From Platanthera guangdongensis (lineage: Eukaryota > Streptophyta > Magnoliopsida > Asparagales > Orchidaceae): 64,000 nt of DNA. This document shows, piece by piece, positions 1-64,000 of this stretch. Below the pieces are notes generated by a model. That model was not told where the DNA came from. It made no database searches and was given only the letters and a program-made list of their open reading frames with translations. The position numbers were made by a program, and so were the translations under genes. Each line of letters starts with the position of its first letter. The first letter of the stretch is position 1. The stretch spans positions 64,028,822-64,092,821 of the forward strand of contig CM077162.1 in the NCBI GenBank assembly GCA_039583875.1. The letters run 5' to 3'.

Positions 1-1925
1 AGCTTTATTCCTCCTAGAAGACTTACTAGGAGCAGCCTAATGGCCTAAGCCAGCTCCTTTGGCTTGAGCGGAGAATTCAGCAATAAATGGAAGGACTGTC
101 TTGGGCTTGGAGAAACTTTCAACCAGTTTCTTTTCAGCTGCAAGTTATTCTTCTAACTCCTTGATGATTTCCTCTTTCAAGTTAAGGTGCTAGAGAGCTT
201 TATTGTATTCCTTGATTGCGACATGGAATTCCGCTCTGAGTGAGTCCATCTTTACGATATCCTCTCTCAGAGTGCTCTCCTCAGCCTTGAGAGATTTGAT
301 CTCCTTAGCCTGATTTCTAGTAACTCTTTGACATTTATTGTATGCTTTGATTAATTCCTTGTATTGAATCATATCTTCAGACTCATCATCAGAAGTGCAA
401 TCCTCATGATCATGGTTTGAAGCATCAAATTCTGAGAGAAGAGTGTGAGAATTTACCTTCCCAGTGTACTGGGGTTCTTCTTCCTCGCCTGTCTGTTCCA
501 TTAGCCTAAAGTAGGCTTCCTCTACCTCACTTGACTCAGATGTGTTAGATTCACTGAGAGTTTTGTCCTTCTTGGCTACTATGCTTCTTTTAGATTTCTT
601 TTTACTATACAAGGACTTCTTCTCTTCTCTTCTTCCACCATCTTTCTTCTTGTGCGAGCAATCAACAATTACGTGCCCTGGCTAATTACAACAATAACAA
701 ATGTGTACTGGGGTTCTTCTTCCTCGCATGTCTGTTCCATTAGCCTAAAGTAGGCTTCCTCTACCTCACTTGACTCAGATGTGTCAGATTCACTGAGAGT
801 TTTGTCCTTCTTGGCTACTATGCTTCTTTTAGATTTCTTTTTACTATACAAGGACTTCTTCTCTTCTCTTCTTCCACCATCTTTCTTCTTGTGCGAGCAA
901 TCAACAATTACGTGCCCTGGCTAATTACAACAATAACAAATGATGTCAGATGAAATATGTTTGTTTGGTTTAGAGTTATACCTATCATGGCTACTTGAGC
1001 CTTTTTTGTGACGATCACCATCGTGTCGTGATCTTCCAGAGGAAACGTCTTTGCCTTTCCATTTCTTCTACTTGCTTAGGAACTTCTTGAACAGACTAGT
1101 GGGTAGAGAGAACTCTCCATCTGTTAGTTCAGATCCCGAGATGCTCGACTCTGAGTCTTCTTCTTCACTTTCTTCCTATGCCGGAGCAGGTGATGCATCT
1201 TTAACCTTCCTAGAGTTGTCTGCCTTTAGTTCGACGGACTTTTCCTTCGATGAGGATCTGCTTCCCTCTTCTTCAGATTTTATTGTGTTTATTTGAAGCT
1301 AATATGACATCAGCTTCCCGAAGTGGTTCTGAGGATCAGTCTCAGCTAGCTTTCCAAACTCCCTTATAGCACATATTTTGTTGTCCCAATCCTTTGTTAA
1401 GGATCTTAGGATCTTATTGTTTAATTCTCTGTTGGTGAAGAGTCGGCCATAGTTCCTTAGGCCATTGACGATCATGAAGAAATTTCCAAAAGTATCTGTT
1501 ATGGTGTCTTTGGGGCCTTACCTGAAGTCCTCATACTTCTGGTTCAAATGGGATCTTCTATCATCCTTGACTTCTTCAATCCCTTCCATCAACACGATCA
1601 ATGATTTCCAAATTTCTTTGGCAGATTTGTAGTGAATGAGATTTTGTAGCATAGAATCATCAATTGTACTTGCGATAATATTTTTATCCTTCTTGTCTAG
1701 AGAGACAAGTGCAATCTCATCCTTATCTAGATCTATCAGCTTCTTTGACTATTTCTTGGTGGGATTAATAGTGGAGGCTGTCATAGGAATGTGGGGGCCA
1801 TCTTCCACTATCATGAAGATCCTTGGATCCACTACTTTCATGAAGAACTTCACCCTATCTCTCCACATGGGGAAGTTTGCCTTAGTGCATATGGGAAGCT
1901 TAGCAAAATTCTTGTCTATGTCCAT
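1..1925 (-). pseudogene. Element B: degenerate Sirevirus-type gag
   Basis: This is the gag of a minus-strand copia element whose LTR lies at 15076-16512. Gag would form the virus-like particle and bind element RNA. The start codon is at 1925-1923. The N-terminal part matches the element A gag in order (a LPIC box, then FFM..DPRI, GPHIPM, a DEI-AL stretch, and a HYKSAKEIW helix). The reading is broken by TAG at 1751-1749, a stop after a YEDFR motif, and others. A zinc knuckle of CX2CX4HX4C spacing (about 899-941) also holds a TAG. The last clean block (612-190) is acidic and then helical, like a gag C-terminal coiled coil. Element A splits this gag from its primer site. Family assignment is confident; the gene is clearly dead. 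Confidence 0.85.
464..941. repeat. 239-bp tandem duplication inside the B gag
   Basis: The blocks 464-702 and 703-941 are near-identical direct copies, differing at a few bases (for example CCTCGCCTG against CCTCGCATG). Each holds the start of the acidic gag segment and the zinc-knuckle coding region. The unit is not a multiple of three, so the duplication itself shifts the reading frame. It looks like a slippage or unequal-exchange event in a non-functional copy. Confidence 0.85.
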
Positions 1926-1987
1926 GCTTGTATACTCTTAAGACAACTAAGGGCAGATCTATTCAAGGTGTTAACCTTTTGATGAAC

Positions 1988-1992
1988 AACCT
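1988..1992. other. Left target-site duplication of A (AACCT)
   Basis: AACCT directly precedes the TGTTGGG terminus of element A, and the same five bases directly follow its 3' LTR at 15056-15060. An exact 5-bp duplication is the expected footprint of copia integrase and fixes both outer borders of A. Confidence 0.93.
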
Positions 1993-2137
1993 TGTTGGGT
2001 ACATTGATTTAAATGTACCTGATTTGAAGAAGCCTCACCCAACTCAATGATATACATCAAAATGTATTTGATGTATTTTGAGTTACCTTGTGCAGGTTAA
2101 GTATTTGCAGGAAAGAAGAAAAAGTTTCTAAATCCAT

Positions 2138-3007
2138 GTGTCGACACTAAGGAGCAATGTGTCGACACTTAAGAAGACTTGTGTCGACGCCCAGGCAAGC
2201 AGTGTCGACACTTGGAGTAATTGTGTCGACACCAGGGATGCTGAGTCGACACCAGACAGAAAGGGTCGACACAAGGAGCTGTGTCGACACTCAGTGAAGA
2301 AAAGTACAGTGAAGCAGTGTCGACACTTAACAACAGTGTCGACACCTAGAAGAACTGTGTCTACATAAGAAAGTGTCGACACAAGGAGCTGTGTCGACAC
2401 TCAGCAAAAGTCAACAGAGACTAAGTATAAGTGTCGACACCTAGAACAATGTGTCGACACACAGCAGAAGAGTCCACACTTGAAGAAAGTGTCGACACAA
2501 GAAAGTATGTGTCGACACTCAGCTGAAGACTCAACACTTGAAGAAAGTGTCGACACAAGGAGCTGTGTCGACACTTAACAAAGTTCAGAAATTTCTAAGT
2601 ACAAGTGTCGACACTAAGGAGATGTGTCGATACTCAGCCAGAGTCTCGACAGAAGAAGCTGTGTCGACACAAGGAGCTGTGTCGACACTCAACAAGTTTC
2701 AACACTGAAGACATGTGTCGACACCAAGAAGCAGTGTCGACACTTAACAGATTCAATACATGAAGATGTGTCGACACGAAGGTGTTGTGTCGACACTTAG
2801 AAGAGTTCAGCAAAATACTGAAGTACAAGTACTTGTGTCGACACTCAATTTCAGTGTCGACACATGAAGAAGAAGTAGTGTCGAGATATAAAATCTACAA
2901 CACAAGGAGTTGTGTCGACACCTTTTAGGCTATTGTCGACACTTAGACAACATGTGTCGACACTTGGTCTATAAGTGTCGACACTTAAAGACAGACAGTC
3001 TCGACAC
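2138..3007. promoter_or_regulatory. U3 array of palindromic GTGTCGACAC boxes (A, 5' LTR)
   Basis: By eye there are about 27 perfect copies of the 10-base palindrome and roughly eight one- or two-base variants (for example GTCTCGACAC, GTGTCGATAC) in about 870 bp. Spacing is irregular, commonly 15 to 40 bases, and the linkers are not a simple tandem repeat. The array ends about 135 bases upstream of the TATA box. High-copy symmetric boxes upstream of the promoter are a published Sirevirus trait; a role in transcription or CpG methylation is inference. Confidence 0.9.
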
Positions 3008-3140
3008 TTGGAGACAGTTACAGAATTTTCAAGAACTGACTGGATGACTTGACAGCTGCCATTCCAGCCGGTCTACAGCACCGGTCAGAGTTGTCAGAAA
3101 ACAGTTATGAACCGGACCAGCCGGTTACCATGAAGAAGGC

Positions 3141-3150
3141 CTATAAATAG
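3141..3150 (+). promoter_or_regulatory. TATA box of the A 5' LTR (CTATAAATAG)
   Basis: This is a strong plant TATA element in a GGC..GGC context, just downstream of the box array. It is repeated at 14156-14165 in the 3' LTR and, in reverse, at 25050-25059 and 35972-35981 in element F. It marks the likely U3/R boundary about 30 bases further on. Confidence 0.85.
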
Positions 3151-3589
3151 GCTTATACAGTCTACAGAAACGGGGGTTGAGAAGATCAGTTGAACACAAG
3201 TACAAGTGATCAATATACAAAGAAGATCTTGCTATTCCTTGAAGAATCAAGTGCAGATCTAAGAAGTTGGAGAGAGAGAGCTCCATCCAAGAAATCAGCC
3301 GTTGGAACTAGGCTGAGAAGAAGGATTCAGATTTATTCTGAATCTTAAGTAGCTGAGATCAAGGATCAACTACAGAAGGAGTCAATCTTATTGAGTTCTA
3401 CATTCAAGAAGCTTTGAAGAAAGCCAAGTCAGATTGATTTCAGCTGAGTTCTTCCAAGAACTCATCAAGAAACTCACAACTCACCTCTCTTGTCTCTGAG
3501 TTGCTGAGTTAACATTATTGTATTCATATTTTCTTGTAGGATCCTTTGGATCTGAGTCTTGTAAGCCTGTAATTATAAAGGCTGAGTGT

Positions 3590-3720
3590 AGGGCTTGAGT
3601 GCCTGAGTGTAGGAGATTGAAATCTCTGAGTGTAGGCCTTGGTGGCTGAGTGTAGGCCTTGGTGGCTAAGTGTAGGCCTTGGTGGCTGAGTGTAGGCCTT
3701 TATGGCTGAGTGTAGGCTTT
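3590..3720 (+). repeat. Short tandem repeat of about 20 bp in A LTR
   Basis: CTGAGTGTAGGCCTTGGTGG-like units recur several times here, again at 14594-14745 in the 3' LTR, and in reverse in the F LTRs near 24525-24620 and 35455-35550. Copy number and last units differ between LTRs. It lies in the transcribed part of the LTR, and the minus-strand ORFs read through it are artefacts. Confidence 0.8.
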
Positions 3721-3992
3721 GTGAAGAAGCTGAGTTGTAGGGCCTTGGGCCTGAGGTGTAGGAACCTGTTTTGGGTTCTGAGATAGTGGAGAAGTTGGGC
3801 TGAATCTAGTACACTGCTAGATAGGCGAAGAGAGAAAGTGGATGTACCCAAACCTTGGGGAACCACTATAAAACTGTGTGTCTACTGTGTGTTGTGATTT
3901 GCTGTGATTGCTGTGTGATTGCTGTGATAAAGTAGCTAGAAATCTGAGTAAGATACTGATTGCTGCCATAAAAAGGTAAAAAGATTCAAGTC

Positions 3993-4032
3993 ACCTATTC
4001 ACCCCCCCCCCCCCCCCCCCGCCTCTAGGTGT
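3993..4032 (+). promoter_or_regulatory. Poly-C tract within CACCTA...TAGGTG inverted repeat near the LTR end
   Basis: CACCTATTCA leads into a run of 19 C, then GCCTCTAGGTG. The 3' LTR has only 11 C at the same place, and the F LTRs have 10 and 11 on the other strand; B and C keep a short version. A polyC-rich sequence near the LTR end is reported as a conserved Sirevirus integrase signal. The length difference between the LTRs of one element reflects homopolymer slippage or read error. Confidence 0.75.
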
Positions 4033-4053
4033 TTAGGTACAATATCTTTCAAG

Positions 4054-4065
4054 TGGTATCAGAGC
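4054..4065 (+). promoter_or_regulatory. Primer-binding site of A (initiator Met tRNA)
   Basis: TGGTATCAGAGC is complementary to the 3' end of plant initiator tRNA-Met and starts two bases after the LTR terminus. This is where minus-strand DNA synthesis would begin. Confidence 0.95.
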
Positions 4066-4156
4066 CAGGTTACTCAAAAAGGGACATAACTGTCTGAGTA
4101 GATCCTGTTGGCAGATTCAGTCTAAGTCAATTACATAATCAATAAAATCAAGAACC

Positions 4157-6205
4157 ATGGGTTCCACTAAGAATCACAAGGAATTGGGATCCATGAAGTT
4201 ACCCATATGTAGGAAAGAGATCTTTGGGATCTGGAAGGAAAGGGTGAGACTTTTTATGGAAGCCTCAGACCCTAGGATTTATATCACAGTGAAGGAAGGG
4301 CCATATGTGCCCATGAAGGTGTCAGTCTTAGATGCAAATCAGAGAACACCAAAGGATTTCTCTGAAATGACAAAAGATGAAATTGTTCTAGCCACTATGG
4401 ATAAGAGGGCTCAGAACATCATAGAGAGTGCCATAGATGATGCAGCTCTTCAGAATCTGATACACTGTAAGACAGCTAAAGAGATGTGGGATACTCTTAT
4501 TGTGTATATGGAGGGTTCTGAAGAAGTAAGGCAAGACAGAAAATCCTTGCTAAATCAAGAATATGAAAGTTTTAGACAAGGTAAAGCTGATAGCATAACT
4601 GAGTGCTATAAGAAGTTCTACAGGATTGTGAATGAGCTCATGTCCTATGGCAGAGAGTTCAATAATTATGAACACAATGATAAGTTTCTAAGGTCCCTAA
4701 CAAAAGATTGGGACACCAAGATCTGTGCCATTAGAGAAATGGCTAAGTTAGCAGAAATTCCTCCACCAACTCTATTTGGGAAACTGTTATCCTATGAGAT
4801 GCAGTTGATGGTGAGGAAAGAAGAGGAGAAATCCACAAGAAGTGAACACAAAAAAAGGACAGTGGCTTTCAAAACAGAAGCCCCCAGAAAGTACAGGAGT
4901 AAATCACCAACTCCAACTCCAAAAGTAGTTGAGACTGAGTCAGAAGATTCAGAAAGCAGGAAGTCTGAGAGCAGTGAAAGTGATGAGGACTTTGCTGCTT
5001 TCACAAGACATTTCCAGAAGTTCTTAAAGAAGAAACAGTGGAGGACAAGGTGTTCTACTTCACAGAGAAAAGAAGACTATTATCAGCACAAAAAGTCTTC
5101 AAAGAAAGACAGGAAAAAGACTAAGTCTAGCAAGGTAACTCTTTCAAAAATAGTATGCTATTGCTGTAATAGACAAGGTCATGTTGTTGCAGATTGTCCT
5201 GAGAAGAGGAAGGAGTCTAGTGACAAGAAAAAGACTCAATACAGGGGCAAGAAAGAAAAGTCTTTTGTTGCCAAAAAGGACAAGAGCCTGACAGATTTAT
5301 CTTCATCAGAAACTGAGTCAGATGCAGAAGCATATATAGGACTGTTTGCTGAGGAGGAAGAAGAAGAGTTCATGCAGATTATGAATTCTATATATGAACA
5401 AGAGGACAGTCAGTGCCAAGGACTGATGGCATTGACTGAAAGTGACAAAATCCTGGAGCAGCCAGGACCCAGTAAGGTACAAAGTTCAACTTTTTGTTCA
5501 ATTTCTTGTGCCAGTACAGAATCAGATTCATCATCATCAAATGATGAGAGTGCGTCTGAGTCTGAAGAAGATATTCATCAGTTAATAGATGAATATAAAG
5601 TTCTGTTGCAAGCTTATAAGAAGAGCAAGTCCCTAGCCAAAAGTCTGGCAAAGGAAATTGCTGATCTGAAAGCTGCTGCAACTGATTTTGAGAAATTGTT
5701 TGATCAAAAGCTTAATGAGATAGCCAGACTGAAGCACATAACTGTGATTCAGATGGGGACTATATCATTTAAGAATGATCATATCAAGAGTCTGGAGATT
5801 AATCTTCAGAAGGAGAGAGACTTAGTTGGTAGGTTTTCTAAACCTAAGTCAGTTCTACCCTTAATTGATGAATTTGTTCATCATAAAGGTAAAACTAGAT
5901 TTGGATTTACTAGACCTATAAGGACTGTTCAGTCCAAGTCCAAGTCCAAGTCCAAGGGCAAAGCCCCAACTCTCAACAAGTCAGCTGTAGATAAAACAAC
6001 AAAGATAGTACCTAAGCAAAGGTACAATAAGTTTGAGTGTTGGTGCTGTGGCAAGGTAGGCCACTTTGCAATGGACTGTTGGCACAATGCTAGTGCCAAA
6101 GTGAGTAGCAAACTTCCTGTTGGAAAACCAGCAGGTAGCCTTGTCAGGATGCAAACTAACAAGTACCAAGGACCCAAGAATTCTTTGTGTTCTAAGGTTC
6201 ACTAA
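4157..6205 (+). CDS. gag: Element A gag polyprotein (682 aa)
   Basis: This is a structural Gag, open from ATG 4157 to TAA 6203-6205. Residues of about 15-230 form the helical copia gag core (LPICRKE, FFxIWKERV, KEMWDTL, LLNQEYESFRQGKAD). An acidic Ser-rich linker follows. There are two zinc knuckles of CX2CX4HX4C spacing, at residues 334-347 and 628-641, with a helical, probably coiled-coil segment near 490-575 between them. Two knuckles with a long linker are typical of the large Sirevirus Gag. The stop lies in a conserved junction; protease starts seven bases later in the same frame. The start sits about 90 bases after the primer site. Confidence 0.92.
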   Translation: MGSTKNHKELGSMKLPICRKEIFGIWKERVRLFMEASDPRIYITVKEGPYVPMKVSVLDANQRTPKDFSEMTKDEIVLATMDKRAQNIIESAIDDAALQNLIHCKTAKEMWDTLIVYMEGSEEVRQDRKSLLNQEYESFRQGKADSITECYKKFYRIVNELMSYGREFNNYEHNDKFLRSLTKDWDTKICAIREMAKLAEIPPPTLFGKLLSYEMQLMVRKEEEKSTRSEHKKRTVAFKTEAPRKYRSKSPTPTPKVVETESEDSESRKSESSESDEDFAAFTRHFQKFLKKKQWRTRCSTSQRKEDYYQHKKSSKKDRKKTKSSKVTLSKIVCYCCNRQGHVVADCPEKRKESSDKKKTQYRGKKEKSFVAKKDKSLTDLSSSETESDAEAYIGLFAEEEEEEFMQIMNSIYEQEDSQCQGLMALTESDKILEQPGPSKVQSSTFCSISCASTESDSSSSNDESASESEEDIHQLIDEYKVLLQAYKKSKSLAKSLAKEIADLKAAATDFEKLFDQKLNEIARLKHITVIQMGTISFKNDHIKSLEINLQKERDLVGRFSKPKSVLPLIDEFVHHKGKTRFGFTRPIRTVQSKSKSKSKGKAPTLNKSAVDKTTKIVPKQRYNKFECWCCGKVGHFAMDCWHNASAKVSSKLPVGKPAGSLVRMQTNKYQGPKNSLCSKVH

Positions 6206-6220
6206 TCTATTTTGCAGGTG
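6196..6220 (+). promoter_or_regulatory. Gag-pol junction with conserved stop and splice-acceptor-like motif (A)
   Basis: The gag stop TAA lies in CTAATCTATTTTGCAG followed by GTGAG. The motif has a branch-point-like CTAAT, a pyrimidine-rich stretch and a CAG, and it recurs in F (reverse, 32972-32988) and in the different family C (51377-51395). Gag and pol are in the same frame across it. It could serve stop readthrough, re-initiation or use as a 3' splice site; the sequence alone does not decide. Confidence 0.55.
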
Positions 6221-9200
6221 AGTCCAAGTGGCCATGCCCCAATATGGTACTTGGACAGTGGATGTTCCAGACATATGAATGGAACAAGGGAATTACTAAA
6301 GGACTACACACCAATAAAGGATGGTCCAAAAGTCACCTTTGGTGGTTCTAAAAAAGGAATCATCAAAGGGTTTGGTAACATTTCTAGTAACTTAGTTACC
6401 ATTACTCAAGTGGCTTATGTTAAAGGTTTGAAACATAACCTAATTAGTATAAGTCAATTAAGTGATGTAGGACATGACATCTCATTTGTTAAGGATGGTT
6501 GTCATATCAAGAGATCAAATGATTAAGAGATCATTTTGACTGGTTATAGAAAGAGGAATGTCTACTGCCTAGACATTATGTGTGAGACCAATGGTTCTCA
6601 AGTGTGTCTTGTAGCTGATGAGAAAGTCTCTCATTGTGTCAAATGGCACAAGAGGCTAGCCCATCTTAACTACAAGACAATTGGCAAACTCTTTAGCAAA
6701 GAGTTAGCGAGGAATGGTCCTCAAGTTAAGTGTATTAAAGATGCTATTTGCTCAGCTTGTCAAAAGGGCAAGCAGACTAGATCCACCTTTAGAAGCATTG
6801 AAAACAAAGATGCTGTGAGGTGCTTATACCTCTTGCATATGGATCTCTTTGGTCCAATGCTAGTTCACAGCCTAGGTAGGAAGGTCTATACCTTTGTAGT
6901 TGTAGATGACTACTCAAGGTTTTCCTGGGTGTTCTTCCTAAGATAGAAATCTGAAACACCTAGTGTCTTCTATAGCTTTGTTAGACAAATTCAGAATGAA
7001 CTAAATGGTACGGTGGTCAAAATAAGAAGTGACCATGGTACTGAATTTCAGTCTGATAACATGACAAAACTATGTGAAGACTTTGGGATATTTCAAGAGT
7101 TTTCTTCACCAAGAACAGCTCAACAAAATGACATTGCTGAGAGGAAGAATAGAACCTTGATTGAGGCTGGTAGGACCCTATTAAGTGATACATCTCTACC
7201 AGAATACTTCTGGGCTGAGGCAGTGAATACTGCATGGCATGTTATTAATAGGGCTACCATTACTAAAAGCCTCGACAAGACCCCCTATGAGGTTGTGAAA
7301 GGCAGGAAACCAAATCTATCCTACTTCAGGATCTTTGGTTGTAAGTGCTATATACTTAACAATGGAAAGTCTTACTTGACTAAGTTTGCTGCCAAGTCCC
7401 AGGAGGGAATTTTTGTTGGGTACATCAACAATAGTAAGGCTTATAGAGTCTACAACCTGTCTACTCAAGTTGTAGAAGAGACTGTACATGTAGTATTTGA
7501 TGAAACTAGGCTTATTAACAATGAGTTGTCTAGTAGTGTATGCAGCCCCACAGGTTTAACAAAGAAGATGGACAAGCTCACTATAGAAGAAGAACCTACT
7601 GCAAGGCAGCAAGTAGAAGACAGTGGCTGTTGTCCAGGGGGAGTTCTACATGTACCAAATGCAGATGAAGTACAAGGAGTACAACATGATGAAGATGTTG
7701 AAGAAGTTCAACCTGAAGTCAGGATGCCTCCATCCAATAGGCATCTTAGAGATCATCCAACTGAACAAATCATTGGTGATCCAAGACAAGGGGTACAGAC
7801 AAGGAGCAGAAATCTGAATGCAACAATCTACTCCAGTTTCCTATCCCATGTTGAACCAAAGAAGTTTGAAGAAGCCATCAAAGACCCTCTTTGGATTGAG
7901 GCAATGCAAGAAGAGCTGAATCAGTTCAAGAGGTGCAAGGTCTGGGAGCTTGTTCCTAAACCTAAAGACCACAATATAATTGGAACCAAGTGGATCTATA
8001 GGAACAAGATGGATGAACAAGGAGTCATCATTAAGAATAAAGCAAGATTGGTTGCTAAAGGATATAGGCAGGAAAAAGGTATTGATTTTGATCAAACCTT
8101 TGCTCCAGTAGCCAGACTGGAAGCCATAAGAATGTTCCTGGCCTATGCAACCTTTCAAGGATTTAAAGTTTACCAAATGGATGTCAAGTCAGCATTTCTG
8201 AATGATATTCTTAAAGAGGAAGTCTATGTGGAACAGCCATCAGGTTTTGTTGATTCAACTCTACCTAATCATGTCTATAGACTTAGGAAAGCATTATATG
8301 GGTTAAAGGAAGCCCCTAGGGCTTGGTATGAAACCCTGTCTAGTTTCCTCATTGAGAATAAGTTCGCAAGGGGGAAAATAGACAAGACTCTATTCCTTAG
8401 GGAATCTAGAGGCAAAGTAATACTAGTCCAAATATATGTAGATGATATTATATTTGGGTCTACTGAAAGTAGCCTTTGCAAAACGTTTGCAAAACTAATG
8501 CAAGGTCAATTTGAGATGAGTAGTATGGGAGAGCTAAAGTTCTTCTTGGGTCTCCAAGTAAGACAAACTGAGAATGTTTTATCCATATGCCAGTCCAAGT
8601 TCACCCTAGAACTCATAAGGAAGTATGGTATGGATTCATCCAGTACCATGAAGACTCCTATGGGGTCAAGTATGTCTCTTAGCAAGGATGATGCAGGGAA
8701 ACCTGTAGATGAAACCTTGTATAGAGGGATAGTTGGCTCCCTATTATATTTGACTGCAAGTAGACCAGATATCATGTATGCTACATGTGTCTGTGCATGG
8801 TATCAAGCCTGCCCTAAAGAGTCTCATTTGACAGCAGTCAAAAGAATATTGAGATATCTAAAGGGCACTCCTTATCTAGGCCTCTGGTACCCTAGGAATG
8901 GGGATTTTAAACTAACAGGTTATTCAGATGCAGACTTTGCAGGATGCAAAGAAGACAGAAAAAGCACAACTGGAACCTGTCAATTCCTAGGTGGAAGACT
9001 GATTTCATGGAGTACCAAAAAGCAAACAAGTGTGGCTATCTCCACTGCAAAATCAGAATATGTGCCTGCTGGAAGTTGCTGTGCTCAACTTCTATGGATA
9101 CATCATCAGCTTGAGGACTATGGAATTCAGGTAAGTAGAACTCCACTCTTTTGTGATTCTACAAGTGCTATATCAATTGCACATAATCCTGTTTCCCATA

Positions 9201-9379
9201 GTAGAACTAAACATATTGAGATAAAATATCATTTTCTTAGGGAGCATGTAGAGAAAGAAGATATTTTACTAGAATATGTTAAAACTGATAATCAACTAGC
9301 TGATATGTATACTAAGCCCCTAGAAGAAGCTAAGTTCAATAGGTTTAAAATTGAACTAGGAATGATAAACTTAGAGTAA
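6206..9379 (+). pseudogene. pol: Element A pol: protease, integrase, reverse transcriptase, RNase H (copia order)
   Basis: The reading frame continues that of gag. Protease has WYLDSG with the catalytic Asp at 6254. Integrase has its HHCC region (HKRLAH, then CSAC) and a DDE core including SDHGTEF (Asp at 7031). Reverse transcriptase has YVDDIIFG (8435 onward). RNase H has YSDADFAG (Asp at 8927) and CDSTSAI. Two internal stops break it: TAA at 6524 and TAG at 6944. Element F has CAA and CAG at the same places, so both are C-to-T changes. The RNase H STAESEY motif reads STAKSEY, and an integrase QNG reads QND. It is recognisable along its full length but could not make an intact polyprotein. 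Confidence 0.92.
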
Positions 9380-9410
9380 GTTTATAGCATTGGAAATGGC
9401 TAAGTAAAAA

Positions 9411-9861
9411 GGTGTCGACACACAGAGATCTCTGTGTCGACACAGAAAAGTGGTGTCGACACTTCAGTGAAAAGGTGTCGACACATCTAGGAAGTTGGTG
9501 TCGACACTTCAGAAAATTAGTGTCGACACATGACATGTAGGTGTCGACACATCCAAGGTTGTGTCGACACTTAGGTTTTACTCAGGATTGTCTAAGTAAA
9601 GTCTCGACTAAATGTCGAGTTAAGTGGTGTCGACACATAAACAAGTGTCGACACATATTATCTGTTGACTAAACTTGTGTCGACACATATGTGTCGAGAC
9701 ATTATAAGTCAGTGTCGACACTTATCGACAGTGTCGACACAATTTAAGTTAGCTGCCCGCCATTTCATCTTCAAACCTAGAAAGGTATAAATAGGATTTT
9801 GCCTTAGTCTGTCGACACGCTTTCAAAAGTTTCGAGACCAAAACTTGTGTGTCGACACCTC
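9411..9861. promoter_or_regulatory. Internal GTGTCGACAC box array and TATA box before the 3' ORF (A)
   Basis: About 14 perfect copies of the LTR palindrome lie between the end of pol and the 3' ORF, with linkers unlike those in the LTR. A TATA box (TATAAATAG, 9786-9794) follows nearly all of them, about 100 bases before the ORF start at 9893. The arrangement of boxes, TATA and leader copies that of the LTR promoter. Extra boxes near the envelope-position ORF are known from Sireviruses; that this module starts a separate transcript is inference. Confidence 0.8.
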
Positions 9862-9892
9862 TCTTCTCTCCAGTCAATTTCTTCAAACCCTA

Positions 9893-12717
9893 ATGGCGCC
9901 AAAGCTTGAGGAGAACGTCAACGAAGGGTATGAACTGGTGCGCGATGCATTTGGTGATGCCGACCAAGAAATCAAGACTGTGATAACCCTAGTTGCAGAC
10001 TCGGGGTTAGAATTCCTTGTTTCTGAACCTACTAAAATATGGAAGAAAGAGGTACTGGAATTCCTCAATGGAGCTGAAGTGGATGAATCTGGATACAAGA
10101 TCAAATCCAGAGTTCATGGTGCAAAGGTTAAGGTTTCACCAAAAAGTCTGAGAAAGGTACTTCAGTTACCAAGAACCAAGGAAGAAGAAGAGGTTACTGC
10201 TTCAAAGACCAGGGAAGCTCTAACTTGGTGTGGACTAGATTCTAAGATGAAGATTGGTTCAGTTTTCAATAGAAAAGGAATGAACAGTCAGGGGAAATTC
10301 TTGTCAGAAATTGTAGGCAAAGTGATTTTAAGCAAATCTGGAGGGCATGATAGGGTATCTACCCATATGTTCAGCATTATGACCAGGATAATCTTCAGCC
10401 TGAAAACTGACTGGTCTGTAGTAATCTTTGAGAAGATCAAAGAAAGTCTGAAGAAACCCAACATGGGTAGGATCTTAAGCTTATACCTAGCTGGTAGCAT
10501 ACCAGAGGTTATGAGTCAAGCTGCTGGCAGCAAAATCAACCATATGAGAAAGATGGACATGAGGATATTCTCAAGATGGGACAGTGTTTTGACAAAGGAG
10601 ATGCCTACTCCTGAGAAAGAAACCCCACTCAAGAAGAAGAAGAAGTCTGTCCCAGTGGCTCAGGATCCAACTAGCAGCTCTAAAAGTGAAGAGCAAGTTG
10701 TTTTCTCACCTGATGAGAATGTAGAAGAGACTGTTGAGAAGTCTATTGCTCAACAAGAAGTTGCTGAGTGGCAGGGGAGCTACCTCAAGCTTGTCCCATA
10801 CACAAGGATCACATCCAGGGGGAGCCACTAGTTGTGGAAGAACCCACTCCTCTTGAGAGTAAGCAAGCTACAAACACAATTCTAGAGGTAATCACTGAGC
10901 TTAATGCTTTTGATTTTCCTTTAGAGGATACTGATTTATCTGATGTTTGTCAGCAACCACAGATTCATAGTCAAGTCACAGATGCTGTCATGGAAGACAC
11001 ATCTGCTACAGCTCAGATTGTATCTAATCCAGTGGTAGATGAGCCAAGAATTTCTCCAGCTCATTCTCCACAAGAATTTACAATGGAAGATTTATTTCTA
11101 AATCTGGATCAACAAGACTTTGACAAGGACAATGCTGCTGCAGAGGGAGAGAATACTCCAGTTGAGGGGGAGCAAGTAGTACATGTTGAAGAGCCTGCAA
11201 GGCAAGAGACTGAGAAGGCACCAGATGTGCAGAAGGAGTTACCTCCAAGCCCTAAGGAGAGGGTATAAATTGATAGCTCCTCAGCTTCTGAAGATGAAGA
11301 AGCTACAAGGGCTAAGAAAAGAAAATTTCAAGTATTTAGAAGAAGGAGCCAAAGTTATAAGAAGGCTCTCCAAACTGTTACTCCACAGCCTATATCACAA
11401 CCAACTCCAACTGTTGATTATAGTGCACTGATAGTTGCAATGCAAATTAAACTTGATGAGCACAGGCAGGCCATTGAAAAGTATGTAGATGAAGGGCAGA
11501 AATCATTACAGTTTGATCTGGCCCAGGATATCAAGTCAATAAGATTTGAGATGAATCTTAATAAGAAGGAGATGACTGACTGCTTCCACAAGGGTGGGAA
11601 TGCAGTAGTCTATCTTACAACTCATCAAGAAAAGATAAAGGCTCAAGTAGATGACATAGCACAGAAGCAGGGGTATGTTCTAGAGAACCAAATTAGAATG
11701 AATGACAATTTGACACAATCTCACAATGCAATTGTCACACTAATGAAGAACATAGCAGCTGGCTTGCCTACTTCTACTGCTGTTGCTAAAGCAGAATTTG
11801 ACAAAGTATTCCAAGAAGAAATAACTACTGTTAAGACTGTCATCCAAGACTCACAGAAGATCATCACTGACAAACTCCAAAGGTTAAAACCTTTCTTTAA
11901 AGATGGAGTCAATTATTTGGATAATCAAGTGAGATTTCAAAAAGATGATGTGAGACATCACATAGAAAGAGAAGTCATAAAGGGGGAGAGAGTGTTAGTC
12001 AAGGCCAGCTCTGATCATGCCAAGTGGATATCAAATTCTATCAGAGCAACTCTTGGTTATCCTCCTCTTTGTGATGATGATAATGTTGCTGAATCTGGAA
12101 TTCATCCTGCATATCTTGGAGGGGAGCAACCTGAAGTGGCTCAAGTCATCTACCCTCCTCCAGATTTTGATATGATTCATGCTGACATACATTCCATGTA
12201 TAGCCCACCTGGGGGTAAGGATAATGTCATCATAGAAAAGGTAGTCCAGGCAATCTCTGAAGCTATGCAAGAAGCTATGCAGAAAGAAGAAGAAACTAGA
12301 TTGTCAAAGAAGAGGTTCAGGGAGCAAGCTGAACAAAGACCTGACTTTGAGCAGTGGAGCCCCACCTCTAGGACTATTATCTTGACTACATGGAAAGCTT
12401 CAAAAGATAACATTCAAGATAGGAACAAGTGGTTTTCTGAGGCTGAATGGAGAAAGCATGAGTCAAGGCAGGAGGCTATAGTCCAATACAGGAGAAAGGC
12501 CAAGATGGGAAAGCTACCTCCTACTGCTCAGGAGCCTAGCAAGTACTTTCTCAAGCCTTATCATTATTTTAAAAGGAAAAAGATTAAGGCTGAGGAACTT
12601 AAGAAGAAAGATCTGAAAGGCAAGAAGCCTGCTGATGCTGAAGTTGCTGAAGCTCCTGTTCAAGCCAAAGTACAAGCTGGAAAAGGAATAGTGATCAAGG
12701 AGGCTGAACAGAAATAG
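9893..12717 (+). pseudogene. Element A 3' extra ORF (envelope position), unknown function
   Basis: The likely start is ATG 9893 (MAPKLEENV), giving about 310 residues before a frameshift near 10770-10831. The other frame continues to TAA 11266-11268 and then, still in that frame, to 12717. The N-terminal 230 residues are globular, with an IVGKVILSK...HDRVSTHMF...GRILSLYLAG core shared with the 3' ORF of family C. A KKKKK patch, an acidic Ser/Glu-rich middle, long helices (MQIKLDEH onward) and a Lys-rich tail follow. I see no signal peptide or membrane segment, so an envelope function is doubtful despite the position. The N-terminal part resembles a domain often seen in plant retroelement ORFs; I cannot name its function. 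Confidence 0.75.
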
Positions 12718-12991
12718 AATTAGAATTTTCTTAAGTTTACTATGTAATCTTTTGATAATAAACATTCTGTAAACTTTTGAAATATGAATATGACAAAGTA
12801 TTGGAACAATGTGTTGTGTGATAAATTTGCTGTGTGTTAAATTTATTTCATAGTTGTTCTGAGATTATGTCTTTGTATACATGTTTGATTGATACATGTT
12901 TATGGTTGCCCTGATTATATATTCCTATTTTACATCATTTTGTAATTTTATTATGAATGGTGTATATCATTGACTAAGGGTTATGACTTCT
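12718..12991 (+). other. A 3' untranslated region
   Basis: This is AT-rich sequence between the 3' ORF stop and the polypurine tract, with repeated TTTGATA/TTGTGTG stretches. I see no ORF, box or second clear polypurine tract in it. It is matched in reverse by 26227-26484 of element F. Confidence 0.6.
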
Positions 12992-13006
12992 CCAAATAGG
13001 GGGAGA
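12992..13006 (+). promoter_or_regulatory. Polypurine tract of A
   Basis: CCAAATAGGGGGAGA lies directly before the 3' LTR. It primes plus-strand synthesis. The same tract is found in reverse in F (26212-26226), and a close version in C (57951-57963). Confidence 0.92.
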
Positions 13007-13007
13007 T

Positions 13008-15055
13008 TGTTGGGTACATTGATTTAAATGTACCTGATTTGAAGAAGCCTCACCCAACTCAATGATATACATCAAAATGTATTTGATGTATTTTGAGTTA
13101 CCTTGTGCAGGTTAAGTATTTGCAGGAAAGAAGAAAAAGTTTCTAAGTCCATGCGTCGACACTAAGGAGCAATGTGTCGACACTTAAGAAGACTTGTGTC
13201 GACACCCAGGCAAGCAGTGTCGACACTTAGAGTCATTGTGTCGACACCAGGGATGCTGAGTCGACACCAGACAGAAAGTATCGACACAAGGAGCTGTGTC
13301 GACACTCAGTGAAGAAAAGTACAGTGAAGCAGTGTCGACACTTAACAGCAGTGTCGACACCTAGAAGAACTGTGTTTACATAAGAAAGTGTCGACACAAG
13401 GAGCTGTGTCGACACTCAGCAAAAGTCAGCAGAGACTAAGTATAAGCGTCGACACCTAGAACAATGTGTCGACAAACAGCAGAAGAGTCCACACTTGAAG
13501 AAAATGTCGACACAAGAAAGTATGTGTCGACACTCAGCTGAAGACTAAACACTTGAAGAAAGTGTCGACACAAGGAGCTGTGTCGACACTTAACAAAGTT
13601 CAGAAATTTCTAAGTACAAGTGTCGACACTAAGGAGATGTGTCGACACTCAGCCAGAGTCTCGACAGAAGAAGCTGTGTCGACACAAGGAGCTGTGTCGA
13701 CACTCAACAAGTTTCAACACTGAAGACATGTGTCGATACCAAGAAGCAGTGTCGACACTTAACAGATTCAATACATGAAGATGTGTCGACACAAAGGTGT
13801 TGTGTCGACACTTAAAAGAGTTCAGCAAAATACTGAAGTACAAGTACTTGTGTCGACACTCAATTTCAGTGTCGACACATGAAGAAGAAGTAGTGTCGAG
13901 ATATAAAATCTAATACACAAGGAGTTGTGTCGACACCTTGTAGGCTAGTGTCGACACTTAGACAACATGTGTCGACACTTGGTCTATAAGTGTCGACACT
14001 TAAAGACAGACAGTCTCGACACTTGGAGACAGTTACAGAATTTTCAAGAACTGACTGGATGACTTGACAGCTGCCATTCCAGCCGGTCTACAGCACCTGT
14101 TAGAGTTGTCACAAAACAGTTATGAACCGGACCAGTCGGTTACCATGAAGAAGGCCTATAAATAGGCTTATACAGTCTACAGAAACGGGGGTTGAGAAGA
14201 TCAGTTGAACACAAGTACAAGTGATCAATATACAAAGAAGATCTTGCTATTCCTTGAAGAATCAAGTGCAGATCTAAGAAGTTGGAGAGAGAGAGCTCCA
14301 TCCAAGAAATCAGTCGTTGGAACTAGGCTGAGAAGAAGGGTTCAGATTTATTCTGAATCTTAAGTAGCAGAGATCAAGGATCAACTGCAGAAGGAGTCAA
14401 TCTTATTGAGTTCTACATTCAAGAAGCTTTGAAGAAAGCCAAGTCAGATTGATATCAGCTGAGTTCTTCCAAGAACTCATCAAGAAACTCACAACTCACC
14501 TCTCTTGTCTCTGAGTTGCTGAGTTAACATTATTGTATTCATATTTTCTTGTAGGATCCTTTGGATCTGAGTCATGTAAGCCTGTAATTATAAAGGATGA
14601 GTGTAGGGCTTGAGTGCCTGAGTGTAGGAGATTGAAATCTCTGAGTGTAGGCTTTGGTGGCTGAGTGTAGGCCTTGGTGGCTGAGTGTAGGCCTTGGTGG
14701 CTGAGTGTAGGCCTTGGTGGCTGAGTATAGGCTTTGTGAAGAAGCTGAGTTGTAGGGCCTTGGGCCTGAGGTGTAGGAACCTGTTTTGGGTTCTGAGATA
14801 GTGGAGAAGTTGGGCCGAATCTAGTACACTGCTAGATAGGCGAAGGGGGAAAGTGGATGTACCCAAACCTTGGGGAACCACTATAAAACTGTGTGTCTAC
14901 TGTGTGTTGTGATTTGCTGTGATTGCTGTGTGATTGCTGTGATAAAGTAGCTAGAAATCTGAGTTAGATACCGATTGCTGCCATAAAAAGGTAAAAAGAT
15001 TTAAGTCACCTATTCACCCCCCCCCCCTCTAGGTGTTTAGGTACAATATCTTTCA
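13008..15055 (+). repeat. Element A 3' LTR
   Basis: It is about 2.05 kb long, TGTTGGG to CTTTCA, collinear with the 5' LTR: box array from about 13155 to 14023, TATA box at 14156-14165, 20-bp repeat units at 14594-14745, poly-C at 15017-15027. Differences from the 5' LTR are scattered point changes, several of them CG to TG or CA within boxes (for example GTGTCGATAC), plus the shorter poly-C. Confidence 0.95.
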
Positions 15056-15060
15056 AACCT
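15056..15060. other. Right target-site duplication of A (AACCT)
   Basis: This is an exact repeat of 1988-1992. Joining the two flanks restores the leader of element B between its primer site and gag. Confidence 0.93.
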
Positions 15061-15061
15061 C

Positions 15062-15073
15062 CCTCTGATACCA
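15062..15073 (-). promoter_or_regulatory. Primer-binding site of element B
   Basis: On the minus strand this reads TGGTATCAGAGG, two bases inside the LTR terminus at 15076. It shows that the minus-strand gag at 1-1925 and the LTR to the right belong to one element, now split by A. Confidence 0.9.
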
Positions 15074-15075
15074 AC

Positions 15076-16512
15076 TGAAAATGTTTTAGTTGTCTACCAA
15101 AATCACCTAGAGGGGGTGAATAGGTGAGTTTTGCATCTTTTTGCGGAATAAAAACTTGTTCGAGCGATGCACAGAAAACAAACAAGCAATCACAAATGAC
15201 ACCAAAAATTATAATGATTCTCAAACATTGGGTACATCCAATTTTCACCTCACCGATCTAGCAACGCATTAGACTCGGCTACTTCACTATTCTCTCGGAT
15301 TGAAAACAATCCCACAACTAGGAACAACGTTCCTACAACTCGGAGAAAAACAACTCCAACAAAAACTCGAAGAACAACTCCTACAAAAACTCAGAGAATA
15401 ACTCTACAATCTTGGTGGAAAACACCTACAACAATAAAATGAATTTGAATTGCAATAACAAACTTGTCTTTCAAATATCTGGCTAAATCTCGGGTTCTTT
15501 CTTCTTTAAAAACTGAAAAGCCCTATCGAAAAAGTTGAGGAATAAATCTGAGAATCCTTCGATCTGAGAACTTAGGAATCACCACAATCAAGGAGTAGAT
15601 TTGCAGTTGTCAGAAAGTCTTGATCGGTGGACTCCTTGTCTGAATCTCTGGATCGAGAGAATCGGCGATGAAGAGAAATCCTTGTCGGCGGCGAAACTTC
15701 TCGATTTAGAAAGTGAAAATGATTCAGAAAACTTGGGGAAATTTTTCTTAGGATGTGTCAATTATCACAAGAACTTTTATAGACCTTTCATAATTTTCTA
15801 AATTACATTAAATGCACCACACATGTACAAATTAAGAGTTAATGACTTTTGAAATTGAATCCGTCAGAAACTTAAGAAAATTCAGAAATCTGCATTCCAT
15901 TTCTCGAGAGGAATAAGTGTTCTCGAGAAGTGATTTCTGTTTCTCGAGAAGAGATATGAAGTTCTCGAGAAGAAATACTTAAGGAAAGTGTCGAGGAAAT
16001 TTGGTTTATCGAGAATGAGACGACATACTCGAGAAAAATAAGCTTCTGTCACTCGAGAACAAACTTCTGTTACTCGAGAAAAGATCTCTCCTTCTCGAGA
16101 AAAAATTTCTGGGTCTCAAGAAAACGTTTCTGGTTCTCGAGAACTATACATGGCCTTGTCGAGAAAAGTCTTCGGCTTCTCGAGAAAAATACCTAGAAAT
16201 ATTTTGACTTAAATTAAGGTAACTCGAGAAGGAGAGTTATGAACTTCTCGAGTACGCATGGCTTTCTCGAGAATTGCACTAAGCTTTCTCGAGAACAGCT
16301 TCTACTACTCGAATACTTGATTGAGCTCACTCAAGTACTAAGTTTAATTCTACTCGAGTACAACATGTCCATCTCGAGAAAAACACATAGAATTTTTTCT
16401 TATATTCTAAAAAATGATTTTCTCAAGAAATTCAACAACCAGCCTGTCTCCCATAGCTTTAGTACTTGAAAATAAAGTGTATCCTAATAGAGAGGTTACA
16501 CATAAGTCAACA
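15076..16512 (-). repeat. Element B 5' LTR
   Basis: On the minus strand it runs from TGTTGACTTATG to CATTTTCA, about 1.44 kb; the outer end at 16512 is inferred from the TGTTG terminus common to its relatives. It has a U3 array of TTCTCGAGAA boxes, a TATA box (TCTATAAAAG, plus positions 15774-15783) and, near its inner end, the short C-run/TAGGTG motif (15096-15121). The sequence is otherwise unlike the A LTR. Element C lies 13 bases beyond the outer end. Confidence 0.75.
15900..16384. promoter_or_regulatory. U3 array of TTCTCGAGAA boxes (B)
   Basis: More than 20 copies of TTCTCGAGAA or close variants (ACTCGAGAA, TTCTCAAGAA, ACTCGAGTA) occur in about 480 bp. The word is a perfect palindrome centred on TCGA. 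The array is upstream of the minus-strand TATA box at 15774-15783, the same geometry as in A. Regulatory function is inferred from position and copy number. Confidence 0.85.
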
Positions 16513-16525
16513 CCATGGATCATAC

Positions 16526-18006
16526 TGTTGGATCCCTAGTTTGGATTTGGTCTAAGGTTCACTATTAGGATGTTTTGACCCACCTTGTATAGCCAGGGTC
16601 AAGTTTGTCTGTCCTAGAGTTTAGGCTAGTCTTTAGAATCAAGCTTCATGGACCAGCCTGTAGTGGACTTCAGGAGACTAAGACTTAGAAGAATTCAGAG
16701 TTCAGATTATTAGTTCGAATTTCTTCGAACTCAACTCGACGATCGTCGATCTCGGATCGACGAACTTAGAGTTCTGTCTCTGAGTTAAGCTTGATAATAT
16801 TCGAGCTCAGGTCGACAATTTCTTCCCTCAAGATAGATTCTCTAACCGACGAACTTGGAGATCAGAATTAGCAAGATATTTTTAGATTGATGTTCGCTGA
16901 GCTCAGGTCGATGAAGACGATTTCTTAGCTCGACGAACTTTGAGTTTAGGTCGACAAAATCTATTCTGAGGTCGACGAAATCTGTCAGTTCAGTATTTCC
17001 TTCTTTGCAGTTCATTTACAGATTGACCAAGGTGATTTAATATATTATTGCCTATATTTCTCTGAGTAATTAAATGTATATATTATTATGAATATAGCCG
17101 TTCATTTGCAGCATTAATTATTGGATTTCACAGAGTAAAAATTCTACTTAACAACTGGGACGGTTAAGGAATCAAATTAATGCCCTTTTTACCGTTTTTC
17201 CAAGTTCCAAGAATTCAGCAGTCAATAAAGGAGTAAAATTCAAATTCAGAAGATATACAGAGAAGAATGATTTGCTATCATTGAAACAAGAGAAAAAAAA
17301 CGAGAGGTTAGAGAATCTACTAAGACATACGGCAGACACAGAAAGTTCTTGCAATCTGAAAATTCATTCCGTCTTCATCATCAACAAATCTTCTCCAAGC
17401 ATTCAAGAGACATCGAATACAATTAGTATTAAAAAGCTTGCTGGAGATCAACATCAATCAGAAGACCTACACCGTAAAGCAAAGCTTCCTTCTTTCCTGA
17501 ATTACTCTACATCAAAGGGGGACTTTTGACAACAAATATCCACTTTTGTCTTCTCTGTTGATTAGAGAAAAAGCGAAGACATCATCAACTTTTCTTTCAC
17601 TGTATAAAGGGTTTATTAACTCCCTTCAAAAGTTTATTGTTGATTTATGGGCACCTGATCAAAAGCCTAAAGGGTTGTGAGATCTCCCTACAAATAGATC
17701 TTGTAGTGACAGGGCACCTGAGCAAAAACCTGTGGTGGCACTCACCTGATCAAAATGTGCTAGTGGATTCCTACCAGGGTGATAGAAGAGTGGATGTACC
17801 CAGTTTGGGGAACCACTATAAAATTTCTTGTGTTGTCTGGTTGCCTCTTTTTCTTTTTGTACTGTGCTGTGATAGTTTAGCTTTAATCTCTTTACATAAT
17901 ATTTGTTATCACTTATTTTACAACTAAATCATATAAATCTGTAAAAAGTTTTTAAATCTCTATTCACCCCCTCTAGAGCTAATTAGATCTATCCCCTTGA
18001 CTTTCA
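16526..18006 (+). repeat. Element C 5' LTR
   Basis: It is about 1.48 kb long, with TG...CA ends. It holds TCGA-centred boxes at about 16720-16985, a TATA box (TATAAAG, 17603-17609), and the motif TATTCACCCCCTCTAG near the end. The matching copy at 57965-59212 covers only the first 1.25 kb. Confidence 0.92.
16720..16985. promoter_or_regulatory. U3 boxes of C: GTTCGTCGA / TCGACGAAC type
   Basis: Imperfect palindromes alternate as TTCGTCGA or TTCTTCGAA, about 6-10 bases, then GATCGACGAACT or GGTCGACGAA, often with the linker ACTCAG/CTCAGG. Roughly ten half-sites are visible. The same words occur inside gag (50928-51177), before the 3' ORF (54575-54815) and in the 3' LTR (58155-58420). Confidence 0.8.
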
Positions 18007-18008
18007 AT

Positions 18009-18020
18009 TGGTATCAAAGG
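18009..18020 (+). promoter_or_regulatory. Primer-binding site of C
   Basis: TGGTATCAAAGG, two bases after the LTR terminus, is an initiator tRNA-Met site with one change (A for G) from that of A. Confidence 0.85.
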
Positions 18021-18172
18021 ATTATCAATTTCCTAAGTCACTTTCATTGGTATTAGAGGTTTACCATTTCTTTTAATTGGTATAAGAGGGTAGTTTATTT
18101 GGTTGTATAAGGTAACACTTGAACCAACAGATCCTTCTAAGATCTAAATGTTTCTATCACATTACTTATACC

Positions 18173-18203
18173 ATGGAACAAAACAAGGACTATGCAAGCA
18201 CAA
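18173..18203 (+). pseudogene. gag: Start of element C gag (5' fragment)
   Basis: The fragment runs from ATG at 18173 (MEQNKDYAS) to the insertion point of D; the last five bases CACAA are the target duplication. The frame resumes after 49301 with SPPICNLNRF and then a TAG where related Gag proteins have Trp. The gene is therefore broken by both the insertion and stops. Confidence 0.8.
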
Positions 18204-20333
18204 TGTTGAGGCCAAAAATAACCTCTATGGAGTTCGGGGTCCCAAAAGAGGGGTGACCGCGCACCTACTACCCTAAAGCGAACGATCTAGGCACAAGATT
18301 AGGAATAAAAGGGACAGACCCAAGGTCTCAGCGTGGAGGATCCACCACATACCCAGAAGACTAACAAACTCTTCCCCTCCCAAGCTAAAGGCTGAGCTAA
18401 GACACCTTCGGAGGGCACTCTCGGCCGACCGGAATATCTAAGGAGAATCTTGAGATTAACTCTCTCCTATTCAGATGTGTCTCCTTGGGTCTACAGAAAA
18501 TGCTCCTCACCCGACCTACTAATGACGCAACCTCGCCGAGCAATTCCACGACAAGATACCCAAGTTGGGCCACTAACAACGTAATTCCGCTATTCTAAAA
18601 GGCTGTTTACAAGCCATCAGGGGCTTCCCGGCAACTATACCTCGGGGCCCCCACGCGGCGAGCGGTTCACGAGAACACCGCCCGCCTAATACGAAGAAGA
18701 AAGCTACACATACACAGAGCATCACAGATATTATAAAATATTACAGGAATATGAATTCCATACTTCGGCACGCAGGCCGACAATATAAGCAAAAAATAGG
18801 CCTTTGAGGGCCGGCAGAAGCTTGGGCTTAAGCCCGCTACTCCCTGCTTGGTACTGCAACACCTGTAAGCCAACATCTCGACAAGCGGCGGTCAGCTAAA
18901 TGTCAGTCGGCTAACATGAGCGGACCAAATATATTGCACCCACCCCTTTTTCGTGGGTTGTGGCGTGCATTCCCTACAAACGAATAATATATAACTTCCT
19001 CGGAGTCTTCTCCGGGAACCCAAGAACATCACCAATCCGGCTCACACGTCCGGATGGGCTTCACACAGCATGCCTAAACCCATACTCACACTTCCGGGTG
19101 CTAACACAGTTAATTGCAGGGACGTACACGTCAACCCGTCGGAGAGCTTCCTTCCCCCACACGTTGGTGGGGAGGTGCTTCCATGCAAATATGTAAACTG
19201 AGGGCATCACCTGCCCAAGTAGAAATTTTGTTACCCTTGATGCATATTTTTTGTCGGTGGTGTCGGGCCTTGCTGAAGAAATAACTTCTCATCCCCCTCC
19301 TTGATGGCCGAGTCTTTGCTGGGAGAGATGGAATCATCCCCCTCTCTCTCTTGGTAGCTGGTTCGAGCTCCAGGAGGCGCCAAAAGAGGAGCACCTGACC
19401 GGCCTTGCTGTAGGCGGCGCCGGGAGAGGAGCTCTCGGCCGACCTTGCTGTAGGCGGCGTCGGGAGAGGAGCTCCCGGCCGGCCTTGCTTTACCCTAGGC
19501 GGCAGCGTCAAAGAGAGAACAAAGAGAGAGAGAGAGAGTGAGAGAGCTGAGCTCGGGATGCCCCTAGTGGCCGGCGACGAGAGAGGGGGATTAAAGCTCG
19601 GGCAACACTCGCTAGAGGAAGCCTGGACAGAAAAAATAGGAGGAGCCGGGCTGCGCTCCACCTTGCGGCGGCGGCCTTGACTGAAAGAGGTGGAGGCTCG
19701 TACTGATGTCCAGGCGGCGGCCTGGACTGGAAGAAATGGAGGGGCTCGGGGGTGCTTCTCCAGGCGGCCGGAGAAAGAGAGTTGGGGCGAGGCGGGGGCT
19801 GGGCTCCTGGTCGAGAGGAGAGAGAGGCGGGCGACCAGGGTTGTGTTTCTCCAAGCCGACGGGAGAGAGAGGTGGGCAGGGTTGTGGGTTGCTGCTCCAG
19901 GCCGACGAGAGAGAGGGGAGGGGGGGGGGGGGGGGGGGGCTGGGCTCCAGATCGACCGGGCTAGGGTTCCACCCCCTTTCCCGATTTCTCCCCTGCTTCC
20001 CTTTTTCTTTTTCCTGCTGCTCCCCTGTACCGACCCCCCCTTTGCACCTTTTTTATTTCCTTCTTTCTTGCTATATCCAGTCCCCCCATCAAATCTCCTT
20101 CTCCCCTTTTTAATATCTCCTCTATATTATATATAATATAATATATATTAATATTAATCATATATCTATATAGATATATATACATTTATGAAGGCCCACA
20201 CACATAAAACCTTTGCACGCACGCACGAGCACCCGCACATCCTTGAACGGGGCTATACCAAAACGTCGCTCAAAGTGCGTCCCGAGCGCGTCACATGGGG
20301 AGGATCCCGCTCGACCGGATACGGGGTTGTACA
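18204..20333 (-). repeat. Element D LTR, left copy
   Basis: It is about 2.13 kb long and collinear with 47180-49296. Contents include three repeats of about 50 bp (GGCCTTGCTGTAGGCGGCG...GAGGAGCTC) at about 19380-19500, GA-rich stretches, a run of about 20 G at 19921-19939 where the other copy has a mixed sequence, and a very AT-rich TATATA segment at 20118-20185 that may hold the promoter. ORFs in this GC-rich part overlap in all frames and show no family features. Confidence 0.9.
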
Positions 20334-20718
20334 CATTCCCCGCTCTTTTCGAGGTTGGTACAAGCTTGGAAAGAAATGTCCAACCCCAAGTATCCAGCGA
20401 GTGGGAGCCGGCCCAAAGAAAAATTTTGAGAGAAACTGAAAACTGCACTTAGAAGACTAATCTCTCCATGCTCCTATTGATCTTGTTGAACCACTCGATA
20501 CATTTTTTCTCACTGCTATTGGATTGCCCTTATACCTTTACTTACAATAAGTACAAAATTTCTCAAGATAATGTAAAATAATGAATCCCAATATTTTGCA
20601 TTCTCTTGAACATGCGGAGCTAATCCTTTCCCTCCAGGTGTGCCTACCGCCCTTCCCAGCTAATGAGAGCCTGAGTAGTGAGTGTACCCGAGGCCGAGCA
20701 GCACTCGGGGTCCATTAC
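20334..20718 (-). other. D internal segment left of E
   Basis: It is non-coding. It begins with the presumed minus-strand polypurine tract (20334-20350), continues as AT-rich sequence, and from about 20650 holds a diverged partial unit of the D tandem array (CCGAGCAGCACTCGGGG). The last five bases, ATTAC, are the left target duplication of E. Confidence 0.7.
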
Positions 20719-23477
20719 TGTAACGCCCCCGGTTTTTCTGTGTTTTGTTTGACCTTTGGCTGGCGTTACGATGACGTGTTTCCGGCTCTTTGTCGTAGTA
20801 CAGCGTGGTCTTAGCTCTTAGGGTTTCTTGTGTAGCCTGTTTGTAGCCTGTTAGCAAGATTCCCCAGCTAGCCGGAGTCCATTTGATGACTCGGTTGGGC
20901 CTCTTAGGGAATGCTTGTGTTTTGGCTTCGGGTGGTGATATCTCGGGTTTTGTTTGGCGAATGCTAATTTCGAATTCGCAGTTGTGTTCGTAGCATGGGT
21001 TTTTAGCTGCGATATGAATTTCGTCATTTTCCGAGATGTTTCGGGTCTCGTGTTGTTTTGATATTGGGTGTAAGTAATTAATATATATTGATTGTTTATT
21101 ATTAAACTGATGCTTATATATATAGCCTTAGGTTAGAAATTAGGGCTCAGTTCTTTGCCTCTTTTCATTTTCTCTTTCTGGAAGAAGCCGCCGCCTGTGC
21201 GAGAGGAAGAGAACCGCCGGACTACCCTAGCCTTCGGATGCCGATTCCTGGAGATTTAGTGGTCGAAATTCGATTTCGAGAGTGGATCTGGACTGCTCTC
21301 GCCTGGATCTGCATTCTTTCTGCTCCTCAGCTTGCTGCTCTGCGGCTAGATCCGAGAGTGGGGGAGGCCACCGACCAAGTTTTTCTGGTATTGAGGCAAG
21401 TGATGTTCCCTCATCCTTGCCATAGTTGATCTTTGTCTTCTTTTGTTTAAATTTTATCTCTTTCCTGCTTAAATCTTAGGTGTACGTTAAGGTTCGTTCC
21501 CGATCATACCGTGGTTAGTGTAGAAAAGTTCCCGTTAAATCTCAGATTTCCTGAGGGATTGTGTTTATTATGGACAGATTTGGTTCGGTTCAGGTCGAGT
21601 AGTTGCTATTGCCGATGGATGATGGAACTCTAGAGAGAGGCCTCGTTCTCATTTTGGTTGTTTGCTGGGTTTGGCGCCGGTGGCCAGTCGGGGTGTCGAC
21701 ACCTTTGTGTCGACATCGCCTAGCAGTGGTGTCGACACTTGGTGTCGACACCAGCAGCTGTGGTGTCGACACTTGCTATCGACACTAGCAACAGAGGTGT
21801 CGACACTTGGTGTCGACACCAGCAGCTGTAGTGTCGACACTTGGTGTCGACACCAGCAGTTGTGGTGTCGACACTTGATGTCGACACCAGCAGCAGAGGT
21901 GTCGAAACTTGGTGTTGACACCAGCAGCTGTGGTGTCGACACTTGGTGTCGACACCAGCAGCTGTGGTTTCGACACTTGGTGTCGACACCAGCAGCAGTG
22001 GTGCCGACACTTGGTGTCGACACTAGCCACAGTGGTGCCGACACCTTGTGTCGACATCGGCTTGTCGTGGTTTCGACATATCATGTTGACACTGGGTGCT
22101 GCGCTTGTTTTGGGGTCAGAAAGACTCGGGGTTGGTTCGGGTTAGGCGTGCAAGGCTGCGTCGGTTGGACCAGACGCTTTTGCCTTAGGTTCGTGTGTTT
22201 CTTAGGATTGTTAGTGTGACTTTTTCCCTATGGGGGGCATTGGGTGTTCGGCTAGTTTCTGCATGCCGACTCTTGGGTTGTGGCAGGTGGTGGAGTTTTG
22301 GTGTCCTCTGGAGGGGTGGTTTTATGTGGAGAGCTGTGGCCACCGCCTTTTGCCCCGGTTTGGGTTGGTGTGCGTGGGACCCTAAAGCTGCCACTGTTTG
22401 ACCCCTTAACCCTCTTTGGATCTGATTTTGGTTATGTATTCAGATCCATGTTTTGACCACTGCCACTTGCCCACGTGTTAGGACTGTTAGTCCCTTTCCT
22501 GCTTATGCTTTCTTTTCTTTTGGCATATATGTATATGTCTTTTTGCTGTTGCAGACTCTTTTGGTAGGGCATAATGGTTTTATTGCTCGCACTTTGTGTG
22601 CTCTGCTGTACTCTAGACAGTACTCTCTTCTTATTGTCACCCCTTTTCTTTTGCTTATAGCAGTTTGTTGCTGGGTTGGTAAACCCTTTTTCTTATTGCA
22701 CATTAATCTATTGCTCTATTTACCTTTTGATTATTTCCTTGCTGAGGTGTTCTTTTGTTGAATGCCTCAGGTCCAGGTTGTAGCTAGTTCAGCGACTAGT
22801 TCTTTTGGAGGGGCTTGTTGGTGGCCTCTTGGGTAGCTGAGATAGCTGATCCCCGTTTTGTGAGATAGTTCTTTACCTTTCTGTATAGACATACATACTC
22901 ACCAGTGGGTTCGTGTCAGGTTGTTGGCGCCCACTGGTGGCTTCTTGCAATGCTGGGTATGAACTTAAACTGCTGTTTTTGCCTATTTTATGGTTGGTTA
23001 CCTGCTTCTGGGAAGGATTTATGCTAGGTTGCATGTTAGATATTTTAAAACCTAAAAAGTATTATTATATGTACCTCATGCATAACATGTTTCTAAAACA
23101 AAGATACTATTTTTTTTCCTCAGCGTAAAACACTATCTTTCATACATACTATATTCACCTTAGAGTCGTGCATACCATGAGTCGTCCCCCGGGGACTCTT
23201 ATGCTCATTTAGGGTGTCAACATAATTGAACCAAAGTATTTTCTGCTGCGTATAAATATAATTTTAACTGCGGACTAGCTGATCCACTGTGCCGAGGGAT
23301 ACGGCCATTCAACTTAACTGATTTTCTTTCACATTTAATCAACGATTTTCCTTAAAATCTAAGGTCTGGAGTTTTGCCTGAGCGTGTGCAGTTATCCCCT
23401 GCACGACGTGGCATCACGACACGTGTTTTCTCTTGCTCTGATACGATTTTTTCGTTGAGAAAATACGGGTTGTGACA
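20719..23477 (+). repeat. Element E 5' LTR
   Basis: It is about 2.76 kb long. A TATA-like stretch lies at 21115-21124, so U3 is short (about 400 bp) and the rest is R and U5. The palindrome array at 21693-22092 is downstream of that TATA, unlike the arrays in A, B and C. The right part holds long T-rich segments. The only matching copy is the 3' LTR at 41855-44610. Confidence 0.93.
21693..22092. repeat. 34-bp tandem array of GTGTCGACAC palindromes in the E 5' LTR
   Basis: The unit is GGTGTCGACACTT, then GGTGTCGACACCAGCAGC plus three or four variable bases, 34 bp long with two palindromes each, repeated about ten times with edge variants. Several copies have decayed at the CpG (TGTTGACAC, TTTCGACAC, TGCCGACAC). 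The 10-base word is identical to the box of elements A and F, but linkers and regular spacing are not. The long VDT/CRHQ ORFs across it are by-products of the repeat. Confidence 0.9.
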
Positions 23478-23478
23478 G

Positions 23479-23492
23479 TTGGTATCAGAGGG
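23479..23492 (+). promoter_or_regulatory. Primer-binding site of E
   Basis: TTGGTATCAGAGGG follows the LTR terminus ACA by one base. It pairs with the 3' end of initiator tRNA-Met, as usual for plant chromoviruses. Confidence 0.9.
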
Positions 23493-24163
23493 AGGTTGCT
23501 TGACAAATGGATGGGCAACCTTTCCCTTGTCTGCATTAGTGGTTAGCGTCATACCATACACACACCGATATGTCATCAGCACGTCTTGGCCGAAGCGCAA
23601 ACACTACACTCATGAGCATAAAGAAGTATATAGGGCATATTATGTAGTATGAGATGCATAATATGTGTTTGTATATGGATCCACCATAAGAGGCAACATG
23701 TGAGGGTTATGTAGTATGGGATGCATAACCTCACCACATGAATGCGGCTAGCACGTTTTCTTTTTTCGTTGCATGGGAATGTTATGTAGTATGGGATGTA
23801 TAACATTTTCATGTGTACGCCGCCCATGGCATGCACTAAGGCCTTTTTAGAATGCATAGCACATCATGCATAGCATAACATTTCATAAGCACAACGTTCC
23901 AAGATAAAGATTTGCAAGATGACATATGTACACACATGGTTTTGAGTCAAAAAGAATACAAATACATGCATTCATGGTTTAGGCACCTGAGTTAGTATGA
24001 TGGCGGTGAACCATGTTAGGTTAAGCATAACATCATCATGGTAAAAATAACTCCCAGAGCAAGTTTTGCAGTTGAAGTTCATATTTAAGTGTGTTTGTCC
24101 GTACCGGGTAGTTTTGTTCTAGTTGATGGGCTAGGTTTTGTCTAAAGCTTGTGTGATTTTAGG
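23493..24163 (+). other. E untranslated leader
   Basis: This is about 670 bp between primer site and gag ATG. Apart from the hairpins at 23636-23813 it holds repeated CATAGCA/CATAACA words and no credible ORF. Confidence 0.65.
23636..23813 (+). other. Three similar hairpins in the E leader RNA
   Basis: Three inverted repeats share the apical sequence TAGTATGRGATG: 23636-23665 (stem CATATTATG/CATAATATG), about 23697-23740 (stem GTGAGG-GTTATG/CATAACCTCAC with one bulge, extended by CATG/CATG) and 23778-23807 (stem AATGTTAT/ATAACATT). The stem bases differ between copies but pairing is kept. They lie between the primer site and the gag start, where packaging or dimerisation signals are found in other retroelements. 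That role is inference. Confidence 0.7.
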
Positions 24164-24188
24164 ATGGCGAGACGTCCTGCGACGAGAT
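24164..24188 (+). pseudogene. gag: Start of element E gag (5' fragment)
   Basis: ATG 24164 opens MARRPATR and is cut by element F. The same frame continues at about 37135 with YRPPQSEGEMSGAQ. The left flank ends GAGAT and the right flank begins GATATCG, so the target duplication of F is imperfect, with probably two bases lost on the left. Confidence 0.8.
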
Positions 24189-26210
24189 TGAAAGATATTG
24201 TACATAAACACCTAGAGGGGGGGGGGTGAATAGGTGACTTGAATCTTTTTAACTTTTTAGGCAGAATTCAGAATCTAACACCGAATTATAACTACTTTAA
24301 TACATCACACATTCAGCAATCACAACATTCCACAGCACACAGTAGACACACAGTTTTATAGTGGTTCCCCAAGGTTTGGGTACATCCACTTTCCCCCTTC
24401 GCCTATCTAGCAGGGTACTAGAATCGGCCCAACTTCTCCACTATCTCAGAACCCCAAAATAGGTTCCTACAGCATAGGCCCAAGGCCCTACAACTCAGCT
24501 TCTTCACAAAGCCTACACTCAGCCACCAAGGCCTACACTCAGCCACCAAGTCCTACACTCAGCCACAACAGGCCTACACTCAGAGATATCAATCTCCTAC
24601 ACTCAGGCACTCAAGCCCTACACTCAGCCATAATAATTACAGGCTTACAACACTCAGATCCCTAAGGATCCTACAAGATAATATGAATACAAAATGTTTA
24701 CTCAACAACTCAGAGAAAAGAGAGAAGAGTTGTGAGTTTCTTGATGATTTCTTGGAAGAACTCAGCTGAAATCAATCTGACTTGGCTTTCTTCAAAGCTT
24801 CTTGAATGTAGAACTCAATAAGATTGACCTCCTCTGCAGTTGATCCTTGATCTCTGCTACTTAAGATTCAGAACAAATCTGAACCCTTCTTCTCAGCCTG
24901 GTTCTAACGGCTGACTTCTTGGATGGAGCTCTCTCAATCCAACTTCTTAGATCTTCACTAGATTCTTCAAGGAATAGCTAGATCTTCTTTGTACTACTTG
25001 ATGTGTTGATTATCAACTTGGACAACAACTTTCTGTAGACAGCATAAGCCTATTTATAGGCCTTCTCTATGGTAATTGGCTGGTCCGGTCCATAACAGAT
25101 TTCTGACAACTCTGACAGGTGCAGTAGACCGGCTGGAATGGCAGCTGTCAAGTCATCCAGTCAGTTCTTGAAAATTCTTTAACTGTCTGTAAGTGTCGAG
25201 ACTGTCTGTCTTTAAGTGTCGACACATATAGACCAAGTGTCGACACAAGTTGTCTAAGTGTCGACACTAGCCTACAAGGTGTCGACACAACTCCTCGTGT
25301 TGTAGATTTTATATCTCGACACTGCTTCTTCTTCATGTGTCGACACTGAAATTTAGTGTCAACATAAGTAATTGTACTTCAGTATATTGCTGAATTCTTG
25401 TAAGTTTCGACACATCTCCTTTGTGTCGACACATCTTCATGTGTTGAATCTGTTAAGTGTCGACACTTCTTCTTGGTGTCGACACATGTCTTCAGTGTTG
25501 ATACTTGCTGAGTGTCGACACAGCTCCTTGTGTCGACACATTCTTCTTCTGTCGAGACTCTGGCTTAGTGTCGACACAGCTCCTTAGTGTCGACACTTGT
25601 ACTTAGAATTTTGCTGATCTTTGCTAAGTGTCGACACAGCTCCTTGTGTCGACTCTTTCTTCAAGTGTTGAGTCTTCAGCTGAGTGTCGACACATTCTTT
25701 CTTGTGTCGACACTTTCTTCAAGTGTTCACTCTTCTGCTGTGTGTCGACACATTGCTCTGGGTGTCGACACTTATACTTAGTCTCTGCTGACTTTTGCTG
25801 AGTGTCGACACATCCTCCAAGTGTCGACACTTTTTGATGTAGACACAGTTTCACTGGGTGTCGACACAACTGCGAAGTGTCGACACTGCTTCACTGCACT
25901 TTACTTCATTGAGTGTCGACACAGCTCCTTGTGTCGACACTTTCTGTCTGGTGTCGACTCAGCATCCCTGATGTCGACACAATGACTCCAAGTGTCGACA
26001 CTGCTTGCCTGGGTGTCGACACAAGTCTTCTTAAGTGTCGACACTTTCCCTCTGGGTGTCGACACATAGACTTAGAAACTTTTCCATCTTTCCTGCAAAT
26101 ACTTAACCTGCACAAGTGAACTCAAAACACATCAAATACATTTTGATGTATATCATTGAGTTGTGTGAGGCTTCTTCAAATCAGGTACATTTAAACCAAT
26201 GTACCCAACA
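24189..26210 (-). repeat. Element F 3' LTR
   Basis: It is about 2.02 kb long, the reverse of the A LTR. The G-run (10 G, 24217-24226) corresponds to the poly-C tract, the TATA box is at 25050-25059, and the GTGTCGACAC array lies at about 25193-26066. Repeats of about 20 bp (CCTACACTCAGCCACCAAGG) lie at about 24525-24620. Confidence 0.93.
25193..26066. promoter_or_regulatory. GTGTCGACAC box array in the F 3' LTR
   Basis: There are roughly 30 boxes, upstream of the minus-strand TATA box at 25050-25059. Box positions largely match those of the A LTR, while individual boxes have decayed at different places (GTGTCAACAT, GTTTCGACAC, GTGTTGATAC). Confidence 0.88.
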
Positions 26211-26211
26211 A

Positions 26212-26226
26212 TCTCCCCCTATTTGG
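26212..26226 (-). promoter_or_regulatory. Polypurine tract of F
   Basis: On the minus strand this reads CCAAATAGGGGGAGA, next to the 3' LTR border at 26210, identical to the tract of A. Confidence 0.9.
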
Positions 26227-26484
26227 AGAAGTCATAACCCTTAGTCAATGATATACACCATACAGAATAAAATCAAGTATGATGTAAAACAGGATTATGT
26301 AATCAGGAAAGAACATCACATGTATTAAACAAACATGCATATACAGATAACATCTCAGAACAATTATGAAATAGATTTAAAACACATCATATTGTTCTCA
26401 CAACTTTGTAATATTCATAATACAAAGGTTTTACATAGTGTTAACATCAAAAGATTACATAGTAAACTTAATAAAATTTCTATG
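26227..26484 (-). other. F 3' untranslated region
   Basis: This AT-rich segment is the reverse counterpart of the A 3' untranslated region. No ORF or box array was seen. Confidence 0.6.
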
Positions 26485-29305
26485 CTATTTTTGTTCAGCC
26501 TCCTTAATCACGATCCCTTTTCCAGACTGAATCTGGCTTGAACAGGAGCTTCAGCAACTTCAGCATCAGCTGGCTTCTTGCCTTTCAGATCCTTTTTCTT
26601 TAGCTCTTCTGCTTTAATCTTTTGCCTTTCAAAATAATGATAAGGCTTGGGAAAGTACTTGCTAGGCTCCTGGGCAGTAGGAGGTAGCTTTCCCATCTTG
26701 GCCTTTCTTCTATATTGGACTATTGCTTCTTGCCTAGTCTCATGTTTCCTCCATTCAAGTTCAGAAAACCACTTGTTTCTATCCTGTATATTATCTTTTG
26801 CAGCTTTCCATGCAATTAAGATAATGTTCCTTGAAGTGGGGCTCCACTGCTCAAAGTCTGGTCTCTGTTCAGCTTGCTCCCTAAACCTCTTTTTAGAGAA
26901 TCTGGTTTCTTCTTCTTTCTACAGAGCTTCTTGCATAGCTTCAGATATTGGCTGAACAACTTTCTCTATAATGACATTGTCCTTTCCCCCAGGTGGGCTA
27001 TACATGCACTGTATATCAGCATGTATCATGTCAAAATCTGGAGGAGGGTAGATGACTTGAGCCACTTCAGGTTGCTCCCCTCCTAGATATGCAGGATTAA
27101 TTCCAGATTCTGCCACATTATCATCATCACAAAGAGGAGGATATCCAAGAGTAGCTCTGATAGAATTATAAATCCATTTAGCATGATCAGAGCTGGCTTT
27201 GACTAACACTCTCTCCCCCTTTATGACTTCTCTTTCTATGTGATCTCTTACATCATCTTTTTGAAATCTAACCTGGTTATCCAAATAATTGACTCCATCT
27301 TTAAAATAAGGCTTTAACCTTTGGAGTTTGTCAGTAATGATCTTCTGAGAGTCTAGTATGGCAGTCTTAACAGCAGTTATTTCCTCTTGGAAGGCTTTGT
27401 CAAATTCTGCTTTTGCTGTAGCATGAGCTGGAGTCTGCCCTGCAGCTAGATTCTTCATCTCTATGACTATGGCATTATGAGAAGCAGTCAAGTTATCATT
27501 CATCCTAATTTGATTTTCAAGTACATAGCCTTGCTTGACTGCAAGTTCATCAACTTGAGCTTTTATCTTCTCCTGATGTGTAGCCAAGTACACCACTGCA
27601 TTTCCTCCCTTGTGGAAGCAGTCTGTCATCTCCTTCTTATTAAGATTCATTTCAAATCTTATAGACTTTATATCCTGGGCCAAATCAAACTGCAATGATT
27701 TCTGCCCTTCATCCACATACTTCTCAATGGTCTGGCTGTGCTCATCAAGCTTAATTTGCATTGCAACCATTAGAGCACTAAAATCAACAGTAGGTGCTGG
27801 CTGTGATATAGGCTGTGGTGCAATAGTTTGTAATGCCTTCTTATAACTCTGGCTCCTTCTTCTGAATACTTGAAATTTCTTTTTCTTTGCCCTTGTAGCC
27901 TCCTCATCTTCAGAAGCTGAGGTGCTAGCTATGTCTACCCTCTCCTTAGGTAGCTCCTCAACAGCTGTTTGTTTCTCAGGCTCTTGCCTTGGAGGTTCTT
28001 CAAGAATTACCACTTGCTCCCCCTCAACTGGAGCATTCTCCCCCTCAGCAGCAGTTTCTTTGTCAAAATCAGTTTGATCCAGATTAAGAAATAAATCTTC
28101 CATTGTAATTTCTTGTGGAGAATGGGCAGGAGAAATTCTTTGCTCATCTACCACTGGATCAGATACAATTTGAACTTCAACAGATGTGTCTTCCATGACA
28201 ACATCTGGGAGTTGGCTATCCAGCTGAGTTTGCTGATGAACATTAACTAATGGATCAGATAAAACAGTATCCAATTTAAGGAAATCTAAAGCATTAAGCT
28301 CAGTGATTACCTCTAAGATGATGTTGGTTGCTAGCTCACTCTCAAGAGGAGTTGGCTCTTCCACTACTAGTGGCTCCCCCTGGACTTAATCCTGGTGTAA
28401 GGGGCTAGCTTGAGGTAGCTCCCCCCGCCTCTCAGCAACTTCTTGTTGAGCTGTAGACTTCTCAGCAATTCCTTCTTCATTCTCATCAGGTGAGAAAACA
28501 ACTTGCTCTTCACTACCAGAGCTGCTAGTTGACTCTTGAGCCACTGGGGCAATTTTCTTCTTCTTCTTGTGTGGGGTTTCTTTCTCAGGAGTAGGCATCT
28601 CCTTTGTCAAAACTCTGTCCCATCTTGAGAAGATTCTCATGTCCATTCTTCTCATGTGGTTGATTTCACTGCCAACAGCTTGTCTCATAACTTATGGTAT
28701 AATACCAGCAAGGTATAAACTTAAGATCCTGCCCAAGTTAGGCTTTTTAGGCTTTCCTTAATCTTCTCAAAGATCACTACAGACCAGTCAGTGTTCAGGC
28801 TGAAGATTATCCTTGTCATAATGTTGAACATATGGGCTGATACCCTATCATGCCCTCCTGGCTTACTTAGGATCACTTTGCCTACAATTTCAGAGTGTAA
28901 TTTCCCCTGACTGTTCATGCCCTTCCTATTAAACACTGATCCAATTTTCATCTTAGAATCCAGACCACACCATGTCAACGCATCTCTGGTCCTGGAAGCA
29001 GTAACCTCTTCTTCTTCCTTAGTTCTTGGCAACTGAAGGATTTTCCTCAAACTTTTTCGTGAAACCTTAACCTTCTCACCATGGACCCTGGACTTGATCT
29101 TGAATCCAGATTCGTCTACATTAGCTCCATTGAGGAATTCCAAGACTTCCTTCTTCCAGATCTTTGTAGGCTCTGAAACATGAAATTCCAACCCCGAGTC
29201 TGCAACTAGGGTTATCACATTCTTGATTTCTGGGTCTGCATCACCAAACGCGTCGCGCACCAGTTCATACCCTTCATTGACGTTCTCCTCGAGCTTTGGC
29301 GCCAT
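26485..29305 (-). pseudogene. Element F 3' extra ORF (envelope position)
   Basis: The start is ATG 29305 (MAPKLEENV) and the end TAG at 26487-26485, the same extent as in A. The longest open block is 28364-26919 (about 480 residues: acidic middle and helical part), which bridges the place where A has its stop at 11266. The globular N-terminal part (29305-28721) is open and then shifts frame near 28730; a stop lies just before 28367 and another near 26920. It has no membrane segment or signal peptide. A and F together show that the family once had one long ORF of about 930 codons. Confidence 0.75.
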
Positions 29306-29339
29306 TAGGGTTTGAAGAATTTGAACTGAGAGAAGAGAG

Positions 29340-29784
29340 GTGTCGACACACAAGTTTGGTCTCGAAACTTTTGAAAGCGTGTCGACAGACTAAGGCAAAA
29401 TCCTATTAAACCTTTCTAGGTTTGAAGATGAAAAGGCGGGCAGCTAACTTAAATTGTGTCGACACTGTCGATAAGTGTCGACACTGACTTATAATGTCAC
29501 GACACTTATGTGTCGACACAAGTTTAGTCAACAGATTTTATGTGTCGACACTTGTTTATGTGTCGACACCACAGAACTCGACATTTAGTCGAGACTTTAC
29601 TGAGATAATTCTGAGTAAAGCCTAAGTGTCGACACCACCTTGGATGTGTCGACACCTACTTACCATGTGTCGACACCAATTTTCTGAAGTGTCGACACCA
29701 ACTTCCTAGATGTGTCGACACCTTTTCACTGAAGTGTCGACACCTTTATTCTGTGTCGACACAGAGATCTCTGTGTGTCGACAC
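29340..29784. promoter_or_regulatory. Internal GTGTCGACAC array before the F 3' ORF
   Basis: About 14 boxes are collinear with 9411-9861 of A. The A TATA box (TATAAATAG) is here changed to TTTAATAG (minus strand of about 29404-29411), so this copy has probably lost its internal TATA. Confidence 0.8.
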
Positions 29785-29834
29785 CTTTTGACTTAGCCAT
29801 TTTTATAAACTTATTCTAAGTTTATCATTCCTAG

Positions 29835-32800
29835 TTAAATTTTAAACCTATTGAACTTAGTTTCTTCTAAGGTCTTAGTATACATATCAGCTAGTTGATT
29901 ATCTGTTTTAACATATTCTAGTAAAATATCTTCTTTCTCTACATGCTCCCTAAGAAAATGATATTTTATTTCAATATGTTTAGTTCTACTATGAGAAACA
30001 GGACTATGTGCAATTGATATAGCACTTGTAGAATCACAAAAGAGTGGAGTTCTACTTACTTGAATTCCATAGTCCTCAAGCTGATGTTGTATCAATAGAA
30101 GTTGAGCACAGCAACTTCCTGCAGCCACATATTCTCACTCTGCAGTGGAGATAGCCACACTTGTTTGCTTTTTGCTACTCCAAGAAATCAGTCTTCCACC
30201 TAGGAATTGACAGGTTCCAGTTGTGCTTTTTCTGTCTTCTTTGCATCCTGCAAAGTCTGCATTTGAATAACCTGTTAGTTCAAAATCCCCATTCCTAGGG
30301 TACCAGAGGCCTAGATAAGGAGTGCCCTTTAGATATCTCAATATTATTTTGACTGCTGTCAAATGAGACTCTTTAGGGCAGGCTTGATACCTTGCACAGA
30401 CACATATATCATACATGATATCTGGTCTACTTGCAGTCAAATATAATAGGGAGCCAACTATCCCTCTATACAAAGACTCATCTACAGGCTTCCCTGCATC
30501 ATCCTTGCTAAGAGACATACTTGACCCCATAGGAGTCTTCATGGTACTGGAAGAATCCATACCATACTTCCTTATGAGTTCTAGGGTGAACTTAGACTGG
30601 CATATAGATAAACCATTCTCAGTCTGTCTTACTTGGAGACCCAAGAAGAACTTAAGTTCTCCCATACTACTCATCTCAAATTGTCCTTGCATTAGTTTTG
30701 CAAACTTTTTGCAAAGACAACTTTCAGTAGACCCAAATATTATGTCATCTACATATATTTGGACTAGTATAACTTTGCCTCTGGATTCCCTAAGGAATAG
30801 AGTCTTGTCTATTTTCCCCCTTGTGAACTTATTCTCAATGAGGAAACTAGACAGGGTTTCATACCAAGCCCTAGGGGCTTGCTTTAACCCATATAATGCT
30901 TTCCTAAGTCTATAGACATGATTAGGTAGAGTTGAATCAACAAAACCGGATGGCTGTTCCACATAGACTTCCTCTTTAAGATTACCATTCAAAAATGCTG
31001 ACTTGACATACATTTGGTAAACTTTAAATCCATGAAAGGTTGCATAGGCCAGGAACATCCTTATGGCTTCCAGTCTGTCTACTGGAGCAAAGGTTTGATC
31101 AAAATCAATACCTTCTTCCTGCCTATATCCTTTAGCAACCAATCTTGCTTTGTTCTTAATGATGACTCCATGTTCATCTATCTTGTTCCTATAGATCCAC
31201 TTGGTCCCAATTATGTTGTGGTCTTTAGGTTTAGGAACAAGCTCCCAGACCTTGCACCTCTTGAATTGATTCAGCTCTTCTTGCATTGCCTCAATCCAAT
31301 GAGGGTCTAGGATGGCTTCTTCAAACTTCTTTGGTTCAACTTGGGATAGAAAAATGGAGTAGATTGCTGCATTCAGATTTCTGCTCCTTGTTTGTACCCC
31401 TTGTCTTGGATCACCAATGATTTGTTCTGCTGGATGATCTCTAAGATGCCTATTGGCTGGAGGCATCCTGACTTCTGGTTGAACTTCTTCAGTTTCTTCA
31501 TCTTGCTGTACTCCTTGTACTTCTTCTGCATTAGGTACATGTAGTACTCCCCCTGGACAGCAGCCACTATCTTCTACTTGCTGTCTTGTAGAAGGTTCTT
31601 CTTCTATAGTGAGCTTGTCCATCTTCTTTGTTATACCTGAGGAGCTGTATACACTACTAGACAACTCATTGTTAATAAGTCTAGTTTCATCAAATACTAC
31701 ATGTACAGATTCCTCTACAACTTGAGTAGACAAGTTGTAGACTCTATAAGCCTTACTATTGTTGCTGTACCTAACAAAAATTCCCTCTTGGGACTTGGCA
31801 GCAAACTTAGTCAAGTAAGACTTTCCATTGTTAAGTATAAAACACCTACAACCAAAGATCCTGAAATAGGATAGGTTTGGTTTTCTGCCTTTCACAACCT
31901 CATAGGGGGACTTGTTGTGGCTTTTAGTTATGGTAGCCCTATTAATAACATGGCATGCAGTATTAACTGCTTCAGCCCAGAAATATTCTGGTAGTGATGT
32001 ATCACTTAATAGGGTCCTACCAGCCTCAATCAAGGTTCTATTCTTCCTTTCAGCAATGCCATTTTGCTGAGGTGTTCTTGGTGAAGAAAACTCTTGAAAT
32101 ATCCCAAATTCTTCACATAGTTTTGTCATGCTATCAGACTGAAATTCAGTACCATGGTCACTTCTTATTTTGACCATTGTACTATTTAGTTCATTCTGAA
32201 TTTGTCTAACAAAGCTATAGAAGACACTGGGTGTTTCAGATTTCTGTCTAAGAAAGAACACCCAGGAAAACCTTGAGTAGTCATCTACAACTACAAAGGT
32301 ATAGACCTTCCTACCTAGGCTGTGAACTGGCATTGGACCAAAGATATCCTTATGCAAGAGGTATAAGCACCTCACAGCATCTTTGCTTTCAATGCTTCTA
32401 AAGGTGGATCTAGTCTGCTTGCCCGTTTGACAAGCTGAGCAAATACCATCTTTAATACACTTAACTTGAGGACCATTCCTCACTAACTCTTTGCTAAAGA
32501 GTTTACCAATTGTCTTGTAGTTTAGATGAGCTAGCCTCTTGTGTCATTTGACACAATGAGAGACTGTCTCATCAGCTACTAGACACACTGGAGAACCATT
32601 GTTCTCAACCATAATGTCTAAGCAGTAGACATTTCTTTTTCTATAACTAGTCAAAATGATCTCTTGATCATTTGACCTCCTGATATGACAACCATCTTTC
32701 ACAAATGAGATTTCATATCCACATCACTCAATTGACTTATACTAATAAGGTTATGTTTCAAACCTTTAACATAGGCCACTTGAGTAATTGTAATAAAGGA

Positions 32801-32983
32801 GTTAGATATGTTACAAAAACCCTTGATGATTCCTTTTTCAGAACCACCAAAGGTGACTTTTGGACCATCCTTGATGGGTGTGTAGTCCTTTAGTAAACTC
32901 CTTGTTCCAGTCATATGTCTGGAACATCCACTGTCCAAGTACCATATTGGGGCATGGCCACTTGGACTCACCTGCAAAACAGA
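29835..32983 (-). pseudogene. pol: Element F pol
   Basis: Protease (WYLDSGCSRHMTG), integrase, reverse transcriptase (YVDDIIFG) and RNase H occur in copia order. The block 32483-30135 is open for about 780 residues and covers most of integrase through RNase H. Frameshifts lie near 32700 (protease to integrase) and about 32485, a TGA stop occurs just after the RNase H STAE motif (about 30132), and an early stop at 29835 removes the last residues. The [11 protein letters not shown] integrase motif is intact, unlike that of A. Confidence 0.9.
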
Positions 32984-35024
32984 TTAGTGAACCTTAGAAC
33001 CCAAAGAATTCTTGGGTCCTTGGTACTGGTTAGTTTGCTTCCTAACAAAGCTACCTGCAGGCTTTCCAACAGGCAGTTTGATACTCACTTTGGCACTAGC
33101 ATTGTGCCAACAGTCCATTGCAAAGTGGCCTACCTTGCCACAACACCAACACTCAAACTTATTGTACCTTTGCTTAAGTACTGTCTTTGCTGTTTTATCT
33201 ACAGCTGACTTGTTGAGAGTTGGGGCTTTGCCCTTGGACTTGGACTTAGACTGAACAGTCCTAGCAGGTTTTGAAAACCCCAGTCCAGCTTTACCTTTTT
33301 GATGAACAAATTCATCAATTATGGGTAGAACAGTATTTGGTTTAGAAAACCTAGCAACTAAGTCTTTCTCCTTCTGAAGATTAATCTCCAGACTCTTGAT
33401 TTGATCATTCTTAAATGATATAGCCCATCTGAATCACAGTTATGTGCTTCAGTCTGGCTATCTCATTAAGCTTTTGATCAAACAACTTCTCAAAATTAGT
33501 TGTAGCAGCTTTGAGATTAGCAATTTCCTTTGCCTGACTTTTGGCTAGGGGCTTGCTCTTCTTATAAGCTTGCAACAGAACTTTATATTCATCTATCAAC
33601 TGATGAATATCCTCTTCAGACTCAGATGCACTCTCATCACTTGATGATGATGAATCTGATTCTGTACTGGCACAAGAAATTGAAATAAAAGAACAATGTT
33701 GTACCTTACTAGGTCCTGGCTGCTCCAGGATTTTGTCACTTTCTGTCAATGTCATTAGTCCTTGGCACTGACTGTCTTCTTGTTCATATATAAAGTTCAT
33801 GATCTGAATGAACTCTTCTTCTTCTTCCTCAACAAACAGTCCTATATATGCCTCAGCATCTGACTCAGTTTCTGATGAAGAAATATCTGACAGGCTCTTG
33901 TCCTTTTTGGCAACAAAAGATTTTTCCTTCTTGCCCTTGTATTGAGTCCTTTTCTTGTCACTAGACTCCTTCCTTTTTTCTGGACAATCTGCAATAACAT
34001 GGCCTTGTCTATTACAACAATAGTATACTATTTTTGAAAGAGTTGCTTTGCTAGACTTAATCTTTTTCCTGTCTTTCTTTGAAGACTTTTTATTCTGATA
34101 ATAGTCTTCTTTTCCCTGTGAAGTAGATGGCCTTGTTCTCCACTGTTTCTTCTTTAAGAACTTCTGGAAATGTCTTGTGAAGGCAGCAAAGTCCTCATCA
34201 CTTTCACTGCTTTCAGACTTTCTACTTGCTGACTCATCAGACTCAGTTTCAGGTACTTTTGGTGGTGGAGTTGGTGACTTACTTCTGTACTTTCTGGGGG
34301 CTTCTGTTTTGAAGGCCACTATCCTTTCTTTATGTTCACTTCTTGTTGATTTTTCCTCTTCTTTCCTCACCATTAACTGCATTTCATAGGACAGCAGTTT
34401 GCCAAACAGTGTTGGTGGAGGAATTTCTGCCAACTTTGTCATTTCCCTAATGGCACAGATCTTGGTGTCCCAATCTTTTGTTAGGGACCTTAGAAACTTA
34501 TCATTGAGTTCATAATTACTGAACTCTCTGCCATAGGACATGAGCTCATTCACAATCTTGTAGAACTTCTTATAGCATTCAGTTATGCTATCAGCTTTAC
34601 CTTGTCTAAAACTTTCATATTCTTGGTTTAGCAAGGATTTTCTGTCTTGCCTTACTTCTTCAGAACCCTCCATGTACACAATAAGAGTATCCCACATCTC
34701 TTTAGCTGTCTTACAGTATATCAAATTCTGAAAAGTTGCATCATCTATAACACTCACAATGATGTTCTGAGCCCTTTTGTCCATAGTGGCTAGAATAATT
34801 TCATCCTTTGTCATTTCTGAGAAATCATTAGCTGTTCTCTGATTTGAATCTAAGACTGACACCTTCATTGGCACATATGGCCCTTCTTTCACTGTGATAT
34901 AAATCCTAGGGTCTGAGGCTTCCATAAACAGTCTCACCCTTTCCTTCCATATACCAAAGATCTCTTTTCTACATATGGGTAACTTCATGGATCCCAATTC
35001 CTTGTGATTCTCAGTGGAACCCAT
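32984..35024 (-). pseudogene. gag: Element F gag
   Basis: It is open from ATG 35024 (MGSTENHKELG) for 537 codons to a frameshift near 33411, where two bases present in A are missing. The first zinc knuckle is present. The second knuckle (CX2CX4HX4C) is encoded after the shift, around 33130. The terminal TAA (32986-32984) is at the same place as in A. Confidence 0.88.
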
Positions 35025-35115
35025 GGTTCTTGATTTTCTTGATTCTGTAACTGACTTAGACTGAATCTGCCAACAAAATCTACTCAGATAGTTATGTCCC
35101 TTTTTGAGGAACCTG

Positions 35116-35127
35116 GCTCTGATACCA
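35116..35127 (-). promoter_or_regulatory. Primer-binding site of F
   Basis: On the minus strand this reads TGGTATCAGAGC, two bases inside the LTR terminus at 35130. Confidence 0.93.
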
Positions 35128-35129
35128 CT

Positions 35130-37132
35130 TGAAAGATATTGTACCTAAACACCTAGAGGGGGGGGGGGTGAATAGGTGACTTGAATCTTTTTAACTTTTT
35201 AGGCAGAATTCAGAATCTAACACAGAATTATAACTACTTTAATACAGCACACATTTAGCAATCACAGCATTTCATAACACACAGTAGACACACAGTTTTA
35301 TAGTGGTTCCCCAAGGTTTGGGTACATCCACTTTCCCCCTTCGCCTACCTAGCAGTGTACTAGATTCAGCCCAACTTCTCCACTATCTCAGAACCCCAAA
35401 ATAGGTTCCTACAGCTCAGGCCCAAGGCCCTACAACTCAGCTTCTTCACAAAGCCTACACTCAGCCACCAAGGCCTACACTCAGCCACAACATGCCTACA
35501 CTTAGAGATTTCAATCTCCTATACTCAGGCACTCAAGCCCTACACTCAGCCTTTATAATTACAGGCTTACAACACTCAGATCCCTAAGGATCCTACAAGA
35601 TAATATGAATACAAAATGTTTACTCAACAACTCAGAGAAAAGAGAGAAGAGTTGTGAGTTTCTTGATGAGTTCTTTGAAGAACTCAGCTGAAATCAATCT
35701 GACTTGGCTTTCTTCAAAGCTTCTTGAATGTAGAACTCAATAAGATTGACCTCCTCTGCAGTTGATCCTTGATCTCTGCTACTTAAGATTCAGAACAAAT
35801 CTGAACCCTTATTCTCAGCCTGGTTCCAATGGCTGACTTCTTGGATGAAGCTCTCTCTCTCCAACTTCTTAGATCTTCACTAGATTCTTCAAGGAATAAC
35901 TAGATCTTCTTTGTACTACTTGATGTGTTGATTATCAACTTGGACAACAACTTTCTGTAGACAGCATAAGCCTATTTATAGGCCTTCTTCATGGTAACCG
36001 GTTGGTCCGGTCCATAACAGATTTCTGACAACTCTGACAGGTGCAGTAGACTGGCTGGAATGGTAGCTGTCAAGTCATCCAGTCAGTTCTTGAAAATTCT
36101 GTAACTGTCTGTAAGTGTCGAGACTGTCTATCTTTAAGTGTCGACACATATAGACCAAGTGTCGACACAAGTTGTCTAAGTGTCGACACTAGCCTACAAG
36201 GTGTCGACACAACTCCTTGTGTTGTAGATTTTATATCTCGACACTGCTTCTTCTTCATGTGTCGACACTGAAATTTAGTGTCGACACAAGTACTTGTATT
36301 TCAGTATATTGCTGAATTCTTGTAAGTGTCAACACATCTCCTTTGTGTCGACATATCTTCATGTGTTGAATCTGTTAAGTGTCGACACTTCTTCTTGGTG
36401 TCGACACATGTCTTCAGTGTTGATACTTGCTGAGTGTCGACACAGCTCCTTGTGTCGACACATTCTTCTTCTGTCGAGACTCTGGCTGAGTGTCGACACA
36501 ACTCCTTAGTGTCAACACTTGTACTTAGAATTTTGCTGATCTTTGCTAAGTGTCGACACAGCTCCTTGTGTCGACTCTTTCTTTAAGTGTTGAGTCTTCA
36601 GCTGAGTGTCGACACATTCTTTCTTGTGTCGACACTTTCTTCAAGTGTTGACTCTTCTGCTGTGTGTCGACACATTGCTCTGGGTGTCGACACTTATACT
36701 TAGTCTCTGCTGACTTTTGCTGAGTGTCGACACAGCCTCCAAGTGTCGACACTTTTTGATGTAGACACAGTTTCACTGGGTGTCGACACAACTGCTAAGT
36801 GTCGACACTGCTTCACTACACTTTACTTCATTGAGTGTCGACACAGCTCCTTGTGTTGACACTTTCTGTCTGGTGTCGACTCAGCATCCCTGGTGTCGAC
36901 ACAATGACTCCAAGTGTCGACACTGCTTGCCTGGGTGTCGACACAAGTCTTCTTAAGTGTCGACACTTTCCCTATGGGTGTCGACACATGGACTTAGAAA
37001 CTTTTCCATCTTTCCTGCAAATACTTAACCTGCACAAGTGAACTCAAAACACATCAAATACATTTTGATGTATATCATTGAGTAGGGTGAGGCTTCTTCA
37101 AATCAGGTACATTTAAACCAATGTACCCAACA
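35130..37132 (-). repeat. Element F 5' LTR
   Basis: It is about 2.0 kb long, the partner of 24189-26210, with 11 G in the poly-C position, TATA box 35972-35981 and GTGTCGACAC array about 36114-36987. It ends at TGTTGGG (minus) against the resumed E gag. Confidence 0.93.
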
Positions 37133-38340
37133 GATATCGACCCCCCCAATCCGAGGGTGAGATGTCAGGAGCGCAGAGCGACGTGTTGGTAGAAAGCCTG
37201 CGGCAGAGTAATGAGGCGTTATCGAGGCAGGTAGTGGCTATGCAGGCTCAGATTCAGTCCCTTGTAGCAGTGGTGGCAGGACAGACCCCGAGAGCTCAGG
37301 ACCCCGCTGAGGGGGTAGTTGTTCCTACCCCTCCTGCTCCTCCCGTGCCTTTGGTTGTGGTGCCCCCGGAGATGACGTTCATATCCCAGTTTCAGCGGCT
37401 GAGACCCCCTACCTATGATGGGCAGGCAGATTTCATGATTTTGGATGACTGGCTGATTACCATTGAGGAGATGTTCTCTTACTCAGGGATTACGAACGAT
37501 CAGAGAGTGATGCTCGCTACCTACCAGCTCAAGGGCTTAGCAAAGAATTGGTGGCTGAGGGAGAAAGAGAGCTTAGTGGCAGGTTGCACTTGGGAGTAAT
37601 TTAAGGTGATGTTGTTAAGTAAGTTTCTGCCTTCAATCGAGCGGGACCGTCTAATGAATGACTTTCTTTATTTAAAGCAGAGGAAATTCACGGTTAGTGA
37701 GTATGAGATTGAGTTTAGTAAGTTGAGTCGGTTTGCTCCGGGTCTGGTGAGTGTTGAGGCAGACCGAGTTAAGCGATTTCTGGGTGGCCTAAGAAGCGAC
37801 ATTCAGCAGTTAGCGAATGCCTATGGAGCAGTCAGTTATGCCAGCGTGGTTGAAGCTGCCTTGAGAGTTGAGGCCATTGAGAATGCCAAGAATAGAGGCC
37901 AGAAGTTAAGGAAGGATAAGCGGAAGTCCGATGGAGGGAAGAGCCCTCAGGAACCTGATGCTGTCTCGAGGAAGAAGACCAAAGAGTCTCTTTGTAGCTT
38001 TTGTGGCCGGCCAAGCCACCCCTTTGGGAAGTGTTTCAAAAGGTTGGGAGCGCAGAAGAAGGAACAGGTGCACGCGATTCAGGGTGTTTCCAGGGGAGAC
38101 TTGGTGTGTGCCTTGTGTGGAAGGAATGGGCATGAGGCTGCCCGTTGTTGTTTTCAGACCCAGCCTATTCTGTAGCCAGTTCCCCTCCAGGCTTTGCCAC
38201 CGCCTCAGCAAATGGATAAAGGAAAGGGGAAGCTGAATGTGCTTTCGGCAAACGAAGCGAAGACCTCGACCCAGGTTATCTCAGGTTCGACTCCTCCCAA
38301 GTCGTCTCGTTACGTTCCCTTTTTGGTTATAGTTTTTATT
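37133..38340 (+). pseudogene. gag: Element E gag, main part
   Basis: The frame continues from the short 5' fragment. A predicted coiled coil (LRQSNEALSRQVVAMQAQ), a Pro-rich linker, and the gypsy Gag core (FQRLRPPTYDG to LGGLRSDIQQLA) are followed by two zinc knuckles (CSFCGRPSHPFGKC from 37993; CALCGRNGHEAARC from about 38110). In-frame stops occur at 37597-37599 (TAA where family members usually have a Gln or Glu) and 38173-38175 (TAG). Gag would package element RNA. Confidence 0.85.
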
Positions 38341-41300
38341 TTAGCGCTTGTTCCTTAGATGCATGTGCAATTCGTAGGACGATTTAAGGTAAAGGACCGC
38401 TGGGCGCGCGTTCTCTTCGATTCCGGTGCTACCCACTCGTTTGTGGCTAGAGCCTTCATGGAGCGGTTTAGTTTGGGTCTAGATCATGTGGGTGGTGCCT
38501 TCTGCATTAAGTTCCCCTCTGGTGACTCTATGTTTACGGACCTGGGTGTCCTCAATTGTCTGATTTTGTTGGGAGATTTTCTAGCCAAGGCAGATCTGAA
38601 GGTGATTGACCTGGGGGACTTCGATGTTATTTTGGGCATGGACTGGTTGTCAAGGTATGATGCTGTGATCCAGTGCAAGGGTAAGCGCTTGGACTTCGTC
38701 GAAGACAACGGTCAGCCAGGGAGCGTTTATGGGTATTCCCTCTAGGAGTCTCTAGTCATTTCTGCGGTGCGTGCTCGGAAGTTGCTTGATTCTGGTTGTT
38801 TTGCCTGTGTGGTCTCTCTGGTAGGGACGATTGTTAGTGTGCCCCTCTTGGAAGAGATTCCTGTGGTGTGTGACTTCTCTGATGTGTTTCCTGACGATCT
38901 TCCCGGTCTTCCACCCGATCGAGATGTCGAGTTTGCCATAGATTTGGAGCCAGGCACGCGTCCTATTGTAAAGGCGCCGTATCGGATGGCCCCGCGAGAG
39001 CTGGAAGAGTTGCGAATTCAGCTGGATAAGTTATTGGCAAAAGGCTTTATAAGGCCGAGTGCTTTGCCTTGGGGTGCCCCAGTGCTGTTCGTTAAAAAGA
39101 AGGATGGGTCGATGAGGTTGTGCATCGACTATAGAGAGCTGAACAAGGTTACTATTAAGAACAGGTACCCTTTGCGGCGAATCGACGATTTGTTTGACCA
39201 ACTCCGTGTTAGTGCCGTGTTTTCCAAGATAGATCTTCGTTCGGGCTATCACCAGTTGAGGATTCGGGAGTCAGATGTTCCGCGGACGGCGTTCCGCTCT
39301 CGTCATGGGCATTTTGAGTTTTTGGTTATGTCATTTGGTTTGACTAATGCGCCCTCGGATTTTATGGATTTGATGAACAGCGTTTTCAAGGATTTTCTAG
39401 ATAAGTTTGTGATTGTCTTTATAGACGATGTTTTGTTGTATTCTAAAGATGCGGAGGAGCATGATCGACATTTGCGACAGGTCTTGGCGACTCTGAGAGA
39501 CCATATGCTATACGCCAAGCTGAGCAAATGTGAATTTTGGTTGCCTCAAGTTTCTTTTCTAGGCCACGTGATTAATAAGGAGGGAATATCGGTGGACCCA
39601 GAAAAGATTGTTGCTGTTATGGAATGGGCGAGACCTGTTACTCCCAAATAGATCAGAAGCTTCTTGTGTCTGGCTGGTTATTATAGAAGATTTGTAGAAG
39701 GCTTCTCTACCTTGTCCGCGTCGTTGACCAAGTTGACGCAAAAGAATGTAGCCTTTATATGGGATGGTGAGTGTGAGAAGGCTTTTGAGAAACTAAAAAG
39801 AAGGCTATGTTCGGCTCTAATTTTGTCTTTGCCTACGGAGGGTAGTGAGTATGATATATATGTGGATGCATCGCATGTCGGACTGGGCTGCGTTTTGATG
39901 CAGGGCAGGAAGGTGATTGCATATGGGTCGAGGCAGCTAAAGTCTCACGAGAGGAATACCCTACGCATGACCTGGAGTTTGCAGCTGTGATCTATGCGCT
40001 AAAATTGTGGAGGCATTTGCTATATGGCGCGTAGTGAAAGATTTTCACGGATCATAAGAGTTTGAAGTATGTCTTCACTCAGAAAGAATTGAATCTGCGC
40101 CAGTGGCGGTGGTTGGAGTACGTGGCCGACTATGATGTTGAAATTCAGTATCATCCGGGCAAGGCAAATGTGGTGGCCGATGCCCTAAGTTGGAAGTCAA
40201 GTAAGATTTTTAATCTTTCCGCCGAGCGTCTAGTGGAAGAGTTTCTTTTGATGGACATTTCTGTGGGAAGCTGTGATTCGCAGAGTAGCTTGGCAGTGGC
40301 AGAACCTTCGTGGATTGCGCTTACGAGACTGCATTAGAAGGACGATCCTGATCTTCTGCATTTGTGTCTTCGAGCTGAAAAAGGTGAATTACCAGATTTC
40401 TCTATAGATAATGCAGGTACCTTGAAGTATCGTGGCAGGTTTTGCATCCCCGCGGTTGGAGATATCCGGGATTTGGTGTGCAGAGGAGCCCACGTATCTA
40501 GTGTCGCCTACCATCCAGGGTCGACCAAGATGTATCATGATTTAAAACAGATTGCCTGGTGGTACGAGATGAAGAAGGACATAGCCAGATTTGTTTCAGA
40601 GTGTTTCACTTGCAGGCGTGTGAAAGCCGACCATGGGAGGCCTGGTGGCAAGCTGACTCCCTTGGAGATTCCGATGTGGAAGTGGGAGAGTATCTCGATG
40701 GATTTCATTACCGGCTTACCGAGATCTCCTAAGGTGCATGATTCAGTCTGGGTAATCGTAGACTGATTGACGAAGAGCACTCATTTCGTACCATTTAAGA
40801 TCGATTATCCGATGAGGAAGATAGCCGAGCTGTATCTGGAAGAGGTTGTCAGATTGCATGGTGTACTCGTAAGTATCATATCAGATCGAGACTCCAGGTT
40901 CACGTCTCATTTTTGGAAGAGCCTTCAAGAGGGGTTGGGTAAAGATTTGAGATATTCCACGGCTTATCATCCGCAGACCAATGGTCAGACGGAGCGAGTA
41001 AATCAGATTGTGGAAGATATGATCCGATGTTATATTCTAGACCACGGAGGAGCGTGGGACGAGCGCTTGCGGCTTATGGAATTCGCATATAACAATAGTT
41101 ATCAAGAAAGCCTGCAAATGGCTCCTTTTGAAGCTTTGTATGGGAGGCGCTGCAGGACTCCCTTGTTTTGGGCTGAGCTTGGCGAGGGACCTTTGTTGGG
41201 TCCAGAAGCGCTCGAGGAGATGGAAACCGCTGTGAAGCTTATTCGGGAAAAGCTTCTGATAGCCCAGGAGAGATATGAGAAGAACGCCAATCGGCGTAGA

Positions 41301-41734
41301 TCGGACTTGGAATTTGATGTGGGGGACTCGATGTTCTTAAAGGTCTCCCCGTTATTGGAGTCAAGCAGTTTGGCAAGAGTAGGAAGTTGGACCCGAGGTA
41401 CGTAGGGCCGTTTCCGATCGTTGAGCGGATTGGGGTATCAGCCTACAGGCTGGCTTTGCCCGCAAATTTCCCTGGCGTGCATGATGTCTTTCACGTCAGT
41501 CAGCTGCGGAAATGTGTGGTAAATGGCAGGCAGGTGTTGGATTTTGTGCCTCAGTTGGAGCCAAATCTTTCTTATGTGGAGGTGCCTGTTCGCATTTTGG
41601 ATTCTCAAGTTCAGGCATTGCGGAAGAAGACTATTCCTATGGTTAAAGTTTTATGGAGGAATCAGGATGTGGAAAGCGCGACTTGGGAGTTGGAGTCGGC
41701 TATGATGGAGGCTCACCCTCATCTGTTTCCCTGA
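38341..41734 (+). pseudogene. pol: Element E pol: protease, RT, RNase H, integrase, chromodomain
   Basis: Protease has LFDSGATHSF (Asp at 38419). Reverse transcriptase has FIDDVLLYS (Asp at 39424). RNase H has YVDASHVGLG. Integrase has an HHCC part ending CFTC, SMDF, SDRDSRF and TERVNQ. A C-terminal chromodomain-like segment follows (about 41575-41734, with VKVLWRNQ...ATWELE). In-frame stops occur at about 38356, 38743, 39649, 40335 and 40764 (TGA where VDRLTK is usual, a CGA-to-TGA change). Frameshifts lie near 39957 in RNase H and near 41370 before the chromodomain. The chromodomain would guide insertion toward particular chromatin marks. Confidence 0.9.
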
Positions 41735-41839
41735 TCTTGTGCCTGGTATGCTCTGTTTTATTATATAGCCATTTCCTGGCTCTTTCTCTCTCCTTCTTTA
41801 TAGGAGTGTTGTGAGTAAAGTTTCGAGGCGAAACTTTCT

Positions 41840-41852
41840 TTTAGGGGGAGTG
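41840..41852 (+). promoter_or_regulatory. Polypurine tract of E
   Basis: TTTAGGGGGAGTG lies just before the 3' LTR start at 41855. Confidence 0.85.
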
Positions 41853-41854
41853 GC

Positions 41855-44610
41855 TGTAATGCCCCCGGTTTTTCTGTGTTTTGTTTGACCTTTGGCTGGC
41901 GTTACGATGACGTGTTTCCGGCTCTTTGCCATTGTAGAGCGTGGCCTTAGCTCTTAGGGTTCCCTGTGTAGCCTGTTTGTAGCCTGTTAGCAAGATTCCC
42001 CAGCTAGCCGGAGTCCGTTTGATGACTCGGTTGGGCCTCTTAGGGAATGCTTGTGTTTTGGCTTCGGGTGGTGATATCCCGGGTTTTGTTCGGTGAATGC
42101 TAATTTCGACTTCGCAGTTGTGTTTGTAGCGTGGGTTTATAGCTGCGATATGAATTTTGTCATTTTTCGAGATGTTTCGGGTCTCGTGTTGTTTTGATAT
42201 TGCGTGTAAGTAATTAATATGTATTGATTGTTTATTATTAAACTGATGCTTATATATATAGCCTTAGGTTAGAAATTAGGGCTCAGTTCTTTGCCTCTTT
42301 TCATTTTCTCTTTCTGGAAGAAGCCGCCGCCTGTGCGAGAGGAAGAGAACCGCCGGACTACCCTAGCCTTCGGACGCCGATTCCTGGAGATTTATTGGTC
42401 GAAATTCGATTTCGAGAGTGGATCTGGACTGCTCTCGCCTGGATCTGCATTCTATCTGCTCCTCAGCTTGCTGCTCTGCGGCTAGATCCGAGAGTGGGGG
42501 AGGCCGCCGACCAAGTTTTTCTGGTATTGAGGCAAGTGATGTTCCCTCATCCTTGCCATAGTTGATCTTTGTCTTCTTTTGTTTAAATTTTATCTCTTTC
42601 CTGCTTAAATCTTAGGTGTACGTTAGGGTTCGTTCCCGATCATACCGTGGTTAGTGTAGAAAAGTTCCCGTTAAATCTCAGATTTCCTGAGGGATTGTGT
42701 TTATTAGGGACAGATTTGGTTCGGTTCAGGTCGAGTAGTTGCTATTGCCGATGGATTATGGAACTCTAGAGAGAGGCCTCGTTCTCGTTTTGGTTGTTTG
42801 CTGGGTTTGGCGCCGGTGGCCAGTCGGGGTGTCGACACCTTTGTGTCGACACCGGCCAGCAGTGGTGTCGACACTTGGTGTCGACACCAGCAGCTGTGGT
42901 GTCGACACTTACTATCGACACCAGCAGCAGAGGTGTCGACACTTGGTGTCGACACCAGCATCTGTGGTGTCGACACTTGGTGTCGACACCAGCAGCAGAG
43001 GTGTCGACACTTGGTGTCGACACCAGCAGCTGTGGTGTCGACACTTGGTGTCGACACCAGCAGCAGAGGTGTCGACACTTGGTGTCGACACCAGCAGCTG
43101 TGGTGTCGACACTTGGTGTCCACACCAGCAGCTGTGGTGTCGACACTTGGTGTCGACACCAGCCGCAGTGGTGCCGACACCTTGTGTCGACACCGGCTTG
43201 TCGTGTTGTCGACATATCGTGTCGACACTGGGTGTTGCGCTTGTTTTGGTGTCAGAAAGACTCGGGGTTTGTTCGGGTTAGGCGTGCAAGGCCGCGTCGG
43301 TTGGACCCGACGTTTTTGCCTTGGGTTCGTGTGTTTCTTAGGATTGTTAGTGTGACTTTTTCCCTAGGGTGGGCATTGGGTGTTCGGCTAGTTTCTACAT
43401 GCCGACTCTTGGGTTGTGGTAGGTGGTGGAGTTTTGGTGGCCTCTGGAGGGGTGGTTTTATGTGGAGAGCTGTGCCACCGCCTTTTGCCCCAGTTTGGGT
43501 TGGTGTGTGTGGGACCCTAAAGCTGCCACTATTTGACCCCTTAGCCCTCTTTGGATCTGATTTTGGTTATGTATTCAGATCCATGTTTTGACCACTGCCA
43601 CTTGGCCACGTGTTAGGACTGTTAGTCCCTTTCCTGCTTATGCTTTCTTTTCTTTTGGCATATATGTATATGCTTTTGCTGTTGCAGACTCTTTTGGTAG
43701 GGCATAATGGTTTTATTGCTCGCACTTGGTGTGCTCTGCTGTGCTCTAGACAGTACTCTCTTCTTACTGTCACCCCTTTTCTTTTGCTTATAGCAGTTTG
43801 TTGCCGGGTTGGTAAACCCTTCTTCTTATTGCTCATTAATCTATTGCTCTATTTACCTTTTGATTATTTCCTTGCTGAGGTGTTCTTTTCTTGAATGCCT
43901 CAGGTCCAGGTTGTAGCCAGTTCAGCGGCTAGTTCTTTTGGAGGGGCTTGTTGGTGGCCTCTTGGATAGCTGAGATAGCTGATCCCCGTTTTGTGAGGTA
44001 GTTCTTTACCTTTTTGTATAGACATGCATACTCACCAGTGAGTTCGTGTCAGGTTGTTGGCGCCCACTGGTGGCTTCTTGCGATGCTGGGTATGAACTTA
44101 AACTGCTGTTTTTGCCTATTTTATGGTTGGTTACCTGCTTGTGGGAAGGATTTATGCTAGGTTGCATGTTAGATATTTTAAAACCTAAAAAGTATTATTA
44201 TATGTACCTCATGCATAACATGTTTCTAAAACAAAGACACTATTTTTTTTCCTCAGCGTAAAACACTATCTTTCATACATACTATATTCACCTTAGAGTC
44301 GTGCATACCATGAGTCATCCCCCGGGGACTCTTATGCTCATTTAGGGTGTCAACTTAATTGAACCAAAGTATTTTCTGCTGCGTATAAATATAATTTTAA
44401 CTGTGGACTAGCTGATCCACCGTGCCGAGGGATACGGCCATTCAACTTAACTGATTTTCTTTCACATTTAATCAACGATTTTCCTTAAAATCTAAGGTCT
44501 GGAGTTTTGCCTGAGAGTTTGCAGTTATCCCCTGCACGATGTGGCATCACGGCACGTGTTTTCTCTTGCTCTGATACGATTTCTTCGTTGAGAAAATGCG
44601 GGTTGTGACA
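41855..44610 (+). repeat. Element E 3' LTR
   Basis: It is about 2.76 kb long and collinear with the 5' LTR. It has a TATA-like stretch at 42251-42260 and the 34-bp palindrome array at 42829-43228. The array is cleaner here than in the 5' LTR, with fewer CpG losses. The terminus TTGTGACA is followed by ATTAC. Confidence 0.93.
42829..43228. repeat. 34-bp tandem array of GTGTCGACAC palindromes in the E 3' LTR
   Basis: It has the same organisation as 21693-22092: about 20 palindromes, most perfect. Clean unit starts at 42966 and 43000 give the 34-bp period. Between the LTRs the third spacer alternates AGCAGCTGT and AGCAGCAGA in a similar but not identical order. Confidence 0.9.
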
Positions 44611-44615
44611 ATTAC

Positions 44616-46860
44616 CCCCACAGGAGAGCCTACGGACCTGCCAGCTGGATGAGAGCCTGCGCAGGGGGTCTATCTGGGACCGAGCCGAGCTCGGGGTGTC
44701 GATGAAGTTCTCAAACCAAACCTATCCCCCACAGGACAGCATTCGGACCAGTCAGCTAGATGAGAGCCTGCGCAGCTGGTCTACCTGGGGCCGAGCCAAG
44801 CTCGGGGTGCCGATGAAGTTTCCACAAACCTAACCTATCCCCCACAGGCGAGCCTTCGGACCTGCCAGCTAGATGAGATCCTGCACAGCAGGTCTACCTG
44901 GGGCTGAGCCGAACTCGGGGTGCCGATGAAGTTCTCAAACCAAACCTATCCCCCACAGGCGAGCCTTCAGACCTGCCAGCTAGATGAGAGCCTGCGCAGC
45001 GGGTCTACTTGGGGCCGAGCCGAGCTCGGGGTGCCGATGAAGTTTCCACAAACCTAACCTATCCCCCGCAGGCGAGCATTCGGACCTGCCAGCTAGATTA
45101 GTGCCTGCGCAGCGGGTCTACCTGGGGCCAAGCCGAGCTTGGGGTGCCGATGAAGTTCTCAAACCAAACCTATCCCCCACACGCGAGCCTTCAGACCTGC
45201 CAGCTAGATGAGAGCCTGTGCAGCGGGTCTACCTGGGGCCGAGCCGCGCTCGGGATAGTGCAGAACCAAGACCTCTCCCCCACAGGCAAGCCTTCAGACC
45301 TACCACCTAGTAGGAGCTAGGCAGCGGATTTAACTGGGGCCAAGCCGCGCTCGGGGTAGTGTAGAACCAAGAACCAGGACCTCTCCCCCACAGGCGAGCC
45401 TTCGGACCTGCCAGATAGTAGGAGCCAGGCAACGGGTCTACCTGGGGCCGATACGCGCTCGGGGTAGTGCAGAACCAAGAACCAGGACCTCTCCCCCACA
45501 TGCGAGCCTTCGGACCTGCCAGCTAGTAGGAGCCAGACAGCGGGTCTACCTGGGGCCGAGCCGCGCTCGGGGTAGTGCAGAACCAAGAACCAGGACCTCT
45601 CCCACACAGGCGAGCCGTCGGACCTGCCAGCTAGTAGGAGACCGGCAACCGGTCTACCTGGGGCCGAGCCGCGCTCGGGGTAGTGCAGAACCAAGAACCA
45701 GGACCTATCCCACACAGGAGAGCCTTCGGACCTGCCAGCTAGTAGGAGCCAGGCAGCGGGTCTACTTGGGGCCGAGCCGCGCTCGGGATAGTACAGAACA
45801 AAGAACCAGGACCTCTCCCCCACAGGCGAGCCTTCGGACCTGCTAGCTAGTAGGAGCGAGGCAGCGAGTCTACTTGGGGCTGAGCTGCGCTCGGGGTAGT
45901 GCAAAACTAAGGACTAGGACCTCTCCCCCACAGGCGAGCCTTCAGACCTGCCAGCTAGTAGGAGCCAGGCAGCAGGTCTACCTGGAGTCGAGCCGCGCTC
46001 GAGGTAGTGTAGAACAAAGAACCAGGACCTCTCCCCCACAGGCGAGCCTTCGGACCTGCCAGCTAGTAGGAGCTAGGCTGCCGGTCTACCTGGGGCCGAG
46101 CAGCATTCGGGGTAGTGTAGAACCAACAACCAGGACCTCTCCCCCACAGGCGAGCCTTCGGACCTGCCAGCTAGTAGGAGCCAGACAGCGGGTCTACCTG
46201 GGGCCGAGCCGCGCTTGGGGTAGTGCAGAACCAAGAACCAGGACCTCTCCCCCACATGCGAACCTTCGGACCTGCCAGCTAGTAGGAGCCAGGAAGCGGA
46301 TCTACCTGGGGCCGAGCCGCACTCGGGGTAGTGTAGAGCCAAGAACCAGGACCTCTCCCCCACAGGCGAGCCTTCGGACCGACCAGCTAGTAGGATCTAG
46401 GCAGCGGGTCTACCCGGGGCTGAGCCGCGCTCGGGGTAGTGCAGAACCAAGAACCAGGACCTCTCCTCCACATGCGAGCCTTTGGACCTGCCAGCTAGTA
46501 GGAGGCAGGCAACAGGTCTACCTGGGGTCGAGACGCGCTCGGGGTAGTGCAGAACCAAGAACTAGGACCTCTCCCCCACAGGCGAGCCTTCGGACTTGCC
46601 AGCTAGTAGGAGCCAGGCAGCGGGTCTACCTGGGGCCGAACCGCGTTCGGGGTAGTCCAGAACCAAGAACCAGGACCTCTCCCCCACTGGCAAGCCTTCG
46701 GACCTGCCAGCTAGTATGAGGTAGGCAGCGGGTCTACTTGGGGCCGAGCCGCGCTGGGGTAGTGCAGAACCAAGAACCAGGACCTCTCCCCCACAGGCGA
46801 GCCTTCGGACCTGCCAGCTAAATGGGAGCATGCGCAGCGGGTCTACCTGGGGGTCTCCTC
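44616..46860. repeat. Tandem array, period about 108-112 bp, in D
   Basis: There are about 20 units. Left units (to about 45260) are 110-112 bp and end GGGGTGCCGATGAAGTT; right units are close to 108 bp and end GGGGTAGTGCAGAACCAAGA. Shared core words are CCCCCACAGGCGAGCC, TTCGGACCTGCCAGCTAG and TCTACCTGGGGCCGAGCC. Because 108 is a multiple of three, long ORFs open on both strands (45317-45904 minus, 45874-46719 plus); these are repeat artefacts. In the minus orientation of D the array lies toward the 3' end, where plant Tat-group elements are known to carry tandem repeats that seed satellites. Confidence 0.92.
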
Positions 46861-47179
46861 TCCAACACAAATATAAAGCAAACATAAAGGTAAACAAATA
46901 ACTCATAAGAACTGTTAACCCGGTCAATCAAGTCAAAGTCCGACACGGGGCATCTCTACCCGCTACGTCCACCCTCCTGAGAACCAGGGTCGATCATAAA
47001 ATATTCTCCCTAAGGCATGTTTTGATCTCCAGGATCGAATATCCTAGCGACAAGAGGGAAATGGGAGGGGACTTCTTTCATCACATGACCCTGGTCGTCA
47101 CTTGGTTCCTCTTCTATAGCCATGACGTTCGGCTGAGTTTTTTCGTGCTGGCCACTCTCCACGCTCACCTCACTAGAAC
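46861..47179 (-). other. D internal segment between array and right LTR
   Basis: This is non-coding sequence of about 320 bp. A minus-strand ORF of 76 codons (47240-47010) starts inside the LTR and reads through it; there is no recognisable domain, so I do not call a gene. No sequence complementary to initiator tRNA-Met is seen next to 47179. Confidence 0.5.
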
Positions 47180-49296
47180 TGTTGAGGCCAAAAATGACCT
47201 CTGTGGAGTTCGGGGTCCCAAAAGATGGGTGACCGCGCACCTACTACCCTCAAGCGAACGATCTAGGCACAAGATTAGGAACACAAGGTACAGACCCAAG
47301 ATCTCAGTGTGGAGGACCCACCGCATACCCGGACGACTAAGAAACTCTTCCCCTCCCAAGCTAAAGGCTGAGCTAAGACACCTTCGGAGGGAACTCTCGG
47401 CCGACCGGAATATCTAAGGAGATTCTCGAGATCAACTCTCTCCTATTCAGATGTGTCTCCTTGGGTCTACACAAAATGCTCCTCACCCGCCCTACTAATG
47501 GCGCAACCTCGCCGAGCAATTCCACGACACGCTACCCAAGTTGGGCCACTAACAACGTAATTCTGCTATTCTAAAAGGTTGTCAACAGGCCAGCAGGGGC
47601 TTCCCGACAACTATACCTCGGGGCCCCCACGGGGCGAGCGGTTCACGAGAACACTGCCCGCCTAATACGAAGAAGAAAGCTACACATACACAGAGCTTCA
47701 CAAATATTATAAAATATTACAGGAATATGAATTCCATACTTCGGCACGCAGGTCGGCAATATAAGCAAAAAATAGGCCTTCGAGGGCCGGCACAAACTTG
47801 GGCTTAAGCCCGCTACTCCCCGCTTGGTACTGCAACACCTGTACGCTAGTGTCTCGACAAGCGGCAGTCAGCTAAACGCCTGTCGGCTAACATGAGCAGA
47901 CCAAATATATTGCACCCACCCCTTTTTCGGGGGTTGTGGCACGCATTCCCTGCAAATGGATAATATACAACTTCCTTGGAGTCCTCTCCGGGAACCCCAG
48001 AACATCACCAATCCGGCTCAAACGTCTGGATGAGCTTCACACAGCATGCCTAAACCCGTACTCACACTTCCGGGCGCTAACACAGTTAATTGCAGGGACG
48101 TACATGTCAACCCGTCAGAGAGCTCCCTTCTCCCACCCATTGGTGTGGAGGGGCTTCCATGCAAATATGTAAACTGAGGGCTTCACCTGCCCAAGTAGAA
48201 ATTTTGTTACCCTTGACGCGTGTTTTTTGTCGGCGGTGTCGGGCCTTGCTGAAGAAATAACTTCTCATCCCCCTCCTTGATGGCCGAGTCTTTGCTAGGA
48301 GAGATGGAATCATCCCCCTGTCTCTCTTGATAGCTGGTTCGAGCTCTAGGCGGCGCCAGGAGAGGAGCTCCCGACCGGCCTTTCTGTAGGCAGTGCCGGG
48401 AGAGGAGCTCCTGACCGGCCTTGTTGTAGGCGGCGCCGGGAGAGGTGCTCCCGACCGGCCTTGCTTTACCCTAGGCGGAGGCGTCAAAGAGAGAACTGAG
48501 AGAGAGAGAGAGCCGATCTTGGGACGCCCCTAGTGGCCGGCGACGAGAGAGGGGGAGTAGAGCTCGGGCAACACTCGCTAGAGGCGGCCTGGACAGAAAA
48601 AATAGGAGTCGGGCTGCGCTCCTCCTTGCAGCGGCGGCCTTGACTGAAAGAGGTGGAGGCTCGGGCTGATCTCCAGGCGGCGGCCTGGACTGGAAGAAAT
48701 GTAGGGGCTCGGGGGTGCTACTCCAGGCGGCCAGAGAAAGAGAGTTGGGGGGAGGAGGGGGCTGGGCTCTAGGTCGAGAGGAGAGAGAGGCGGGCGGTCG
48801 GGGTTGTGTTGCTCCAAGCCGACGGGAGAGAGAGGTGGGCGTGGTTGTGGGTTGCTGCTCCAGGCCAATGAGAGAGAGGGGAAGGGGGCGGCAGCGGCTG
48901 GGCTCCAGATCGACCGGACTACGGTTCCACCCCCCCTTTTCCGATTTCTCCCCTGCTTCCCTTTTTCTTTTTCCTGCTGCTCACTTGTACCGACCCCCCT
49001 TTTGCACCTTTTTTATTTCCTTCTTTCTTGCTGTATCTGGTCCCCCCCATCAATTCTCCTCCTCCCCTTTTTAATATCTCCTCTATATTATATATAATAT
49101 AATATATATATTAATATTAATCATATATCTACATAGATATATATACATTTATGAAGGCCCACACATATAAAACCTCTGCACGCACGCACGAGCAGCCGCA
49201 CATCCTTGAACGGGGCTATACCAAAACGTCGCTCAAAGCGCATGCCGAGCGCATAACTTGGGGAGAATCCCGCTCGACCGGATATGTGGTTGTATA
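47180..49296 (-). repeat. Element D LTR, right copy
   Basis: It is about 2.12 kb long, the partner of 18204-20333, with the same 50-bp repeats (about 48345-48470) and AT-rich segment (about 49082-49150). The run of about 20 G of the left copy is GGGGGCGGCAGCGG here. The terminus reads TGTATA, against TGTACA on the left, and is followed by the CACAA duplication. Confidence 0.9.
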
Positions 49297-49301
49297 CACA
49301 A

Positions 49302-51376
49302 GTCCTCCAATTTGTAACTTAAACAGGTTTGCTATCTAGAAGGCAAGAATTTAATTATATATGAACTCCATTGATGAAGATATTTTTAACTCTATTTTGA
49401 CAGGTCCACCAGCTCCAATGGCTACATCTACTTCAACTTCCAGCACTCATGCTATTCCACCACCTTAGTGGACAGATGCACAGAAGAAGGCTAAGATAGT
49501 TGATGCCAAGGCCAAGAACATTCTGGCTCAAACAATGTCAGATGATGTTTTACAGAAAGTGGCAGAGTGCCTCAGCTAAAGCCATCTGGGATTCCCTAAA
49601 CCAGATGGTTGATGGATCTGTAGATGAGATAAAATATAGGAGATCAAATCTCATCTCCCAATATGAGAATTTCAAGAAAGAAGAGTCAGAGTCAGTGAGT
49701 GATATGTACAATAGACTCAGCTCAATCATCAATTAGCTGAAAACTCTAGATAAGGACATAACCCTCACTGAGGTCAATGATAAGATTCACATGTGCTTCC
49801 CCAGCTCATGGAATTCTAGAATCTGGCCAATCAAAGAGGCCAGAAGTCTGAATGAGATTTCCACTGAATCTCTACTAGGAAAGCTCAAATCATATGAGCA
49901 GTTAATAAAGACTAGAGAAGTTGCTGAGCAGAAGACTCCCTCATCAGCTAGAAAGGAGCAAAACATGGCATTCAAAGCATCTGAAGAAACAAAAGCTCCA
50001 TCAGCTAGTGAAGAATTTCTGAGTCTCCTAGCCAAGAGATTCTACAAAATGGGCAAGAAGGATTTCAGAAGGAAGTCATCTAGACAAGATGACAAGCTAA
50101 GGTATGATAAAAACATAACTAAAGAAATTGTCTTCTTTGGTTGCAGGAAGCCTGGACACTTCATATTAGAGTGTCCAAAGAATCAATAGAAGGAGAGAAG
50201 AAGAGAAAAGGAGCCCAGGAGGCAGCACTACCGTAAGCCCTCCTCCATCAAACATAAGAGGAAGGAGAAAGGCTTTGTTGCTGAAACTTGGAGTAAAACT
50301 GAAGATGAATCTTCATATTCCAGCTCCAGTGAAGATGAAGAAGTGACTAAAGCAAAGGAGGTTTGCTTGATGGCTATTGATGCATCAGGCAGCCTCTCAG
50401 TAGCTGGGCAGTCAGATAGTGAAGAACCCCAATCTGAAGAAGACCAGGTACTATCCTCTTTTGATTTCAATTTAGATGGTTTTAGAACTGAATTTAAATC
50501 ATTATGTATTTATTTAATAAACTCTGAGAAGAAAATCAAACTACTTAGAGAAAAACTGACTGAACAAGATAATTTCATTTCTGAAAACATCAAATTGAAA
50601 GATAAATTAACTTTAGCCAATGAACTAATCATCTCTCTAAAACCTAAATTAGCTGAGGCAAGGCAACTTGAAGAATCCCTAAATGGGAGAAGTATTAAGT
50701 TGATGAGCATCACAGGCATAGTAAATGTCAGACTTAATGGCAAGCTGTACTTAGGTGCTTCATCAAGCCAACCCCCATTAATTAAGAAAAACATACTGTC
50801 AACTCCAATCAAATTTGTTTCTGAAAAAGGCAAAGAAAAGGTAGATGACCATAGAACTAAGCAAATAGAATTAAAACAGAAACATAAGAAAAAGAACAAG
50901 AAAAATTCTAACTATAATAATGTTCAGCAGATTTCGTCGAACTCAGATCGATGAAATGTGTACAGTTCGTCGAACTCAGGTCGACGAACTCCGAATGCAA
51001 ATTTTTATTATAATTATTCTTTGAACTGCAATCTACGAAACAAGTATGGTTCTTCGAGCCGAGATTGACGATATTTGGGAACAAAGAATGAATATTTTCA
51101 TTCTCTGAGCGGAGTTCGACGAACTCATCCCCATTCATCGACCTCAGATCGACGAACTCACCAGAATTCGTCGAACCCAGTTCAAGATAATATAAATCTT
51201 AATCCTTTCAGAACCCTTAATCAACCTAGGAAATATATCAATCCATTCACCCAGTGGATAATACCACCAAGAAGATATCACCCCCTATGGTATAAAAACC
51301 AACCTGAATATTCTTATATTTCCAGTTTTAACTATGAAAAGAATTAAAGACCCAAGGTAACCTAGGTCAAGAACAT
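49302..51376 (+). pseudogene. gag: Element C gag, main part
   Basis: It resumes the frame of 18173-18203. The Gag core is recognisable (AKAIWDSL, YENFKKEESESVSDMYNRL, LLGKLKSYEQ). There is one zinc knuckle with its first Cys replaced (FFGCRKPGHFILEC near 50133-50175). A clean block at 50343-50954 encodes acidic and then helical, probably coiled-coil sequence. Stops include TAG at 49341, TAG 49734 and TAG at about 50188, with frameshifts near 49500 and between 50189 and 50343. The C-terminal part (50928-51177) is built of the TCGA boxes of the family and translates as Ser/Arg-rich sequence (SSNSGRRTP). Confidence 0.8.
50928..51177. repeat. GTTCGTCGA/TCGACGAAC boxes inside the C gag reading frame
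   Basis: About ten half-sites (TTCGTCGAACTCAG, GGTCGACGAACT, ATCGACGAACTC, TTCGTCGAACCCAG) occur in about 250 bp, between coding sequence that is Gag-like on both sides. These are the words of the C LTR boxes. Elements A and F have no boxes at the matching place. The array might be an insertion from an LTR or an original part of the gene. Confidence 0.75.
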
Positions 51377-51395
51377 CTAATCTGTTTAAATGCAG
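51377..51395 (+). promoter_or_regulatory. Gag-pol junction of C with acceptor-like motif
   Basis: CTAATCTGTTTAAATGCAG is followed by GTGAA, with ATG 51390 opening the protease frame. It matches the junction of A and F in the CTAATCTRTTT and GCAGGTGA parts although the flanking coding sequence differs. Two in-frame TAA codons precede the ATG. Confidence 0.5.
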
Positions 51396-54300
51396 GTGAA
51401 AGACTATCCTACCACAGAGGAACATTGGTACTTGGATAGTGACTACTCAAGGCACATGACTGGCAGAAAGAAAAATCTAACCAACTATAAGTCCAAGCTA
51501 GGTCCAAAAGTGATCTTTGGTGACTCCAACTGTGGCCAGACTAAAGGATATGTGAAAGTAAATATTGGAGCTGTCACTTTAAAAAAGGTGGCTTTTGTAA
51601 GTGGACTGAAGCACAACCTAATCTCCATAATTCAATTATGTGATGATGGGTTTCATGTATCATTTAATAACCATTCCTGCTTTATCACTTCTGTAGAAAA
51701 TAAAGTAGTTTTAACTGGAACTAGAATAGGAAATATTTACATTGTAAATTTTAAGAATGCTAGGTCTGAGATATGCCTATTCAACCAGGTTAGTAATAAT
51801 AATGAACTGTGACATAAGAGATTAGGACATGTTAACTTAAAGAACATTGCTAAATTATCTAGGGATAACCTTGTAAGAGGATTGTCTTCTTACCCCAACA
51901 AGAAGGAAAGCCTGTGCAGGGCTTGTAAATTAGGCAAGCAAACTAAAAACAGTTTTAAAGCCATTAATAAGAGTGATTCACCCAGGATTCTGTATTTGCT
52001 CCACATGGACGTTTTTGGACCCATTACTGTACAGAGCATAGGAGGGAAATCTTACACCTTAGTGATTGTAGATGACTTCTAAAGGTTCACTTGGGCGTTC
52101 TTCTTGAGGAACAAGTCTAATAACTTTAAAGTTCTTACAGACTTTCTTAACAGCATAAGGATTGAGTATTCTACTCCAGTTGCATTGATCAGAAGTGATC
52201 ATGATACTGAGTTTGAGTCTCTTCCCATGCAAGAATTCTATGAAATGGAAGGTGTCAGACAGTATTTCACTGCTCCTAGATCTTCTCAACAAAATAGGAT
52301 AGCTGCAAGGAAAAACAGGACCCTAATTGAAGCTACATGCACATTACTTGCAAATGCTTACTTGCCACTATCCTTTTGGATAGAGACTATAAGCACAACA
52401 AATTATGTAGTGAATAGGAGTCTGATACATAAGCTTAAGGGCAAGACTCCCTATGAATTACTTAAATGTAAGAAACCTAAAGTAGATTACTTTAAAAGTT
52501 TTGGCTATTATGCTACATTCAAAACAGTGACAAGAAATATCTTAGAAAGTTTGAAGCCAAGGCTGCAATGGGAATCTTTCTAGGATATTCCCAACTCAGT
52601 AAGACAGATTGGGTATATAATAAATCGACTATGAAAATGAAAAAGACTGTACATATATCATTTGATGAAACTAACATGTCTTACAAGGAGAGGAATCCTT
52701 CTACCAGTGAAACTTTGTAGGTACCACACTTGTGTGAGAAGTTGGATGAGTTGACCCTCACAAATGAGACTTTTGAACATCCCTCTCCACATATAAATGA
52801 AGACAGTGAAGATGAATCCAATGAAGTGGATGTTGAACCAACAACAGCTCCCATAATTCCACAAGAGGAATTAATTCCCTAAGCTATTGCTGAACCAACT
52901 CCACCTACTGAGTTTGTCACACTTAGAGATCATCCTGTATCTCAGGTGATTGGAGACATGTTAGTAGGTGTGCAGACCAGGCATCAAATCAACCAAGACT
53001 TGATGCATGCCTGCTTCATATCTCAAACTAAGCCCCAATCCATAAAAGATGCTGAGCAAGCTCCACACTGGATTATTGTAATGCAAGAGGAGCTCAACCA
53101 GTTTACTAGATGTAGAGTTTGGGATTTAGTTCCAAGACCCAAATACTACCCAGTCATTGGAACTAAATAGGTATTCAAAAATAAACTAGATGCCCAAGGT
53201 ATTATCATCAGGAATAAGGCAAGGTTAGTTGCTCAAGGCTATAGATAAGAGGAAGGCATTGACTATAACCAAATATTTGCATCTGTTGCAATGCTGGAAG
53301 CAATCAGAATCTTCCTTGCTTATGCTGCCTACAATAAGTTCAAAGTATATCAAATGGATGTCAAGAGTGCATTCTTAAATGGTGAACTTAAAGAAGAGGT
53401 TTATGTGGAGCAACCACCAGGTTTTATCTCTCCTACACATCCTTCTTATGTTTTTAAATTGCATAAGGCTCTCTATGGTCTAAAGGAAGATCCAAGAGCA
53501 TGGTATGAAACCTTAGCCAGCTTTCTTCTAGAGCATAAATTCTCTAGGGGCATAGTAGGTAGAACGTTGTTCACTAGACTTCATAAGGCTCAAATCTTAT
53601 TAGTACAAATTTATGTAGATGACATTATTTTTGGCTCTACTAATTCCAAACTATGCAAGATGTTCTCTAACCAAATGCATTACAAGTTTGAAATGAGTAG
53701 CATGTGTGAGCTCTCGTACTTCCTTCGCCACCAAGTGAAGCAACAACCTGATTGCATCTTCATATCCCAGTCTAAGTATGTTAAGGAGCTAATCAAAAAG
53801 TTTGGGATGTCAGAACCCTCAACAAAAAAAACACCCATGGATTCTTATGTTGTGATTGACTCAGATGAACATGGCAAGCCTGTTGATCAGAAACTATATA
53901 GGGGCATTATTGGGTCCCTGTTATCTCTCACAGCAATAAGCTCGAAATAATGTTTGCTACATGCCTTTGTGCTAGGGTCCAGGTGAACCCTAAAGAATCC
54001 CACCATACTTTTCTAAAACGGATTTTGAGATATATAAAGGGTTGTCCTAGTATAGGACTTTGATATCCAACTGAGTTAGAGTTTGAGTTGACTGGATACT
54101 CAGATGCTGACTTTGTTGGATGTAGAGTGGACAGAAAAAGCAGCTCAGGGACATGACAGTTCCTTGGTTGTAGACCAGTGTCTTGGTTTTGCAAAAAGCA
54201 GACATCTATGTATACTTCAACTACAGAAGCAGAATATATAGCAGCTGGTAGTTGTTGTTCCCAGATACTGTGGTTTCAGAACCAACTCCTAGATTATTGT

Positions 54301-54564
54301 TTCAACTTAAATAATTCAACTTTACTATATGATAATACAAGTGCAATTTTCATTGCATAAAGTCCAGTGTATCATAGTAGAACTAAGCATATAGAAATAA
54401 GGCATCATTTCATTAAAGATTGTGAGGAAAAAAATAAAATTAAGCTTGTCTACATCTACACTGATTTGTAAAGAGCAGACATCTTTACCAAACCCTTGAA
54501 TGAGAGGAACCATCTGTTCTTTATGAATCAGCTAGGTATGATAAATGGAGAGGATTTAATTTAA
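51390..54564 (+). pseudogene. pol: Element C pol
   Basis: It is in copia order and damaged throughout. Protease has WYLDSDYSRHMTG, so the Gly after the catalytic Asp-Ser and the next Cys are both changed. The integrase parts carry stops at 51810 and 52080 and have QNRIAARKNRT in place of [11 protein letters not shown], losing the catalytic Glu. Reverse transcriptase (52946-53950) has YVDDIIFG and a TAG at 53168. RNase H (54070-54360) has YSDADFVG and TEAEYIAAGSCC, with TGA, TAG and TAA stops. It ends in LGMINGEDLI at TAA 54562-54564. Confidence 0.88.
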
Positions 54565-54574
54565 TTTCTATTTG

Positions 54575-54870
54575 TGGTCGAAGAATTTATCAAAGTTCAT
54601 CGAACGGAGATTGACGAGCTGAGAAATCTTCTTATGATTTTTCGTCGACCAGAGATCGATGATATCTCAGTGTGAAGTCATTTTCGTCGACCTGAGATTG
54701 ATGAACTTGCTTCCGAAAATATTTCGTCAACCTAAGATCGATGAACTATTTTCCCTCCTCTTCAAACTGAGATCGACGAACTTTCAGCATTTGTCGACCT
54801 GAGATTGAAGAATTTTTATTTTCGCAGGACGGAGCTCGCCGCTTCATATTTTGAAAACCTTATAATAGAG
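54575..54870. promoter_or_regulatory. Internal TCGA box array and TATA-like box before the C 3' ORF
   Basis: About ten boxes of the C family (TTCGTCGACC, GATTGACGAGC, GATCGACGAACTT) lie in 54575-54815, followed by TATAATAG at 54861-54868 and ATG 54943. The order (pol, boxes, TATA, leader, 3' ORF) is that of elements A and F, with a different box word. Confidence 0.72.
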
Positions 54871-54942
54871 TTTTTCTTCGAGCTAACTCCCGCGCCTTCA
54901 GAACTCTATTGCACTTGAACTTTCTTATTTTTGAAGGAAATA

Positions 54943-57799
54943 ATGGCAATTCCAGCAAACTCTCTCACAAGCATGAAATTCGACACTGTGTTTGACATTG
55001 ATTTTGACTCCTTCCAACACTCTGATCAAATATTCATGGATATGCTGCAGTTATTCGAAGAACAGTAGTTAAAGAAGTTCATGACCACAAGGATGAAGTT
55101 GCCGGTGGCTGAAATAAAGGAATGGGTATATACTTCAACCACACCTGATGTTGAGATAATGACAGGAACAATAACAGGATAACAGGTTATTCTTACTCAT
55201 GCCATTATATCTGAAGTTTTTGGTTTTAATAATGGAGAAGAAGATATAGAAAAAGACAGTTATGAGTATGATGATATGCTGCAAAAAATGGGTCACTCTG
55301 AGAGAAACCCTAACAGATTATTAAAGAAAAAATTATCTGTTGAGTATAAGTTTTTGACTGATATTGTGGGAAAAGTCTTGTTGGGCAAGCATTCTGCCCA
55401 TGACTACATTACCAGACACTAGTTTTTGGTGATGTGTGCTGTGGTGAACAAGAAGGCAGTATAGTGGGGAAAGATATTATTTGATTTAATCAAAAAGAAG
55501 AATACTAAGAAGGAAGTCTGTTTTGGGAGGATTCTAGAGATTTTCCTCCAGGACAAGGCATCTGAATCACTTGCTTCTCAGACCATATTCATCAATGCAT
55601 CCAAGAGGCTGACTTGTGCCTTATTTGGCAGATGGGAGAGGAACATCACAAAGCCATCCAGGGCTTCATACTCCTCCAGAATTTCTGAGGACACAAGGGC
55701 AGTAATGCCACTCCTCCCCCTCCAAAATAAATTCCCTCCATCAGGATTCCATCACCTCCCTCTCAACAATAATCTCCACCTCACCTTGATGACACACAGG
55801 TTTCACTTCCTTCATCAACTCCCCTCCAACAACCATCCACTGCCTCAACATCACAACTTTAATCTCAAACACCACCTGCCTCACCAGTGCATCAACCAAC
55901 ACCCCTACATCTCCAAAACACATCACACCACCTTCATCTCCATTACCACCTCACCTTGATGACATACCACTTCACAACCTTTTGTCACTTCCATCATTGG
56001 ACTAACTAACATCATCTCCTCACCATATTCCATCATCTCTAGATGAAATAATGACTGATACTCCACCTTTCATTTCATCCTCCATCATTCATCAATCTGT
56101 ATCTACTCAGACACCTCCTGAGTTTATGCAATTGGATTTTCAATCCATCTCCAATATCCTGGAGCTCATCACTCTAATCATCAGGAATCTCATAGCAGAG
56201 GCAATTGCACCTCTTGCTGATTCCATCTCCTCCCTCTCTGATCTCTTTGTTGCTGCCCCCTCTGTCCCTTCTTCTTCTGGGGGCCTGGCGTCAGGACCCT
56301 CTGAAACCAGGCAGGGGGAGATGTCCTTTGAAGAAGTTCCAGTTCTATCTCCTCCAGCAGCAGTAGCAGCAACAACAATAACAGATGTACATATTGATAT
56401 AGTAGTTACAGAAAGTGTAAATACAAATACAAAACTATTAGATTTTCTTGAGACAGATCCTTCAGAATTTGATATTGAGCTTACTGATGTTGAGATTGCA
56501 GAACCTTTGGCAGCTGCACCATTCTTTTAACTAGTCCCTTCTGTGGACTTAGTTGATTTATTAAGAGATTTTGATAGTCTTTATCATTCTCTTCCTCTTC
56601 CGGAGCAAGTTTTCTCCAAAGCCATTGTATGCTATTCTGCTCCAATAAGTCCATAAGTTATGGACCAAATACTGGCAAGTTTGGCAGCCCCTGTGATCTC
56701 AGAAATACTAGTTGCTAAAGAGGTGTGCAGTCCTCCTCCTCGCATATGGCCTGAGTCCCCAATGCTAGACGTGGCTGACATCATGTTTGCAGAAATGGAA
56801 AAAGAAGATGAAAATCAATTTGTTACTGAAAGTGTTGCTGAGCTAGAAGTTCCAGAATTTCAAGTGCTACCTAAGGCTAAGAGGCAAATCTCCAAGGAAA
56901 CATTGAAAGAGATTGATGACTTATATGATAATCCTCTGGGTTCTTCTGATGACCATGATGATGATGATGACTCTGAAGACTCTGATGAACCAAAATCTAA
57001 GAAAAAGATACCTAAGAATAGAAAAGCTATTCCTAAGGCTGTTCCTAAGCCTAATCCAACTACAGACACATCATATTACTTCTTGAACAAGATTACTCCT
57101 TATCTTGGTATGCCTCAGTGGATGTGGCTATCTAATAATGAACAAAAGGAAAGGAAGAAGAGGAGAAGATACAGGTCCCATCCTAAGCAATTCAGAAAGG
57201 ATCCTCCTCCTCCTCCTGCATCTACAGGGGCCTCTGGAAGTGTCTCTTATAGATTAACTCCAATAACTAAAACAAATCAAAGAGATTCCAAGCCATATTC
57301 TCAAAGCAGCATGCATCAACACTAGCAGCAGTCTAAAAGAGGCAATCCACATTCAACTACAGAGCTAAAGAGTCCTTCAAAATCTCATGGTGAATCAAAG
57401 AAGGACAGCAATCCTAAAAGGCCTGAATCTCCACCAATTCCCTTTGTGGATCCTGAACAGCAGAACACTACTAAAATGACTAGATTTCAAGAGCTAATTG
57501 GACTATCATAGATTAACAAAGCTAAAGTAGAAGTCAAGGATCCCTCTCAATATTCTACCATATCTTCCTACAGGAAAAAAGAGCTAAAAAGGTATGATAA
57601 AGCAAATCAGGTTTTCAATGTAGATGCTTACATGATTCTTCACCCAGAAGCAGTTGTTCCAAGAGCAATTTATTGCAACATTATTGGAGCAGCTGATATG
57701 ACAATGTCTAAGAAATAAGCTGCCAATCCCTATAGGGAAATCATCTTCAGACAACCTTCTGAGAAAGCTGAGAAAGACAATTCCAAGAAACCTAAATAA
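54943..57799 (+). pseudogene. Element C 3' extra ORF (envelope position)
   Basis: The start is ATG 54943 (MAIPANSLTSMKFD). The N-terminal part aligns by eye with that of A: IVGKVLLGKHSAHDYITRH, a methionine/valine-rich helix, then LFDLIKKKN and GRILEIF. A Pro/Ser/His-rich middle, an acidic stretch (DDDDDSEDSDEP), a basic KKR-rich part and a Lys-rich tail ending at TAA 57797-57799 follow. Stops (TAG 55066, TAA about 55181, TAG about 55421 and others) and frameshifts make it a relic. There is no signal peptide or membrane segment. Shared order with A shows this ORF is an old feature of the group, not a chance gain. Confidence 0.7.
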
Positions 57800-57950
57800 C
57801 TTTTTGATTAGTTTATTTTCTGAACTATTTATGTTAATTTGTCACAAAGCACTTGTTGTATATATCTGCTAGATTTTTTATTTTCTGCCAGATATCTATT
57901 GTCTTGCTTTGTGATTATTTCTTTTATTTTGTTTGTTAGTGACCTCACCC
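57800..57950 (+). other. C 3' untranslated region
   Basis: This is T-rich sequence between the 3' ORF stop and the polypurine tract, with no boxes or ORFs. Confidence 0.55.
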
Positions 57951-57963
57951 AAATAAGGGGAGA
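57951..57963 (+). promoter_or_regulatory. Polypurine tract of C
   Basis: AAATAAGGGGAGA directly precedes the 3' LTR start at 57965. Confidence 0.9.
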
Positions 57964-57964
57964 T

Positions 57965-59212
57965 TGTTGGATCCCTAGTTTGGATTTGCGCTAAGGTTCA
58001 CTATTAGGATGTTTTACCCACCTTGTATAGCTAGTGTCAAGTTTGTCTGTCCTAGAGTTTAGGCTAGTCTTTAGAATCAAGCTTCATGGACCAGCCTACA
58101 GTGGACTTCAGGAGACTCAGACTTAGAAGAATTCGAAGTTCAGATTATTAGTTCGAAGTTCTTCGAACTCAGCACGGCTATCGTCGATCTCAGATCGACG
58201 AACTCAGAGTTCTTACTCTAAGTTGAGCTCGACGATATTGGAGCTCAGGTCAACGACTTCTTCCCTCAAGACCGATTCTCTGATCGACAAACTTGGAGCT
58301 CAGAATTAGCAAGATATTTACAGATTGATGTTCGCTGAGCTCAGGTCGACGAAGACGAACTCTTAGCTCGACAAACTTTGAGTTCAGGTCAATGAAATTT
58401 ATTCTGAGGTCGACCAAATCTGTTAGTTCAGTATTTCCTTCTCTGTAGTTCATTTCCAGATTGACCAAGGCTGTTTTAATATATTGTTGCCTATATTGCT
58501 CTTAGTAATTAAATGCATATATTTTTATGAATATAGTTATTCATTGGAAGCCTTAATTACTGGATTTCACTGAGTAAAAATTCGGCTTAATAACTAGGAC
58601 AGTTGAGGAATCAAATTATTGCCCTTATAACCGTTTGTGCAAGTTTCAAGAATTCAGAAGTCAATCATGGAGTAAAATTCAAATTCAGAAGATATATAGA
58701 GAAGAATGATCTGCTATCAATGAAACAAGAGAAAAAAATGAGAAGTTAGAGAATCTACTAAGATATACGGCAGACGCAGAAAGTTCTTGCAATCTGAAAA
58801 TTCATTATGTCTTCATCATCAACAAATCTTCTCCAAGCTTTCAAGAGACATCGAATACAATTAGTCTAAAAATCTTGCTGGAGATCAACATCAATTAGAA
58901 GACCTACAGCCTGAAGCAAAGCTTCCTTCTTTCCTGAACTACTCTACATCTCAGGGGGAGATTTAACAACAAAGATCCACTTTTGTCTTCTCTATTGTTT
59001 AGAGAAAAAGAGAAGACATCATCAACTTTTCTTTCGCTGTATAAAGGTTTTATTAACTCCCTTCAATTGTTTATTGTTGGTTTTTGGGCACCTGATCAAA
59101 AGCCTAAAGGGTTGTGAGATCTCCCTATAAAATGGTTCTTGTTGTGACAGGACACCTGAGCAAAAACAATTGGTCGCAGCACCTAATCAAAACCTGCTAG
59201 TGGATTTCTACC
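57965..59212 (+). repeat. Element C 3' LTR, truncated
   Basis: It matches 16526-17775 of the 5' LTR: boxes at about 58155-58420, TATA at 59040-59046. It stops at CTACC (59208-59212), where G begins; the remaining 231 bp of LTR are not seen in the window. CTACC is the expected left target duplication of whatever inserted there. Confidence 0.88.
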
Positions 59213-60556
59213 TGATGCTAAAGATCACGGCAGAGAACCGGTCGCACAAGTAATATAAAATGGGGGCTTTCCCAAGTATCGATCTCTCAAGGAACACAGT
59301 AAGGTGGAGTAAATTTCAAGGAGGACTTGAGATTGAAGTCCTTAGGTCGAAGTTAACTAAGGGGGGTTTTGATATTTGCGAAAAAAGAAAATAAAACACT
59401 ACCAACTACTCATATGCAACGCCACTATGTGATGCTTCACCAGGCGGGATGGAAAACTAGTCGGGCCGCTGTGTGCCGAATCGCTAGGCGGATGGACGAG
59501 TAGGCTTGCGGATGAGGTGGTTAGAATGGCGGAATGAGGGTCATGAGCACCTCTTCACTACGCACGCCACTAGCAATTTCTAGTGCGGCAAGGGCGGATG
59601 GTGGATGGACAAATAGGCGCACCTCAAGTAAATATAATGAAAATATACAATCACATAGACATGATTACAGATAAACGTATATTACACTAAGCATAGCTTC
59701 ATCAAATACAAAGAGTTCAACTAAACTATCAACAACAAGAGAAGAAAAGTGTGCGAAACCGACCGGATCTGAAGCCTTGCTGAGTATTCACGGTTGGAAT
59801 CGTCGGGTTGTCAATCCGCGTCCAAGCTCGGTCCACAACTGCGTCTGGGGTAGAGAAGGGCTATCACCACATTCCAATGGCCCGCCTTCTTCGTATCACG
59901 ATCCGGTGGAGGATGTCACAACTTATCCTAGCTTGATGGAGAAAGCTAAGTCATACACTTCTTGAAGCTCAAAGATGAACGAGGAGGCCAAGAGGAAGCT
60001 CCGACTTAGATTTGGAGGTGAAAGCTTGCCTGGAACACCTCCCTAGGGTGGCAGATGAGGAAAAACGGCGGAGAAGGCGGAAAACTACGGACAAATGTCG
60101 AGCTCCGGATCCTCTTCAACTAGGGCGAGACCTGCATATTTATTGAAAACATAAATGAATAATGCGCACGATCACGGGCGCACAACCAGTGGTCGTGCGC
60201 ACTATGTCCAGTGATCGTGCGCACTGGCATGTCAGATTAGGAGGAAGAACTGGGATAATGCGACCGAGCAGTGGTGCACGACCAATGGTTATGCGCACTA
60301 AGTTCAATGGTCGTGCGATTACCCCAGACAGGACTCCAGAAAAGAGGAATCAATGCACACGATCAGTGGCGCATGACCGGTGGTCGTGCGCACTGTGTCC
60401 ATTGGTCGTGCATTTACCCCAGGCTGATTCTGGAAAACGAAGAGTAGTGCGCACGATCAGGGGAACACGACCAGTGGTCGTGCGCATTAGATCCCATGAT
60501 CGTGCGCAGTATTCCTGTTTCACAACCATCCCGGAACACGCACACAACCCCTGTAC
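59213..60556 (-). mobile_element. G: LTR-like segment of an unidentified element
   Basis: It starts TGATGCTAAAGATC inside the C 3' LTR. The minus strand reads as an LTR: box array (plus 60158-60520), a TATA-like AATAAATATGC (plus 60135-60145), a transcribed part of about 900 bp, and an end with GCGACCGGTTCTCTGCCGTG, a sequence style seen at plant gypsy LTR ends. No coding region is visible and no second LTR is in view, so it could be a solo LTR or the 3' LTR of a longer element. The right border is set only by the presumed start of H. The ORFs at 59777 and 60162 have no features of a gene. Confidence 0.5.
60158..60520. repeat. GTGCGCAC / CGATCA / GGTCGTGCGCAC repeats in G
   Basis: About a dozen copies of the words GCGCACGATCA, CCAGTGGTCGTGCGCAC and AATGGTCGTGCG occur in both orientations, forming palindromes around TGGTCGTGCGCACTA and GTGCGCAC. 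They lie upstream of the presumed minus-strand TATA, the same geometry as the boxes of A, B and C, though this element is not recognisably a Sirevirus. Confidence 0.75.
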
Positions 60557-60599
60557 TGTTGAAATTTGTGAAGTAGAAGTGGGTGACGGGACAGGCCGC

Positions 60600-61930
60600 G
60601 CGGCCTGTGGCGGACAGGCTTGGCGGACTGGGCAGACTGGGCGGACTGAGGTTTGCGGCCTGGTGAAAAGTCTGGTGGAAGCCGGCTGTGTTCTGAGCGG
60701 GTTGTTGCATGGAGTCCGCGGTTTGGTGCGGCCTGGTATCTGCGGATAGAGAGGCTTGCGGACTGGTGCTTTGCTCAGTGGTCGCGGGTGCAAGCTTGTG
60801 CTGAAAGGCGGGTTGGCTCTTTTCCGCGGGAAGCTTGCGGACTGATGGGTCTGCGGTATTGGCTGTTGCGGACTAAGCTTAGAGCTTGGCTGAGGCCTTG
60901 TCGATCTCTGGTGGCACAGCAGGGAGTTGCTGTGGAGATCGTTGTGGCGGCCTGGTTTTGGAGTCCGGGATTGATCGCTGTGATAGGGCAGGAGTACGAG
61001 GAGCTCGCGGACTGTGGCGGTCTGCACTGTGATGTTTTGGCGGACTGGAGTTTTGCGTCCGCCAAGCTCGCATTAGCCCCTTATGGTTTTGGGCTTGGTT
61101 ACACTTGGTGCCAAGTTCAGTGTGTCCGCCGTATCCGCCGAGTCCGCTGTGACCGGGCGGTCTGTGTTTAGCTGCCTTTGGTCGTGGACTTGTGGCAGAT
61201 TGAGGTGTGAGTCTTGCGGACTGCCTCGGGTTGGTGCGGACTTCCATTGAAGGGGGTTGCTGTCTTGCAGTGGTTGGAGCTTTGCGGGCTGATGCCTTGT
61301 CCGCATAGCTTGTGCAGACTGGAGAGGGTTCGCCAATATTTGCCTAGCTCCTGGCGGTTTTCCTTGGTGACCGGCTAAGTCCTCGCGGACTCAGCGGACG
61401 GTGGTTTGTATTCGCGCGGGCTGGGGCGGTGTCGCTATCTCTTGGGCGGTGACCACACTCCTCACCCGGCCTATAAATAGGACCTCCCTGGCACATCTAC
61501 AAAACTTGAGTGAACAGTAAGTTGGGGTGTGCGAAGTGCTGCGGTCTGTGTTTGCCAGTCCGCACGGATTGTTTCAGGCTGACGGTTTGCTGTGTGCAGG
61601 TCGCGCAGATAACTACAAGGAGCCAGGAGTTTGGCTGTGACTTCGGTCAAGTGCTTGGAAGTGTGCGGTCTCTGCGGACTCAGCAGGAGGTCGCTCTGCG
61701 GCTTGTCAGTTCTGTTTCATCTTTGCCAGCTTCAATAACCTGTCCGCCGGTTTCAGGCGGGTAGGGGTGTTCCTCAGTTCGGGTTCAGCAGAAGGCGAAT
61801 AACGGTGTGTCCGCGCGTCCTTGCGGCTTCGGCGGACTCCGTGGTATTCGGCGGATTGCAGTATAGTTCGGGCGGCTTCGGCGACCTCGGCGACCTCGCG
61901 GTCTCGGCGGACTCGGGTTCTGTCCGCCCG
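60600..61930. repeat. GCGGACT / AGTCCGC boxes across the H LTR
   Basis: More than 30 copies of TTGCGGACT, GGCGGACT, GTCCGC or close variants occur in both orientations on both sides of the TATA box. Some pair as short palindromes (TCCGCCGTATCCGCCGAGTCCGC). The CGG...CCG character is closer to the published Sirevirus box core than the TCGA boxes of A, B and C. Confidence 0.75.
61471..61480 (+). promoter_or_regulatory. TATA box of H LTR (CTATAAATAG)
   Basis: This is the same decamer as in the A LTR, in a GGC..GAC context, about 915 bases into the LTR. Confidence 0.75.
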
Positions 61931-62175
61931 GCTTGTTTTTTGGTGCTTCTGTTTTTCAGCTGTTATACTAGCGAAATCATGTCTCGCTATGTATGCCTCA
62001 CATTGTAAAGAAGTGAATGAATAATAGACCTGCTTGTGCTTCCATTGTTTGTTGTGATTTACCTTTGTGCCTCTAGTCCTTGGTTTCTGCTGGTTCAACG
62101 TGCGAACTGGGTAGTTCCGAAGATATTAATTTGGCGTTTGGGCTATCTTGCTGACCACGTTGAGAAAATTTAACA

Positions 62176-62190
62176 TGGTATCAGAGGGAG
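62176..62190 (+). promoter_or_regulatory. Primer-binding site of H
   Basis: TGGTATCAGAGGGAG starts directly after the LTR terminus and is complementary to initiator tRNA-Met. Confidence 0.9.
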
Positions 62191-62307
62191 GTTGCTGAGG
62201 TTCAGTTGCGTGAGCGGAAGTCAGCCAGTGTTGTTACTCTGTGATTGAGTGGTGATCAACCTGTGTTGTTGCTCGGAGCTGCTGGAAGGTTGCCAACAGG
62301 TGTTGCA

Positions 62308-64000
62308 ATGGAAGGGAGCTTAGCAAGAGGTCTGGGCATTGAACTCTTAACGCCGACTAACTTTAAGAAGTGGAAGTCGTGCATGAAGAGTTATCTTCTT
62401 GGCGAGGAGCTGTGGGATGTCGTTGGTGGAGACGACAGGCAGGAAGTCACTGCTGCTTTCGGTACTGCTGAGCAGGTGAGGCTCTGGAGAAGAACAAATG
62501 CTAAGACGGAGTTCGTTCTGAAGAGAGCTGTGTCTCCGGAACTGTTTGATCACATCATTGGATGTGAGTCGGCTGCTGATATTTGGACAACCATTGATGA
62601 GTTGTTCAATAGGAAGAATGTGGCGCGGCTTCAGTTCCTGGAGAATGAGTTGGCCAGGGCAACTCAGGGAGACCTTTCCATTTCCAAGTACTTCTTAAAG
62701 ATGAAGAGCTTGTGTGCTGAGCTGTCGGCACTGGATCCTGATGAGCCTATCTCTGAGGCAAAGATGAAAAGGCACATTATCCGCGGCTTGCGGAAGGAGT
62801 ATGTGGCCTTTGTTACATCTGTTCAAGGGTGGGCTACTCAGCCGTCGTTGCTGGAGCTGGAGAATCTGCTTGCCTCGCAGGAGAGCTTAGCAAGGCAGAT
62901 GGCTGGAGTGAACCTGAATCAGGAAGGCAGCGAAGCTCTCTTCTCAGGAAAGAAGAAAGGATGGGAAGGGAAGAAGAAGAAGGTGCAGGCCGCTGTTGAG
63001 AAGGAGACTTCAACTTCATATCCGCCGGAGAGGAGCAATGCTCCTAAGGACTGGAAGAAGAATCTGAAGTGCTACCGGTGTCATCAGCGTGGGCACTTCA
63101 AGCGGGACTGCAAGGTCAAACTGCAGCCTGGGCATGCTGCGGGAAAGGAGGAAGCTTGTTCGAGAAGTGAAGAAGCAGAATGGGGCGGAGCTTTCTTGAC
63201 GGGCACTTGTGTCCGGGCCTTGTCTGCTGAGGACTTCAACGGCGAGTGGATCGTGGACTCCGGGTGTGGTCATCACCTCACCGGAGACAAATCAAAGTTC
63301 ACCTCCATGCAGGCTTACTCAGGTAATGAAGCTATTATCACTGCTGATAATACTGTTTATGCAGTAGAAAAAGAGGGGGTCGTGTCATTGGGTAGTGATC
63401 AGGGGCCACTTACGTTAAGGAGTGTGTATCACGTACCGGGCATGAAGAAGAACCTCTTCTCGGTGACCAATGTGGTGGACGCTGGGTATCACGTTCTGTT
63501 TGGGCCAACAGACGTGAGGTTCCTTCGCAACGTATCAGCGGTGAAGGCTGATGTTGCTCATGTTGGGAGAAGGGTGAAGAGCTTGTATGTTCTTTCCACC
63601 AGTGCTTATGTTGATAGAATGAGGGCCAATGATAGTGCGGCTATCTGGCATGAGAGGCTGGGGCATGTTGGCATGGACAAGCTGAAGGCAATGGCGAGTA
63701 GAAGTCTGGTGAGGGGGTTGCCGAAGTTGTCCTCCTTTGGTGATGGGCATGTTTGTGCGGGCTGTCAATACGGTAAGGCACATCGCCTTCCGTTTGATAA
63801 ATCACAAACAAGGAGCAAGAAACCATTGGAGTGTATTCATGGCGACCTGATGGGACCGACGGTTACTGCCAGCCTTGGTGGAAGCAGATATATGCTTGTC
63901 TTGGTTGATGACTACTCAAGGTATACTTGGGTGTACTTCTTAAAGGAGAAGTCGGAAGCCTTCCGTTTGTTCGTGGAGTTCAAGGAGTTGGTAGAAGGCC
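62308..64000 (+). CDS. gag-pol: Element H gag-pol, intact to the window end (partial)
   Basis: From ATG 62308 the frame is open for 564 codons and runs off the window, so gag and pol are one ORF here. The copia Gag core (NFKKWKSCMKSYL, ADIWTTIDELF, KMKSLCAELSAL, RHIIRGLRKEY) is followed by one zinc knuckle CYRCHQRGHFKRDC (residues 255-268) and the protease motif WIVDSGCGHHLTGD with Asp at 63256. A GAG-pre-integrase region (WHERLGH then CAGCQYGKAH) and the start of the integrase core (HGDLMGP, VDDYSRYTWVYFL) follow. Codon use is GC-rich compared with A, C and F. It belongs to Ty1/copia, but I cannot assign a lineage. It is the only undamaged polyprotein in the window. Confidence 0.93.
   Translation, partial: MEGSLARGLGIELLTPTNFKKWKSCMKSYLLGEELWDVVGGDDRQEVTAAFGTAEQVRLWRRTNAKTEFVLKRAVSPELFDHIIGCESAADIWTTIDELFNRKNVARLQFLENELARATQGDLSISKYFLKMKSLCAELSALDPDEPISEAKMKRHIIRGLRKEYVAFVTSVQGWATQPSLLELENLLASQESLARQMAGVNLNQEGSEALFSGKKKGWEGKKKKVQAAVEKETSTSYPPERSNAPKDWKKNLKCYRCHQRGHFKRDCKVKLQPGHAAGKEEACSRSEEAEWGGAFLTGTCVRALSAEDFNGEWIVDSGCGHHLTGDKSKFTSMQAYSGNEAIITADNTVYAVEKEGVVSLGSDQGPLTLRSVYHVPGMKKNLFSVTNVVDAGYHVLFGPTDVRFLRNVSAVKADVAHVGRRVKSLYVLSTSAYVDRMRANDSAAIWHERLGHVGMDKLKAMASRSLVRGLPKLSSFGDGHVCAGCQYGKAHRLPFDKSQTRSKKPLECIHGDLMGPTVTASLGGSRYMLVLVDDYSRYTWVYFLKEKSEAFRLFVEFKELVEG

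Follow-up and report, generated by a model that had tools for sequence, protein, structure and literature searches.

VANDAL elements of Arabidopsis are DNA transposons. They encode VANC proteins, which bind short motifs, and these motifs have built up as tandem repeats within non-coding parts of the elements that encode the proteins (PMC5735166); in the accounts of PMC5735166 and PMC10398659, motif density matters and families use different words. In Sireviruses, repeated-motif boxes were described in 2010 in a study that compares copia elements, found no common site for a single factor and terms the motif Sirevirus-specific, as set out in PMC2829016. Among the open-licence papers listed by literature searches, none reports, judged by title and abstract opening, arrays common to copia and gypsy elements or chromovirus palindromes. 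The string GTGTCGACAC occurs in 31 papers, and among the 20 of them that were listed, no title dealt with plant retrotransposons.

We analysed a window of 64 kb, that is the whole stretch of DNA presented above. As the earlier note had claimed, one 10-bp palindrome, GTGTCGACAC, is common to two Sireviruses (elements A and F) and a gypsy chromovirus (element E). Exact copies number 166 in the window versus 0 in 100 dinucleotide shuffles, and all of them lie within these elements (66 in A, 67 in F and 33 in E). Outside the three elements, the window holds no site at 0 or 1 mismatch and five sites at exactly 2 mismatches. A scan for two words within 30 bp returned 3 viral and 39 prokaryote stretches; eight of these 42 records exceed two words per kb, the densest having 14, 9 and 8 words. 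The features of A are as follows:

1993..15055, plus strand: element A, a copia Sirevirus that has an env-like region; LTRs at 1993-4051 and 13008-15055; TSD AACCT
2138..2984, plus strand: array of GTGTCGACAC in the 5' LTR, 27 exact copies
3141..3150, plus strand: TATA box CTATAAATAG in the 5' LTR, 156 bp past the last word; 3' LTR equivalent at 14156
9412..9858, plus strand: array before the env-like ORF, 14 exact copies
9786..9794, plus strand: TATAAATAG, TATA box ahead of ORF3, 45 bp past the last clustered word
9893..10828, plus strand: ORF3, 312 aa
11269..12714, plus strand: ORF4, 482 aa from stop to stop
13174..13999, plus strand: array in the 3' LTR, 25 exact copies

Element F has the same three arrays:

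24189..37132, minus strand: element F, a second element of the same type as A, inserted within E; LTRs at 24189-26210 and 35130-37132; TSD GAGAT/GATAT
25216..26065, minus strand: array of GTGTCGACAC in the 3' (left) LTR, 27 exact copies
29340..29784, minus strand: array before the env-like ORF, 14 exact copies
36138..36987, minus strand: array in the 5' (right) LTR, 26 exact copies

Profile matches place copia gag and RT domains in A (PF14223, 65.5 bits; PF07727, 249.6 bits). Retrotran_gag_2 was found in both A and F, and RVT_2 in A, the only element searched for it. According to PMC2829016, the Sirevirus PBS TATCAGAGC follows CA and a 5-base spacer, ATTGG, with AGTGG in six elements, and further Sirevirus traits are the PPT AGGGGGAG with AT/TG at the 3' LTR and extra PPT copies after env. 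A and F read TTTCA/AGTGG/TATCAGAGC at this position. In A, AGGGGGAG stands at 12998, followed by AT/TG at the 3' LTR, and recurs at 10817, 11165 and 11981 as well as once in pol at 7636. The C-rich integrase signal, a C-tract ahead of the LTR end, is present in both LTRs of A and in the 5' LTR of F. The arrays themselves resemble the repeated-motif boxes as described in PMC2829016: a high-copy palindrome lies in the upper LTR upstream of the TATA box, a second cluster precedes env, the arrays are CpG-rich, and position and copy number fit. Unlike the boxes described there, GTGTCGACAC has no CGG-CCG core, which is also missing from the Tnd-1 word in that source. Elsewhere in the window, an LTR fragment of Sirevirus type contains eight exact copies of a different word, TTCTCGAGAA; words thus differ between families.

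The earlier note had called the palindrome a binding word. For A and F, this receives support from a comparison of changes fixed between the two elements with changes acquired after insertion, each counted in words, linkers and the rest of the LTR. Fixed differences affect 1/310 word columns as compared to 40/537 in linkers and 74/1151 in the rest of the LTR, whereas post-insertion differences number 18, 22 and 64, respectively (words against linkers, Fisher p = 3.3e-6). When sites within 3 mismatches are also counted as words, fixed changes amount to 4/390 versus 37/457 in linkers (p = 3.3e-5). When ascertainment was simulated under three settings with 20,000 runs per setting, the minimum was 4 fixed word changes and the means were 15 to 18; sliding the word masks by 5 to 12 bp gave 13-29. 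The footprint is sharp, with 1/310 fixed changes inside the 10-mer, 3/31 one base before and 2/31 one base after. In the arrays before env, words do not differ between A and F (0/140) as compared to 20/305 in linkers, counts that come from single copies and pool fixed with post-insertion changes. The data show that, between A and F, the words were kept as exact 10-mers during element activity and not after insertion, and that the word is under selection at two separate arrays. Apparent CpG decay was 9/90 in words and 30/119 elsewhere (p = 0.007; 1 and 6 CpG with other changes excluded), but the second figure is biased because it includes CpG gains from TpG/CpA, and the contrast is not used as evidence of slower decay in words. 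Helical phasing at a 10.5-bp period gave R values of 0.22-0.46 in five A and F arrays; the value of 0.73 in the 3' LTR of E results from its fixed 13/21 spacing.

Which protein might read the word? In A, the array before env is followed by TATAAATAG at 9786 and an ATG at 9893, and both downstream frames look coding by their pattern of differences from F. Third-position differences exceed those at first positions in ORF3 (0.31 vs 0.05) and ORF4 (0.28 vs 0.07); the tail of ORF3 has a weaker excess (0.20 vs 0.07 and 0.14). A factor made by the Sirevirus itself, that is an ORF3 or ORF4 product expressed from the array-driven internal promoter and acting as a VANC-like activator or anti-silencer, with E tapping in via the site, would suit this arrangement of a second conserved array directly ahead of ORF3, with its TATA box in A (altered in F). 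It would also suit the observed/expected CpG ratio in A, which is 0.85 in the array versus 0.18 in the depleted LTR downstream of it. VANC motifs, as described in PMC5735166 and PMC10398659, offer a precedent for a short motif repeated in the non-coding DNA of mobile elements. In VANDAL, however, the factor is element-encoded and demonstrated, whereas here binding is deduced and the word is common to two superfamilies; moreover, GTGTCGACAC is a palindrome, while 'palindrom' is absent from PMC5735166. Against an element-encoded factor, Pfam detected no DNA-binding domain in ORF3 or ORF4. ORF3 has a weak PF20167 match (29.6 bits, below the cut-off of 45) and no match in a PDB sequence search, and its single-sequence AlphaFold model is unusable (mean pLDDT 38.5); ORF4 matches no Pfam family above cut-off. 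NCBIfam gave nothing above cut-off for the four pieces of sequence searched. In addition, Table 3 of PMC2829016 lists repeated motifs in four Sireviruses that have no env. We consider a Sirevirus-encoded binder unlikely.

The third carrier of the word has a different architecture:

20719..44610, plus strand: element E, a Ty3/gypsy chromovirus interrupted by F; LTRs at about 20719-23477 and 41855-44610; TSD ATTAC
21693..22092, plus strand: array in the 5' LTR, 24 slots, 13 exact GTGTCGACAC, spacing 13/21
42829..43228, plus strand: array in the 3' LTR, 24 slots, 20 exact GTGTCGACAC
44384..44390, plus strand: TATAAAT in the 3' LTR at LTR position 2530, about 1.16 kb past the last word slot

As these lines indicate, the spans 21693-22092 and 42829-43228, previously taken for the LTRs of E, are the arrays within longer LTRs, and the count of about 20 copies in each applies to the exact words of the 3' LTR and not to the 13 of the 5' LTR, both having 24 slots. 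The assignment of A and E to different superfamilies stands, with copia domains in A and gypsy domains in E. Searched as separate pieces, E gave the order RVP_2, RVT_1, RNase H, integrase H2C2, SH3_Tf2-1 and Chromo, the last being a marginal match (25.2 vs a cut-off of 25.1); the integrase core piece had no match above cut-off. Within the chromoviruses, E may belong to the Tekay/Del lineage. A search of viral contigs for relatives of its RT piece returned four pattern stretches, none of which was confirmed. E shares with the Sirevirus boxes a high-copy palindrome in the LTR and differs from them in its gypsy carrier, in the distance of its array from TATAAAT and in the lack of an internal or pre-env cluster, the window-wide count showing no GTGTCGACAC in the internal parts of E. 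TATAAAT is the only such site common to both E LTRs, and TATATAT at LTR position 397 precedes the array; in A, the corresponding distances from array to TATA are 156 bp in the LTR and 45 bp before env.

The regular 34-bp unit with CCAGCAGC reported for E was found as described, slot spacing alternating between 13 and 21 bp (14 and 22 bp at the array edges). With exact words masked, blastn of the E LTR against A and F returned chance matches only (best E-value 0.48). The linkers of E and A/F differ, likeness outside the exact words is at chance level, and neither copying nor conversion of an A/F LTR into E is supported. Delivery of the array by the insertion of F was rejected, both E LTRs having the array at matching positions while F sits internally. 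The first site in E may have been captured as a small seed or have arisen by mutation, with subsequent tandem amplification of the 34-bp unit.

Because a short core may be common to known Sirevirus words, independent arrival of E and A/F at the same palindrome, with no common binder, is not negligible. There are only 1024 palindromes of 10 bp, 64 of them with a TCGA core, which is also present in TTCTCGAGAA and, according to PMC2829016, in the Vitis and Tnd-1 words. Such a coincidence would nevertheless need an array in a type of element for which searches of open-licence papers found no account of such boxes, together with a match of 1/64 to 1/1024, and we regard it as very improbable.

E was studied as a single copy, and any case for selection on its word is drawn only from variation among the repeat units of that copy, not from a fixed-versus-post-insertion comparison as in A and F. 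The 34-bp tandem unit is present in 10.7 and 11.7 copies with 87-88% matching, and most E words are not independent events because they sit in this amplified unit, two per unit. At 21 of the 24 slots, there is no mismatch common to both LTRs, and these slots were probably exact GTGTCGACAC when E inserted. Between the two LTRs of E, linkers are more diverged (19/190) than words (10/210) and flanks (28/974 and 45/1381). This suggests an exchange of units, a pattern that slippage or conversion could likewise produce in the absence of selection. The tandem unit with its two words, the different unit types found at the same place in the two LTRs and the large distance from TATA are what one would expect if the array were a passenger, that is a lone site in a 34-bp stretch amplified by slippage and unused by E, with only A and F using the word. 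However, mismatches at E insertion were fewer in word slots (4/240, relative to the word) than in linkers (11/160, relative to their own consensus; p = 0.013), some linker classes having one or two members. Likewise, edge units retain the word (2/60 mismatches) although their linkers are dissimilar, with 14 edits over 31 bases, a comparison that is partly circular because slots were picked by likeness to the word. On balance, a passenger array appears rather unlikely.

A further alternative is that the palindromes act as RNA or DNA structure, as hairpins feeding or evading small-RNA silencing, and not as protein sites. Predicted folding of the array transcripts is much stronger than that of shuffled sequences (z = -20.4 in E and -14.6 in A), as follows automatically from the self-complementarity of the words. 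Clustered palindromes with strong predicted folding are likewise a feature of LTRs in work cited in PMC10760457, where small RNAs are also reported to be in excess across palindromic parts of maize Sireviruses; unlike here, those accounts, as cited, mention no sharing across superfamilies, and they include small-RNA data whereas ours are sequence only. Pairing alone would suffice for hairpins, yet conservation extends to the exact letters within a footprint of 10 bp, and identical letters recur in E. This makes a purely structural role hardly credible.

Taken together, our data favour a reading to which we assign a probability of about 55%. GTGTCGACAC would be a 10-bp candidate site for a protein with symmetric DNA contacts, in all likelihood a host transcription factor acting as a dimer, for which we infer binding, activation and host encoding alike; the data also fit a factor that A/F encode. 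The dense arrays of A and F, as Sirevirus repeated-motif boxes, would be upstream regulatory sequence both for the LTR promoter and ahead of the env-like ORF. E's own array, built on a different 34-bp unit, probably answers the same factor from a distance. A further, doubtful idea is that E, a gypsy element, tapped a private activation or anti-silencing system of the copia Sirevirus by acquiring and amplifying its site; an env-region product from the array-driven promoter would then bind GTGTCGACAC and switch E on in trans.

The comparison of A with F provides direct evidence, at two arrays, of selection on an exact 10-mer in active elements. Its recurrence in a gypsy element would mean either that Sireviruses are not the only elements served by its binder or that others can exploit this protein. 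In either case, the binder would be identifiable, and co-activation across families would be testable.

The window holds nested LTR retrotransposons of plant type, and the features that matter here are the following.

1993-15055, plus strand: element A, ~13 kb, LTRs of ~2 kb, with copia gag and copia RT
15057-16525, minus strand: Sirevirus-like LTR fragment with its own array of TTCTCGAGAA (8 exact copies)
20719-44610, plus strand: element E, gypsy, LTRs of 2.76 kb
24189-37132, minus strand: element F, ~13 kb, LTRs of ~2 kb, with copia gag, within the internal region of E
60165-60505: imperfect-palindrome array around CACGACCAGTGGTCGTG, period ~95 bp, in another sequence context

A and F are 90% alike and represent one kind of element, a Sirevirus with an env-like region. 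Domain searches of the pieces of E matched RVP_2, RVT_1, RNase H, integrase H2C2, SH3_Tf2-1 and a chromodomain, the latter barely exceeding the cut-off; the integrase core piece returned nothing above it. Judged by copia gag and RT in A versus this gypsy domain set in E, the two indeed belong to different superfamilies, as an earlier note had proposed. The target-site duplications are AACCT (A), ATTAC (E) and GAGAT/GATAT (F). With the arrays excluded, divergence within each LTR pair is 22/1151 positions in A, 42/1151 in F and 73/2355 in E, and these comparable values indicate insertions of similar age. A 108-bp tandem repeat of ~20 copies (44615-46852) adjoins the 3' end of E within the element that E entered, and a 239-bp stretch is tandemly duplicated at 464-942 (copies 99% alike).

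The palindromic word GTGTCGACAC occurs 166 times in exact form in the window as compared to 0 expected. These copies are grouped in eight arrays: every LTR of A, F and E has one, and A and F additionally have one internal 'pre-env' array apiece. Outside A, E and F, the window has no exact or single-mismatch site, and five sites have exactly 2 mismatches. The palindrome arrays are real and non-random. Each E LTR contains 24 word positions (slots), exact or not, with a spacing of mostly 13/21. The previous estimate of ~20 words per E LTR holds for the 3' LTR (20 exact), but not for the 5' LTR (only 13). Exact words were also seen in bacterial contigs: 14 in L015 (spacing mostly 21 bp), 9 in L009 (irregular) and 8 in L035 (mostly 37 bp).

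In A, the LTR array ends 156 bp upstream of a TATA box (CTATAAATAG), and the last clustered word of the pre-env array lies 45 bp upstream of a second one (TATAAATAG, 9786), past which one extra word follows at 9849. The ATG at 9893 opens ORF3 (312 codons), which is followed by ORF4 (482 codons); in F, the TATA box before ORF3 is altered. This two-array layout matches the array-before-TATA arrangement described for env-bearing Sireviruses in PMC2829016, and A carries other Sirevirus marks as well. Both ORFs are probably coding, because differences between A and F are in excess at third as compared to first positions (ORF3, 57/186 vs 9/186; ORF4, 128/466 vs 32/467), an excess that weakens in the ORF3 tail (23/113 vs 8/113 and 16/113). 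Third-position divergence between A 9893-12667 and F 26534-29305 amounts to 0.31 (ORF3), 0.20 (ORF3 tail) and 0.28 (ORF4), against values of 0.08 for pol and 0.13 for gag. This indicates either a greater age of the env region or its exchange; the pre-env array words are identical despite this divergence. The CpG observed/expected ratio in the A 5' LTR is 0.85 in the array and 0.18 downstream. The E 3' LTR (array 0.83, upstream 0.96, downstream 0.52) is without an array-versus-downstream contrast of this kind.

Changes in the A/F LTRs were divided into two classes. Those that distinguish the paired LTRs of a single element post-date its insertion, whereas fixed changes, in which both A LTRs differ from both F LTRs, mostly date from the time of element activity. 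Gapped columns (0 word, 3 linker, 64 rest of LTR) were excluded. Word columns show 1/310 fixed and 18 post-insertion changes, the linkers between words 40/537 and 22, and the remaining LTR 74/1151 and 64 (words versus linkers, Fisher p = 3.3e-6). Widening the word class to <=2 or <=3 mismatches gave 3/370 vs 38/477 (p = 1.9e-5) and 4/390 vs 37/457 (p = 3.3e-5) fixed changes, respectively. Neutral words simulated under the same ascertainment (three settings, 20,000 runs each) accumulated on average 15 to 18 fixed changes, with a minimum of 4. Each of the ten letters carries 0-1 fixed changes in 31, as compared to 1 to 5 per position in the six preceding and 0 to 5 in the six following bases, and with the word mask displaced by 5-12 bp the fixed count rises to 13-29. 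In the pre-env array, A and F are identical at all 140 word positions and differ at 20 of 305 linker and 5 of 50 flank positions. From this one family pair we infer that the exact 10-mer has been under purifying selection. Retention of an exact palindrome amid free linkers is the pattern predicted for a symmetric protein site, and a protein would thus be expected to bind the word in A/F. Arrays of this kind are a known feature; selection on the exact word is new evidence.

With exact words masked, the E LTRs match A/F at chance level (best E-value 0.48), which bears out the earlier view that the E array, with its different linkers, is no simple LTR copy. The base preceding exact E words is G in 12/13 (5' LTR) and 17/20 (3' LTR) cases and the following base C or T in 33/33; in A, T or A precedes the word in 27/27 cases (5' LTR) and G in 6/14 (pre-env array). 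Since neighbouring bases differ and likeness is confined to the word, the shared unit is essentially the 10-mer marked by selection. Some observations speak against a use of the E array: its core words are part of a 34-bp tandem unit and not independent of each other, and the sole TATAAAT common to both LTRs lies ~1.16 kb downstream (a TATATAT at LTR position 397 is upstream). Moreover, array linkers differ more between the E LTRs (19/190) than words (10/210) or flanks (about 3%), and linker types CTGTG and CAGAG occupy different units in 21693-22092 and 42829-43228, which suggests unit exchange since insertion. However, at insertion slots were less mismatched than linkers (4/240 vs 11/160, p = 0.013), the latter scored against the consensus of their own length class, two classes having only one or two members. 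Edge units likewise keep the word (2/60 mismatches) amid unlike linkers (14 edits/31 bases), though this test is partly circular as slots were found by resemblance. On these sequence grounds, the E array is likely functional.

Less probably, the identity between A/F and E is coincidental. A TCGA core is present in GTGTCGACAC and TTCTCGAGAA as well as in the Vitis and Tnd-1 words of Table 3 in PMC2829016, so the effective word choice is possibly small and coincidence has some, if low, probability. However, the TTCTCGAGAA and 60165-60505 arrays use other words; words thus vary by family, which makes the A/F-E identity stand out. The fragment at 15057-16525 (23 CTCGAGAA, both strands pooled) looks Sirevirus by the C-rich end signal CACCTATTCACC...CTCTAGGTG it has in common with the A LTR. 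Its primer-binding site ends TATCAGAGG, one base from that of Sireviruses and identical to that of E, so this junction alone does not classify it. E and A/F probably respond to a common factor, and the presence of the same word in an unrelated gypsy element adds a new twist to the known Sirevirus-type arrays.
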